Source: Deltaproteobacteria bacterium RIFOXYD12_FULL_55_16 (lineage in GTDB: Bacteria > Desulfobacterota > Desulfobulbia > Desulfobulbales > Desulfurivibrionaceae). Taken from it: a stretch of DNA of 38,641 nt. The stretch is taken from positions 1-38,641 of the forward strand of contig MGTC01000045.1 in assembly GCA_001799255.1 (NCBI GenBank), read 5' to 3'. The position numbers and the translations under genes are program-made. Positions 1 through 38,641 of the stretch are shown here, in pieces; position 1 is the stretch's first letter; every line of letters begins with the position of its first letter. The notes under the pieces were generated by a model that did not search any database, had not been told where the DNA came from, and was given only the letters and a program-made list of their open reading frames with translations.

Positions 1-590
1 ATCTTTGGGGGAATATGGATACGGATCTTTGGAATAAGGATAACGGTTCTAATCCAAGCAGCTGGACTGAGACGGATCTGACCATGTCGTACGCCTGGGC
101 CATGGGGCCGGTGAGTTTTTCGACCGGCTACATATATTATGCAGTAGATAACAGTGCGAACAACACCCAGGAGTTGTTTTTGAGCGCTACGCTGGACACT
201 CTGTTGAAGCCGACCTTGAAGATCTATCGCGATATCGACCATTTTGCGGGTTGGTATGTTACTTTGGGCGTAGCGCATTCGGTGCCGGTCACTGGGGAGC
301 TTAACCTTGATCTTGGCGCGCAGGTAGGCTATCTGGCTGCGGCTGAGGCGAGTTCCTATGCCGATCCTAATGATTCCAGCAAGGCATACGGTAATTTCCA
401 TGACGGCGTGCTGTCCGCCTCGATGAAAATTCCGGTGAGCAAGTATATTGCCGTTACCCCACAGCTGTACTATTCGTTCCCCTTGAGCAGCGATGCCAAA
501 GACCGTCTCAAGGCTGATAACCTTGGCTCAATCGTCAAGAACGATGCTGATTTTGTCTATGGTGGGGTTGCTTTGAGCATGGCGTTCTAA
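1..590 (+). CDS. C-terminal part of an outer-membrane beta-barrel protein (5' end outside window)
   Basis: The frame is open to the left edge, so the ATG at 15 is probably internal and the true start lies upstream. About 190 residues are visible. They are rich in alternating aromatic/small residues typical of membrane beta strands, for example around the YIYYAVDNSANN and QLYYSFPLSS stretches, and the protein ends in a terminal Phe (ALSMAF), the usual C-terminal signature of a protein assembled by the BAM complex. No substrate or specific family is recognised; a porin-like or MetA-pathway-type barrel is possible. It is followed by a strong terminator, so it is transcriptionally separate from modA. 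Confidence 0.6.
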   Translation, partial: LWGNMDTDLWNKDNGSNPSSWTETDLTMSYAWAMGPVSFSTGYIYYAVDNSANNTQELFLSATLDTLLKPTLKIYRDIDHFAGWYVTLGVAHSVPVTGELNLDLGAQVGYLAAAEASSYADPNDSSKAYGNFHDGVLSASMKIPVSKYIAVTPQLYYSFPLSSDAKDRLKADNLGSIVKNDADFVYGGVALSMAF

Positions 591-620
591 CAGGGGGTTC
601 CCCCATCTTTCCCCTGTCTG

Positions 621-667
621 GCCCGCCTGTCTCGCCCGCTCCCTGGCTGAGACAGGCGGGCTTTTTT
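621..667 (+). terminator. Rho-independent terminator after the barrel protein gene
   Basis: A perfect 13 bp inverted repeat (GCCCGCCTGTCTC at 621-633 pairing with 649-661) has a 15 nt loop and is followed by TTTTTT at 662-667. It lies 30 nt after the stop codon at 590 and isolates modA from read-through. Confidence 0.9.
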
Positions 668-728
668 ATGGAAAAAAGGCGGGGGGAACTGTTGCGCCTG
701 TTTCCTTCTTCGTCAGAGAGGCTGCCAA

Positions 729-1544
729 GTGTTTTTAAGAATCACGATATGTCTGTTCGCGGCAATGATCCCATTGGCCTGGGCGCCAGGCCAGGTCGGC
801 GCTGACCCCGGGCTTCTCGTCTCCGCCGCCGCCAGTCTGAGCGAGTCTTTCAAGGAGATCGGCAGGTCGTTTGCGGCGAAAAATCCAGGGGTCAAGGTTC
901 GCTTTAACTTTGCCGGCTCCGGCCCCCTTCTGCAGCAGATCGCCCAGGGGGCGCCGGTTGATCTTTTTGCCTCTGCCGACCAGGAGACCATGGACAAGGC
1001 GGAAAAGGGCGGTTTTCTGCTGCCGGGGAGCAGAGTGGATTTTACGCGAAATTCCCTGGTACTCATCACCCCTATGTACATGTCTGTGGTTAAGGGGCTT
1101 GGTGATCTGAAGTTGGGCCGGGTGCAAAAAATTGCTATCGGTAATCCTGCTTCGGTTCCCGCAGGGAGATATGCCAGGGCTGCCCTGGAGAGACAGGGGC
1201 TGTGGGAACCGCTGGCGTCCAAAGTTGTCAGGGGCATCTCGGTAAAACAGACGCTTGAGTATGTGCTGCGAGGTGAGGTGGAGGCTGGTTTTGTCTATGC
1301 AACGGATGCCGCAGGCACAAAAGACAAGGTGCGGGTTGTGGCTGAAATTCCCACTGCTGCCCCCATTGTTTATCCAGTGGCTGTTGTTGCGTCCAGCGCG
1401 AACAAGGAAAAGGCCCGGGCGTTTATCGGCTATCTGCGAAGCGCGGAGGCGCAGGCCATTTTGCTGAGGCATGGTTTTAAAGCTGAGTTGAGCAGCTTGT
1501 CTGCTCAAACGAAACTTATACCCTTTGGGTGTAAAGACCCATAA
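729..1544 (+). CDS. modA: Molybdate ABC transporter, periplasmic binding protein ModA
   Basis: Periplasmic substrate-binding protein that delivers molybdate to ModBC. It starts at GTG 729, preceded by GAGAGG seven bases upstream. Residues 1-25 form a signal peptide with a probable cut after VGA. The ModA hallmarks follow: AAASLSESF near residue 33, FNFAGSGPLLQQI with APVDLFASAD, IAIGNPASVPAGRYA, and GFVYATDA. The gene heads modABC-nifV. Oddity: the last 18 or so residues (from KAELSS) are encoded by a copy of the dispersed 54 bp repeat seen elsewhere in the window, so the normal C-terminus near RHGF has been extended. The stop at 1542-1544 lies 19 bases before the modB start. Tungstate is an alternative ligand that sequence alone cannot exclude. 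Confidence 0.93.
   Translation: MFLRITICLFAAMIPLAWAPGQVGADPGLLVSAAASLSESFKEIGRSFAAKNPGVKVRFNFAGSGPLLQQIAQGAPVDLFASADQETMDKAEKGGFLLPGSRVDFTRNSLVLITPMYMSVVKGLGDLKLGRVQKIAIGNPASVPAGRYARAALERQGLWEPLASKVVRGISVKQTLEYVLRGEVEAGFVYATDAAGTKDKVRVVAEIPTAAPIVYPVAVVASSANKEKARAFIGYLRSAEAQAILLRHGFKAELSSLSAQTKLIPFGCKDP
1479..1532 (+). repeat. Dispersed double-hairpin repeat, copy 1 (inside the 3' end of modA)
   Basis: It begins AAAGCTGAGTTGAGCAG and ends at CCCTTTGGGTG. It contains two small palindromes: TTGAGCAG/CTGCTCAA around a short loop, with one mismatched loop base relative to the other copies, and ACCC-TTT-GGGT. It is coding here, unlike every other copy, and supplies the C-terminal tail of ModA. Confidence 0.9.
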
Positions 1545-1563
1545 CCTTTCGCAGGAAGCGATC

Positions 1564-2232
1564 ATGCCCGACCTCACCCCCCTCTGGCTCACCCTGCGGA
1601 TCGCCTCCTGCGCGACCCTGCTGGCCTTTGCCTTTGCTGTGGGTTTCGCCTGGCTCACCGCCCGCTTCACCTTTTGGGGCAGGGATTTTCTTGACGCCAT
1701 TCTGACCCTGCCCCTGGTCATGCCGCCCACGGTTCTGGGTTATTATCTTATCGTGGTCTGGGGGAGAAACGGCTGGCTGGGCGGCTGGCTTCATGCCCAT
1801 CTCGGCTTGAGTTTGATGTTTACCTGGCAGGGAGCGGTGCTTGCCGCAACGGTGGTCTCTTTCCCTCTGCTTTTCAAGTCCGCCCGGGCCGCCTTTGAAG
1901 GGGTTTCCACCGAGTACGAGCAGGCGGCCCGCATCCTGGGCGACAACGAGCTGCGGGTATTTTTCAGGATCACCCTGCCTCTGGCGGCGAGAGGGCTGCT
2001 GGCCGGGACCATGCTTGCCTTTGCCCGGGCCATGGGGGATTTCGGCGCAACCCTGATGGTGGCGGGCAATATCGAGGGCAAGACCCAGACTGCGGCCATG
2101 GCGGTGTTTGACGCAGTTGCCGCCGGGGACTACACCCTGGCCAATACCCTGGTGGCTATCATGTCGGTGGTCTGCGTCACCATTCTCGTCATGACCAACA
2201 AGCTGGCAAGCAGAGGGAGGGCAGGGCGATGA
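1564..2232 (+). CDS. modB: Molybdate ABC transporter permease ModB
   Basis: Inner-membrane channel subunit of the molybdate importer, 222 residues. ATG 1564 is preferred over an in-frame ATG at 1525 because AGGAAGCG lies directly upstream and the N-terminus MPDLTPLWLTLRIA matches the family; the 1525 start would overlap modA. Five or so membrane segments are visible. The cytoplasmic EAA loop reads EYEQAARILGDNELRVFFRITLP followed by the AFARAMGDFGAT segment, the typical ModB coupling region. The stop overlaps the modC start by four bases (ATGA), implying translational coupling. Confidence 0.94.
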   Translation: MPDLTPLWLTLRIASCATLLAFAFAVGFAWLTARFTFWGRDFLDAILTLPLVMPPTVLGYYLIVVWGRNGWLGGWLHAHLGLSLMFTWQGAVLAATVVSFPLLFKSARAAFEGVSTEYEQAARILGDNELRVFFRITLPLAARGLLAGTMLAFARAMGDFGATLMVAGNIEGKTQTAAMAVFDAVAAGDYTLANTLVAIMSVVCVTILVMTNKLASRGRAGR

Positions 2233-2996
2233 GGCTTGAAGTGGATATTCGTAAAACCCTGCAATCCGGCGACCGGCGCTTTGAGCTGGAGGCTGTTTTC
2301 TCCTCGCAGGATGATCTCACCGTGATCTTTGGCGCCTCCGGCTCTGGCAAGAGCCTTACCATCCAGGCCATTGCCGGGCTGGTCACCCCAGAACAGGGCA
2401 GGATTACGGTGGGCGGCGAGACTCTTTTTGATGGCAGCCAGGGCCTCAATCTTCCGGCGCGCAAGCGGGGGGTGGGGTATCTCTTTCAGGACTATGCCCT
2501 GTTTCCCCATCTCACCGTGCGGGACAATATCGGTTATCCCCTGAAAAAGTCATGGCCTTTCCACCTGTTGCCCGATGATCGGCGGGAGGTGGCGGAGATC
2601 ATGGCCTCCTTTGAGATTACCCATCTTGCCGAAAGCTATCCGGTGGAGCTGTCCGGGGGCCAGAAGCAGAGGGTGGCCCTGGCCCGCGCCCTGATCACGA
2701 AGCCTTCCATCCTCCTGCTGGACGAGCCGTTCTCCGCGCTTGATTCCATGCTGCGCCATCGGATGCGGATGGAGCTGCTTGAGATCAGGCAACGGTTCGC
2801 GGTGCCCCTGGTGGTCATCACCCATGACCCGGCTGATGTGGAGGTCTTTGCTGATACCCTGGTTATTTTTGCCAATGGGCGAGTAAAGGAGGTCAGCGGT
2901 CGCAAGAATCTTGCCACGCCGGATGAGGACGACGGGTGGCGGGCAAAGGTTTGCTGGCGGGCGCAGTGGAAAAAGGAACGTTTGGCCGCCGCCTAG
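2229..2996 (+). CDS. modC: Molybdate ABC transporter ATP-binding protein ModC, short form
   Basis: Cytoplasmic ATPase driving molybdate import. Walker A is GASGSGKS (residues 35-42), a Q-loop FQDYALFPH follows, the signature is LSGGQKQR (141-148), Walker B is ILLLDEPF (161-168) and the switch His is in ITHDP. At 255 residues it contains only the nucleotide-binding domain. The C-terminal molybdate-binding MOP/TOBE domain of the roughly 350-residue E. coli ModC is absent, so any feedback inhibition by molybdate through that domain should be missing. It overlaps modB by four bases and is followed 34 nt later by nifV. Confidence 0.93.
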   Translation: MRLEVDIRKTLQSGDRRFELEAVFSSQDDLTVIFGASGSGKSLTIQAIAGLVTPEQGRITVGGETLFDGSQGLNLPARKRGVGYLFQDYALFPHLTVRDNIGYPLKKSWPFHLLPDDRREVAEIMASFEITHLAESYPVELSGGQKQRVALARALITKPSILLLDEPFSALDSMLRHRMRMELLEIRQRFAVPLVVITHDPADVEVFADTLVIFANGRVKEVSGRKNLATPDEDDGWRAKVCWRAQWKKERLAAA

Positions 2997-3030
2997 TTTG
3001 GCGACGGGATCAGTTAGGTGAGGTGACGTC

Positions 3031-4203
3031 ATGGAGCATGTGCGAGGTTTGGTGGACAGTACCCTGCGTGAGGGCAGTCAGGCGATGGGGGTTGCCTTCA
3101 GTCTGGAGCAGAAGGTGGAGATTGCTCGGCATCTCGTCAGGGTTGGGATCGAAGAGGTGGAGGTGGGTATCGCCTCGCCGCTGGATCGGGAGCTTCCCGT
3201 CTTGGTTGCCCGCTGTCGCAGGGAGGCAGGTCTGAGTCGTCTGGCCCTCTGGTGCCGCTGCCGGGAAGAGGATATTGCCTGCGCCCTGCGCCTGGCTCCG
3301 GAGGTGCTTTCTTTGTCCGTTCCGGTTTCTGATCGGCATATCGCCATCAAGTTGAATCTGGGGCGGGCAGCGGTGGTGGAGATGGTGGCCAGGGCGATTG
3401 CCCGGGTGCGGGCGGCGGTGCCCTATCTTTCTCTTGGTCTGGAGGATGCGACCAGGGCTGACCCGGAATTTTTGCGTGAGATCGTCACTGTTGCCGGGGC
3501 AAGCGGGGTGGATCGCATCCGGATCGCCGACACGGTGGGAGTGGCCACCCCCGGCGCCATGGTCGCTCTGGTCAGTGAGCTGCGCCGTAATTTTGCGGGG
3601 GAGATCGGGGTGCACATGCACAATGATTTCGGCATGGCCACAGCCAATGCCCTTGCCGCCCTGGAGGCTGGAGCTCATTGGGCCGATGTCACCGTGCTGG
3701 GCCTGGGCGAGCGGGCTGGAAACAGCCGGTTGGAAGAGGTGGCAGGTTATTTGGCCCTGCAAGGCGGCAGGTCTTATGAAACCACCCTGTTTAAAAGTCT
3801 GGCCCGGTTGGCCGCCGATTGCTCGGGGCGGAAGATAGAGGCTCATCAGCCGGTAATCGGTGCGGGGATCTTTGCCTGCGAAACCGGCCTGCACCTTGCC
3901 GGGCTCGTCAAAGATCCTCAGACCTATGAGCCCTATGAACCGATCCTGGTAGGGGCGCGGCGACAATTGTCTTATGGGGCCAAGGTCGGCAGGCAGGGCG
4001 TGGTCGAGCGTTTGCGGCAGTTGGGCCTGCACTGTCAAGAGGCGCAACTGGGCCGACTGGCCGAGGCCTTCCGGGGGCAGTGCCGGGACTTGGGCCGGCC
4101 GCTTTATGATCGGGAGGTGTTGCTACTGGTGGCCGAATGTGGAGGCCAGCCGGGGAGAGGTTACACGAACAGGCAATCCTCTCGCCAGGAGCAGTCCTCC
4201 TGA
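3031..4203 (+). CDS. nifV: Homocitrate synthase family protein, NifV-like
   Basis: A DRE-TIM metallolyase condensing acetyl-CoA with a 2-oxoacid; in NifV the product is homocitrate, the organic ligand of the nitrogenase FeMo cofactor. Family marks are DSTLREGSQAMGVAF (residues 9-23; the usual D-T-L-R-D is E here), the metal-binding HMHNDF (195-200), and GLGERAGNSRLEEV (224-237), which is strongly NifV/HCS-like. A ribosome site, GAGGTG, precedes ATG 3031. Placement 34 nt after modC supports a role with molybdenum nitrogenase. Alternatives in the same superfamily are Re-citrate synthase, isopropylmalate synthase or citramalate synthase. At 390 residues it lacks the LeuA allosteric domain. Its 3' end overlaps the opposing small gene by 43 bases. 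Confidence 0.75.
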   Translation: MEHVRGLVDSTLREGSQAMGVAFSLEQKVEIARHLVRVGIEEVEVGIASPLDRELPVLVARCRREAGLSRLALWCRCREEDIACALRLAPEVLSLSVPVSDRHIAIKLNLGRAAVVEMVARAIARVRAAVPYLSLGLEDATRADPEFLREIVTVAGASGVDRIRIADTVGVATPGAMVALVSELRRNFAGEIGVHMHNDFGMATANALAALEAGAHWADVTVLGLGERAGNSRLEEVAGYLALQGGRSYETTLFKSLARLAADCSGRKIEAHQPVIGAGIFACETGLHLAGLVKDPQTYEPYEPILVGARRQLSYGAKVGRQGVVERLRQLGLHCQEAQLGRLAEAFRGQCRDLGRPLYDREVLLLVAECGGQPGRGYTNRQSSRQEQSS

Positions 4204-4343
4204 CTGCAATGTTCCAGCGCCGAGCCGAAACAGGGGAAGTTGCCTTCTTTTTCCTGGATGGCGCGCACAAGCTCCTCTTTTTTCATCTTGCCTGCTTTGA
4301 GGCCAAGCTCTTTCGCCTTTGCCTTGATGTCGATCATTTTCAT
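4161..4343 (-). CDS. Small SAP-like/cysteine-motif protein (60 aa)
   Basis: Start chosen at ATG 4343 because GGAGG lies six bases upstream; an in-frame upstream ATG at 4397 has no such site. Residues 1-33 resemble a SAP or Rho-N helix-extension-helix (MIDIKAKAKELGLKAGKMKK EEL), a fold that often binds nucleic acid. The last 25 residues hold four cysteines (38, 46, 51, 57) with a Trp-Arg-Glu-Asp motif between the last two, a possible zinc or redox site. The gene converges on nifV and its last 43 bases overlap the nifV 3' end. Function unknown; DNA or RNA binding is an inference. Confidence 0.75.
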   Translation of the reverse strand: MKMIDIKAKAKELGLKAGKMKKEELVRAIQEKEGNFPCFGSALEHCSQEDCSWREDCLFV

Positions 4344-4477
4344 GGGAAACCTCCGTGGATGTTTGGTTGTCGCAGGGGATTTGTAGCCCTTTACCAAGGG
4401 TTGCCTGTCCTAGTAACAACCGTATCGACTCTTAGCTCATAGTATACAGAATTTACGGGGTGAAATAAAAAAAGTTG

Positions 4478-4518
4478 AAAGTCGAGGGTGTTTTCTCAAC
4501 CCTCAACTTTCCTTTTTT
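4478..4518. terminator. Bidirectional terminator-like hairpin between the SAP-like gene and the thioredoxin-like gene
   Basis: AAAGTCGAGGGT (4478-4489) pairs with ACCCTCAACTTT (4499-4510), one mismatch and a 9 nt loop. TTTTTT follows at 4513-4518 on the plus strand, and a T-rich run (complement of 4466-4473) follows on the minus strand. It can end the thioredoxin-like transcript. The stem is made of the same AAAGTTGA/GGGTTGA heptamer units found in tandem at 8061-8131. Confidence 0.7.
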
Positions 4519-4531
4519 CATTCTTCATTTT

Positions 4532-5029
4532 TCACTTTCCAATCTCTTCCCCCACCCACTCCTCGACCTCAGCAGGGGATGGCATGCGCCCGGCGCATTT
4601 CACCGTGCCGTTGATGATCAGGGCTGGGGTTTTTGTTACCCCGAAGCGCCAGATCTCATCAGGATCGTGTACCGATTCCATGTCTGCGGCCAGAGCGGAT
4701 TTCTGCAGGGCTGCAAAGAGCATGGTGCTGAGTTTGTTGCAGGTCACACAGCCGGAGCCCAACACCCGGATGGTGAGCCTCTCCGGCTCGGCCCCAGGTA
4801 TCCCCTGGCGTCGGCGGTATTCGCCGCGCAAGGCCTCGCGGTAGATCGGCTCCGCGTTTACGGGAACATAATTTCCCCTGGCAACGGCGGTAAAAAGAAA
4901 ATCTACCGCCGATTCTTCCGGCATCTTTTCGCTCAGGGCCTTGTTTATGGCCTGGTCAAGGCCAATCAGCCCGATATTGGCCGCGCCGATCCGGATGGTT
5001 CTGGGCGCTGGTCTGTCCTGGTTTTCCAT
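4532..5029 (-). CDS. Thioredoxin-like protein with an extra N-terminal domain
   Basis: 165 residues from ATG 5029, chosen because AGGATCTCC precedes it; a TTG at 5059 overlapping the upstream stop (TTGA) is the alternative. Residues 85-165 form a compact thioredoxin fold of the MTH895/redox-active-disulfide type, with GSGCVTCNKL (CxxC at 94/97) and the cis-Pro segment VTKTPALIINGTVKCAG. Residues 10-72 form a separate helical domain starting IRIGAANIGLIGLDQAI that I do not recognise by name. It lies directly downstream of the EndoQ homologue. A role as a dithiol/disulfide carrier is inferred; the partner could be the reductase-like protein at 6652. Confidence 0.75.
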   Translation of the reverse strand: MENQDRPAPRTIRIGAANIGLIGLDQAINKALSEKMPEESAVDFLFTAVARGNYVPVNAEPIYREALRGEYRRRQGIPGAEPERLTIRVLGSGCVTCNKLSTMLFAALQKSALAADMESVHDPDEIWRFGVTKTPALIINGTVKCAGRMPSPAEVEEWVGEEIGK

Positions 5030-5055
5030 GGAGATCCTGTCTGGGGCAAGTTGTT

Positions 5056-6369
5056 TCAAGAGTTAGCGGATTGCTGGGCTTTTTTCCCGGTAAACAGGCG
5101 GATCTGGTTTGCCAGCTCTCGCCGTTCATTTTCGGCAAAGACCTGGATCATCCCGAATTCACCATCGTAGCCAGGGATGCGGATGACCCTGCCCGTGCGG
5201 AGGCGGGTGATCGCCTCGCCCAGCACCGGCGACATCTGGTTGATTTCCTCCACCGGCGTGTTGAGCAGCAGATTGAACTCCGAACCGAAGCGGGCAATGA
5301 CTTTTGCGTACAGGGCCATCACCCCCTTGCTGGCAGGGCCGGCGCCGAGAATCTCGCTTAAGACCTCGGGCAGAGGGATAAGGCTGTGTACTGCGGGCGA
5401 GCCGGGCGGGTAGTACGGCTCAGTCCGTTCGGCCAGTTCCATGATCCGGTGCAGGACCCCCACGGTGAGGGGCTTGCCGCAGACCGGGCAGATGGCCCCG
5501 ATCTTTCTGGTTTCGGCGGGCTCAAGGCAGACCTGGCAGTTCCGGTGGCCATCGGCATGATATTTCCCTTCTTCCGGGTAGAATTCTATCGTGGCGGCAA
5601 AGGCGTCGGTCAGGGGATTTTTCAGGGCTTGCCGCAGAGCGAAGAAGCTGAAACCGGTGTTGAAGATATTGGCCTCCCGGCCCAGCTTGCCAGGAGAGTG
5701 GCAATCGGAATTGGAGATCAGGGCAAAGCGATCCAGGGCCGGGATGAGCCGATTCATGGCCGGGTCAGAGGAGAGGCCGGTTTCCAGGGCGAAGACGTGC
5801 GGGCTGAGATCGCCGTAACATTCCTCAATGGTGTTAAAGCCGGAGCGGGAGCCGAACAGGGAGAACCACGGCGTCCAGATGTGGGCCGGAACCAGAAACC
5901 CCTCCGGCGCTTTTTCCAGCAGGATTTCAAGCAGATCGCGGGAGTCAAGGCCCAGGATGGGGCGACCATCGGACTCGAGGTTGCCGAGGCCGGCCAGGAC
6001 GCGGTTTATCCGCTCCGCCGAGGCGAAATCGGGGACGTAGAGCAGATTGTGAACCTTGTGCACCGCACCGTGGCGTTTGTAGATACTGCTGATCTCGGCG
6101 CTGAGCAGGAAGCGGCTGGGAAGAGCTTCCGGCGTAACCTGCGGCAGGGCCGGGGGGATCGCCTCATTTTTGAGTCTGAAAAATCCTGGTTCGGCAGGGA
6201 CGAGCTGTTCCTTGAGCTGACTGAACCAGCCGGGATGGGTGAAGTCGCCGCTGCCGAGCAGGTGAATGCCCTTGACCCTGGCCCAGGCGGCAAGGCCCTG
6301 CAGGGTGCCGACCTTGCTGGTCGCCCGGGAGAAAGGGGAGTGGAGGTGGAGGTCTGCTATGTAGCGCAT
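5056..6369 (-). CDS. PHP-domain nuclease, endonuclease Q (EndoQ) homologue
   Basis: 437 residues. EndoQ cuts DNA 5' of deaminated bases (uracil, hypoxanthine, xanthine) and abasic sites and is best known from Thermococcales and some Bacillota. The PHP metal ligands are all present: ADLHLHS (H8, H10), GDFTHPGW (D42, H45), SAEIS (E92), H104/H107, PAHIWTPWFS (H163), and SNSDCHS (D222, H224). A zinc finger follows, C278-x2-C281 and C294-x2-C297, then a helical C-terminal domain. That order (PHP, Cys4, C-terminal domain) is the EndoQ architecture. No clear PCNA-binding box is seen, as expected outside archaea. It probably shares a transcript with the thioredoxin-like gene. Biochemical activity is inferred from homology. 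Confidence 0.85.
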   Translation of the reverse strand: MRYIADLHLHSPFSRATSKVGTLQGLAAWARVKGIHLLGSGDFTHPGWFSQLKEQLVPAEPGFFRLKNEAIPPALPQVTPEALPSRFLLSAEISSIYKRHGAVHKVHNLLYVPDFASAERINRVLAGLGNLESDGRPILGLDSRDLLEILLEKAPEGFLVPAHIWTPWFSLFGSRSGFNTIEECYGDLSPHVFALETGLSSDPAMNRLIPALDRFALISNSDCHSPGKLGREANIFNTGFSFFALRQALKNPLTDAFAATIEFYPEEGKYHADGHRNCQVCLEPAETRKIGAICPVCGKPLTVGVLHRIMELAERTEPYYPPGSPAVHSLIPLPEVLSEILGAGPASKGVMALYAKVIARFGSEFNLLLNTPVEEINQMSPVLGEAITRLRTGRVIRIPGYDGEFGMIQVFAENERRELANQIRLFTGKKAQQSANS

Positions 6370-6409
6370 TTTTCTGTTGTCGTGAAAAAAGGAGAAACCG
6401 AGGGGAACT

Positions 6410-6517
6410 AAAGCTGAGTTGAGCAGCTTGCCTGCTCAAACGAAACTTATACCCTCTGGGTGCAAAGCTGAGTTGAGCAGCTTGCCTGCTCAAACGAAAC
6501 TTATGCCCTTTGGGTAT
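6410..6517 (+). repeat. Dispersed double-hairpin repeat, copies 2 and 3 in direct tandem
   Basis: Two units with a period of exactly 54 bases (6410-6463 and 6464-6517). Each begins AAAGCTGAGTTGAGCAGC and contains the TTGAGCAG-CTTGC-CTGCTCAA stem (8 bp, 5 nt loop). The first ends ACCCTCTGGGT, the second GCCCTTTGGGTAT. They lie in the divergent gap between the EndoQ homologue and the reductase-like gene. Confidence 0.95.
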
Positions 6518-6601
6518 GAAGAATTTTACACAGATTTCGTTTTCCTGTCCATGTCGTATTCAGCTGCGGAAATGGATGGCCTTCCCTGGAAAAAATCGCT
6601 A

Positions 6602-6607
6602 TATAAT
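6602..6607 (+). promoter_or_regulatory. Candidate -10 element upstream of the thioredoxin-reductase-like gene
   Basis: A perfect TATAAT at 6602-6607 is followed by G, 44 bases before the ATG at 6652. No convincing TTGACA is seen at the usual distance, so this is a -10-only candidate. Confidence 0.4.
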
Positions 6608-6651
6608 GTGCACTGCCTTGGGAATGTTTTTAAAAAAAAGGGGGACAGGAA

Positions 6652-7575
6652 ATGGTTGAACAGATAACCGACGTGGTGATTATCGGCGCTGGCCCGGCAG
6701 GGTTGCAGGCCGCTGTGCATGCAGTCCGGAAAAAGGCCTCGGTGCTGGTTCTCGGGCGGGTGGAGAACAGCAGTATTTCTCAGGCCCATGTCGAGAATTA
6801 TCTCTGTGTCGACGGGGTGACAGCCGGGGCGGAGTTGCTACGGGTCGCTCTGGCCCAGGCCGCCCGTTTTGGCGCAAAGGTGTGGCCGGAGGATGTCCTG
6901 CATCTTGGTCAGGAAGGGGAGCTGTTCACGGTTAAGGTGGAAAGCGGGCGGCAGATTACGGCCAGAACCCTGATCCTCGCCACCGGCACCTCGCGTAAAA
7001 AACTCAAGGTGCCGGGCGAGAAGGAGCTGCTGGGCCGTGGGGTCAGCTACTGTGTGGATTGTGACGCCAATTTTTATCGTAATGCCAGGGTGGCGGTGGT
7101 GGGCAACGAATCCGCCGCAGTGGACGGTGCCCTGACCCTTACCAGGTATGCCGCCGAGGTTCATCTGCTTTGCAAGGATATGGCGGTCACCAGGGAGCTT
7201 GGTGAAAAGTTGGCCGCCAGCTCCGTGGTGGTGCATCAGGGCGTCTGGGTCAGGGAGATTGCTGGAGAAAAGGCGGTGAGCGGCCTGGTTCTGGACAACG
7301 GCGAGACCCTCGCGGTGGATGGGGTCTTTGTCGAACTCGGGGCCAAGGGGGCCATGGAGCTTGCCACCAGCATCGGCGTGATGCTTGATCTGGAAACCTT
7401 CTCCTTTATCGCGACTAACAAGCAGCAGGAAACCAACATTCCCGGTATTTACGCGGCGGGCGATATTGCCGGGCCGCCCTGGCAGATGGCCAAGGCGGTG
7501 GGGGAAGGCTGCGTGGCTGGCTGGGAGGCGGCCAACTATGCCAACCGCCTCAGGCGTAAAGCTGAAAGCGCCTGA
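6652..7575 (+). CDS. Thioredoxin-reductase-like FAD-dependent disulfide oxidoreductase
   Basis: 307 residues with the low-molecular-weight thioredoxin reductase fold. The FAD site is GAGPAGLQAA (12-21) with the C-terminal GIYAAGDIAGPPWQMAKAVGEG. The redox pair is CVDC (134-137). The second nucleotide fold is altered: GNESAA replaces the usual G-G-G-D-S-A, and the HRR-x3-R motif that grips the NADPH phosphate is absent (the strand reads VHLLCKDMAVTR). Electron supply may therefore come from NADH, ferredoxin or another flavin partner rather than NADPH; this is inference. GGACAGGA precedes the ATG. tadA starts two bases after the stop, so the two are co-transcribed. Confidence 0.85.
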   Translation: MVEQITDVVIIGAGPAGLQAAVHAVRKKASVLVLGRVENSSISQAHVENYLCVDGVTAGAELLRVALAQAARFGAKVWPEDVLHLGQEGELFTVKVESGRQITARTLILATGTSRKKLKVPGEKELLGRGVSYCVDCDANFYRNARVAVVGNESAAVDGALTLTRYAAEVHLLCKDMAVTRELGEKLAASSVVVHQGVWVREIAGEKAVSGLVLDNGETLAVDGVFVELGAKGAMELATSIGVMLDLETFSFIATNKQQETNIPGIYAAGDIAGPPWQMAKAVGEGCVAGWEAANYANRLRRKAESA

Positions 7576-7576
7576 G

Positions 7577-8068
7577 GTGTCTGCTCTTTTACCGAGGGAA
7601 TCCCCAGAGCAGTATATGGCCGTTGCCCTTGCCGAGGCCCGGCTTGCGGCGGCGCGGGGCGAGGTGCCCATCGGCGCGGCGCTGGTAGACGAGGCTGGAC
7701 AGATCCTGGCCCAAAACGGCAACCGCACCATCGAGCTGTGCGATCCCGGAGCGCATGCGGAAATGCTGGTGTTGCGCGAGGCGGGCCGGTTGCGGGGTAA
7801 TTACCGGTTGCCCCGCACCACCCTCTATGTTACCCTTGAGCCCTGTGTGATGTGCGCGGGCGCCTTGGTTCACGCTCGGGTGAGCCGTTTGGTTTACGGG
7901 GCTATCGATCCCAAGGCCGGCGGGGTTGTCTCCCTTTTTCAGGTCGGGCAGGATCCACGGCTTAATCATCTGCTGGCTGTGGAAGGCGGCCTGCTCGCGG
8001 CGGAAAGCGCTGCCCTGTTGCGGGATTTTTTCCGGGAGAGAAGGACGGGGTGGGGAATGAAAAGTTGA
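7577..8068 (+). CDS. tadA: tRNA-specific adenosine deaminase TadA
   Basis: Deaminates A34 to inosine in tRNA-Arg(ACG). Motifs of the zinc-dependent CDA fold are HAEM (H60, E62 proton shuttle) and PCVMC (C90, C93), with PIGAALV near residue 31 and the RVSRLVYGAIDPKAGG core. GTG 7577 is chosen as start because it follows the previous stop by one base and gives the usual N-terminal helix before EVPIGA; ATG 7616 would shorten that helix and lies 13 residues downstream. No strong ribosome site is seen, consistent with coupling to the upstream gene. 163 residues, normal for TadA. Confidence 0.92.
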   Translation: MSALLPRESPEQYMAVALAEARLAAARGEVPIGAALVDEAGQILAQNGNRTIELCDPGAHAEMLVLREAGRLRGNYRLPRTTLYVTLEPCVMCAGALVHARVSRLVYGAIDPKAGGVVSLFQVGQDPRLNHLLAVEGGLLAAESAALLRDFFRERRTGWGMKS

Positions 8069-8131
8069 AAGTTAAAAGTTAAAAATTAAAAGTTGAAAGT
8101 TGAAAGTTGAGGGTTGAGGGTTGAGGGTTGA
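8061..8131 (+). repeat. Tandem heptamer repeat (AAAGTTG / GGGTTGA)
   Basis: About ten degenerate seven-base units run from AAAGTTGAAAGTTAAAAG to GGGTTGAGGGTTGA. The first unit touches the end of tadA (stop 8068), so the last two codons (Lys-Ser) lie inside it. The same units form the arms of the terminator at 4478-4510. Confidence 0.85.
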
Positions 8132-8171
8132 TTGGTAGGGGCGGCTTCAGTCGCGACAGGGTGTTTGCAAC

Positions 8172-8263
8172 GGAGAGGTGCCAGAGCGGCCGAACGGGAG
8201 CGACTCGAAATCGCTTGACCTGGGAGACCAGGTCCGTGGGTTCGAATCCCACCCTCTCCGCCA
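8172..8263 (+). tRNA. tRNA-Ser(CGA)
   Basis: The acceptor stem GGAGAGG pairs with CCTCTCC, followed by discriminator G and an encoded CCA (8261-8263). The anticodon arm AGCGA-CTCGAAA-TCGCT gives anticodon CGA. A long variable arm (GACCTGGGAGACCAGGTC) makes it a class II tRNA, and the T arm GTGGG-TTCGAAT-CCCAC is intact. Length 92 with CCA is normal for tRNA-Ser. A repeat copy starts 12 bases after the CCA. Confidence 0.97.
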
Positions 8264-8275
8264 TTCTTTCCTGAT

Positions 8276-8324
8276 AAAGCTGAGTTGAGCAGCTTGCCTG
8301 CTCAAACGAAACTTATACCCTTTT
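8276..8324 (+). repeat. Dispersed double-hairpin repeat, copy 4 (3'-truncated)
   Basis: AAAGCTGAGTTGAGCAGC through ACTTATACCC is identical to copies 2 and 3, but the final GGGT arm is lost (reads CCCTTTTAAGTG), so only the first hairpin can form. It lies between tRNA-Ser and fcl. Confidence 0.92.
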
Positions 8325-8377
8325 AAGTGTTCACTGGGCTGTTGTGGTCAGCGCAAAGGAGTTGAAGGGAAGTCTGG

Positions 8378-9319
8378 ATGCTTGCTAAAACCGCTAAAAT
8401 ATACATCGCCGGGCATCGCGGCATGGTGGGCTCGGCGATCATCCGCCGCCTGCAACAGGCGGATTATGGCAACCTGCTCGTTCGTACCCGGCAGGAACTC
8501 GACCTGCTTGATCAGCATGCCGTCTTCAATTTTCTGCGGGCCGAGAAACCGGAGTACATCTTTCTCGCCGCAGCCAGGGTTGGCGGTATCCTTGCCAACA
8601 ACACCAGCCGTGGCCGGTTTATCTACGAAAATCTCATCATTCAGGCCAACATCATCCATGGCGCCTACCTGGCCGGGGTCAGGAATCTCTGTTTTCTCGG
8701 TTCCAGCTGCATCTATCCCCGCGACTGTCCGCAGCCGATCAGGGAAGAATATCTCCTCACCGGCCCTTTGGAGCAGACCAACGAACCCTACGCCATTGCC
8801 AAGATCGCCGGGATCAAGCTCTGTGAGTCCTATAACAGCCAGTACGACAGCCGCTTTTTCAGTATCATGCCCACCAACCTCTATGGCCCCAATGACAATT
8901 ATGACCTGGCCACCAGCCACGTTTTGCCGGCCTTGATCCGCAAGGCCCATGAAGCCAGACAGGGTGGCGACCGGGAACTCGTTGTCTGGGGCAGCGGCAG
9001 GCCCAGACGCGAATTCCTGTACGTTGATGATCTGGCTGACGCCTGTGTTTTTTTAATGGAAAAGGGGGTAGGGGAGGGGCTCTACAATATCGGCGTCGGT
9101 ACCGATGTCACTATCCGCGAGCTGGCTCAGACCGTTATGGAGGTGGTTGGCTTTTCCGGAGAGATCGTTTTTGACAGCAGTAAGCCAGACGGCACCCTGC
9201 GCAAGCTGCTGGACGTGTCGCGGTTGAAGCAGCTGGGCTGGCAAGCGACAACGCCGCTGCGCCAAGGGATTGAACAGGCCTATGCCGACTACCTCAGCAA
9301 TCTTAATCAACGCAGCTAA
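8378..9319 (+). CDS. fcl: GDP-L-fucose synthase
   Basis: Epimerises and reduces GDP-4-keto-6-deoxy-mannose to GDP-L-fucose with NADPH, the step after Gmd. Extended SDR: the Rossmann motif is [10 protein letters not shown] (12-21), the catalytic SSCIYP (Ser region) and Tyr-Lys motif in NEPYAIAK are both present, and [11 protein letters not shown] is typical of the family. 313 residues, normal length. AAGGGAAG precedes the ATG. It is 17 bases ahead of gmd, giving a two-gene unit for fucosylated surface polysaccharide; here fcl precedes gmd, the reverse of E. coli. Confidence 0.95.
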
Positions 9320-9336
9320 CCCGAGAGACCAGACCC

Positions 9337-10458
9337 ATGCAAAAAGTTGCCCTCATCACCGGCATCACCGGTCAGGACGGCGCCTACCTCGCCGAATTGT
9401 TGCTTGAAAAAGGCTATATCGTCCACGGCATCAAGCGGCGCAGCAGCCTGTTCAACACCGACCGCATTGACCACCTGTACCAGGATCGCCATGAAAAGAA
9501 TGTGCGCTTCTTTCTGCACCACGGCGACTTGACCGACTCGTCCTCCCTTATCCGCATCATCCAGCAGGCCCAGCCGGATGAAATCTACAATCTCGCGGCC
9601 CAGTCCCATGTGGCGGTCAGTTTCGAGGAGCCTGAATACACCGCCAACTCCGATGCCCTTGGCAGCCTGCGTATCCTGGAAGCCATCCGCACCCTTGGCC
9701 TGGAAAAGAAAACCCGGTTTTATCAGGCCTCCACCTCCGAACTTTTCGGCAAGGTTCAGGAGATCCCTCAGAAGGAAACCACCCCTTTTTATCCGCGCAG
9801 CCCCTATGCCGTGGCCAAGCTCTACGCCTACTGGATCACGGTCAACTATCGGGAGGCCTACGGCATTTACGCCTGCAACGGGATCCTCTTCAATCATGAA
9901 TCGCCGGTGCGCGGGGAAACCTTTGTCACCCGCAAGATCACCCGCGCTCTGGCCCGCATCAAGCTCGGCCTGCAGGACTGCCTCTATCTGGGCAATCTCA
10001 ACGCCCTGCGCGACTGGGGCCACGCCCGCGACTATGTGGAAATGCAGTGGCTCATGCTTCAGCAGGAGCTGCCCGAAGATTTTGTTATTGCTACCGGCAG
10101 GCAATACAGTGTCCGCGATTTTGTCAACGCCGCCGCCACAGAACTGGGCATGAATATCCGTTGGCAAGGTGAGGGGGTGGCTGAAAAAGGCTACTGGGAC
10201 AACAGGCATTCCCTTGCAAGTGGAAATAAAGGTCAGGAGCCCCTCCCCATTGTGGCGGTGGATCCGCGCTATTTTCGTCCCACCGAAGTCGAAACCCTGC
10301 TGGGTGATCCGGCCAAGGCCAAAGAAAAACTAGGCTGGACGCCCAGGATCACCTTTGAGGAACTCGTCGCCGAAATGGTGCGTGAAGATCTCAAGTCTGC
10401 CGAGCGGGATGAACTGGTCAAGAATCATGGCTACAAGGCCATGGATTATCACGAATGA
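9337..10458 (+). CDS. gmd: GDP-mannose 4,6-dehydratase
   Basis: Converts GDP-D-mannose to GDP-4-keto-6-deoxy-D-mannose. The NADP site [15 protein letters not shown] is at residues 9-23. The catalytic [14 protein letters not shown] and [15 protein letters not shown] (Tyr/Lys) segments are canonical Gmd sequence. 373 residues is the normal length, and the protein ends with the typical [10 protein letters not shown]-like tail. It is followed by a strong terminator shared with glnN. Confidence 0.96.
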
Positions 10459-10486
10459 CGGTTTGCTCGTGAGTGGGAGTTCAAGT

Positions 10487-10524
10487 AAAAAAAGGAGGGA
10501 GTCAGTTGACTCCCTCCTTTTTTT
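10487..10524. terminator. Bidirectional terminator between gmd and glnN
   Basis: A perfect inverted repeat: A7-GGAGGGAGTCA, then GT, then TGACTCCCTCC-T7. The T-run at 10518-10524 ends plus-strand gmd transcripts and the A-run at 10487-10493 provides a U-run for minus-strand glnN transcripts. Confidence 0.93.
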
Positions 10525-10584
10525 ATTAAAGCACCCTGCCTCGGCAGGGAATGGGGCAAGCCCCGTTGCCCTGCCGTCGCACGG

Positions 10585-12726
10585 TTAGAGATTAAACAGC
10601 AGATCGCTGTAGGTCGGCACTGGCCAGAGATCATCCGGGATGATCGCTTCTAGCGCATCAATATCTTCGCGCAGAGCGGTCATGGCGGGGAAGACCTTGT
10701 CGCGGTAGGCTGCGGCCTGTTTGTCCACCTTGTCGATGGCCTGGGCCTTATTGGTTTCCGTCTCCAGCTTGGCTAGCTTCTTGCCTGCCGCCTCAAGGCG
10801 TTTGCCGACCTCCTCCAGCAGCCCTTTCTGCACCGAGCCGTATTTTCCGGCTGCGGCCAGAGAGGCGCCAAGCTCGCCGACAAAGCGGATGGCCGCCGGG
10901 ATGAACTGGCGTTTGCTCATCTGGATGGAGGTCAGGGCCTCGATGTTGATGTGCTTGGCATACTGCTCCACATAGATGTCGTAGCGGGAGTGCAGTTCCT
11001 CCTTGGAAAGTACGTTGTACTTGCCGAAGAGTTTGATCGCCTTGGGGGTGACAAAGGCCTTGAGCGCGTCCACGGTGTTGCGGACGTTGGGCAGGCCGCG
11101 CTTCTCGGCCTCCTTGGCCCACTCGGCGGAATAGTTGTTGCCGTTGAAGACGATCCGGCCATGCTTGGTCATGGTTTCCTTGAGGATGGCGAGAATCTCC
11201 TTGTTTACGTCCTTGGCCTTTTCCAGACGGACGGCGATCTCTTCCAGGGCCTCGGCGGCAATGGTGTTGAGCGCTACGTTGGGGCCGGAGATGGACTGGG
11301 AGGAGCCAACCATGCGGAACTCGAACTTGTTGCCGGTGAAGGCAAAGGGTGAGGTCCGGTTACGGTCGGTGTTGTCCTTGGGCAGCTCGGGCAGGGAGTC
11401 AACCCCGATCTTCAGGGTGTCGCAGCCGCCCTTCTTGCAGATCTTCTCGCCCTTGGCCAGTTTTTCCAGCACATCGGAGAGCTCCTGACCCAGGAAGATG
11501 GAGATGATCGCCGGCGGGGCCTCGTTGGCGCCCAGGCGATGATCGTTGCCGGAGCTGCCGCAGGTGGCGCGCATGATGTCGGCATGGGTGTCAACCGCCT
11601 TGATCAGGGCGGAGAGGAAGACCAGGAATACGGCGTTGTCCTCGGGTGTCTGGCCCGGATCCAACAGGTTGATGCCGTCATCGTTGGAGAGCGACCAGTT
11701 GTTGTGCTTGCCGGAGCCGTTGATCCCGGCGTAGGGTTTTTCGTGCAGCAGGCAGACCATGCCGTGGCGCAGGGCCACCTTCTGCATGGTTTCCATGACC
11801 AGCTGGTTGTGGTCGGTGGCCATGTTGGTGGTGGTGAAAACCGGGGCCATCTCGAACTGGGCCGGGGCAACCTCGTTGTGCTTGGTCTTGGAGGTGATGC
11901 CCATCTTCCACAGCTCGATGTCCAGATCCTTCATGTAGGCGGAGACCCGATCCTTGATCGCGCCAAAGTACTGGTCTTCCAGCTCCTGGCCCTTGGGGGC
12001 CGGGGCGCCGAACAGGCTGCGACCGCAGGTCATCAGGTCGAGGCGTTGCAGGTAGAACTCTTTTTCTACCAGGAAGTATTCCTGCTCCGCGCCCACCGTG
12101 GAGACCACGGTGCTGGAGGTGGTGTTGCCCATGGCCTTGAGTACCCGCAGGGCCTGCTTGGAAACGACGTTCATCGAGCGGAGCAGGGGGGTTTTCTTGT
12201 CCAGGGCCTCGCCCGTGTAAGAGCAGAAGGCGGTGGGGATGCAGAGGGTCACATCGCCTGATTCGTCTTCCTTGAGAAAGGCGGGAGAGGTGCAGTCCCA
12301 GGCGGTGTAGCCGCGGGCCTCAAAGGTGACCCGCAGGCCGCCGCTGGGAAAGGAAGAGGCGTCCGGTTCGCCCTGGATCAGCTGTTTGCCGGAGAACTCC
12401 ATGATTACCCCGCCATCGTCGGTGGGAGCGATGAAGGAGTCGTGCTTTTCGGCGGTGGCGCCGGTAAGGGGCTGGAACCAGTGGGTGTAATGGCTGGCGC
12501 CCTTTTCGATGGCCCAGTCTTTCATGGCGTTGGCCACTACCGAGGCGACATCCGGCGGCAGGGTTGAGCCGGTATCGATGGTTTTCCGCAAGGCCTTGTA
12601 GGTCTCCTTGGGCAGCCGTTCCTTCATGGTTCTGGCGTTGAACACGTTGCTGCCGAACAACTCGGGCACGGTCATCAGGGTCTGGTCGTAGTCGTTGCCA
12701 CAACCGCAGGTGCAATTGTCACTCAT
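10585..12726 (-). CDS. glnN: Glutamine synthetase type III
   Basis: ATP-dependent assimilation of ammonium into glutamine. At 713 residues it is the length of the GSIII family rather than the roughly 450 of GSI. Family segments include [12 protein letters not shown] (catalytic Glu cluster), [25 protein letters not shown] and the [21 protein letters not shown] block. An unusual N-terminus, CTCGCGND, carries three Cys in the first 10 residues. GSIII is not known to be adenylylated by GlnE. AAGGAG eight bases before the ATG is a good ribosome site. It is the last gene of the amtB-glnB-glnD-glnN direction, 105 bases downstream of glnD, and may also have its own promoter. Confidence 0.96.
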
Positions 12727-12831
12727 TGTGTTTCTCCTTATTTTTTGAGTGCCTAAGGTTGAAAATTTCCCACGCCCGAGGCAAAAGGGGATGGGTATTA
12801 GTTAAAGCCAGCCGCTGGTGGGCGGGCGTTG

Positions 12832-15390
12832 TTACCATTGCAGTTTCGCGCCTGTTCCGGTCTCGCTTTCCGCGATATGGAGCAGGGCGTTTGATATCTC
12901 TTCCTGAAAAGTTGGGCTGTTGATCTTGGTGGCAAAGCCGTCCAGGGTATAAAAAACATCCACCACCTGATCGCCGTCCGAGCTGATTCTGGCCCGGTGG
13001 ATGTTGATTTCAAAGTCGGCCAGGGTTCGGGTGATTTCATAGAGCAGTCCTGGCCGGTCATGGGCGAAAACTTCGATGATCGTATACTGTTCCGAGGACT
13101 TATTGTCTATAACAACCCGTGGGGCTGTCTGCACGTTTTTTTGACTGGGAGTGCGCAAGGCGGTGCGGAATTTATCGACCAGGCGGTGGCTGAGGCCGAG
13201 CCGGTTTTTCAGGGCCAGATTGAGATCCTCGCCCAGGGCGCGCCAGTCCTGCTCCGCGTAGGTCTGTTCCGCTGCGGGGCGGACATTGAGCTCATCTACC
13301 ACCGTGCCGTCTTCCCAGGTGAAGATCTGGGCGCGCACCACATTCAGGCCATGCAGGGCCAGGGTGCCGCAGATCTTGGCCAGCAGGCCGGTGGAGTCGT
13401 GGGTTATTATCAGAACCGACCAGAACAGGGGATGATCGGCGGCCTCGATGATGGCCTGGTTTTCGTTTTTCAGGCCAAGGCGCAGTTTGAGGTGGTGCGC
13501 CACCTCTGCTGGAGGAAAGCTCAACAAATATTCCTCTGGCAGGATTCCGTAATCGACCGGGGTTTCTTTTCCCAGCAGGGCGCGAACCTGTTCGAGCATC
13601 CAGCCGGCGCCCTGACTTTTGTCGGGAAGAACCAGATCCTGGCGTTCCAGCAGGTGGGCGATTTTAAGGGAGATCTCCAGGAGGAGGGCGCCCTTCCATT
13701 CGCTCCAGGCCGTGGGGCCAGTGGCCTTGGCATCGGCGATAGAGAGCAGATAGAGCATGGCCAGGCGCTCGGGGCTTTGAATCTGTTCGGCGCATTGGCG
13801 GAGAAAGGCCTCATCCTCAAGGTCGCGGCGCAGGGCAGTCACGGAGAGAAAGAGGTGTTTTTCCACGAGAAAGCTGAGGCAGGAGGTCTCCGCTTCGGTC
13901 AGGCCAAGGCGTCTGGCAATGCCAGCGGCAAGTTCGCCGCCGCGCCTGGCGTGTTCTTCGTGGTGGCCCTTGCCGATGTCGTGCAGGAGCGCGGCCAGGG
14001 CGAGGACATGGGGGGATTCGACGCCTGCGAAGGGGGTTTTGCTTAAGGAGAGTTTTTTCAGCTCTGCTACAGTCTGCAGGAGGTGCCGGTCAACCGTGAA
14101 GACATGGTAGACATCGTGCTGGGCCAGGGCATGAATCGGCGTAAATTCCGGGAGATAGGCGGTCAGCAGTCCGGTGTCCAGCATGACGGAAAGGACGGCC
14201 AGCACATCTTTTGCGTTTTCCAGAATATCGAGAAAGGCCTTGGCCATGCGTTTTGAGTGGCGCAATCTGTCGTCTACCAGGTGCAGATTGGCGGTAACGG
14301 TTTTTCTGCTGCGATGATGGATCTCAAGCCCGGTTTTCCCTGCCTGGGCAAAGAGGCGCATCAGCAGGTGGGGGCGTTTTTCGATCAGCGCCTGGTCGGT
14401 GAGGTGGATTCGCTCCTGGCGCACCGTGATCCCTGGTTCGAGGGTTTGTTCGATCTGGTTGGCGCGCGGGGAACCCAGGGTTTCGTCGACATGGGCAAAA
14501 AACAGGTCGGTGGTGGTAGCGATGGTTTGCAGATGCCGGTAGATATCCTGCATGAAACGTTCAACCCCCAGGGTGCCCTGAGTGTCTGAATATCTGAAGG
14601 CCTTTGCCATCTCCTCCTGATATTCGAAGAACAGCTGATCATTTTTTCGGCCGCTGAGGTAATGGAGCCGATTGCGGATCTTGATCAGAAAATCCCTGGC
14701 CTGAATAAAGGTTTCTTTTTCCTGGATCGAGATCAGTCCAGCTTCTTCGATATTATCCATCTCCTGCAAGCCGAAGAGGGCATGGCTCACCCAGAGCATG
14801 GCCTGGATATCGCGGAAGCCGCCGCGACTCTCCTTGATGTGCGGTTCCAGCTGATAGCTGTGCCTGCCGTATCGTTGATGGCGTTCATTGCGGTGCTGCA
14901 TCATGTTCTGCAAAAAATCCCGTCGGTGTCCTGCGATTAATTCCCGGTGAAAGGCCTGGTGCATTGTGGTGAAAAGCTGTGGCGAGCCTGCCAGATGGCG
15001 CGCATCCAGCAAGGCCACCTGAAAAAAGAAATCCTGCCTGGCGTCAGCCAGGCAGGCATCCGGGGTTCTCACCCCGTGACCTACCTCCAGTCCCGCATCC
15101 CATAAGGGATAGAACAGGGCCTGGCTCACGGCCCCGAGGCGATTTTCTGCCTCGGGGGTGTGGAGCAGGAGGAGATCGATATCCGAATAGGGGAACAGCT
15201 CTTTGCGGCCATAACCGCCAAGGGCGACAAGGCTGATCCCCTCGCCTGCCTCCGGGCAGTTGCTAAAGCAGGAGACAAGATAGTCGTCGATGAGCTGCGA
15301 GTGCCTGTGGAGCAGGGTCTGGCCGCTCAACCCCTGACGCCAGAGATATTCCAGGGCGTCCCGCTTTGCCCTCAGTTCAACATCTACCAT
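12832..15390 (-). CDS. glnD: PII uridylyltransferase / uridylyl-removing enzyme GlnD
   Basis: Nitrogen sensor that uridylylates PII when glutamine is low and reverses this when it is high. The nucleotidyltransferase site GGYGRKELFPYSDIDLLLL is near residues 57-75. An HD hydrolase domain carries LAALLHDIGKGHHEEHARRG. Two C-terminal ACT domains are visible (ILIITHDSTGLLAKICGTLA and VFAHDRPGLLYEITRTLA), the glutamine-binding sites. 852 residues is typical. The ATG is the first codon after an in-frame TAA and lacks an AGGAG immediately upstream; an unusual hairpin covers this region. Co-directional with glnB. Confidence 0.96.
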   Translation of the reverse strand: MVDVELRAKRDALEYLWRQGLSGQTLLHRHSQLIDDYLVSCFSNCPEAGEGISLVALGGYGRKELFPYSDIDLLLLHTPEAENRLGAVSQALFYPLWDAGLEVGHGVRTPDACLADARQDFFFQVALLDARHLAGSPQLFTTMHQAFHRELIAGHRRDFLQNMMQHRNERHQRYGRHSYQLEPHIKESRGGFRDIQAMLWVSHALFGLQEMDNIEEAGLISIQEKETFIQARDFLIKIRNRLHYLSGRKNDQLFFEYQEEMAKAFRYSDTQGTLGVERFMQDIYRHLQTIATTTDLFFAHVDETLGSPRANQIEQTLEPGITVRQERIHLTDQALIEKRPHLLMRLFAQAGKTGLEIHHRSRKTVTANLHLVDDRLRHSKRMAKAFLDILENAKDVLAVLSVMLDTGLLTAYLPEFTPIHALAQHDVYHVFTVDRHLLQTVAELKKLSLSKTPFAGVESPHVLALAALLHDIGKGHHEEHARRGGELAAGIARRLGLTEAETSCLSFLVEKHLFLSVTALRRDLEDEAFLRQCAEQIQSPERLAMLYLLSIADAKATGPTAWSEWKGALLLEISLKIAHLLERQDLVLPDKSQGAGWMLEQVRALLGKETPVDYGILPEEYLLSFPPAEVAHHLKLRLGLKNENQAIIEAADHPLFWSVLIITHDSTGLLAKICGTLALHGLNVVRAQIFTWEDGTVVDELNVRPAAEQTYAEQDWRALGEDLNLALKNRLGLSHRLVDKFRTALRTPSQKNVQTAPRVVIDNKSSEQYTIIEVFAHDRPGLLYEITRTLADFEINIHRARISSDGDQVVDVFYTLDGFATKINSPTFQEEISNALLHIAESETGTGAKLQW

Positions 15391-15392
15391 TT

Positions 15393-15446
15393 AGGAGCCG
15401 TTAAGAAATAAGCTGTAGTTTTTTTATTCATTTCATTACGGCTCCT
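15393..15446 (-). promoter_or_regulatory. Hairpin placing the only AGGAG in a stem before the glnD start
   Basis: On the transcript strand AGGAGCCGT (15446-15438) pairs perfectly with ACGGCTCCT (15401-15393), whose last base lies two bases before the glnD ATG. The AGGAG half is the only strong Shine-Dalgarno sequence in the glnB-glnD gap and would be buried in the stem. Translational control is an inference. Confidence 0.45.
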
Positions 15447-15464
15447 TATGCCGGATGTGACGCC

Positions 15465-17101
<1,637 letters not shown>

Positions 17102-17182
17102 AAAAGTATCCTCTCTCTGTACTCATTGGTTAAAGTTGTTCATTTGTTAGTGGAGTAGCTATGCATGCTGAGCGAGGATAAA

Positions 17183-17198
17183 AGCAAATGTCGTGCCA
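17183..17198 (-). promoter_or_regulatory. Sigma-54 (RpoN) promoter of amtB-glnB-glnD-glnN
   Basis: On the minus strand the sequence is TGGCACGACATTTGCT, matching the TGGCACG-N4-TTGCW consensus at every defined base, with 10 bases between the GG and GC. The predicted start of transcription is near 17170, about 70 bases before the amtB ATG. No clear NtrC palindrome was found upstream. Confidence 0.88.
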
Positions 17199-17344
17199 GA
17201 GGTTGGTTGTTTGCGTAACATGCTGTGTTTGTGTAGTTATTGTCTTTGTGTCAGCCTGGGGTTGAGAGGAAAAAACAACAAAAAAGTTGAGATTTTTTAT
17301 ATTAGCTACAAATTTGTCCTGTTTCTGTTTCTTTGGGGGAAGGT

Positions 17345-18238
17345 TCACGAGAGATGGTACTGGTTGAAGATGATTGCTTCTATGGGGGCGTCAGGCCATT
17401 GTTTTTTTAGCCAGGCGCGCAGTTCCTTGTTCATTTCGCCACGAGCCAGGGAGAAGCGGCGCAAATCTTCGATAGGCTTGTTTTGGAAGAATTGATAGAT
17501 GATGTCGCGCACAAAGATCTTTTTTTCGGCAGGAGGGTCTTCCTGGTCATCCAAGGAGGCAACCAGGGTGAGATCAACGAGAACAAAGGTTAGAGGCTGA
17601 TCAGTGGTCGGGTTGTTTACCGGAATAAGGAAAGCGGGGAAGGCCCATTTTTTTCTGACTTTTCCGGGATGAAGCTGGCTGGCTTGGTCAGGATGCGGCA
17701 AGTCGGTTGCGCTTGAGGTCTTGTTCGGGGGAACGGTGATGGACTCGGGCTGTTGTGCCTGAGGTAAGCTGTCTGTCTGGGGAATGGCCGGGGTAGTTTG
17801 GGGAGGGCCACTCAATGCGAATAGAATGCCGACCAGGATAACAGGGAGGGCATAGAGGGGGATGCGGACAAAAATGGGAAAAGACTGGAGGCGGGTGAAC
17901 TGTTTTTGCGCCGCTGTCTTGCTGAAGAGAAGAAGAGCGGCCAAGGCCTCGACGCTGAGGAGGGCTTTTGCCGGGAGGATGCCGGAAGCGACGCTTTGAC
18001 CCGGCAGGCCGGAAAGGGTCTTTCCCGGGGAGGAATTAAAATCCTGGGCCGCAAGTTCACTACTGGCTTGGGGTTCGTTCTCCTCGAGAAAAAAATCCTC
18101 CTCTTTTTCATCGGAGAAAAATACCTCATCCTCGGACTGGAAGGCTGATTCCCAGTCTTCACCCCAGGTTGTTTCTTCGTGGCCAGTGGATTCCTGGTTG
18201 GCTGGTTGATTAACAGACTGGGGGGGGAGGTCAGCCAT
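17345..18238 (-). CDS. Membrane-anchored protein with a FliL-like C-terminal region
   Basis: 297 residues. Residues 1-65 are strongly acidic and presumably cytoplasmic, one membrane segment covers about 124-143 (IPLYALPVILVGILFALSG), and a Pro/Gln/Thr-rich linker follows. From about 200 a domain reads LTFVLVDLTLVASLDD, then KIFVRDIIYQFFQNK and a final amphipathic LKKQWPDAPIEAIIFNQYHLS. That order (paired beta strands, RD-x-IYQ helix, closing I-x2-I-x-F strand) resembles FliL, which is present separately at 29164. It is the last gene of the flagellar run, eight bases after cheY. A stator- or motor-associated role is inferred only; the name is not assured. Confidence 0.6.
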   Translation of the reverse strand: MADLPPQSVNQPANQESTGHEETTWGEDWESAFQSEDEVFFSDEKEEDFFLEENEPQASSELAAQDFNSSPGKTLSGLPGQSVASGILPAKALLSVEALAALLLFSKTAAQKQFTRLQSFPIFVRIPLYALPVILVGILFALSGPPQTTPAIPQTDSLPQAQQPESITVPPNKTSSATDLPHPDQASQLHPGKVRKKWAFPAFLIPVNNPTTDQPLTFVLVDLTLVASLDDQEDPPAEKKIFVRDIIYQFFQNKPIEDLRRFSLARGEMNKELRAWLKKQWPDAPIEAIIFNQYHLS

Positions 18239-18246
18239 GTTTTATA

Positions 18247-18624
18247 TCAGAAGATTTTGTTTAGTTTTTCAGCCAGGGTTTCGGCGGTGAATGGTTTGAC
18301 AATATACTGGCTGACCTTGGCCTTGACCGCCAGAATAATATTGTCCTGCTGTGCTTCTGCGGTCACCATGATGAAAGGCGTGCTGGCTATGCTCTGGTCA
18401 GTTCGCACCGCTTTCAGCAGATCCAGGCCGGTCATCTTGGGCATGTTCCAGTCTGAGATGATAAGCCCTATTTTTTCAGATTTGAGGACGTTCAGGGCGG
18501 TGGTGCCGTCGTCCGCCTCAATGATATTCTTGAAGCCAAGCTGGGTGAGGATGTTTCTTATTATGCGCCGCATGGTGGCAAAATCGTCAACCACGAGAAT
18601 TTTCATATTAGGATCAGCAGCCAT
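18247..18624 (-). CDS. cheY: Chemotaxis response regulator CheY
   Basis: Single receiver domain of 125 residues. The acidic pocket is D13-D14, the phosphorylated Asp is D58 in [14 protein letters not shown], the switch Thr lies in MVTAEAQQ and the conserved Lys in YIVKPF. The sequence [20 protein letters not shown] and DWNMPKMTG is diagnostic of the CheY that binds FliM. AGGGGA precedes the ATG. It sits between fliA and the FliL-like gene. Confidence 0.93.
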
Positions 18625-18797
18625 ATTTTTCCCCTGACAGCATTATGGTAAGATTGGTCTGGGTATGTGCATGGAGGTGGAGAAGCAACCGCATCTTTTC
18701 AACTAACAGCCTTCCGCCTGAACAATCTGAAAAATTACTGTAACTGTAACAATTGGTTTTGGAAATAAAAAAAGACTGGTTGATTATCCAATCCGGA

Positions 18798-19580
18798 TCA
18801 ATCCTCCAGGGTCTTGTGCAGCCTGGCGCGGAGGCGGAGCATGGCCTTGCTGTGCATCTGGGAAATGCGGGACTCCGTATAGCCCAGTATCTCGCCGATC
18901 TCCTTCATCGTCAGTTCTTCCTGATAATAGAGGGAGACGACTATTTTTTCCTTGTCCGGCAGCGCGGAGATGGCGCTGGCGATGAGCTTCCTGACCTGAG
19001 ACAGGTTGATAGCGGTGAATGGGTCGCGATCGTCCATGGCAAAGGTCTCGGCCAGGGTGGGATCGTTTGCCTCCGTTGATTTCTGCCGGAGAAACTCGAT
19101 ATCCATGAAGGTGACGGATTTGGTTTCATCAAGCAGTTTGTAGAAATCATCAAGGGCAAGGCCCATGGCCCTGGCTGCTTCCTCGTCCGTGGCTGGTCTG
19201 CCTGTCTGTTTTTCGATGTCGGCGTAGGCTTTTTCGAGGTCAGTGGTTTTTCGCCGGACGGAACGCGGTACCCAGTCCAGGGCGCGAAGTTCGTCCAGCA
19301 TCGCCCCCTTGATCCGGAATTCGGCATAGGTTTTGAACTGGACATTTTTGGAGAGATCAAATTTATTGATGGCGTCAATGAGGCCGATGATTCCGCAGCT
19401 GATGAGGTCATCCAGTGATACCTGGGCGGGGAGGCGCGCCGCCAGACGCGCCGCGATATACTTGATCAGCGGGGTATAGGTCAGAATCAGCTCGTTGCGT
19501 TTTTCGGCACTGAGCGGTTCTGCCTGGCTGAAAAAGGTATTCGTATAGTCCTTGAACTTAGGGGATGGCTGTTTGCTCAT
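18798..19580 (-). CDS. fliA: Flagellar sigma factor FliA (sigma-28)
   Basis: Directs RNA polymerase to late flagellar and chemotaxis genes. 260 residues: region 2 spans LILTYTPLIKYIAARLAARLP to FKTYAEFRIKGAMLDELRALDW, the latter being the FliA-type 2.4 region with VPRSVRRK, and region 4 ends with TMKEIGEILGYTESRISQMHSKAMLRLR. Typical length. Lies downstream of flhG by 84 bases. No FlgM anti-sigma gene is in the window. Confidence 0.96.
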   Translation of the reverse strand: MSKQPSPKFKDYTNTFFSQAEPLSAEKRNELILTYTPLIKYIAARLAARLPAQVSLDDLISCGIIGLIDAINKFDLSKNVQFKTYAEFRIKGAMLDELRALDWVPRSVRRKTTDLEKAYADIEKQTGRPATDEEAARAMGLALDDFYKLLDETKSVTFMDIEFLRQKSTEANDPTLAETFAMDDRDPFTAINLSQVRKLIASAISALPDKEKIVVSLYYQEELTMKEIGEILGYTESRISQMHSKAMLRLRARLHKTLED

Positions 19581-19664
19581 AGTAACCGTTTGCCAGGGGG
19601 GTAGAATTTCCGGCTGTCCCGCAGGGGCCAGGGAGATTGATAGTCTGTAGGATGAAAAAGCATA

Positions 19665-20555
19665 TTACAGATCAACCAGCCCCTGCCAGAAAAATTTTAT
19701 ATTCCCATCTGCTTTCATTTCGGGATCTTCCTGAAAAATATTTTCGGCCAGTTTGTTGAACATCTTGCTGGATGGGGCATCCGGGAAGATATCCGACACC
19801 AGTCGCTGTTCGCGAACCGCAGTGGGCAGTTTGCTATCATAGGGGATATAGCCAAGATAATCCAGAGAAAGCGAGTCAAGGAACCGATCGGCCACAATGC
19901 TCAGCTTGCGGAAAACGGCCAGGGCCTCTTTCTCGGAACGGGCAAGATTGATCAGGATGCGGAACCTTTTCACGTCATGCCTGGTGGAGAGAACCTTGAT
20001 CAGCGCGTAGGCATCGGTCAGGGAGGTTGGTTCCGGGGTCAGGACGACGATGCGTTCCCGTGCGGCCAGATTGAAGTAGATCACATTGCTGTTGATGCCT
20101 GCTGCCGTGTCGATCAGCATGATCTCGATCTCCTGAGCCAGGGCGGACATTTCCGCCAGGAAATACAGGCGTTGCTGTTCGGTGAGTTCCGCCAGTTCCA
20201 TGATGCCGGAGCTGGCTGGCAGGATGAGCAGGCCGGCTGGCCCCTGCACCAGAACTTCAGCCAGGGTTTTCTCGCCCAGGAAAACGTGGTGCAGGTTGTA
20301 GCGGGGGGTCAGACCCAGCAGAATATCAACGTTGGCCAGATTAAGATCCGCATCAAGGATCAGCGTCTTCTTTCCGGCCCTTGCCAGGGCATAGCCAAGG
20401 TTGGTGACGACATTCGTCTTGCCGACCCCGCCCTTGCCGCTGGTCACGCAGATAACCCGGGGCTGGACTTCGGCGCGGTTGCGGGGCGCTGATTTACTTT
20501 TTCCCTGGGATTGCGAGTGGGTCATAATTCGTTCCAGTGTTTCTGCTTGATTCAT
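19665..20555 (-). CDS. flhG: Flagellar number regulator FlhG (FleN/MinD-like ATPase)
   Basis: MinD-family ATPase that limits flagellar number by acting on FlhF and the flagellar master regulator. Start chosen at ATG 20555 (MNQAETLERIM) because AGGGGGAAG precedes it; an upstream in-frame codon would run back deep into flhF. Length 296. The deviant Walker A is KGGVGKT (41-47), followed by ILDADLNLANVDILLGL and the IDTAAGIN switch region, all MinD/FlhG-like. The N-terminal DQAETLR-like segment (QAETLERI) is the usual FlhF-activating motif. Confidence 0.93.
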   Translation of the reverse strand: MNQAETLERIMTHSQSQGKSKSAPRNRAEVQPRVICVTSGKGGVGKTNVVTNLGYALARAGKKTLILDADLNLANVDILLGLTPRYNLHHVFLGEKTLAEVLVQGPAGLLILPASSGIMELAELTEQQRLYFLAEMSALAQEIEIMLIDTAAGINSNVIYFNLAARERIVVLTPEPTSLTDAYALIKVLSTRHDVKRFRILINLARSEKEALAVFRKLSIVADRFLDSLSLDYLGYIPYDSKLPTAVREQRLVSDIFPDAPSSKMFNKLAENIFQEDPEMKADGNIKFFWQGLVDL

Positions 20556-20574
20556 CTGCTTCCCCCTGGTTTGC

Positions 20575-21813
20575 TCATTGGGCCCATCTGTCTTTGGCTT
20601 CGCTGGCAAGTTCGCCTGCGGCCGCCTGCCATCCCTGTCCGAACAAGGTTTGCAGGAACTCCCGGGAGGCAAGGAGAAAGTCTTCCGGAACCCTCTGGCC
20701 GGTACACAGGCAGGAGATTGGCAGCGCTGCCCCGGCCAGCATCTGGCACAGGGTGGCGTAAGCCCTGGTTTCATCGAGCTTGGAGAGGATCAGGCCTTTG
20801 ATCCCCAAGGGCGCATAGGTGGCGATAATCTGTTGCAGGTCTTCTTTTTTGCAGGTGGCGCTGAGGACAAGGAATGGCTCTATCCCGGTGGTCAGGGAGA
20901 ACCACTCGCCCAGCTCCCTGATGTGGTTCGGATCATAAGGGCTCTTGCCTGCGGTGTCGATGATGATCAGATCCTTGTCCTGGTGGCGGCGCAGAGCCGT
21001 CTGCAGATCTTTTTTGCGCAGGGCGATTTCGCAGGGCAGGCGCATGATTCTGGCATAGGTCCGCAACTGGTCTGTGGCCCCGATCCGGTAACAGTCCATG
21101 GAGAGGAGCGCTACCCGTAATCCTTCATGGATGCTGTACCAGGCGGCGATTTTCGCGGCGGTCGTTGTTTTGCCCACTCCGGTGGGGCCGATCAGGGCCA
21201 CCACGGTGGGCGTCTTATTGAGGTCAATGGCAAGAGGGGAGATCGGCAACTGCTCGATGATCTTGTCCCGCCACTGGGCAACCTGTTTCGGGTCGGGCCT
21301 GTTGCTCTGCCGGGCGGCTTCAGCGGAGGTTCGGGCCTGGCCGGCGCGACTTTCAAGTTCTTCCTTGGCGCAGTATTGACGCCGCAGGAAATTGGCAAAA
21401 CGCAGACGGAGGTCATTGGCTTCAAAATGGATCTTGGTGGCCTTGTCGGCTGACAGGAGGCGGGTGGAAAGCTCGGCGGTAAGCCTGCTCTCAAAGTCTG
21501 GCGGTGGCAGGGCCGGTTTTGCTGCTGTCTGAGATATCGCGGCAGGAGGCAGGGGGTGGCGCACGGAGTGATATCCGTATCCTTCCGCCTTTGGCGGTCT
21601 GGCCTCCTTGTTCAGGGGGGGGGCAGGCGGCAGGGTAATCTCCGGGTCATATTCCATGGCCGCCACTACCTCAATCCTTGCTCCGCCTCCGGTCGCGCCA
21701 CCTTTGCCGGGGAGGTTGCGGGTTGAAAGAATAACCGCATCCTCGCCAAGTTCTTCCTTGACCATGGCCATGGCGCTGTAAGTATCAGAGGCTTCAAAAC
21801 GCTTGATTCGCAT
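20575..21813 (-). CDS. flhF: Flagellar placement GTPase FlhF
   Basis: SRP-family GTPase that sets the polar site of flagellar assembly. The B domain starts MRIKRFEASDTYSAM; a Pro/Ala-rich linker occupies about 58-105; the G1 motif is GPTGVGKTT (209-217), then LSMDCYRIGATDQLRTYA, IIIDTAGKSP and LSKLDETRAYA. Length 412. It starts eight bases after the flhA stop and is followed by flhG. The FlhF-FlhG pair implies a polar flagellar pattern. Confidence 0.95.
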   Translation of the reverse strand: MRIKRFEASDTYSAMAMVKEELGEDAVILSTRNLPGKGGATGGGARIEVVAAMEYDPEITLPPAPPLNKEARPPKAEGYGYHSVRHPLPPAAISQTAAKPALPPPDFESRLTAELSTRLLSADKATKIHFEANDLRLRFANFLRRQYCAKEELESRAGQARTSAEAARQSNRPDPKQVAQWRDKIIEQLPISPLAIDLNKTPTVVALIGPTGVGKTTTAAKIAAWYSIHEGLRVALLSMDCYRIGATDQLRTYARIMRLPCEIALRKKDLQTALRRHQDKDLIIIDTAGKSPYDPNHIRELGEWFSLTTGIEPFLVLSATCKKEDLQQIIATYAPLGIKGLILSKLDETRAYATLCQMLAGAALPISCLCTGQRVPEDFLLASREFLQTLFGQGWQAAAGELASEAKDRWAQ

Positions 21814-21821
21814 CGTTGTTC

Positions 21822-23936
21822 CTATTTCTTGGGGTTGAGTTCGATTGTCCCCAGGGATTGCAGTTGGGTCTGCGCAGTCAACTCGTTATGGGAAAGAACC
21901 ATGACCTGAGGCATGAACCTTTCCATGAGCCGCCGGAAATGGCGGCGGATAATCGGGGAGCAGACGATAATGGGCTGATATCCGTCCAGGGAAACCTTTT
22001 CCACCATGGCCTTTGCCGAGGCAAGCAGGCGTTGGGCCAGGTTCGGTTCCAGATTGAGAAACACGCCCTGGTCGCTTTTCTGGAGCGATTCGCGGATCAG
22101 ATCCTCGATTTGGGTGGACAGGGTGAGGACACTCAGCGCTCCCTGCTCATCGGTGAAGGAACTGATAATGGAACGGGCGAGCTTCTGGCGCACATACTCG
22201 GTGAGGATGTCCGGATCCTTGCCCAGGGGCGCGAAATCGGCCAGGGTCTCGCAGATGGTCAGCAGGTCGCGCAGGGAGACCCTCTCCCGCAGGAGATTCT
22301 GGAGAACCTTCTGTACCAGGCCCAGGGGCAGCAGGCCTGGCACCAGCTCTTCCACCACCTTGGGCTGGGTCTTGGCCAGATTGTCCAGGAGCTTCTGGGT
22401 GTCCTGGCGGCCCAGGAGTTCATCGGCGTGGGTGCGCAGCACCTCGGTGAGATGGGTGGCGATGACCGTGGAAGGATCAACCACGGTGTAGCCCGCCACC
22501 TGGGCCTCGTCTTTCTTTTCCTGGCCGATCCAGAGGGCGGGCAGCTGGAAGGCAGGCTCCATGGTGGGAATCCCTTCGATCTTCCGCTTGGCCATGCCGG
22601 AGTCCATGGCCAGCAGATGGCCCATCATGATCTCACCCCTGGCTACCTCAACCCCCTTGAGGAGCAGGACATACTGGTCTGGTTTGAGTTGCAGGTTGTC
22701 GCGCACATGGAGCGGCGGGATAATCATGCCCATATCCATGGCAAACTGTCGGCGGATGGCCCGGATCCGTTCCAGCAGGTCGCCTTCCTGGGCCTCGTCT
22801 ACCAGGGGAATGAGGCCGTAACCCACTTCAAGCTGCAACACATCAAGGGGTAACAGGCTTTCCACCGTTTCCGGGGCGCCGGGCAGCGGGGTGGCAGCCT
22901 TCTTTTCTTTTTCTGCCGCGACTTTTTTCTCTTCCTGGTCGGCGGCGGTTTTATTGAAGGCTATCAGGGAGATGGCGCCCATGGCCATGCCCAGCACGAT
23001 AAAGGGGAGATGGGGCAGACCTGGCACCAGGCCGAAGAGGATGATGATCCCGGAAGAAACCGCCAGGGCCTGGGGCTGGTGCCCGAATTGTTTCATGAAC
23101 TCCTTGCCCATGCTCACATCGGAGGCGGCCCGGCTGACAATAATACCTGCGGAGGTGGAGATGACCAGGGCCGGGATCTGGGAGACCAGCCCCTCGCCGA
23201 TGGTGAGCAGGGTGTAGGTTTCTGCTGCCTGAATCGCCCGCATGTTCTGCATGAGGGCGCCGATGAAAAAGCCGCCAATGATATTGATGACCATGATTAC
23301 CAGACTGGCCACGGCCTCGCCGCGCACGAACTTGCTGGCGCCGTCCATGGCTCCGTAAAACTCCGATTGGCGGCTGACCTCCGAGCGGCGGCGTTTTGCC
23401 TCTGCCTCGTTGATCAGGCCGGCGTTGAGATCCGCGTCAATGGCCATCTGCTTGCCGGGCATGGCGTCCAGGGTGAAGCGGGCCGCCACCTCGGCAATCC
23501 GGCCTGAGCCCTTGGTGATGACAATGAAGTTGATCAGTACCATGATCAGGAAGATGATCAGGCCCACGGCGAAATTGCCGCCCACCACAAAATCGCCGAA
23601 AGACTGGATGACGTGGCCCACTGCGCCTGGGCCTTCATGGCCGTGCAGAAGGATGATCCTGGTCGAGGCGATGTTCAGCGCCAGGCGAAACAGGGTGGTA
23701 AGCAGGAGCAGCGAGGGAAAGGAGGAAAAATCCAGCGCGTTGGTGTTGTACATGCTCATCAGCAGGATGAGCAGGCCGATGGTGATGTTGAAGGAAAGCA
23801 GCATGTCGAGCAGAAAGGGCGGCAGCGGTACGATCATGACCATGAGAATGGCCACGACCCCGAGCGCCACAAAGAGGCCCGACATCTCGAAGTTGACGGC
23901 TTTCAGCCCTGTTGCGGCGCCGGGGTTATCTGCCAT
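21822..23936 (-). CDS. flhA: Flagellar type III export gate protein FlhA
   Basis: Inner-membrane component of the flagellar export gate, 704 residues. About eight membrane segments lie in the first 325 residues. The FHIPEP-family signature SRQSEFYGAMDGASKFVRGEAVAS is present, as is the charged FHIPEP loop. The cytoplasmic half (from about 345) binds late-substrate chaperone complexes. It lies between flhB and flhF. Confidence 0.97.
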   Translation of the reverse strand: MADNPGAATGLKAVNFEMSGLFVALGVVAILMVMIVPLPPFLLDMLLSFNITIGLLILLMSMYNTNALDFSSFPSLLLLTTLFRLALNIASTRIILLHGHEGPGAVGHVIQSFGDFVVGGNFAVGLIIFLIMVLINFIVITKGSGRIAEVAARFTLDAMPGKQMAIDADLNAGLINEAEAKRRRSEVSRQSEFYGAMDGASKFVRGEAVASLVIMVINIIGGFFIGALMQNMRAIQAAETYTLLTIGEGLVSQIPALVISTSAGIIVSRAASDVSMGKEFMKQFGHQPQALAVSSGIIILFGLVPGLPHLPFIVLGMAMGAISLIAFNKTAADQEEKKVAAEKEKKAATPLPGAPETVESLLPLDVLQLEVGYGLIPLVDEAQEGDLLERIRAIRRQFAMDMGMIIPPLHVRDNLQLKPDQYVLLLKGVEVARGEIMMGHLLAMDSGMAKRKIEGIPTMEPAFQLPALWIGQEKKDEAQVAGYTVVDPSTVIATHLTEVLRTHADELLGRQDTQKLLDNLAKTQPKVVEELVPGLLPLGLVQKVLQNLLRERVSLRDLLTICETLADFAPLGKDPDILTEYVRQKLARSIISSFTDEQGALSVLTLSTQIEDLIRESLQKSDQGVFLNLEPNLAQRLLASAKAMVEKVSLDGYQPIIVCSPIIRRHFRRLMERFMPQVMVLSHNELTAQTQLQSLGTIELNPKK

Positions 23937-24002
23937 GGCCGCCCTTTTTCAATATCTTGTCAGGTTCGCGCTGCATCTGTAAGGTGGCCGTATTCATTGC
24001 CC

Positions 24003-25073
24003 TCAGGCCCTCTTCTGTTTGATGTTGTAAACGTAGGCCAGAACCTCGGCTACGGCCTGGAACAGGTTTTCCGGGATGCTCTCATTGAGGCCCACGCTTT
24101 TATACAGGGCCTGGGCCAGGGGCTTGTCTTCGACCAGGGGGATGTGGTGTTCTGCGGCGATTTCCCGGATTTTCTGGGCGATAAGCCCGGCGCCCTTGGC
24201 CAGCACCAGAGGCGCCGCCATGGCCTGCGCGTCGTAGCGCAGGGCAATGGCCAGATGGGTGGGGTTGGTGATCACCACATCGGCCTTGGGCACCTCGGCC
24301 ATCATCCGCTGTCTGGCCATCTGCATCTGGATGGCCCGGATGCGTCCCTTGACGTGGGGGTCGCCCTCGGTCTGTTTGGCCTCGTCCTTGAGTTCCTGCT
24401 TGGTCATCTTCATTTTTTCCATGAACTGCCAGCGCTGGAAGGCATAGTCTGCTGCGGCGAGAACCGTGATGATCAACGCTGATTTCAGGAAGATCCAGAA
24501 AGCAACCTTGCTCATGAAGGCAAGAATGGGCAGGGGCTCCTGATCCATCAGCGGCAGGATGCCGGGCAGCGCCTTTATCATCTCGCTGTAGGAGACATAG
24601 CCGATGATGAGCAGTTTGCCCACGGATTTTACCACATTGGCCAGGGCCTGCTTGGAGAAGAGGCGGGCAAAACCCTGAAACGGGTCGATCTTATCGAACT
24701 TGGGCGTCAGTTTTTCCGTGGTGAACAGGACGCCGACCTGGGCATAGTTGGCGAGCAGGGCCGTGATAAAGATGGCCCCCATGACCGGAGTGACGAGAAT
24801 TCCGGCCTGGAGCATGCTTTCCCTGGTAAGCGTGGCCATGTTGCTCGGGGTTATCGCAATGCTGTGCAGGTTGCCGAGGTAATATCTGACCAGAAGGAGA
24901 AAATGCTCCAGCATGAAATCGCTTGCGTAATACAGGGTCAGCAGGCCAGCGAGCAGGACTGCCGCAGAAGGCACTTCCATGCTCTTGGCGACATCCCCCT
25001 TCTTCCTCGCCTCCTGAATGCGGCGGGAGGTGGGGGCCTCGCTTTTTTCCTGGCCGGAGGATTCGTCCGCCAT
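24003..25073 (-). CDS. flhB: Flagellar export substrate-specificity switch FlhB
   Basis: 356 residues with four membrane segments and a cytoplasmic domain. The N-terminus GQEKSEAPTSRRIQEARKKG is the family hallmark. The autocleavage motif NPTH is intact at residues 270-273 (cut between N270 and P271) in ADVVITNPTHLAIALRYD. The ATG abuts the fliR stop codon with no gap, which suggests translational coupling. Confidence 0.97.
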   Translation of the reverse strand: MADESSGQEKSEAPTSRRIQEARKKGDVAKSMEVPSAAVLLAGLLTLYYASDFMLEHFLLLVRYYLGNLHSIAITPSNMATLTRESMLQAGILVTPVMGAIFITALLANYAQVGVLFTTEKLTPKFDKIDPFQGFARLFSKQALANVVKSVGKLLIIGYVSYSEMIKALPGILPLMDQEPLPILAFMSKVAFWIFLKSALIITVLAAADYAFQRWQFMEKMKMTKQELKDEAKQTEGDPHVKGRIRAIQMQMARQRMMAEVPKADVVITNPTHLAIALRYDAQAMAAPLVLAKGAGLIAQKIREIAAEHHIPLVEDKPLAQALYKSVGLNESIPENLFQAVAEVLAYVYNIKQKRA

Positions 25074-25865
25074 TTAGCCCCCCATGCCCATGGCCAGCCT
25101 GGGCAGGAGCCGGGCCAGCATGGCAAAATTTGCGATCATCAAAGGCAGCAGATAGGCCAGGGACAGCCCGGCAAAAATCAGGCCAACCCCAAGGGTGAGC
25201 GGCAGGCCAACAATCATGATCGGGATCTGGGGCACGGTTTTGGCGACAATCCCCATGGCCACGTGGGTAAAAAACAGGGCGGCTCCAGCCGGGGCCATGA
25301 TCTTGACGGCCAGAACGAACATGTGGGAAGCCCCCTGCATGACCCCCTCGAAGGTGGCCCTGGTCAGGGTGGCGGCGCCGGGCTTAAGCCAGGTAAAGCT
25401 TTCCACCAGGGTGGAAAAAAACATGTGGTGGCCGTTGATGCTTAAAAAGATCAGGATGGTGGTGAGATTCCAGAGCATGCCCACCGGCGAGACCTGGGTG
25501 CCGAACTGGGGATCCATGACGCCAGCTACTCCCATGCCCATCTGGATGCCGACCATTTGCCCGGCAATCTCTGCGGCGGCAAAGACGCAGCGGGCAAAAA
25601 CAGCCAGGGTTGCGCCCAGCAGGATCTCGCTGAGGACAAGCACGACAAAGCCGAGGGGCGCGCCGTTCAGCAGGCGGATGTCAACCGGCACCACCGGCAC
25701 CAGGATCAGGGCGATCATCAGGGCCAGCATGATCTTGACCTGGGCCGGAATATTTGGCGAGCCGATGACGGGCATGAAAAATAAAAGCGGCGCTACCCGG
25801 ATCAGAATAATGACCATGGACAGAAGTTGGGTCAGGGACCAGTTGAGCAGCGCGGCTTCGGGCAT
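25074..25865 (-). CDS. fliR: Flagellar export gate protein FliR
   Basis: Membrane component of the FliPQR export gate. The ATG at 25865 gives a 263-residue protein starting MPEAALLNWSLTQLL, a good family N-terminus. A TTG at 25886 overlapping the fliQ stop (TTGA) would add seven residues and cannot be excluded; neither has a strong ribosome site. The YFLPVIG-like LLFFMPVIGSPNIPAQVKIMLALM segment and QMGMGVAGVMDPQFGTQVSPVG are typical FliR. Confidence 0.93.
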   Translation of the reverse strand: MPEAALLNWSLTQLLSMVIILIRVAPLLFFMPVIGSPNIPAQVKIMLALMIALILVPVVPVDIRLLNGAPLGFVVLVLSEILLGATLAVFARCVFAAAEIAGQMVGIQMGMGVAGVMDPQFGTQVSPVGMLWNLTTILIFLSINGHHMFFSTLVESFTWLKPGAATLTRATFEGVMQGASHMFVLAVKIMAPAGAALFFTHVAMGIVAKTVPQIPIMIVGLPLTLGVGLIFAGLSLAYLLPLMIANFAMLARLLPRLAMGMGG

Positions 25866-25882
25866 GGAGGCAGGCTCTTGAG

Positions 25883-26152
25883 TCAACGGATGATGTTTGG
25901 CAGGTTCACGATCAACTCATGGGTGTAATCAACCAGCTTGTTGATCATCCAGGAGGAAAGAAACAGCAGGGTTGCCATGACGGCTACAATCTTGGGAACA
26001 AAGGTCAGGGTCATCTCCTGGATCTGGGTGACTGCCTGAAAAAGAGAAATCAGCAGGCCGACCGCCATGGCCACCAGCAGTACCGGGGCGGAAAGCAGCA
26101 AGGTCAGGATTACCGCATTCTGGGTCAGGGTGATGGCTTCGGAGGGGGTCAT
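25883..26152 (-). CDS. fliQ: Flagellar export gate protein FliQ
   Basis: 89-residue protein with two membrane helices (VILTLLLSAPVLLVAMAVGLLISLFQ and FVPKIVAVMATLLFLSSWM), with the conserved AVTQIQEMTLTFVPK between them. Length and motif are diagnostic. Starts three bases after fliP ends. Confidence 0.96.
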   Translation of the reverse strand: MTPSEAITLTQNAVILTLLLSAPVLLVAMAVGLLISLFQAVTQIQEMTLTFVPKIVAVMATLLFLSSWMINKLVDYTHELIVNLPNIIR

Positions 26153-26155
26153 TGT

Positions 26156-26923
26156 TTACACCACAAAGCTCTTAACCAGGGAACCCACAATCAGGTACCA
26201 GCCGTCCACCAGCACAAAAAGCAGGAGCTTGAAGGGGAGGGAGACCATGACCGGAGGGAGCATCATCATGCCCATGGAGAGCAGGATGCTGGCGACCACC
26301 ATGTCAATGATCAGGAAGGGCAGGAAGAGGACAAAGCCGATGGTGAAGGCGGTTTTCAGCTCGCTGATTATAAAGGAAGGGATGAGTACGGCGGTGGAGA
26401 CCTCTTCCCTGTTTTTTGGCTTGGGGGTCTTGGCCAGGGAGAGGAAGAGTTCGAGGTCTTTTTCTCTGGTCTGTTTGAACATGAAGGCGCGCACCGGTTT
26501 TGCCGCCTCCTCCAGGGCCTGTTCCGCGTTGATCTGCTCGGCCAGGTAAGGCTTGATGGCGGTGGCGTTGACTACGTTGAAAACCGGGGTCATGATGAAG
26601 ACCGTGAGGAAGAGGGCCAGGCCGATCAGAACCTGGGTCGGCGGCACCTGCTGGGTGCCGAGGGCTTGCCGGAGAAAAGAAAAGGCGATCACCAGCCTGG
26701 TGAAGGAGGTCATCATCAGCAGGATGGCCGGGGCCATGGAGAGCACCGTGAACAGCAGCAGGATCTCGATGAGGACGGAAACCTGTTTGGGGCTCTTGGC
26801 CTCGTCCAGCCCGATCTGCAGGGTGGGCAGGGTCACGGCGTGGCCTTCGCCGGGGCAGAGGAGGATGAATCCTGCGAACAGGCCGAGGAGAACAGGCCAG
26901 GATGGCAGAGGTTTATTCCGCAT
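26156..26923 (-). CDS. fliP: Flagellar export gate protein FliP
   Basis: 255 residues with an N-terminal signal sequence ([20 protein letters not shown]) and four membrane segments. The signatures are [22 protein letters not shown] and [19 protein letters not shown] with [20 protein letters not shown]. Pentamer-forming core of the export channel. It overlaps the 3' end of fliO by 11 bases. Confidence 0.97.
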
Positions 26924-27500
26924 GGGCAGGGGGTTCCTTTTTCAGCTTCAGGTCGGAGATACCCTGGGCAGCCTTGTTCAGCAGGGCGGCAAAAGAGGTC
27001 GGCAGGGGGGTGAAAGTTTTTCGTAAACGGGCGGTGTCGTTAAGTCGGTCATTGGGGGCCAGGGTGGCCAGCAGGGTGATTTGTTGTTCGCTGAGGCCAA
27101 CCACCAGGTAGGTCCCGGCCACCTCCAGGACGCTCACCTGTTTTTTGGGGGCCAGCATCTGGCTGTCGAGTACGGCGATGAGGCCTTCCTGCCTGGAGCA
27201 GCCCTGCGCCAGACCCATTTTCCTGAGCCAGAACAGCAGGAGGAGCATGAGACCGATGACAAGGCTAAGTGAGCCAAGGGTTTTGAAGATGGTAAAGGTC
27301 AGGGAAAGGGCCTCCTGATTGCCGGTGAGAGCGGGGGGGATCGCAGAGGGAAGCGCTCCTGCGCTGAGCTCGCCGCCGGGCTGTTCTGCGGCCAGGAGCA
27401 GCAAGGGGCAGAATAGCAGATAGAGCAGGCTTGCGCCTGAGGAGATCAGCGCCTTTCTCCAGGACGGTTCTGGGGTGGGTGACGATTGCCGGATCTTCAT
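26913..27500 (-). CDS. fliO: Flagellar biosynthesis protein FliO
   Basis: 195 residues: a hydrophobic stretch at 22-38 that may act as a signal/anchor, then one membrane segment at about 75-92 ([20 protein letters not shown]), then a small soluble domain with [34 protein letters not shown], the FliO/FliZ signature. FliO assists assembly of the FliP ring. Sequence is poorly conserved, so position between fliN and fliP adds weight. Confidence 0.9.
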
Positions 27501-27610
27501 GATAGTGTTCTGCTCACAGTCTGGCCGACAGGTATCGACCAGGTTGGGATTGTCGCTGTTTTCGTCATACAGGTGACTATCTAGCTTGCCGCAACGGTTG
27601 TGGCGACGGC

Positions 27611-28030
27611 TCAGGCGATGTTTTTGACCCGGTCCGCCTGGCTGATGATTTCGGTGATCCGCACTCCGAACCGCTCATTGATTACGATTACCTCGCCTTT
27701 GCCCAGCAGCTTGTTGTTGACAAAGATTTCCACTGGTTCGCCTGCCGCTTTGTCGAGTTCGACCACCGATCCTTGCGTCAGTTGCAGCATCTTGTTGATG
27801 ATCATGCTGGTTCGCCCCAGTTCCACGGTGACATCCAGAGGGATATCCAGGAGAAAGTCAAGGTTCTGGCTGCCAGCCGGGGCGGTGGCCGCGCTGTTGT
27901 TCAGTTCGGCAAAGGCGGGGGCCTGAATCCTTTCGGAACCTTCCTGTTCGCTCAAGGCGGCAGCCCAGTCATCACCGGCTATCTCGGTCTCGGCTTTTGT
28001 GCCGGGGGCATCCAATGGGTCGTCAGCCAT
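27611..28030 (-). CDS. fliN: Flagellar motor switch protein FliN
   Basis: 139 residues. The first 55 are acidic and low-complexity; the C-terminal SpoA/CheC-type domain contains FLLDIPLDVTVELGRTSMIINKML and VEIFVNNKLLGKGEVIVINERFGVRITEI. Forms the C ring with FliM. AGGAG precedes the ATG. A 110-base gap to fliO and a hairpin upstream distinguish it from the tighter genes of the run. Confidence 0.96.
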   Translation of the reverse strand: MADDPLDAPGTKAETEIAGDDWAAALSEQEGSERIQAPAFAELNNSAATAPAGSQNLDFLLDIPLDVTVELGRTSMIINKMLQLTQGSVVELDKAAGEPVEIFVNNKLLGKGEVIVINERFGVRITEIISQADRVKNIA

Positions 28031-28065
28031 GGTTCTTCTCCTTTTTCAGGTAATCTTCCCTGTGA

Positions 28066-28100
28066 AAGGCGCAGGGCGAAAAATTCGGGCTTTGCGCCTT
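28066..28100 (-). repeat. Imperfect hairpin between fliM and fliN
   Basis: AAGGCGCAGGGCGAA and TTCGGGCTTTGCGCCTT form a stem with an internal bulge. The CTTTGCGCCTT arm recurs at 36309-36319 in another intergenic gap, so this is probably a small dispersed repeat rather than a site specific to fliN. Confidence 0.5.
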
Positions 28101-28105
28101 ATGTT

Positions 28106-29095
28106 TTACTCCCTGTTCTGGTCAAGAACCTTCTTCTGGATGAGCAGCGCATTATTGCCGCGATGCACGCCAGGGGTTCCCATGTATTTTCGTTCTCCGG
28201 CGGTAAAGGCCGGCAGGAGATCGTCGGTGCGGCGTTCCAGCTGGATGATGTCGCCGACCATCAGTTCCATGACCTCGCCAGCGGAGATAGTGGCGTGGCC
28301 CAGTTCCACCACAAAGTCCACCGGGATGTTTTTGATGTTTTCGGAGAGGACGCGTTTGATGTTGATGTCCTCGTCACTTTGCTCCCGCTGGTAGGTGGTT
28401 AACAGTTTGCTCTTGACCGACTCCAGGTTGCTTAAGGGGATGCAGACCGTGATGCTGCCTACGGCTCGATCCATGTCCACATCGTAGCGGTTGATGATCA
28501 CCACATCTTCGGGCTGGCAGATCTTGGCGAACTGCGGATTGATTTCGCTCCTGATGTAATGAACCTTGAGGGGTTGCAAGGAATGCCAGGCCTTTTCCAG
28601 ATCGCTGAGCAGGAGATTTACCACCCGTCTGATCAGCCGCTGTTCGATGGCCGTGAAATCGCGGCCCTCAATGCGGATGTTTCTGGTGCCGGTGCCGCCC
28701 AGGAAGTTTTCTACCAGGGTGAAGACCAGCTTGGGTTCGATGACGATCAGGGCGTTGCCGCGAAAGGGCGCCATCCGGAAGATCTGCAGGCTGCTTGGCA
28801 CAGGCAGGGTGCGGACAAAGGCCCCGAAGCGTTCAAGTTCGAGGGGGGCGGGGGTCAGGTCGATAATCCGGCGCAGGGTGTTGGAAAGTGAGGTGCGAAC
28901 CGCACGCATGAAAGCATCGGAAATTACCTCCATGGCCGGCATCTTGACCTGGACAATCCTTTCCTGTCTGGAGAAATCATAGACCTGGTAGCCCAGGGTT
29001 TCAGCGTCTACAGGTTCTTCGGGCTCTTCGATCTCGCCGCCGGAAATCCCCTTGAGTAGCGCATCAACCTCGTCTTGGCTGAGAATCTGTTCCAT
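28106..29095 (-). CDS. fliM: Flagellar motor switch protein FliM
   Basis: 329 residues. The N-terminal ILSQDEVDALLKGISG is the CheY-binding peptide of FliM; the middle domain carries the CheC-like fold (PVPSSLQIFRMAPFRGNALIVIEPKLVFTLVENFLGG), and the C-terminal SpoA domain contains VVELGHATISAGEVMELMVGDIIQL. It binds phospho-CheY, whose gene lies downstream in the run. Confidence 0.97.
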   Translation of the reverse strand: MEQILSQDEVDALLKGISGGEIEEPEEPVDAETLGYQVYDFSRQERIVQVKMPAMEVISDAFMRAVRTSLSNTLRRIIDLTPAPLELERFGAFVRTLPVPSSLQIFRMAPFRGNALIVIEPKLVFTLVENFLGGTGTRNIRIEGRDFTAIEQRLIRRVVNLLLSDLEKAWHSLQPLKVHYIRSEINPQFAKICQPEDVVIINRYDVDMDRAVGSITVCIPLSNLESVKSKLLTTYQREQSDEDINIKRVLSENIKNIPVDFVVELGHATISAGEVMELMVGDIIQLERRTDDLLPAFTAGERKYMGTPGVHRGNNALLIQKKVLDQNRE

Positions 29096-29163
29096 GGCTC
29101 TCTGCTGGGTGTCGTGGGCTGTTCTTTAATAACGGTTTCGGGTTAGCGTGCAGGGCCAGGGGG

Positions 29164-29667
29164 TTATTGCACGACAAATTCCGTGAAATAAATACCCTTG
29201 ATATGGTCTGGCCGCATGATCTCATTGAAACGTTCCAGCAACTCATCTCTGACCCGGATCTTGCCTTCCGGGGTCATGATTTCTTCAAAGTCAAGGCTGG
29301 TGAGCATCATGATGACCATATCCCGCAGCTTGGGCGCCGCCTTGGTGGCCTTGTCCACGGCCTCCTTGTTTTCAAGCTCAAGTTCGATCTTGAGCTTGAG
29401 ATAGCGTTTGCCTTTCGGGTCTGCCAGATTGACGACAAAGGGCTCCATGACCAGCATTTCTCCGATCACCGGCGCCTCTTCCTTTTTTACCTCTTCATGG
29501 CCCGCAGCCTCTTCCGCCGCTGGTTTGGGGGCCAGGAAGGTCTTGTAGGCGAAAAAGCCGCCGCCGCCGAGGGCAAGAATACCGACGCCAAGGATGATGA
29601 AAAGAAGCATCTTGGATTTCTTTTCCGGAACCTGCTCTGTTGCCTGTGGGTCTTTTTCTGCAGCCAT
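29164..29667 (-). CDS. fliL: Flagellar basal-body protein FliL
   Basis: 167 residues, one membrane segment at about 19-45 (KMLLFIILGVGILALGGGGFFAY), then a periplasmic domain with EPFVVNLADPKGKRYLKLKIELEL and KLRDMVIMMLTSLDFEEI, the FliL signature. It supports stator function. GGGAGATCC precedes the ATG. First gene of the run, 74 bases below the sigma-54 promoter. Confidence 0.95.
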   Translation of the reverse strand: MAAEKDPQATEQVPEKKSKMLLFIILGVGILALGGGGFFAYKTFLAPKPAAEEAAGHEEVKKEEAPVIGEMLVMEPFVVNLADPKGKRYLKLKIELELENKEAVDKATKAAPKLRDMVIMMLTSLDFEEIMTPEGKIRVRDELLERFNEIMRPDHIKGIYFTEFVVQ

Positions 29668-29740
29668 GATTGGATCTCCCTGGAGAAAAGGAAAAGAAGG
29701 CTCGGAAAGATATGAGCTGTCTCTTTAATCTTGATTGTAA

Positions 29741-29756
29741 AGCAAGCATTGTGCCG
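29741..29756 (-). promoter_or_regulatory. Sigma-54 promoter of the fliL-led flagellar run
   Basis: On the minus strand CGGCACAATGCTTGCT matches TGGCACG-N4-TTGCT at 10 of the 12 defined bases, with the same 10-base GG to GC spacing as the amtB promoter. It lies 74 bases before the fliL ATG. Sigma-54 control of middle flagellar genes is known from Vibrio and Pseudomonas (FlrA/FleQ, FlrC/FleR). Confidence 0.78.
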
Positions 29757-30104
29757 CAAGGTTCTTCCTGTTTGTAACAGTATATATAAATTATCGGTAA
29801 TTCAATGTATTTTTGGGAAATATTCAGCAAGGGCGGTATTGTTCTGGAAGTGTTGCCTGGCTATTTTTTGTCATAATTTTGACTTCAAGTCGATGAGGTG
29901 TCAAAAAAACACCGGGAAGGAAGGAATGCCTGCCGGGCAGATAAGGCGCGGGAAAGTATGCTTTACTTTCCCGCCTGAAAAATTTATCGTATTAGTATAT
30001 GGATACTCATCAGCCCCTTATAGCCAAAGGGCGTAAGTTTTGTTTGAGCAGGCAGACTGCTCAACTCAGCTTTATGGGGCGCAGTCATAAAGAGAGGAAC
30101 GGTT
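29757..30104. other. Divergent intergenic region fliL / fabL
   Basis: AT-rich around 29760-29885. A clear hairpin lies at 29948-29974 (GCGGGAAAGTA, 5 nt loop, TACTTTCCCGC, no T-run) and repeat copy 5 at 30023-30073. I see no ORF with coding features and no riboswitch of a family I recognise. Confidence 0.7.
30023..30073 (-). repeat. Dispersed double-hairpin repeat, copy 5 (minus orientation)
   Basis: Reads GCCAAAGGGCGTAAGTTT then TGAGCAGGCAGACTGCTCA and ACTCAGCTTT on the plus strand, the reverse complement of copies 1-4 with several substitutions. The GAGCAG/CTGCTC stem is conserved. It lies 31 bases before the fabL ATG, between its likely promoter and ribosome site. Confidence 0.9.
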
Positions 30105-30857
30105 ATGTACAAGCTGCGGGGAAAAGTGGGCCTGGTAACTGGCAGTTCACGGGGGATCGGCAAGGCGATCGCTCTGCGGCTTGCCGAAAACGGGGTTGAT
30201 CTGGTGGTGAACTATGTGCGTCACCGGCAGGATGCGGAGGCCACCGCCCGGCTGATCGAAGAAAAAGGGGCGCGTTGTCTGGTGGTCAAGGCCAATGTGG
30301 CTAATGATGAAGATCTGCAGGCCATGTTCGCCCTGATTAGAAGCGAGTTCGGCCAGCTTGATTTTCTTATCAGCAATGCCGCCTCCGGCGTTTTGAAACC
30401 GGCGCTTGAGCTGAGCAGCCGCCACTGGAACTGGGCCATGGAGATCAATGCCCGGGCGCTGCTTTCTCTTACCCAGCAGGCGGTGCCGCTCATGGTCAAG
30501 GGAGCCAGGATCATCGCGGTTTCCAGCATGGGGGCGGTGCGGGCCGTGGAGAATTATACGGCGGTTGGGGCCTCCAAGGCGGCGCTTGAATCGCTGGTTC
30601 GCCATCTGGCTGTGGAGCTGGGGCCGATGGGGATCAATGTCAATACCATCAGCGCCGGAGCCGTGGATACCGAGGCCCTGAAAAAATTCCCCAACCGGGA
30701 ACAGATCCTCGCGGGCGCCCTGCAACGGACACCTATGGGGCGACTCACCCTCCCTGAGGATGTGGCGGATGTCGCCCTGTTTTTATGCAGTGATCTGGCC
30801 GCCATGATCCAGGGGCAGACCCTTGTCGTGGATGGTGGCTATTCCATCAGGGCCTGA
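30105..30857 (+). CDS. fabL: Enoyl-[acyl-carrier-protein] reductase III, FabL type
   Basis: SDR of 250 residues catalysing the last step of fatty-acid elongation with NADPH. The cofactor site is TGSSRGIG (12-19), followed by NAASGVLKP, and the catalytic pair is Y151-x6-K158 (YTAVGASK), the spacing of enoyl reductases rather than the Y-x3-K of FabG. The segments AVDTEALKKFPNRE and AAMIQGQTLVVDGG closely follow Bacillus FabL. A GAGAGGA ribosome site precedes the ATG. Followed nine bases later by maf. A less specific SDR oxidoreductase is the fallback call. Confidence 0.85.
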   Translation: MYKLRGKVGLVTGSSRGIGKAIALRLAENGVDLVVNYVRHRQDAEATARLIEEKGARCLVVKANVANDEDLQAMFALIRSEFGQLDFLISNAASGVLKPALELSSRHWNWAMEINARALLSLTQQAVPLMVKGARIIAVSSMGAVRAVENYTAVGASKAALESLVRHLAVELGPMGINVNTISAGAVDTEALKKFPNREQILAGALQRTPMGRLTLPEDVADVALFLCSDLAAMIQGQTLVVDGGYSIRA

Positions 30858-30866
30858 GCGAGATTT

Positions 30867-31466
30867 ATGGAAGCCTTTCAAACCCAGGAGCGGCTTATCC
30901 TGGCCTCTGCTTCGCCCAGGCGGCGTGATTTTCTTACCGATTTGGGCCTGGTCTTTGAGGTAAGGGTGACAGATATCGACGAGACCTTGCAGCCCGGCGA
31001 GCAGCCTGCCGACTTTGTCGCCCGCCTGGCCCAGGAAAAGGCCCAGACCGTTGCCCAGCCTGACGCCTGGGTGCTGGCCGCCGATACCGTGGTGGTGGTG
31101 GATGGGGAGATTCTTGGCAAACCAGGCGATGAGGAGCAGGCCTGCGCCATGCTCATGCGGCTCTCTGGCCGCTGGCATGAGGTGTGGACCGGATTCTCTC
31201 TTTGGCGGCAGGCGACAGGGGAAATGTATACGAAAACCGTCTGCACCAAGGTCAGGTTCCTGCCGCTTGCGCCGGAGTTGTGCCGGGCATACGTCCGCAC
31301 CGGAGAACCTCTGGACAAGGCGGGGGCTTACGGGATTCAGGGCAAGGGTTGTTTCTTGGTTCCGGAGATCAGCGGTTCCTATACCAATGTGGTTGGCCTG
31401 CCTATGGCCGAGGTTCTCGAGGCCTTATTGCACCACAAGGTGATTGCGCCGCAGGAAGGTGGATGA
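30867..31466 (+). CDS. maf: Maf family nucleoside triphosphate pyrophosphatase
   Basis: House-cleaning enzyme that hydrolyses non-canonical or pyrimidine NTPs to NMPs. 199 residues with SASPRRRDFL (14-23), the AADTVVVVDGEILGKP core and DKAGAYGIQGKGC. It lies between fabL and the EAL/HDOD gene with four bases to the latter. YhdE (dTTP/UTP) and YceF (m7GTP) types cannot be separated with certainty; the DTVV and AGAYGIQG motifs favour the YhdE type. Confidence 0.93.
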   Translation: MEAFQTQERLILASASPRRRDFLTDLGLVFEVRVTDIDETLQPGEQPADFVARLAQEKAQTVAQPDAWVLAADTVVVVDGEILGKPGDEEQACAMLMRLSGRWHEVWTGFSLWRQATGEMYTKTVCTKVRFLPLAPELCRAYVRTGEPLDKAGAYGIQGKGCFLVPEISGSYTNVVGLPMAEVLEALLHHKVIAPQEGG

Positions 31467-31470
31467 GAAA

Positions 31471-32718
31471 ATGAAAACAGCCATGGATACCTCAGAGCCG
31501 AACATCTTCGTTGCCCGTCAACCTATCTTCAAAAGGAACAAGGAGGTTTTTGCTTACGAGCTGCTTTTTCGTTCCGGCCTGACAAATTACTTCGACCCCT
31601 TGCAGGACGGGGAAGAGGCCACCTCCAAGGTTATCACCAACAGCTTTCTCCTGATCGGTATTGCCACCATTACTGGAGGGAAAAGGGCCTTCATCAATTT
31701 CAATGAAGAGATGCTGCTAAAGGGCTATCCCTCTCTTTTTCCCAAAGAAATCGCTGTGATTGAGGTGTTGGAGACGGTAGGGGTCACGCCTGAGGTCGTG
31801 CAGGCCTGCGAGAAGCTGGTTGGGGCAGGGTATGTTCTGGCTCTTGATGATTTTCTTTATGAAGATCGTTTTTTGCCGCTGATCAAGCTGGCCAGGATCA
31901 TCAAGTTTGACATTCGCCTGATGAGCTTTGCCGAACTTGAGCGGCAGGTCAAGATTGTCAGTCGTTATGAGGTGAAGCTGCTGGCGGAAAAAATCGAAAC
32001 CATGGCAGAGTTTGAGGCCACCAAGAAGCTGGGCTTTGATCTGTTTCAGGGGTATTTTTTTAGTCGGCCCCAGATTGTGGAGGGGCGGGATATCCCTGGT
32101 TCAAAGCTCCATTACCTTCAGGTGCTGAAAGTCATTCAGGATGAGGATTACGACTTTGCCGAGCTGTCCAAATTTGTCAGCCGGGATGTTTCCCTGGCCT
32201 ACAAACTGCTCAAATATGCGAACTCAGCCTATTTTGCCAGACGGCAGAAGCTGGAGAGCATTGAGATGGCCGTGGCCATGCTGGGGCAGCTTACCTTGAG
32301 GAAATGGCTGTCGCTGATGATGCTTTCCTACCTCGCCGATGACAAGCCCTCCGAGCTGTTGAGCCTGGCTGCTTTTCGGGGCAGCTTTTGCGAACTGATC
32401 GCCGATCAGCTTCTGGGCCGACGCAAGGAGGCGGGGAAGTTTCACACGGTGGGGATGTTCTCCTTGCTCCCCGCCATGCTTGACAAGGCCATGGCGGATA
32501 TCCTGCCGGAGTTGGCCCTGCCCGAAGAGATTCAGGAGGCGTTGCTCGCCGTGGCCGCAACCCCTCTTTCCTTCACCCTTGCCCTGGTTATGGCCTACGA
32601 ACGTGGCGACTGGGACAAGACCATCGAACTGGGAGAAAAACTTGCAGTCAATCTTGAATCCCTGCCCTTGCTCTACGAACAGGCCATTGAAATCGCCCAG
32701 GTACAGCTTACTGATTGA
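31471..32718 (+). CDS. EAL/HDOD two-domain signalling protein (YuxH family)
   Basis: 415 residues from ATG 31471, chosen because GGTGGATGAG precedes it; an upstream TTG at 31444 would overlap maf. The EAL-like domain (about 10-195) is degenerate: the signature is YELLFRS where active enzymes have EALxR, and DDFLYED replaces the DDFGTGYSS-type loop, so c-di-GMP hydrolysis is unlikely. The HDOD domain (about 205-400) carries SRDVSLAYKLLKYANSAYF and lacks the HD-GYP catalytic motif. Such proteins act as c-di-GMP or motility-linked signalling scaffolds. Third gene of the fabL-maf unit. Confidence 0.88.
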   Translation: MKTAMDTSEPNIFVARQPIFKRNKEVFAYELLFRSGLTNYFDPLQDGEEATSKVITNSFLLIGIATITGGKRAFINFNEEMLLKGYPSLFPKEIAVIEVLETVGVTPEVVQACEKLVGAGYVLALDDFLYEDRFLPLIKLARIIKFDIRLMSFAELERQVKIVSRYEVKLLAEKIETMAEFEATKKLGFDLFQGYFFSRPQIVEGRDIPGSKLHYLQVLKVIQDEDYDFAELSKFVSRDVSLAYKLLKYANSAYFARRQKLESIEMAVAMLGQLTLRKWLSLMMLSYLADDKPSELLSLAAFRGSFCELIADQLLGRRKEAGKFHTVGMFSLLPAMLDKAMADILPELALPEEIQEALLAVAATPLSFTLALVMAYERGDWDKTIELGEKLAVNLESLPLLYEQAIEIAQVQLTD

Positions 32719-32729
32719 TCCCGTTCATC

Positions 32730-32880
32730 GTAACTATTCAGCAGCACCATCTCTGCTTTGTCGGCACTACTGCCGACGATTGACAGTCATCGGCCTGCTC
32801 ATGTGCAATAGCACACTTTGCAGACCTCTGGATTTTATGCCCCTTTGGGGTACGCATCTGCGGCACTGCTGAATAGTTAC
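32730..32880. repeat. 151 bp inverted-repeat-bounded structured element
   Basis: The ends GTAACTATTCAGCAG (32730-32744) and CTGCTGAATAGTTAC (32866-32880) are perfect 15 bp inverted repeats. Inside are GTCGGCA-CTAC-TGCCGAC (32760-32777), TGTGC-AATA-GCACA (32802-32815) and a GGATTTTATGCCCC-TTT-GGGG hairpin near 32830-32850, which resembles a module in repeats 6 and 7. There is no ORF and no transposase. It fills the convergent gap between the EAL/HDOD gene and glyS. Confidence 0.85.
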
Positions 32881-32908
32881 CTTCCGTGGTTTTTGTCCCA
32901 TTGCGGCA

Positions 32909-34987
32909 TCAAGCTGAATAGTTACCGGTCATCTTTGAAAAATCGCCGATCTGCAGAAAGAGCCGGGCGATGGCGGTCAGCAGATTCAGGCGGTTGGCGC
33001 GCACCTGCTCATCCTCCACCATGACCATGACTTCGGTGAAAAAGCTGTCAACCGGTTCCTTCATCTTGAGGATCACGGCCATGGCTTTTTCGTACTCGCT
33101 GGCCTCAAGCAGGGGGGTAGCCTCCAGGTGGGCAGCCAGATAGGCCGCCTGGAGTTTTTGTTCAGCAGCCTCGCTGAATAATGCCGGTTGCACCGAGGTT
33201 TCCTGGTTATCCTTGATGATATTGATTACCCGTTTGAAGGCCCCGGCCAGGATGGCAAAGGCTTCCTGGCTGCTGATGGCCATCAGGGCGTTGATCCGGC
33301 GCTGGCAGTCAAGCGGATCATCGAAAGAGACCGAGGTGACCGCTTCCACTGCCTCGGCGGGGATGCCCTGGCCGGTGAGATCGTTGCTGAAACGGCCCTT
33401 GATGAATTCGAGTACGTTGCGGTGGGCCTCGGCCTGGGGAATGGTAAGCTTGTCGCCATAGAGGGAGAGCGCCTCCTCCACGAACTCGGCCAGCGAGAGG
33501 CTGAAGCCCATGGCCTTGATGATATGGAGCAGCCCCAGCGACAGGCGGCGCAGGCCGAAGGGATCGGTGGTGCCGGTGGGTACCTGGCCGATGCCGAAGC
33601 AGCCGGTGATGGAGTCAAGTCTGTCGGCGATGCCGACCAGCGCCCCAGGGATTGAGGAGGGCAATTGGCCTCCGGCCCTGACTGGCAGGTAATGTTCCCG
33701 GATGGCGGTGGCAACCTCCGGCGTTTCTCCGTTGAGCAGGGCGTAATCCTTGCCGATTGCTCCCTGGAGAGTGGGAAATTCCCCAACCATGTCGGTCAAC
33801 AGGTCAGCCTTGGCCAGGCGGGCGGCCCGTTCGGTCTGGGCCAGGTGTTTAGGGGCAAGCCTTCTGGCCAGCAGCCCGGCCAGGGCGGTAACCCTCCTGG
33901 TCTTGTCAAGCATGGTTCCCAGTTTGTGCTGGAAGATGACGCCCGAGAGGTCTTCGACCCGATCCTCCAGGGAGCGGCGCTGGTCTTCCTTGAAGAAGAA
34001 AAAAGCATCTTCCAGCCGTGCCCGGATTACCCGCTGGTGGCCATCGGCGGCAAGCCTGGCATCCCTGGTGTCCGTGTTGTTCACCGCGATGAAATGGGGC
34101 ATGAGTTTGCCTGCGCCATCAACTACGGCAAAGTATTTCTGGTGTTCCCGCATCGAGGTGATCAATACCTCGCGGGGCAGGGCGAGAAAGCGTTCCTCAA
34201 AGGCGCCGCAAAGGGCAAAAGGTTTTTCCACCAGGTTGCAGACCGTGTCTACCAGTTCGTCATCCGCAAGAATTGTTCCGCCCGCCTGCCGGGCCGCCCT
34301 GGTGATCTCGGCAAGAACCGCAGCGCGGCGTTCCTGGGGGTCTACCATGACCTGGGCTGTGCGCAGGGTGTCGACATAGTCGGTAAAACAGGCGGCGGGA
34401 AAAGGCCCGCTGGCCATGAAACGGTGGCCAAGGGTGGTGTTGCCGCTGGTGATGGCATCCATTGAGAAGGAGACCGTCTTGCCGCCATAGACGGCCAGCA
34501 GCCACTGGATCGGGCGGGCAAAGCTGGCGCGACCTGTCCCCCAGCGCATGGATTTCGGGAAATTGAGGCTGGCGACTACCTCCGGCAGCAGATCGGCCAG
34601 GAGTTCTGTGGTTTGCCGACCAATCTCTTCGACGCGCACCATGAGGTACTCGCCCTTTGGTGTTGCTGCGATCTGCAGGGCCTCAACCGCGATCCCTCTG
34701 GTTTTGGCAAAGCCGATGGCTGCCTGAGTAGGCTGGCCATTCTGGTCAAAAGCCGCTTTTTTGGGGGGGCCGAGAATCTCTTCTTTTCGATCCGGTTGGC
34801 GAGCGGCCAGGCCGCTGACCGAGATGGCAAGCCGCCGTGGGGTAGCGGCGGTGCGCAGACTGGAATAGGGGAGGGCCAGGGCGGTGAGCCGGTCGCCAAG
34901 GATTTTTTCCAGTTGGGAAAGAGCCGGCATGATATAGCCAGCCGGGATTTCTTCGGTGCCGATTTCAAAGAGTAGTTCGTGGCGCAT
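32909..34987 (-). CDS. glyS: Glycyl-tRNA synthetase beta subunit
   Basis: Beta chain of the bacterial alpha2-beta2 enzyme, 692 residues, carrying tRNA recognition and a non-catalytic HD domain. Starts MRHELLFEIGTEEIPAGYI, the family hallmark, with KSMRWGTGRASFARPIQW and the C-terminal anticodon-binding DALRxR-like domain (TEVMVMVEDEQVRANRLNLL). Its partner glyQ, usually immediately upstream, is not next to it: the upstream neighbour is a FolE2-family gene. Its C-terminal GNYSA is encoded by a repeat arm. No strong ribosome site precedes the ATG. Confidence 0.96.
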   Translation of the reverse strand: MRHELLFEIGTEEIPAGYIMPALSQLEKILGDRLTALALPYSSLRTAATPRRLAISVSGLAARQPDRKEEILGPPKKAAFDQNGQPTQAAIGFAKTRGIAVEALQIAATPKGEYLMVRVEEIGRQTTELLADLLPEVVASLNFPKSMRWGTGRASFARPIQWLLAVYGGKTVSFSMDAITSGNTTLGHRFMASGPFPAACFTDYVDTLRTAQVMVDPQERRAAVLAEITRAARQAGGTILADDELVDTVCNLVEKPFALCGAFEERFLALPREVLITSMREHQKYFAVVDGAGKLMPHFIAVNNTDTRDARLAADGHQRVIRARLEDAFFFFKEDQRRSLEDRVEDLSGVIFQHKLGTMLDKTRRVTALAGLLARRLAPKHLAQTERAARLAKADLLTDMVGEFPTLQGAIGKDYALLNGETPEVATAIREHYLPVRAGGQLPSSIPGALVGIADRLDSITGCFGIGQVPTGTTDPFGLRRLSLGLLHIIKAMGFSLSLAEFVEEALSLYGDKLTIPQAEAHRNVLEFIKGRFSNDLTGQGIPAEAVEAVTSVSFDDPLDCQRRINALMAISSQEAFAILAGAFKRVINIIKDNQETSVQPALFSEAAEQKLQAAYLAAHLEATPLLEASEYEKAMAVILKMKEPVDSFFTEVMVMVEDEQVRANRLNLLTAIARLFLQIGDFSKMTGNYSA
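32913..32925 (-). repeat. Third arm of the inverted-repeat element, inside the 3' end of glyS
   Basis: GCTGAATAGTTAC, 13 bases identical to the right arm at 32868-32880, in direct orientation 45 bases further on. It encodes most of the last residues of GlyS (GNYSA). Confidence 0.85.
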
Positions 34988-35036
34988 GGGGGCAGTTTCT
35001 CGCGATATTTTTTAACAGTTGGCTTGAGGGAGAGAC

Positions 35037-35807
35037 TCAGGATACGGGCATCTTGTTGTTGGCCGACCATTCCAGAGAGGCAAAGGTATTGTACCCTTGC
35101 GAAAGATTTTCCACCAGGACGGAAAACCAGGCGATGGCCGGTTGGTTTTCCAGCTTGCGGCCCAGGGCCGTGGTAATGCTTTCCACGGAAAGGGTGTATT
35201 CCGTGGCGCAGGTTTTGCTTGTGGGCCAGCAGAGATCGTGTGAGGTTACCTCTTCCACCAGTTGGATGATATCCTCAATCCAGATGAAATGCCTGAAACG
35301 CAGGCGGATGGTGGCTCGGCCCCAGTGGCCGAGGGAGCGCGGCAGGCCCTGCCCGGTCTGGGAGGGAAGCGGCGGGGAAATGGGCACCTGGATTTCCAGG
35401 GTGAGATCGTCGGTTTTATCCAGTGAGCCATGCATGGTGCAGCGGTATTCATTCATGCCCACCGATTGCGCCTGCCCGGAAGATTTCTTTAAAAAGTAGG
35501 GGAAGGTGATTTCCAGGTGGGCGGCTTCCGCCTGAAGCCGGGCCTTCATCTCCTCGAGAATGCGATGAAAACTTTTCAGGTTTATCTCACCCTGAAACCG
35601 GTTGAGGATCTCCACGAACCGGCTCATGTGGGTGCCCTTGAACTGGTGGGGCAGATTGACGTACATGTTGAAGGTGGCCACAGTTTGCTGGGTCTTTCTG
35701 GCTTTGTCCCGGACTGTTACCGGGTAGGAGATGTTCTTGACCCCGACCTTTTTGATGTTGATCCGGCGGTAATCAGGCTGGCCTTGAATGTCTTTCATGT
35801 CGCTCAT
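35037..35807 (-). CDS. FolE2-family (GTP cyclohydrolase IB-like) protein lacking the conserved metal-site residues
   Basis: 256 residues. Family sequence is clear in the first half: INIKKVGVKNISYPVTVRDK, TVATFNMYVNLPHQFKGTHMSRFVEILN, and VGMNEYRCTMHGSL. The catalytic segment normally CPCSK-EIS-x-YGAHNQR is here PPLPSQTGQGLPRSLGH, aligning without gaps so that both the conserved Cys and the His are replaced. The late His of the HNHNAYA segment is also gone (QGYNTFASLEW). It may be a folate-independent or non-enzymatic paralogue, or bind metal differently through the Cys in DLCWPTSKTC. The canonical reaction, GTP to dihydroneopterin triphosphate, is therefore doubtful. Co-directional with glyS, 49 bases apart. 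Confidence 0.8.
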   Translation of the reverse strand: MSDMKDIQGQPDYRRINIKKVGVKNISYPVTVRDKARKTQQTVATFNMYVNLPHQFKGTHMSRFVEILNRFQGEINLKSFHRILEEMKARLQAEAAHLEITFPYFLKKSSGQAQSVGMNEYRCTMHGSLDKTDDLTLEIQVPISPPLPSQTGQGLPRSLGHWGRATIRLRFRHFIWIEDIIQLVEEVTSHDLCWPTSKTCATEYTLSVESITTALGRKLENQPAIAWFSVLVENLSQGYNTFASLEWSANNKMPVS

Positions 35808-35866
35808 TGGCCCCGGTCGCCCAAGAGTTGCCCGTCTGCCCCTTATTCCCTTGGCGGCCCTGTATT

Positions 35867-36217
35867 TCAGGGCAGATGTTTCTTCACTGCGGCCTTGAGC
35901 TCGTCCAAATTGGATGATTTGACGATGTATTCATCGGAGGCCCAGGTGGACAGATTCTGTTTGAATTCCTGATAGGCGGAGCTTAGAATCACCGGCAGGG
36001 CGGGATTTGTCTCCTTGATCTGGCGCAGGACGTCGATTCCGTTGATGCCGGGCATATTGATGTCGAGGATGATCAGATCCGGCAGAATGACCTTCAATTG
36101 AGCCAGGGCTTCTTCTCCAGAGAGAGCCGAGTGAACCTCGTAGCCTTCGTCTTCCAGTTCTTCGCGGTACAGGAGATGGATGCTGTCTTCGTCGTCAACA
36201 AGCAGTATTTTTTTCAT
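35867..36217 (-). CDS. Single-domain response regulator
   Basis: 116 residues from ATG 36217, chosen for the AGGGGAATCC site; an in-frame upstream start at 36244 has none. Receiver fold: acidic residues at 8-10, phospho-acceptor D52 in LIILDINMPGINGIDVLRQI, switch Ser in VILSSAYQEF and Lys in EYIVKSS. No output domain. No cognate kinase is adjacent. It differs from the CheY at 18247 in pocket and surface residues, so a different circuit is likely. Confidence 0.9.
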   Translation of the reverse strand: MKKILLVDDEDSIHLLYREELEDEGYEVHSALSGEEALAQLKVILPDLIILDINMPGINGIDVLRQIKETNPALPVILSSAYQEFKQNLSTWASDEYIVKSSNLDELKAAVKKHLP

Positions 36218-36263
36218 GGATTCCCCTTGACGGACTTGTAACAATCAAAAAACGTAACGGCAA

Positions 36264-36325
36264 AACGCAGAGACGCGAAGATAAGGCGTTTAACTAAAAG
36301 GGTTAAAACTTTGCGCCTTTGCGTT
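36264..36325. repeat. Imperfect inverted repeat upstream of the response regulator
   Basis: AACGCAGAGACGC at the left and TTTGCGCCTTTGCGTT at the right are partly self-complementary; the latter shares CTTTGCGCCTT with the fliM-fliN hairpin. Confidence 0.45.
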
Positions 36326-36345
36326 AAAAAAACGAGTCGTTATTA

Positions 36346-36542
36346 CACCCCAAGGGTATAAGTTTCGTTTGCACCCTGAAGGGCATAAAATCCGGCGAGC
36401 TGCTCAACTCAGCTTTGCACCCAAAGGGTATAAGTTTCGTTTGCACCCTGAAGGGCATAAAATCCGGCAAGCTGCTCAACTCAGCTTTTCACCCAAAGGG
36501 TATAAGTTTCGTTTGAGCAGGCGAGCTGCTCAACTCAGCTTT
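36346..36542 (-). repeat. Array of three double-hairpin repeats, copies 6-8
   Basis: Units at 36346-36416, 36418-36488 and 36490-36542. The third is the plain 53-base form. The first two are 71 bases because the GAGCAG arm is replaced by CACCCTGAAGGGCATAAAATCCGG, an extra hairpin module. All share CTGCTCAACTCAGCTTT and AAGGGTATAAGTTTCGTTTG. The array lies between galT (stop 36549) and the response regulator, filling the gene-free gap 36218-36548 together with the inverted repeat at 36264-36325. Confidence 0.95.
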
Positions 36543-36548
36543 ATATTT

Positions 36549-37550
36549 CTAAATCGTAGCGTCTCTTAAAAATTGGGCTGCTTCTTCCGGCGGGATGGGG
36601 TTGATGTAAAAACCCGAGCCCCATTCAAAACCGGCAATCGTTGTCAGCTTGGGCATGATCTCAAAATGCCAGTGGAAATGATCCAGGGGTGCTGAGCGCA
36701 AGGGCGCGCCATGCAGCACAAAATTATAGGGAACATTGGGGATGCAGGTGTTCAGGCGGCGCAGGCATTCGGAAAAGATTACGGAGAGCGCCCGGAAATG
36801 GTCGTCATCCATGACAATATATGAAGAGGCATGGCGCTTGGGCAGGATCCACATCTCAAAAGGCGAGCGGGGCGCATAGGGAACAATGGCGATGAACAGG
36901 TCGTTTTCGGCGACTACCCGCTGATTCTGGTTTATTTCCTGCCGGATGATATCGCAGAAGATGCAGCGTTCCTTGTATTTGTAATAGGAGAGGCCCCCTT
37001 CAAGCTCGGAGCTGATCATGCGCGGCACAATGGGCAGGGCAATGAGCTGGGAATGGGAATGTTCCAGCGAGGCTCCGGCTGCGGCGCCGAAATTCTTGAA
37101 AACCATGACGTAACGGAAGCGCTGATCCTGGGCCAGATCAAGCAGGCGATCCCGGTACGCCAGAAAAACCTTGATCATCCGTTCCGGCGGCAGGCTGGTG
37201 AAGGATTCGTGGTGATCCGGGGTCTCGATGATGACCTCATGGGCCCCGATCCCGTTCATCCGGTCATAAAGGCCATTGCCCTCCTTGTTGAGGTTGCCTT
37301 CGATAATCAGGGCCGGGTACTTGTTGGGCACCACCCGCAATTCCCAATCCGGCTTGTTGGCCTGATGCCCGTTGTTGTTGGAGTAACTTAAGACTTCCGG
37401 AGGGGTTGTATTCTCGTTGCCCGGACACAGGGGGCAGAACCCGCCTCTGCCTGCGCTTTTTTCCACAATGAAGTCAGTGGGCCGCTTTCCCCGTTCGGTG
37501 GAGATGATGATCCAGCGGCCAATGATCGGGTCTTTGCGGAGTTCAGGCAT
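36549..37550 (-). CDS. galT: Galactose-1-phosphate uridylyltransferase family protein
   Basis: HIT-superfamily nucleotidyltransferase of 333 residues. Zinc ligands begin at C39-x2-C42; the nucleophile motif is H164-S-H166-S-Q (HSHSQLIALP), where classical GalT has HPHGQ; the second domain ends with HFHWHFEIMPKL. The Ser in place of Pro is also seen in ADP-glucose phosphorylase-type members, so the natural substrate could be ADP- or UDP-sugar. Nine bases after dksA; last gene of dnaJ-moaC-dksA-galT. No galK or galE is nearby. Confidence 0.85.
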   Translation of the reverse strand: MPELRKDPIIGRWIIISTERGKRPTDFIVEKSAGRGGFCPLCPGNENTTPPEVLSYSNNNGHQANKPDWELRVVPNKYPALIIEGNLNKEGNGLYDRMNGIGAHEVIIETPDHHESFTSLPPERMIKVFLAYRDRLLDLAQDQRFRYVMVFKNFGAAAGASLEHSHSQLIALPIVPRMISSELEGGLSYYKYKERCIFCDIIRQEINQNQRVVAENDLFIAIVPYAPRSPFEMWILPKRHASSYIVMDDDHFRALSVIFSECLRRLNTCIPNVPYNFVLHGAPLRSAPLDHFHWHFEIMPKLTTIAGFEWGSGFYINPIPPEEAAQFLRDATI

Positions 37551-37559
37551 GGTGGTCTC

Positions 37560-37925
37560 TTATAAGCCTTTTTGTGCTCTTTCCTGATTTTCCTGGAGGG
37601 TCTTGCATTCGATGCACTGGGTTGTCACCGGCCGCGCTTCAAGACGTTTACTCGAGATCTCTTCGCCGCATTCTTCGCAAATGCCATAGAGACCTTCATC
37701 GATCCGTTCAATGGCTTCTCGGATCTTGATCAGCAGTTTGCGTTCGCGGTCGCGGATGCGAAGCTCGAAGCTTCTGTCTGATTCGGCGCTGGCGCGGTCG
37801 GTGGGGTCGGGATAATTTTCCGTGCTGTCGTTCATTTCGTGGATAGTCTTTTCTGCTTCCTGCAAAAGATCCTGGCTCATGACTTCGAGCTTGTGGCGAA
37901 AGTACTCAAGTTGTTCTCTGTTCAC
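37560..37925 (-). CDS. dksA: DksA/TraR-type zinc-finger transcription regulator
   Basis: 121 residues from GTG 37925, chosen for the AAGGGAG seven bases upstream; a TTG at 37955 has none. Binds the RNA polymerase secondary channel with ppGpp. The coiled-coil tip DPTDRAS (D40, D43, A45) keeps the D-x2-D-x-A motif of active DksA. The zinc finger is C83-x2-C86 and C104-x2-C107. Confidence 0.92.
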   Translation of the reverse strand: MNREQLEYFRHKLEVMSQDLLQEAEKTIHEMNDSTENYPDPTDRASAESDRSFELRIRDRERKLLIKIREAIERIDEGLYGICEECGEEISSKRLEARPVTTQCIECKTLQENQERAQKGL

Positions 37926-37958
37926 GGTCTTACTCCCTTGGTATATCTTGAACAAGCG

Positions 37959-38459
37959 TCATCCGTTTCGTTGATAGCTTCCGCTTTTGCCCCCGGTTTT
38001 CTTCTCCAGCCTGATATTGCTGATGAGCATGCCTTTGTCCACAGCCTTGCACATATCATAAATGGTCAGGGCGGCAACCGAGACGGCGGTGAGCGCTTCC
38101 ATCTCGACCCCGGTCTTGCCGGTTATTCCTACGGTAGCGGTAATTTCTATGGTGTGGGTCGCCTCGTTTAAGGCAAAGTCCACCGTTACCTTGTTGATGG
38201 CCAGAGGATGGGTCAGAGGGATCAGGGTATCGACCTTTTTGGCGGCCATGATCCCGGCGATCCGGGCAACCCCGAGCACATCTCCCTTGGCAATACTTCC
38301 TTCCCGTACCAACTGAAACGCTTGCGCCGACAGGGTAATGGCGCCGGAAGCCGTGGCTTCGCGCCTGGTGTCGCTTTTGCCGCCCACATCCACCATGCGG
38401 GCATTTCCGACTTCGTCAAAATGGGTAAACTGGTTTGCCGTTAAGGGCTGGTCACTCAT
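37959..38459 (-). CDS. moaC: Cyclic pyranopterin monophosphate synthase MoaC
   Basis: Second step of molybdenum cofactor synthesis. 166 residues from ATG 38459 ([18 protein letters not shown]), with AGGA upstream; an upstream in-frame start at 38486 would overlap dnaJ. Signatures are [33 protein letters not shown] and [23 protein letters not shown] with the catalytic Lys-Asp pair nearby. moaA is not in view. Confidence 0.95.
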
Positions 38460-38482
38460 TGTCGTTGTCCTGCTTTCGAGAA

Positions 38483-38641
38483 TCAAGGGTTTTCATCGGT
38501 GAATTTGTGAAAGATTTTTTTAAAAAACCCTTCTTCTTCCAGGTCTGCGCCCCTTTCTTTCTGCAAAGTGTCAAACTCTGTAAGCAGTTCCTTTTCGCGT
38601 GCGGACAGTTTTTTGGGAATGACAACCTTGATCTCAACGCG
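38483..38641 (-). CDS. dnaJ: C-terminal end of chaperone DnaJ (5' part outside window)
   Basis: The minus-strand frame from the window edge reads [20 protein letters not shown], then [18 protein letters not shown] and [14 protein letters not shown] before TGA at 38483-38485, 52 residues. This matches the end of the DnaJ C-terminal domain (V-x-VPKKL-x3-QKELL-x-EF) followed by the SFF-x2-I-x-F tail. The J domain and Cys-rich region are outside. The stop lies 23 bases before the moaC start. Confidence 0.85.

Follow-up and report, generated by a model that had tools for sequence, protein, structure and literature searches.

The described systems closest to the repeat reported here are PATEs (palindrome-associated transposable elements), mini-IS605 and mini-IS606, the IS200/IS605 family and REP/BIME/REPIN sequences with their RAYTs. 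The PATEs of Haloquadratum walsbyi, among them the 52-bp, terminal-only HqIRS46 and an ISHwa23-derived form, are characterised in the passages devoted to them by the lack of terminal inverted repeats (TIR), near-terminal palindromes, the lack of target duplication and a 5′ targeting sequence of 4-5 bp (PMC3119063). In Helicobacter pylori, IS605 adjoins TTTAA and IS606 adjoins TTAT, mini copies included, according to the sections covering these elements (PMC2993954). Members of the IS200/IS605 family are described in the relevant part of another source as having neither TIR nor duplication and as inserting on the 3′ side of a tetra- or pentanucleotide (PMC7290912), while GTAG and CGTC tags are given as the marks of the two REP super-families in the corresponding portion of a third (PMC3733652).

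An earlier note on a 38,641-nt stretch of contig MGTC01000045.1 (hereafter the window), from the draft genome of Deltaproteobacteria bacterium RIFOXYD12_FULL_55_16, had drawn attention to a short double-hairpin repeat and likened it to REP/BIME-type or MITE-like families. Within the literature covered, which included a full-text search for the core letters and left most subscription papers outside its scope, we found no description of this element, the text matches listed appearing unrelated by title.

Results

All eight copies announced by the earlier note, in both orientations, were present within a few bases of the positions it gave. The limits of the unit were redrawn: it starts at AGCTGAG, with the TAA ahead most likely being host target, and ends at the NAA after GGGTG. 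Coordinates below follow this preferred boundary. The announced length of 53-54 bp held for six units of about 54 nt, one of them with a decayed right end, but not for the other two, which are 72 nt long. On the plus strand, the 54-nt element at 1481-1534 (target TAA at 1478-1480) had been placed in a gap beside modA but lies inside the modA-type ORF (729-1544), where it forms an in-frame 18-codon insertion near the 3′ end and adds AELSSLSAQTKLIPFGCK ahead of the last two residues. Two 54-nt elements on the same strand, at 6412-6465 (target CTAA at 6408-6411) and 6466-6519, form a head-to-tail pair, the second having a right end drifted to GGGTATGA; the first is absent from the orthologous stretch in five relatives (G011, G014, G021, G022 and G023). 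The pair lies upstream of the minus-strand ORF 5056-6369; the EndoQ identity proposed for that ORF was not confirmed, Pfam returning no match. The plus-strand element 3′ of tRNA-Ser(CGA), at 8278-8331, retains an intact left hairpin and has a decayed right one (CCCTTTTAAGTG), its 3′ limit being approximate. On the minus strand, the 54-nt element at 30018-30071, with ends GGCTATAA and target ATAA at 30072-30075, is flanked by a fliL-type gene (29164-29667, minus strand) and a fabL-type gene (30105-30857, plus strand). A three-unit minus-strand array (36343-36540) lies just 3′ of a galT-type gene (36549-37550, minus strand). Its first unit, 5′ on that strand, is a 54-nt element (36487-36540), followed by two 72-nt variants of the same form (36415-36486 and 36343-36414) with the same ends, in which the 3′ arm of the left hairpin is replaced by CCGGATTTTATGCCCTTCAGGGTGCAA. 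A 39-nt core gave five matches in the window at three mismatches or fewer and none in 100 dinucleotide shuffles.

The search of this genome and its relatives that the earlier note had proposed returned about 128 copies in the window's own draft genome. Within the genus, 15 of 17 genomes carry the repeat, three having 128, 126 (G011) and 78 copies, and two genomes have none; the reversed-pattern control gave 0. Of 257 genomes across the order, 44 matched a strict pattern, representing 17 of 69 genera. Near-identical copies also occur in Gammaproteobacteria, with about 156 in Ca. Methylobacter oryzae and others in tubeworm symbionts; the repeat spans two phyla of sulfur- and methane-cycling bacteria. 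The unit is thus found beyond the window; the independent assemblies that contain it include a contig of 2.8 Mb (G010) and a scaffold of 4.1 Mb (L388). In one draft (G052), several contigs begin close to a unit.

The element is about 54 nt long, carries no gene and has two hairpins unlike each other and in direct order, one near each end. The left hairpin is an 8-bp stem (TTGAGCAG/CTGCTCAA) located 7 nt from the element start, and the right one (ACCC/GGGT, extended to as many as 8 pairs in the form from Methylobacter) stands 0-4 nt from the end. Folding supported palindromes near both termini, the 72-nt form being without the usual left 3′ arm. Among 92 distinct left arms, 59 cells showed a Watson-Crick change on both sides, compared to a shuffle mean of 18.5 (0 of 2000 shuffles reaching the observed value) and to 4-8 for slid pairings, showing that compensatory change maintains this hairpin. 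In the right stem, Watson-Crick pairing reached 82-90% at the three C-G pairs in 230 distinct units. Aligned copies revealed that the ends, AGCTGAG on the left and GGGTGNAA on the right, are not inverted repeats, and neither consensus end contains a GTAG or CGTC tag. Longer versions (72 nt and about 160-190 nt) have the same ends and differing, gene-free interiors. For 328 of 353 distinct left ends, a right end lies at most 189 nt downstream; the remaining 25 reflect decay, N-masking, truncation at contig ends or chance, and any farther right end belongs to another copy. No gene is enclosed by any copy. The element's GTTGAGC fits the R″ box of an integron attC site, a candidate that was dropped because the junction lies at TAA.

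For an empty-site test, we joined the sequences on either side of 16 selected filled sites and sought the result in eight relatives. Nine sites yielded 49 orthologous rows across the junction, with a net length difference of 0 in 25. On the left of the junction, 16 of the 49 rows have TAA, as does at least one ortholog for seven of the nine sites, compared to three rows with the 3′ triplet of the copy itself. The clearest cases are sites 2 and 14, where the host has TAA and the copies terminate with CAA and AAA, meaning that the element brought the NAA along. Compared to orthologous empty sites, filled ones are longer by a net 54 nt, in most cases precisely, with the insertion following a host (A/T)TAA. 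The existence of both filled and empty sites at orthologous positions, along with copy numbers of 0 to 128 within one genus, supports the reading of the repeat as a dispersed mobile family and establishes both its mobility and its target preference. On the 5′ side, T occupies position −2 in 140 of 144 first-in-array copies and A or T position −3 in 115 of 144; on the 3′ side, NAA ends 122 of 143 last-in-array copies. Similarly, 37 of 38 gammaproteobacterial copies follow TAA and 21 of 38 end in GGGTATAA. Stop-codon targeting was considered and rejected, 7 of 79 sites compared to 139 of 1573 control TAA sites showing no enrichment.

Host TAA with an element-borne NAA is the boundary that we favour, because of sites 2 and 14, the 16-to-3 count and array joints that are mostly CAA or AAA. 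These three observations disfavour the other models tried: a TAA duplication; a 51-nt element between TAA and a host NAA, which fits site 8 and C31:78797; and an element bringing its own 5′ TAA, which fits site 1 (G009, G017) and several family-B paralogues. At site 8, all eight orthologs are 3 nt longer than the joined flanks, and C31:78797 shows a similar picture when compared to G014; the terminal CAA would here seem to belong to the host, which leaves a 3-nt doubt on the 3′ boundary. At site 1, five of six orthologs have TCA, the same triplet with which the G009 and G017 copies end on the 3′ side, and TAA is missing from every ortholog of sites 5 and 6. Two sites are filled at the same base in several species (site 1 in G008, G009 and G017; site 13 in G011 and G014).

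The triplets on the two sides of the element mostly differ, with TAA 5′ and C/T/A-AA 3′, and true target duplication is absent. Short and dispersed as it is, and with the G052 contigs starting near a unit, the repeat might be taken for a MITE of a DDE transposon or for an assembly artefact. We give this hardly any credence, given the lack of TIR and of duplicated flanks, which also speaks against a MITE with TIR, and given the independent assemblies. Nor does it seem at all probable that the repeat acts mainly as a functional signal in RNA or DNA (a terminator, a stabiliser of mRNA or a protein-binding site) under selection, with mobility secondary. Strong hairpin covariation, near-identity across phyla and a terminator-like match in the first unit of the 36.4-kb array would suit such a role, but congeners range from 0 to 128 copies, 213 of 257 genomes of the order have no strict-pattern match, stop codons are not enriched, that terminator-like match is one seen against 0.7 expected, and an Rfam search of the window gave no match except tRNA.

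IS608-like elements are expected to insert with a bias to the lagging-strand template. No replication-strand bias was detected here, either in 20-kb windows (71 of 132 arrays on the G-rich strand, P = 0.43; 49 of 88 where the skew was clear), which the G010 skew at 20 points showed to be informative, or by local skew (47 of 86 copies). Arrays are head-to-tail with a 54-nt period, and the element's 3′ end, (G/A)(T/C/A)AA, resembles the target. First and second tandem copies differ by 7.4 on average compared to 8.6 with permuted partners (P = 0.0008), whereas the mean adjacent distance is 7.2 compared to 6.7 between first copies of different arrays (rank test for smaller, P = 0.02). Local duplication as the source of arrays is thus only partly supported.

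No matching ends were found at any of the 62 distinct Y1-transposase loci examined (RAYT and IS200 type). These comprise sets of 34 and 30, two loci (G012) being repeated, and represent a subset of the Y1 matches listed, TnpB-only elements lying outside; four of the 34 come from the window's own genome, two of them below the family cut-off. Loose matches to the left end only, at five loci of the first set and two of the second, were judged to be chance, and the IS200-type elements of G018, G008, G021, G022 and others have ends that differ from those of the repeat. Ca. M. oryzae has a single Y1 match, in a 141-aa frame. By-eye comparison revealed no Y1 type common to all high-copy genomes.

Full-length RAYT-type genes do occur in the genus, including one (C20) in the window's genome to which a gene of high-copy G013 is, judged by eye, closely related, and RAYTs need not adjoin their repeats. 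A short, structured, high-copy repeat mostly outside genes could be a REP/BIME-type repeat moved in trans by a RAYT (TnpA-REP). We nevertheless consider this rather unlikely, as the repeat has no GTAG/CGTC tag, its two unlike hairpins are in direct order, its arrays are head-to-tail at 54 nt and its target is (A/T)TAA. Furthermore, no RAYT locus examined carries the unit. Two of the three Y1 loci of G011 were read and neither is of C20 type, while zero-copy G019 has a related RAYT.

A mover of another class, whether TnpB/IS1341-linked, a Y2 HUH enzyme, a site-specific recombinase exchanging within the AA of NAA or one not yet described, is somewhat easier to entertain but still improbable. It would accord with the 62 distinct loci without a matching Y1 element, the one short Y1 frame in the strain genome with about 156 copies, the lack of strand bias and the host-like 3′ triplet at sites 1, 8 and C31:78797, as crossover inside NAA would allow; rolling-circle events could also give head-to-tail arrays. 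However, absence of TIR, a 5′ TAA and end hairpins are what Y1 single-strand transposition gives, the near-constant 5′ TAA is not by itself explained by crossover inside NAA, and a Y1 mover may be lost or unassembled. We consider equally doubtful the specific version in which a promiscuous, phylum-crossing 54-nt element, extending from Desulfobulbales to Methylococcales and tubeworm symbionts, is moved by a transposase or recombinase not recognisable as a Y1 protein, an undescribed mover of hairpin DNA with TAA specificity.

Discussion

On balance, we favour with moderate confidence the view that the repeat is a non-autonomous single-strand transposon resembling PATEs and mini-IS605, moved in trans by a putative Y1 HUH transposase, an enzyme class that we infer. 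Such a transposase, encoded elsewhere or since lost, would bind both hairpins on one DNA strand and cut after TAA and after the terminal NAA, and the excised strand would be rejoined 3′ of a new (A/T)TAA. Insertion of a further copy at the element's target-like 3′ end, a circle joint or local duplication could then produce the 54-nt period of arrays. The element probably has no dedicated host function, and we propose that the hairpins it leaves in transcripts, like the in-frame peptides it adds to proteins such as ModA, are by-products.

Should the Y1 reading prove right, the element would be about the smallest proposed substrate of a single-strand transposase, the 52-bp PATEs being the precedent. 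Natural empty sites delimit it to within a triplet and many natural stem variants exist, so the recognition rules (target, guide and hairpins) could then be tested directly with 54-mers. That near-identical copies exist in two phyla, with bursts in individual species, prompts one to ask how a 54-mer without a gene passes from phylum to phylum and what moves it; the strain with about 156 copies and a single short Y1 frame is a place to look for the mover. The repeat is also a source of in-frame insertions in proteins (ModA) and a possible cause of breaks in draft assemblies.

As far as the portions of the sources on each system go, the comparison is as follows. REP/BIME/REPIN sequences are, like the repeat, short, structured and probably moved in trans (PMC3733652, PMC8266576), but the repeat lacks their tags, its arrays are not alternating and no RAYT locus was seen with it. 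IS200/IS605 elements resemble it in having subterminal hairpins, in choosing sites 3′ of a tetra- or pentanucleotide and in lacking TIR and duplication (PMC8266576, PMC7290912); unlike them, it has no tnpA between its ends, and neither a strand bias nor guide sequences were found. Mini-IS605 and mini-IS606 are likewise ends-only copies, with a left end abutting TTTAA or TTAT, but retain 100-150 bp from either end of a known IS and number eight and six copies, respectively (PMC2993954). As for the PATEs, both they and the repeat are about 52 bp, too short for a gene and apparently mobile, lack TIR and target duplication, have near-terminal palindromes and a short 5′ targeting sequence, and place the first palindrome farther from the start than the last one lies from the end. 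Unlike PATEs, the repeat was found without an IS605-type parent with the same ends, its two palindromes differ, and it occurs near-identically in two phyla, in up to about 156 copies and in 54-nt head-to-tail arrays.

Copies in the window and in related genomes

All eight units that the earlier note had described were found in the window, six of them with the reported length of 53-54 bp and two with a length of 72 nt and unchanged ends. A 39-nt core matched five places in the window at up to 3 mismatches and none in 100 shuffles. The copy at modA, previously assigned to a gene gap, actually lies inside a modA-type open reading frame (729-1544; residues 29-251 of 271 match SBP_bac_11), where the in-frame insertion of 54 nt, or 18 codons, contributes AELSSLSAQTKLIPFGCK ahead of the final DP. 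The pair at 6412 is absent from the orthologous place in five relatives (G011, G014, G021, G022 and G023). Directly upstream of tRNA-Ser lies an AAAGTTG-like repeat run (8047-8137, family D4).

The window's genome is a draft of 90 contigs (2.46 Mb), of which the window is contig C45. A 17-nt pattern for the left end, allowing 1 mismatch, matched this genome at 128 places, G011 at 126, G013 at 78, G017 at 22, G012 at 18, G009 at 11, G014 at 7 and each of the remaining ten genomes of the genus at 0-4; 15 of the 17 genomes, the window's included, had at least one place, while the reversed pattern gave none in any. Of 257 genomes and 69 genera of the order, 44 and 17, respectively, matched a stricter two-part pattern that allowed no mismatch, with very uneven counts (maximum 133). 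These counts for genome, genus and order, which the earlier note had called for, establish that the dispersed repeat is not confined to the window. In draft G052, seven contigs carry the element within ~130 bases of their first base, suggesting that assemblies from short reads may break at it.

A scan of named genome contigs yielded at least 104 stretches with the element, with 80 titled among the matches listed; the latter include many Desulfobulbales-type drafts, Ca. Methylobacter oryzae, M. tundripaludum, other Methylobacter, and symbionts of Lamellibrachia, Escarpia and Taylorina. Methylobacter belongs to the Gammaproteobacteria and Desulfobulbales to the Thermodesulfobacteriota. By the two-part pattern, the Ca. 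M. oryzae genome has 156 places, the L. barhami symbiont 10, the Escarpia spicata symbiont 5 and M. tundripaludum 2; a control pattern found none in any of the four. The phage and plasmid collections searched contained no match; in IMG/VR, one viral contig (L476, 4,264 bp) carries a copy.

Conserved left hairpin and associated repeats

The left hairpin is conserved. Its arms are TTGAGCAG/CTGCTCAA in the window's form, and TTGAGCCG/CGGCTCAA, TTGGGCCG/CGGCCCAA, TTGAGTCG/CGACTCAA, TTGGCCCG/CGGGCCAA and further variants in other genomes. We hand-copied 92 distinct 21-nt arms from listed rows of 11 genomes, a set limited to standard-length matches and containing related, non-independent copies. In this set 90% of cells were paired, and a Watson-Crick change on both sides was seen in 59 cells, compared to a shuffle mean of 18.5 (0/2000 shuffles reached 59) and to 4-8 cells when the pairing was shifted by 1-2. 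Extra pair types gave a weaker signal (17 versus 13.4, attained in 36/2000). Three C-G pairs of the right hairpin are 82-90% Watson-Crick among 230 distinct units. The 72-nt form folds unlike the 54-nt form.

A second dispersed family, a ~130-nt palindromic repeat with ends like TTGATGGACTCGTAACAACT (36260-36340; also L142-L171), is matched at 43 places in the window's genome. Several 54-nt copies lie inside it, which gives paralogous sites with and without the element. Fragments of a third repeat, GTCGGCACTGCTGCCGACGA... and GGATTTTATGCCCCTTTGGGG (32740-32870; also L002, L069 and L110), recur within longer versions of the element, which suggests mosaic repeats.

Insertion target and boundaries

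The element is mobile and has a marked target preference. With 28 tandem copies put aside, position -2 was T in 140 of 144 first-in-array copies and position -3 was A or T in 115, while 122 of 143 last copies ended in NAA (N = C 59, T 53, A 10). For comparison with empty sites, the flanks of 16 chosen filled sites were joined without the element and sought in eight relatives; the comparison was widened by 20 more stretches, and one filled source row was excluded. Nine of the 16 sites gave 49 junction-spanning orthologous rows, with a net length difference of 0 in 25 and of -11 to +24 in the remainder. Immediately left of the junction, 16 rows read TAA and 3 read the triplet that ends the copy itself.

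At sites 2 and 14, the empty orthologs read TAA followed by the downstream flank and the filled copies have CAA and AAA as their last triplets, hence TAA comes from the host and NAA is carried by the element, for a total of 54 nt. At site 8, all eight orthologs are 3 nt longer than the joined flanks, indicating either that the net gain was 51 nt or that the host later underwent a small deletion; C31:78797 compared with G014 gives a similar picture. TCA was found in 5 of 6 orthologs of site 1, the same triplet that ends the G009 and G017 copies, and TAA in no ortholog of sites 5 and 6. Target preference and net gain of the element are firm; since sites 1, 5, 6, 8 and C31:78797 depart from the simple picture, that the last triplet belongs to the element is only likely. 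The element's boundaries carry an uncertainty of no more than one triplet. At 30 gammaproteobacterial loci hand-picked from the 80 titled matches, TAA precedes 37 of 38 copies and 21 of the 38 end in GGGTATAA, so that the 3' end there agrees with the target itself.

The element occupies the identical base in G008, G009 and G017 at one site and in G011 and G014 at another; one of these species is from another genus, and most relatives examined are empty. Such fillings would reflect repeated targeting, precise loss or transfer.

Candidate families and the search for the mover

The element had been likened to REP/BIME-type and MITE-like families, neither of which is supported. It lacks the GTAG or CGTC tag that is a feature of REPs as described in PMC3733652, and is therefore not a REP of that description. 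Nor is it a classical MITE, because terminal inverted repeats (TIRs) and a true duplication are both missing. Copies are not enriched at stop codons, terminator-like matches in the array region numbered 1 against 0.7 expected, and an Rfam search of the window returned tRNA only, leaving the element unmatched. IS608-like elements are expected to prefer the lagging strand; orientation proved unrelated to GC skew (71/132, p 0.43; 49/88 in the clear-skew subset), which argues against such a preference here.

The fetched sequence (3.45 Mb) contained 353 distinct left ends. For 328 of them a right end followed within 260 nt; the longest such element measured 189 nt, and no gene was enclosed by element ends. 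Some of the 25 unpaired left ends were decayed, N-masked, at contig ends or chance matches; for five, the next right end lay 1.7-16 kb away as part of another copy. Eighteen right ends had no left end nearby. Y1 transposases, the HUH class of RAYTs and IS200-type elements (PF01797), are present in the genus and in eight genomes reached via named loci. The RAYT that the earlier note had proposed to look for near full copies did not appear, as no locus had both ends among the 62 distinct Y1 loci that were inspected, a subset of all Y1 matches; in 7 loci, left-end-like matches (at most 5 mismatches) were put down to chance. IS200-type elements whose ends were read have ends differing from those of the element, and in Ca. 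M. oryzae the one Y1 match lies in a frame of 141 aa. On balance, we infer somewhat tentatively that the element is probably moved in trans by Y1 single-strand transposition.

IS605 adjoins TTTAA and IS606 TTAT, as do their ends-only mini copies, according to PMC2993954. The palindrome-associated transposable elements (PATEs) of Haloquadratum, as described in PMC3119063, are without TIRs, have palindromes near their ends and a 5' targeting sequence of 4-5 bp, make no duplication and are too short for a transposase; their 52-bp terminal-only forms are possibly mobile. Our element shows every PATE feature that could be checked and may be related to an IS605-type parent; PATEs are its closest known kind.

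Follow-up and report, generated by a model that had tools for sequence, protein, structure and literature searches.

The FolE2-B locus

The window (the whole stretch of DNA that was analysed, 38,641 nucleotides) encodes a catalytically incomplete paralogue of GTP cyclohydrolase IB (FolE2), referred to here as FolE2-B or B. The gene, the segments of its product that are discussed below, and its two immediate neighbors are as follows.

32909 to 34987, minus strand: glyS (glycyl-tRNA synthetase beta; identity by inspection), the conserved downstream neighbor in 75/80 loci
35037 to 35807, minus strand: FolE2-B, catalytically incomplete GTP cyclohydrolase IB paralogue (open reading frame, profile matches, orthologues)
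35079 to 35102, minus strand: residues 236 to 243, the site of the lost ESIHxHxA motif (alignment)
35181 to 35183, minus strand: E209, kept, the equivalent of Glu216 of gonococcal FolE2 (99% in B)
35322 to 35369, minus strand: residues 147 to 162, the replaced metal loop, LPSQTGQGLPRSLGHW instead of CPCSxxxSxxGAHNQR (C and H in 0/93 B)
35610 to 35639, minus strand: half-site 1 in module 1, K57-GTHMSRFVE66, kept (98 to 100% in B; H, M, and R 0 to 3% in A, the partner paralogue introduced below)
35784 to 35792, minus strand: half-site 1, N-terminal D6-x-Q8, kept (D and Q present in 93/93 B and 0/59 A)
35867 to 36244, minus strand: stand-alone receiver-domain (CheY-like) protein, the conserved upstream neighbor (identity by inspection)

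The FolE2-B reading frame is unbroken, begins with ATG, and encodes 256 amino acids. Its match to PF02649 (155 bits; E value, 2.8e-45) covers positions 1 to 200 of 260 and exceeds the Pfam cutoff of 25; the protein combines the family match with the bimodular T-fold expected of GTP cyclohydrolase IB (Z score of ∼21 for the model described below). Against the NCBIfam FolE2 equivalog, it scores 131 bits and remains below the cutoff of 215, as do three of its orthologues (109 to 120 bits). It also falls short of the MptA equivalog TIGR00294 (51 bits; cutoff, 220).

In the gonococcal enzyme (residue numbers as in 3d2o), Cys147 and Cys149 fall at CPC, His159 at AH, Glu216 at the FVED Glu, and His246 at IH. 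FolE2-B has each of the two cysteines and the two histidines replaced or deleted and has also lost about 14 residues from its LKRPDEKYVTE segment. Cys147, His159, and His246, which we take to be the metal ligands of FolE2, are kept in none of 93 B sequences. The GTHMSR motif and the N-terminal DxQ of FolE2 are retained, at 98 to 100% in B for these columns. Where GAHNQR stood, B carries a conserved motif of its own, PxSxGxWG; the GHWG His is variable (GRWG, GQWG, and GNWG are also found among orthologues). Reading the other two frames of the loop stretch by eye revealed no frameshift hiding CPCSK. Because the same loop replacement recurs in 93 aligned orthologues, it reflects neither chance nor sequencing error.

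A structure model of B from 71 sequences (pLDDT, 80.5) replaced a poor model from 19 sequences (pLDDT, 64). Its best fold matches are FolE2 structures (2r5r, 3d2o, 5k95, and 8g6c; Z scores of 20.5 to 21.6, nearly full-length), followed by urate oxidases (Z score of ∼14), and residues 17 to 131 and 134 to 253 each match the single-module dihydroneopterin aldolase. B shares with GTP cyclohydrolase IB the fold, DxQ, GTHMSRF, and the base-anchor Glu. In contrast to that enzyme, it has no metal ligands, LKRxDEK, FVED Asp, or IHxH; in ordinary FolE2s of the phylum, a single protein contains both halves.

These results agree with the initial annotation in describing a FolE2 relative that has lost its metal and catalytic residues. 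The family alignment and the structure model show a retained FolE2 fold with the metal Cys and His absent from 93/93 B sequences; the CPCSK, GAHNQR, and HNHxA motifs are gone, and the CPCSK..HNQR segment aligns with its replacement gap-free, as had been stated. The accompanying suggestion that other cysteines might bind a different cofactor did not hold up, as the sole invariant Cys of B, C123, is not specific to B (it is also conserved in 96% of ordinary FolE2s and 97% of A sequences) and the remaining cysteines vary. Besides C123 and a nearly invariant H126, we found no conserved Cys or His in B from which a new metal site could be built.

Within the genus, 16 of 17 genomes encode an orthologue of B with the same losses, and such orthologues extend throughout the family and order. 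Named isolates that carry B include Desulfopila aestuarii DSM 18488, Desulforhopalus singaporensis DSM 12130, Desulfoprunum benzoelyticum DSM 28570, and Desulfurivibrio sp. AMeS2. Across 71 orthologues, 53 columns are invariant, and in genus-level comparisons the median dN/dS is 0.089 for the whole protein and 0.129 within the dead loop. Loss of catalytic residues is what one would expect of a degenerating pseudogene whose frame is open by chance; the low dN/dS, the invariant columns, and the order-wide presence contradict that explanation and render it exceedingly improbable. B is a fixed paralogue across Desulfobulbales under purifying selection rather than a decaying gene, and the earlier view that an intact frame of this kind is no simple pseudogene is upheld.

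B lies in a conserved gene run, purA-rpoZ-dnaJ-moaC-dksA-galT-cheY-B-glyS (gene names from sequence inspection). In the window, positions 32909 to 38486 hold moaC, a dksA-like gene, galT, the receiver-domain protein gene, FolE2-B, and glyS. Most of 80 Desulfobulbales loci keep this run and have dnaJ, rpoZ, and frequently purA on its upstream side. These neighbors are mixed housekeeping genes and were uninformative as to the function of B.

A second FolE2 with the opposite losses

The initial annotation had also raised the question of whether the genome holds a canonical folE or folE2. One canonical-looking FolE2, designated A and the only one in the genome, is encoded elsewhere (G000:C1:6260-6973), but without the active-site half that B retains. 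A keeps CPCSREIS, GAHNQR, FVED, and ESIHKHSA; its KGTHMSRF has turned into RESCVSTF, and the N-terminal DxQ is absent. All metal and base-anchor residues are kept in 59/59 A sequences. A is thus a FolE2-family paralogue of B, possibly its sister (∼35% identity), that differs from it as a mirror image: the metal half is kept, and GTHMSR and DxQ are lost. A scores above the FolE2 naming cutoff and B below it.

The A and B genes are unlinked. A Pfam scan of two A loci revealed no consistent neighbors that would link A to a pathway. In two genomes, a purH (AICAR formyltransferase/IMP cyclohydrolase) gene or a fragment of one is found close to gene A (L273, 4545 to 5342; L276, 1501 to 2250). The window's genome also encodes a third PF02649 protein, the MptA-like L003 (G000:C19:1243-2034), which scores 126.5 bits against TIGR00294 (cutoff, 220). 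L003 keeps GIHISR, ACPCT, and SHSQRS, and a distant relative of this type is present in another genome of the order (L242).

We compared the losses in an alignment of 59 A and 93 B sequences together with 54 single FolE2s from elsewhere in the phylum and 3 sequences of one odd genus, using the 71 columns that are each at least 95% conserved in the 54 complete single FolE2s. Nine columns are lost in A (D3, Q5, D31, G55, T56, H57, M58, R60, and E63 in L187 numbering), and mean retention of these in B is 0.998. In B, 29 columns are lost, including both Cys, the GAHNQR His, LKRxDEK, the FVED Asp, and IHxH, and their retention in A is 1.00. No column (0/71) is lost in both. The losses divide between T-fold modules 1 and 2 (Fisher P = 6e-8, a descriptive value, as columns of the same motif depend on one another). 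Median per-sequence retention of half 1 and half 2 is 1.0 and 1.0 in complete FolE2s, 0.11 and 1.0 in A, and 1.0 and 0.03 in B. Separation is complete at the level of single sequences: every A retains ≤33% of half 1, and every B retains ≤14% of half 2.

This pattern bears on two alternatives. First, B may be a regulatory or stabilizing pseudosubunit that binds A, along with GTP or a pterin, through its retained Glu and GTHMSR and modulates A without adding any residue to the site of A, which would work alone without GTHMSR. The complete set of metal and base-anchor residues in all A sequences and the anchor Glu in 99% of B are compatible with such a role. It remains unlikely, however, because B has fixed exactly the residues that A has lost, a match that a purely regulatory role does not need, and because no single FolE2 examined in the rest of the phylum does without GTHMSR, even at 47% identity.

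Second, B may have taken on an unrelated function (catalysis or ligand sensing, perhaps tied to the adjoining receiver protein or glyS) while the phosphate-binding segment of A changed independently. Both the PxSxGxWG motif that replaces GAHNQR and the conserved operon position of B speak for it. Independent change nevertheless leaves the zero overlap of losses unexplained, along with the joint presence of A and B and their joint absence from a genus with a complete FolE2 (described below), and the neighbors of B are of mixed housekeeping function. We consider this explanation quite unlikely. The new function for B that had been entertained from the window is accordingly less apt than a divided enzyme, given that the canonical-looking FolE2 misses the complementary half and that no FolE was found.

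Distribution of A and B

The distribution was assessed in 146 genomes of the order, all at least 90% complete except the window's own. B was found in 141, A in 135, and both in 133 (136 when contig-edge fragments are counted). All 14 order genomes of five or fewer contigs contain both. A occurs without B in G058 (92% complete) and G445 (85%), and B without A in G031, G035, G040, G048, G071, and G083; these are drafts, and gaps could explain the missing partner. Taken with the 9 and 29 lost columns, none of them shared, the 133/146 genomes with both genes present A and B as co-occurring paralogues with complementary half-site loss, as proposed for a two-subunit enzyme.

Beyond the order, a genome typically encodes one FolE2. 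Every full-length FolE2 examined there has both halves, including the most divergent at 47% identity to the query, and 54/54 of those aligned are complete. One genus inside the order (G090, G118, and G120) lacks both A and B and encodes one complete FolE2; at the two loci examined, glyS is no longer flanked by cheY-B. The single FolE2s of this genus (L127, L128, and L129) are divergent, on a long branch, and were possibly acquired from elsewhere.

FolE (type IA, PF01227) was detected in 0/146 order genomes; the control search was positive in 11 of 14 well-known genomes. The cyclohydrolase I candidates found are thus limited to A and B and, in some genomes, an MptA-like protein.

A proposed divided GTP cyclohydrolase IB

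From these sequence patterns, we consider it quite probable that A and B depend on each other as subunits of a heteromeric GTP cyclohydrolase IB with composite sites. FolE2 is a bimodular T-fold protein, and T-fold active sites form between modules; in the gonococcal enzyme, a tetramer, the active sites lie at subunit interfaces. An A-B pair would therefore rebuild one complete composite site, with the metal from A and GTHMSR from B. We infer that the two proteins associate physically, in a geometry that allows such a site to be active.

In the proposed arrangement, A would supply the module 2 half (CPCSK, GAHNQR, LKRxDEK, FVED, and IHxH), responsible for metal binding, the base anchor, and the chemistry. 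B would supply the module 1 half (DxQ, D34, and GTHMSR.E), which probably binds the triphosphate of GTP and seals the site. By analogy, GTHMSR, located in module 1 in the loop before the first helix, would complete the metal site in module 2 of another chain; that it faces the metal site of another subunit in FolE2 is argued from related folds. The reciprocal A-B site would be dead in both chains; two sites of an A2B2 tetramer would be functional and yield dihydroneopterin triphosphate for folate.

Precedents exist among T-fold enzymes. In urate oxidase, the second-best fold match of B and likewise a bimodular T-fold, the ligand sits at the interface of two protomers, and Thr57 and Asn254 come from different chains (PMC7792999); unlike the proposed enzyme, it is a metal-free homotetramer that catalyzes another reaction. 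In bimodular QueF, the motif lies in one module and the catalytic Cys/Glu in the other, and the modules meet to form one site (PMC5372742). There the split is inside one chain rather than between two genes, and the reaction is again different.

Several observations weigh against a heteromer. The MptA-like third homologue of some genomes, including the window's own, could supply some activity; the two genes are unlinked; A-only and B-only draft genomes exist; and only one genus is known to have lost both A and B while having a complete FolE2. On balance, it is likely that the whole order makes the first folate intermediate by an obligate two-gene GTP cyclohydrolase IB whose site is shared by two half-dead paralogues.

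If correct, the divided enzyme would offer a clear example from nature of how complementary degeneration turns a homomeric enzyme into an obligate heteromer; relatives still have the single-gene state, to which one genus has apparently returned. Annotation of the Desulfobulbales folate pathway would be misleading, as neither A, which is named as FolE2, nor B, which is not, should work alone. Our search of the open-access literature returned no description of a heteromeric FolE2 or of a FolE2 tied to Desulfobulb*; an earlier description elsewhere is possible. To our knowledge, A and B would constitute the first heteromeric enzyme of the GTP cyclohydrolase IB family.

As to origin, a single complete FolE2 in the Desulfobulbales ancestor was probably duplicated, after which the copies would have lost opposite active-site halves. 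In the tree, A forms one clade and B another. A first quick tree placed B outside all others; constraining A and B together gave a likelihood 44 log units above that of the free quick tree (p-AU, 0.915). The better score of the constrained tree shows that the quick search had performed poorly and is compatible with A and B being sisters, without proving it. One duplication at the base of Desulfobulbales would fit the sequence-based A+B tree, with long branches making support weak. In one genome outside the order, a FolE2 gene is present as two adjacent pieces (L222/L225, G424:C1:2417010-2417922), a frameshift or sequencing error.
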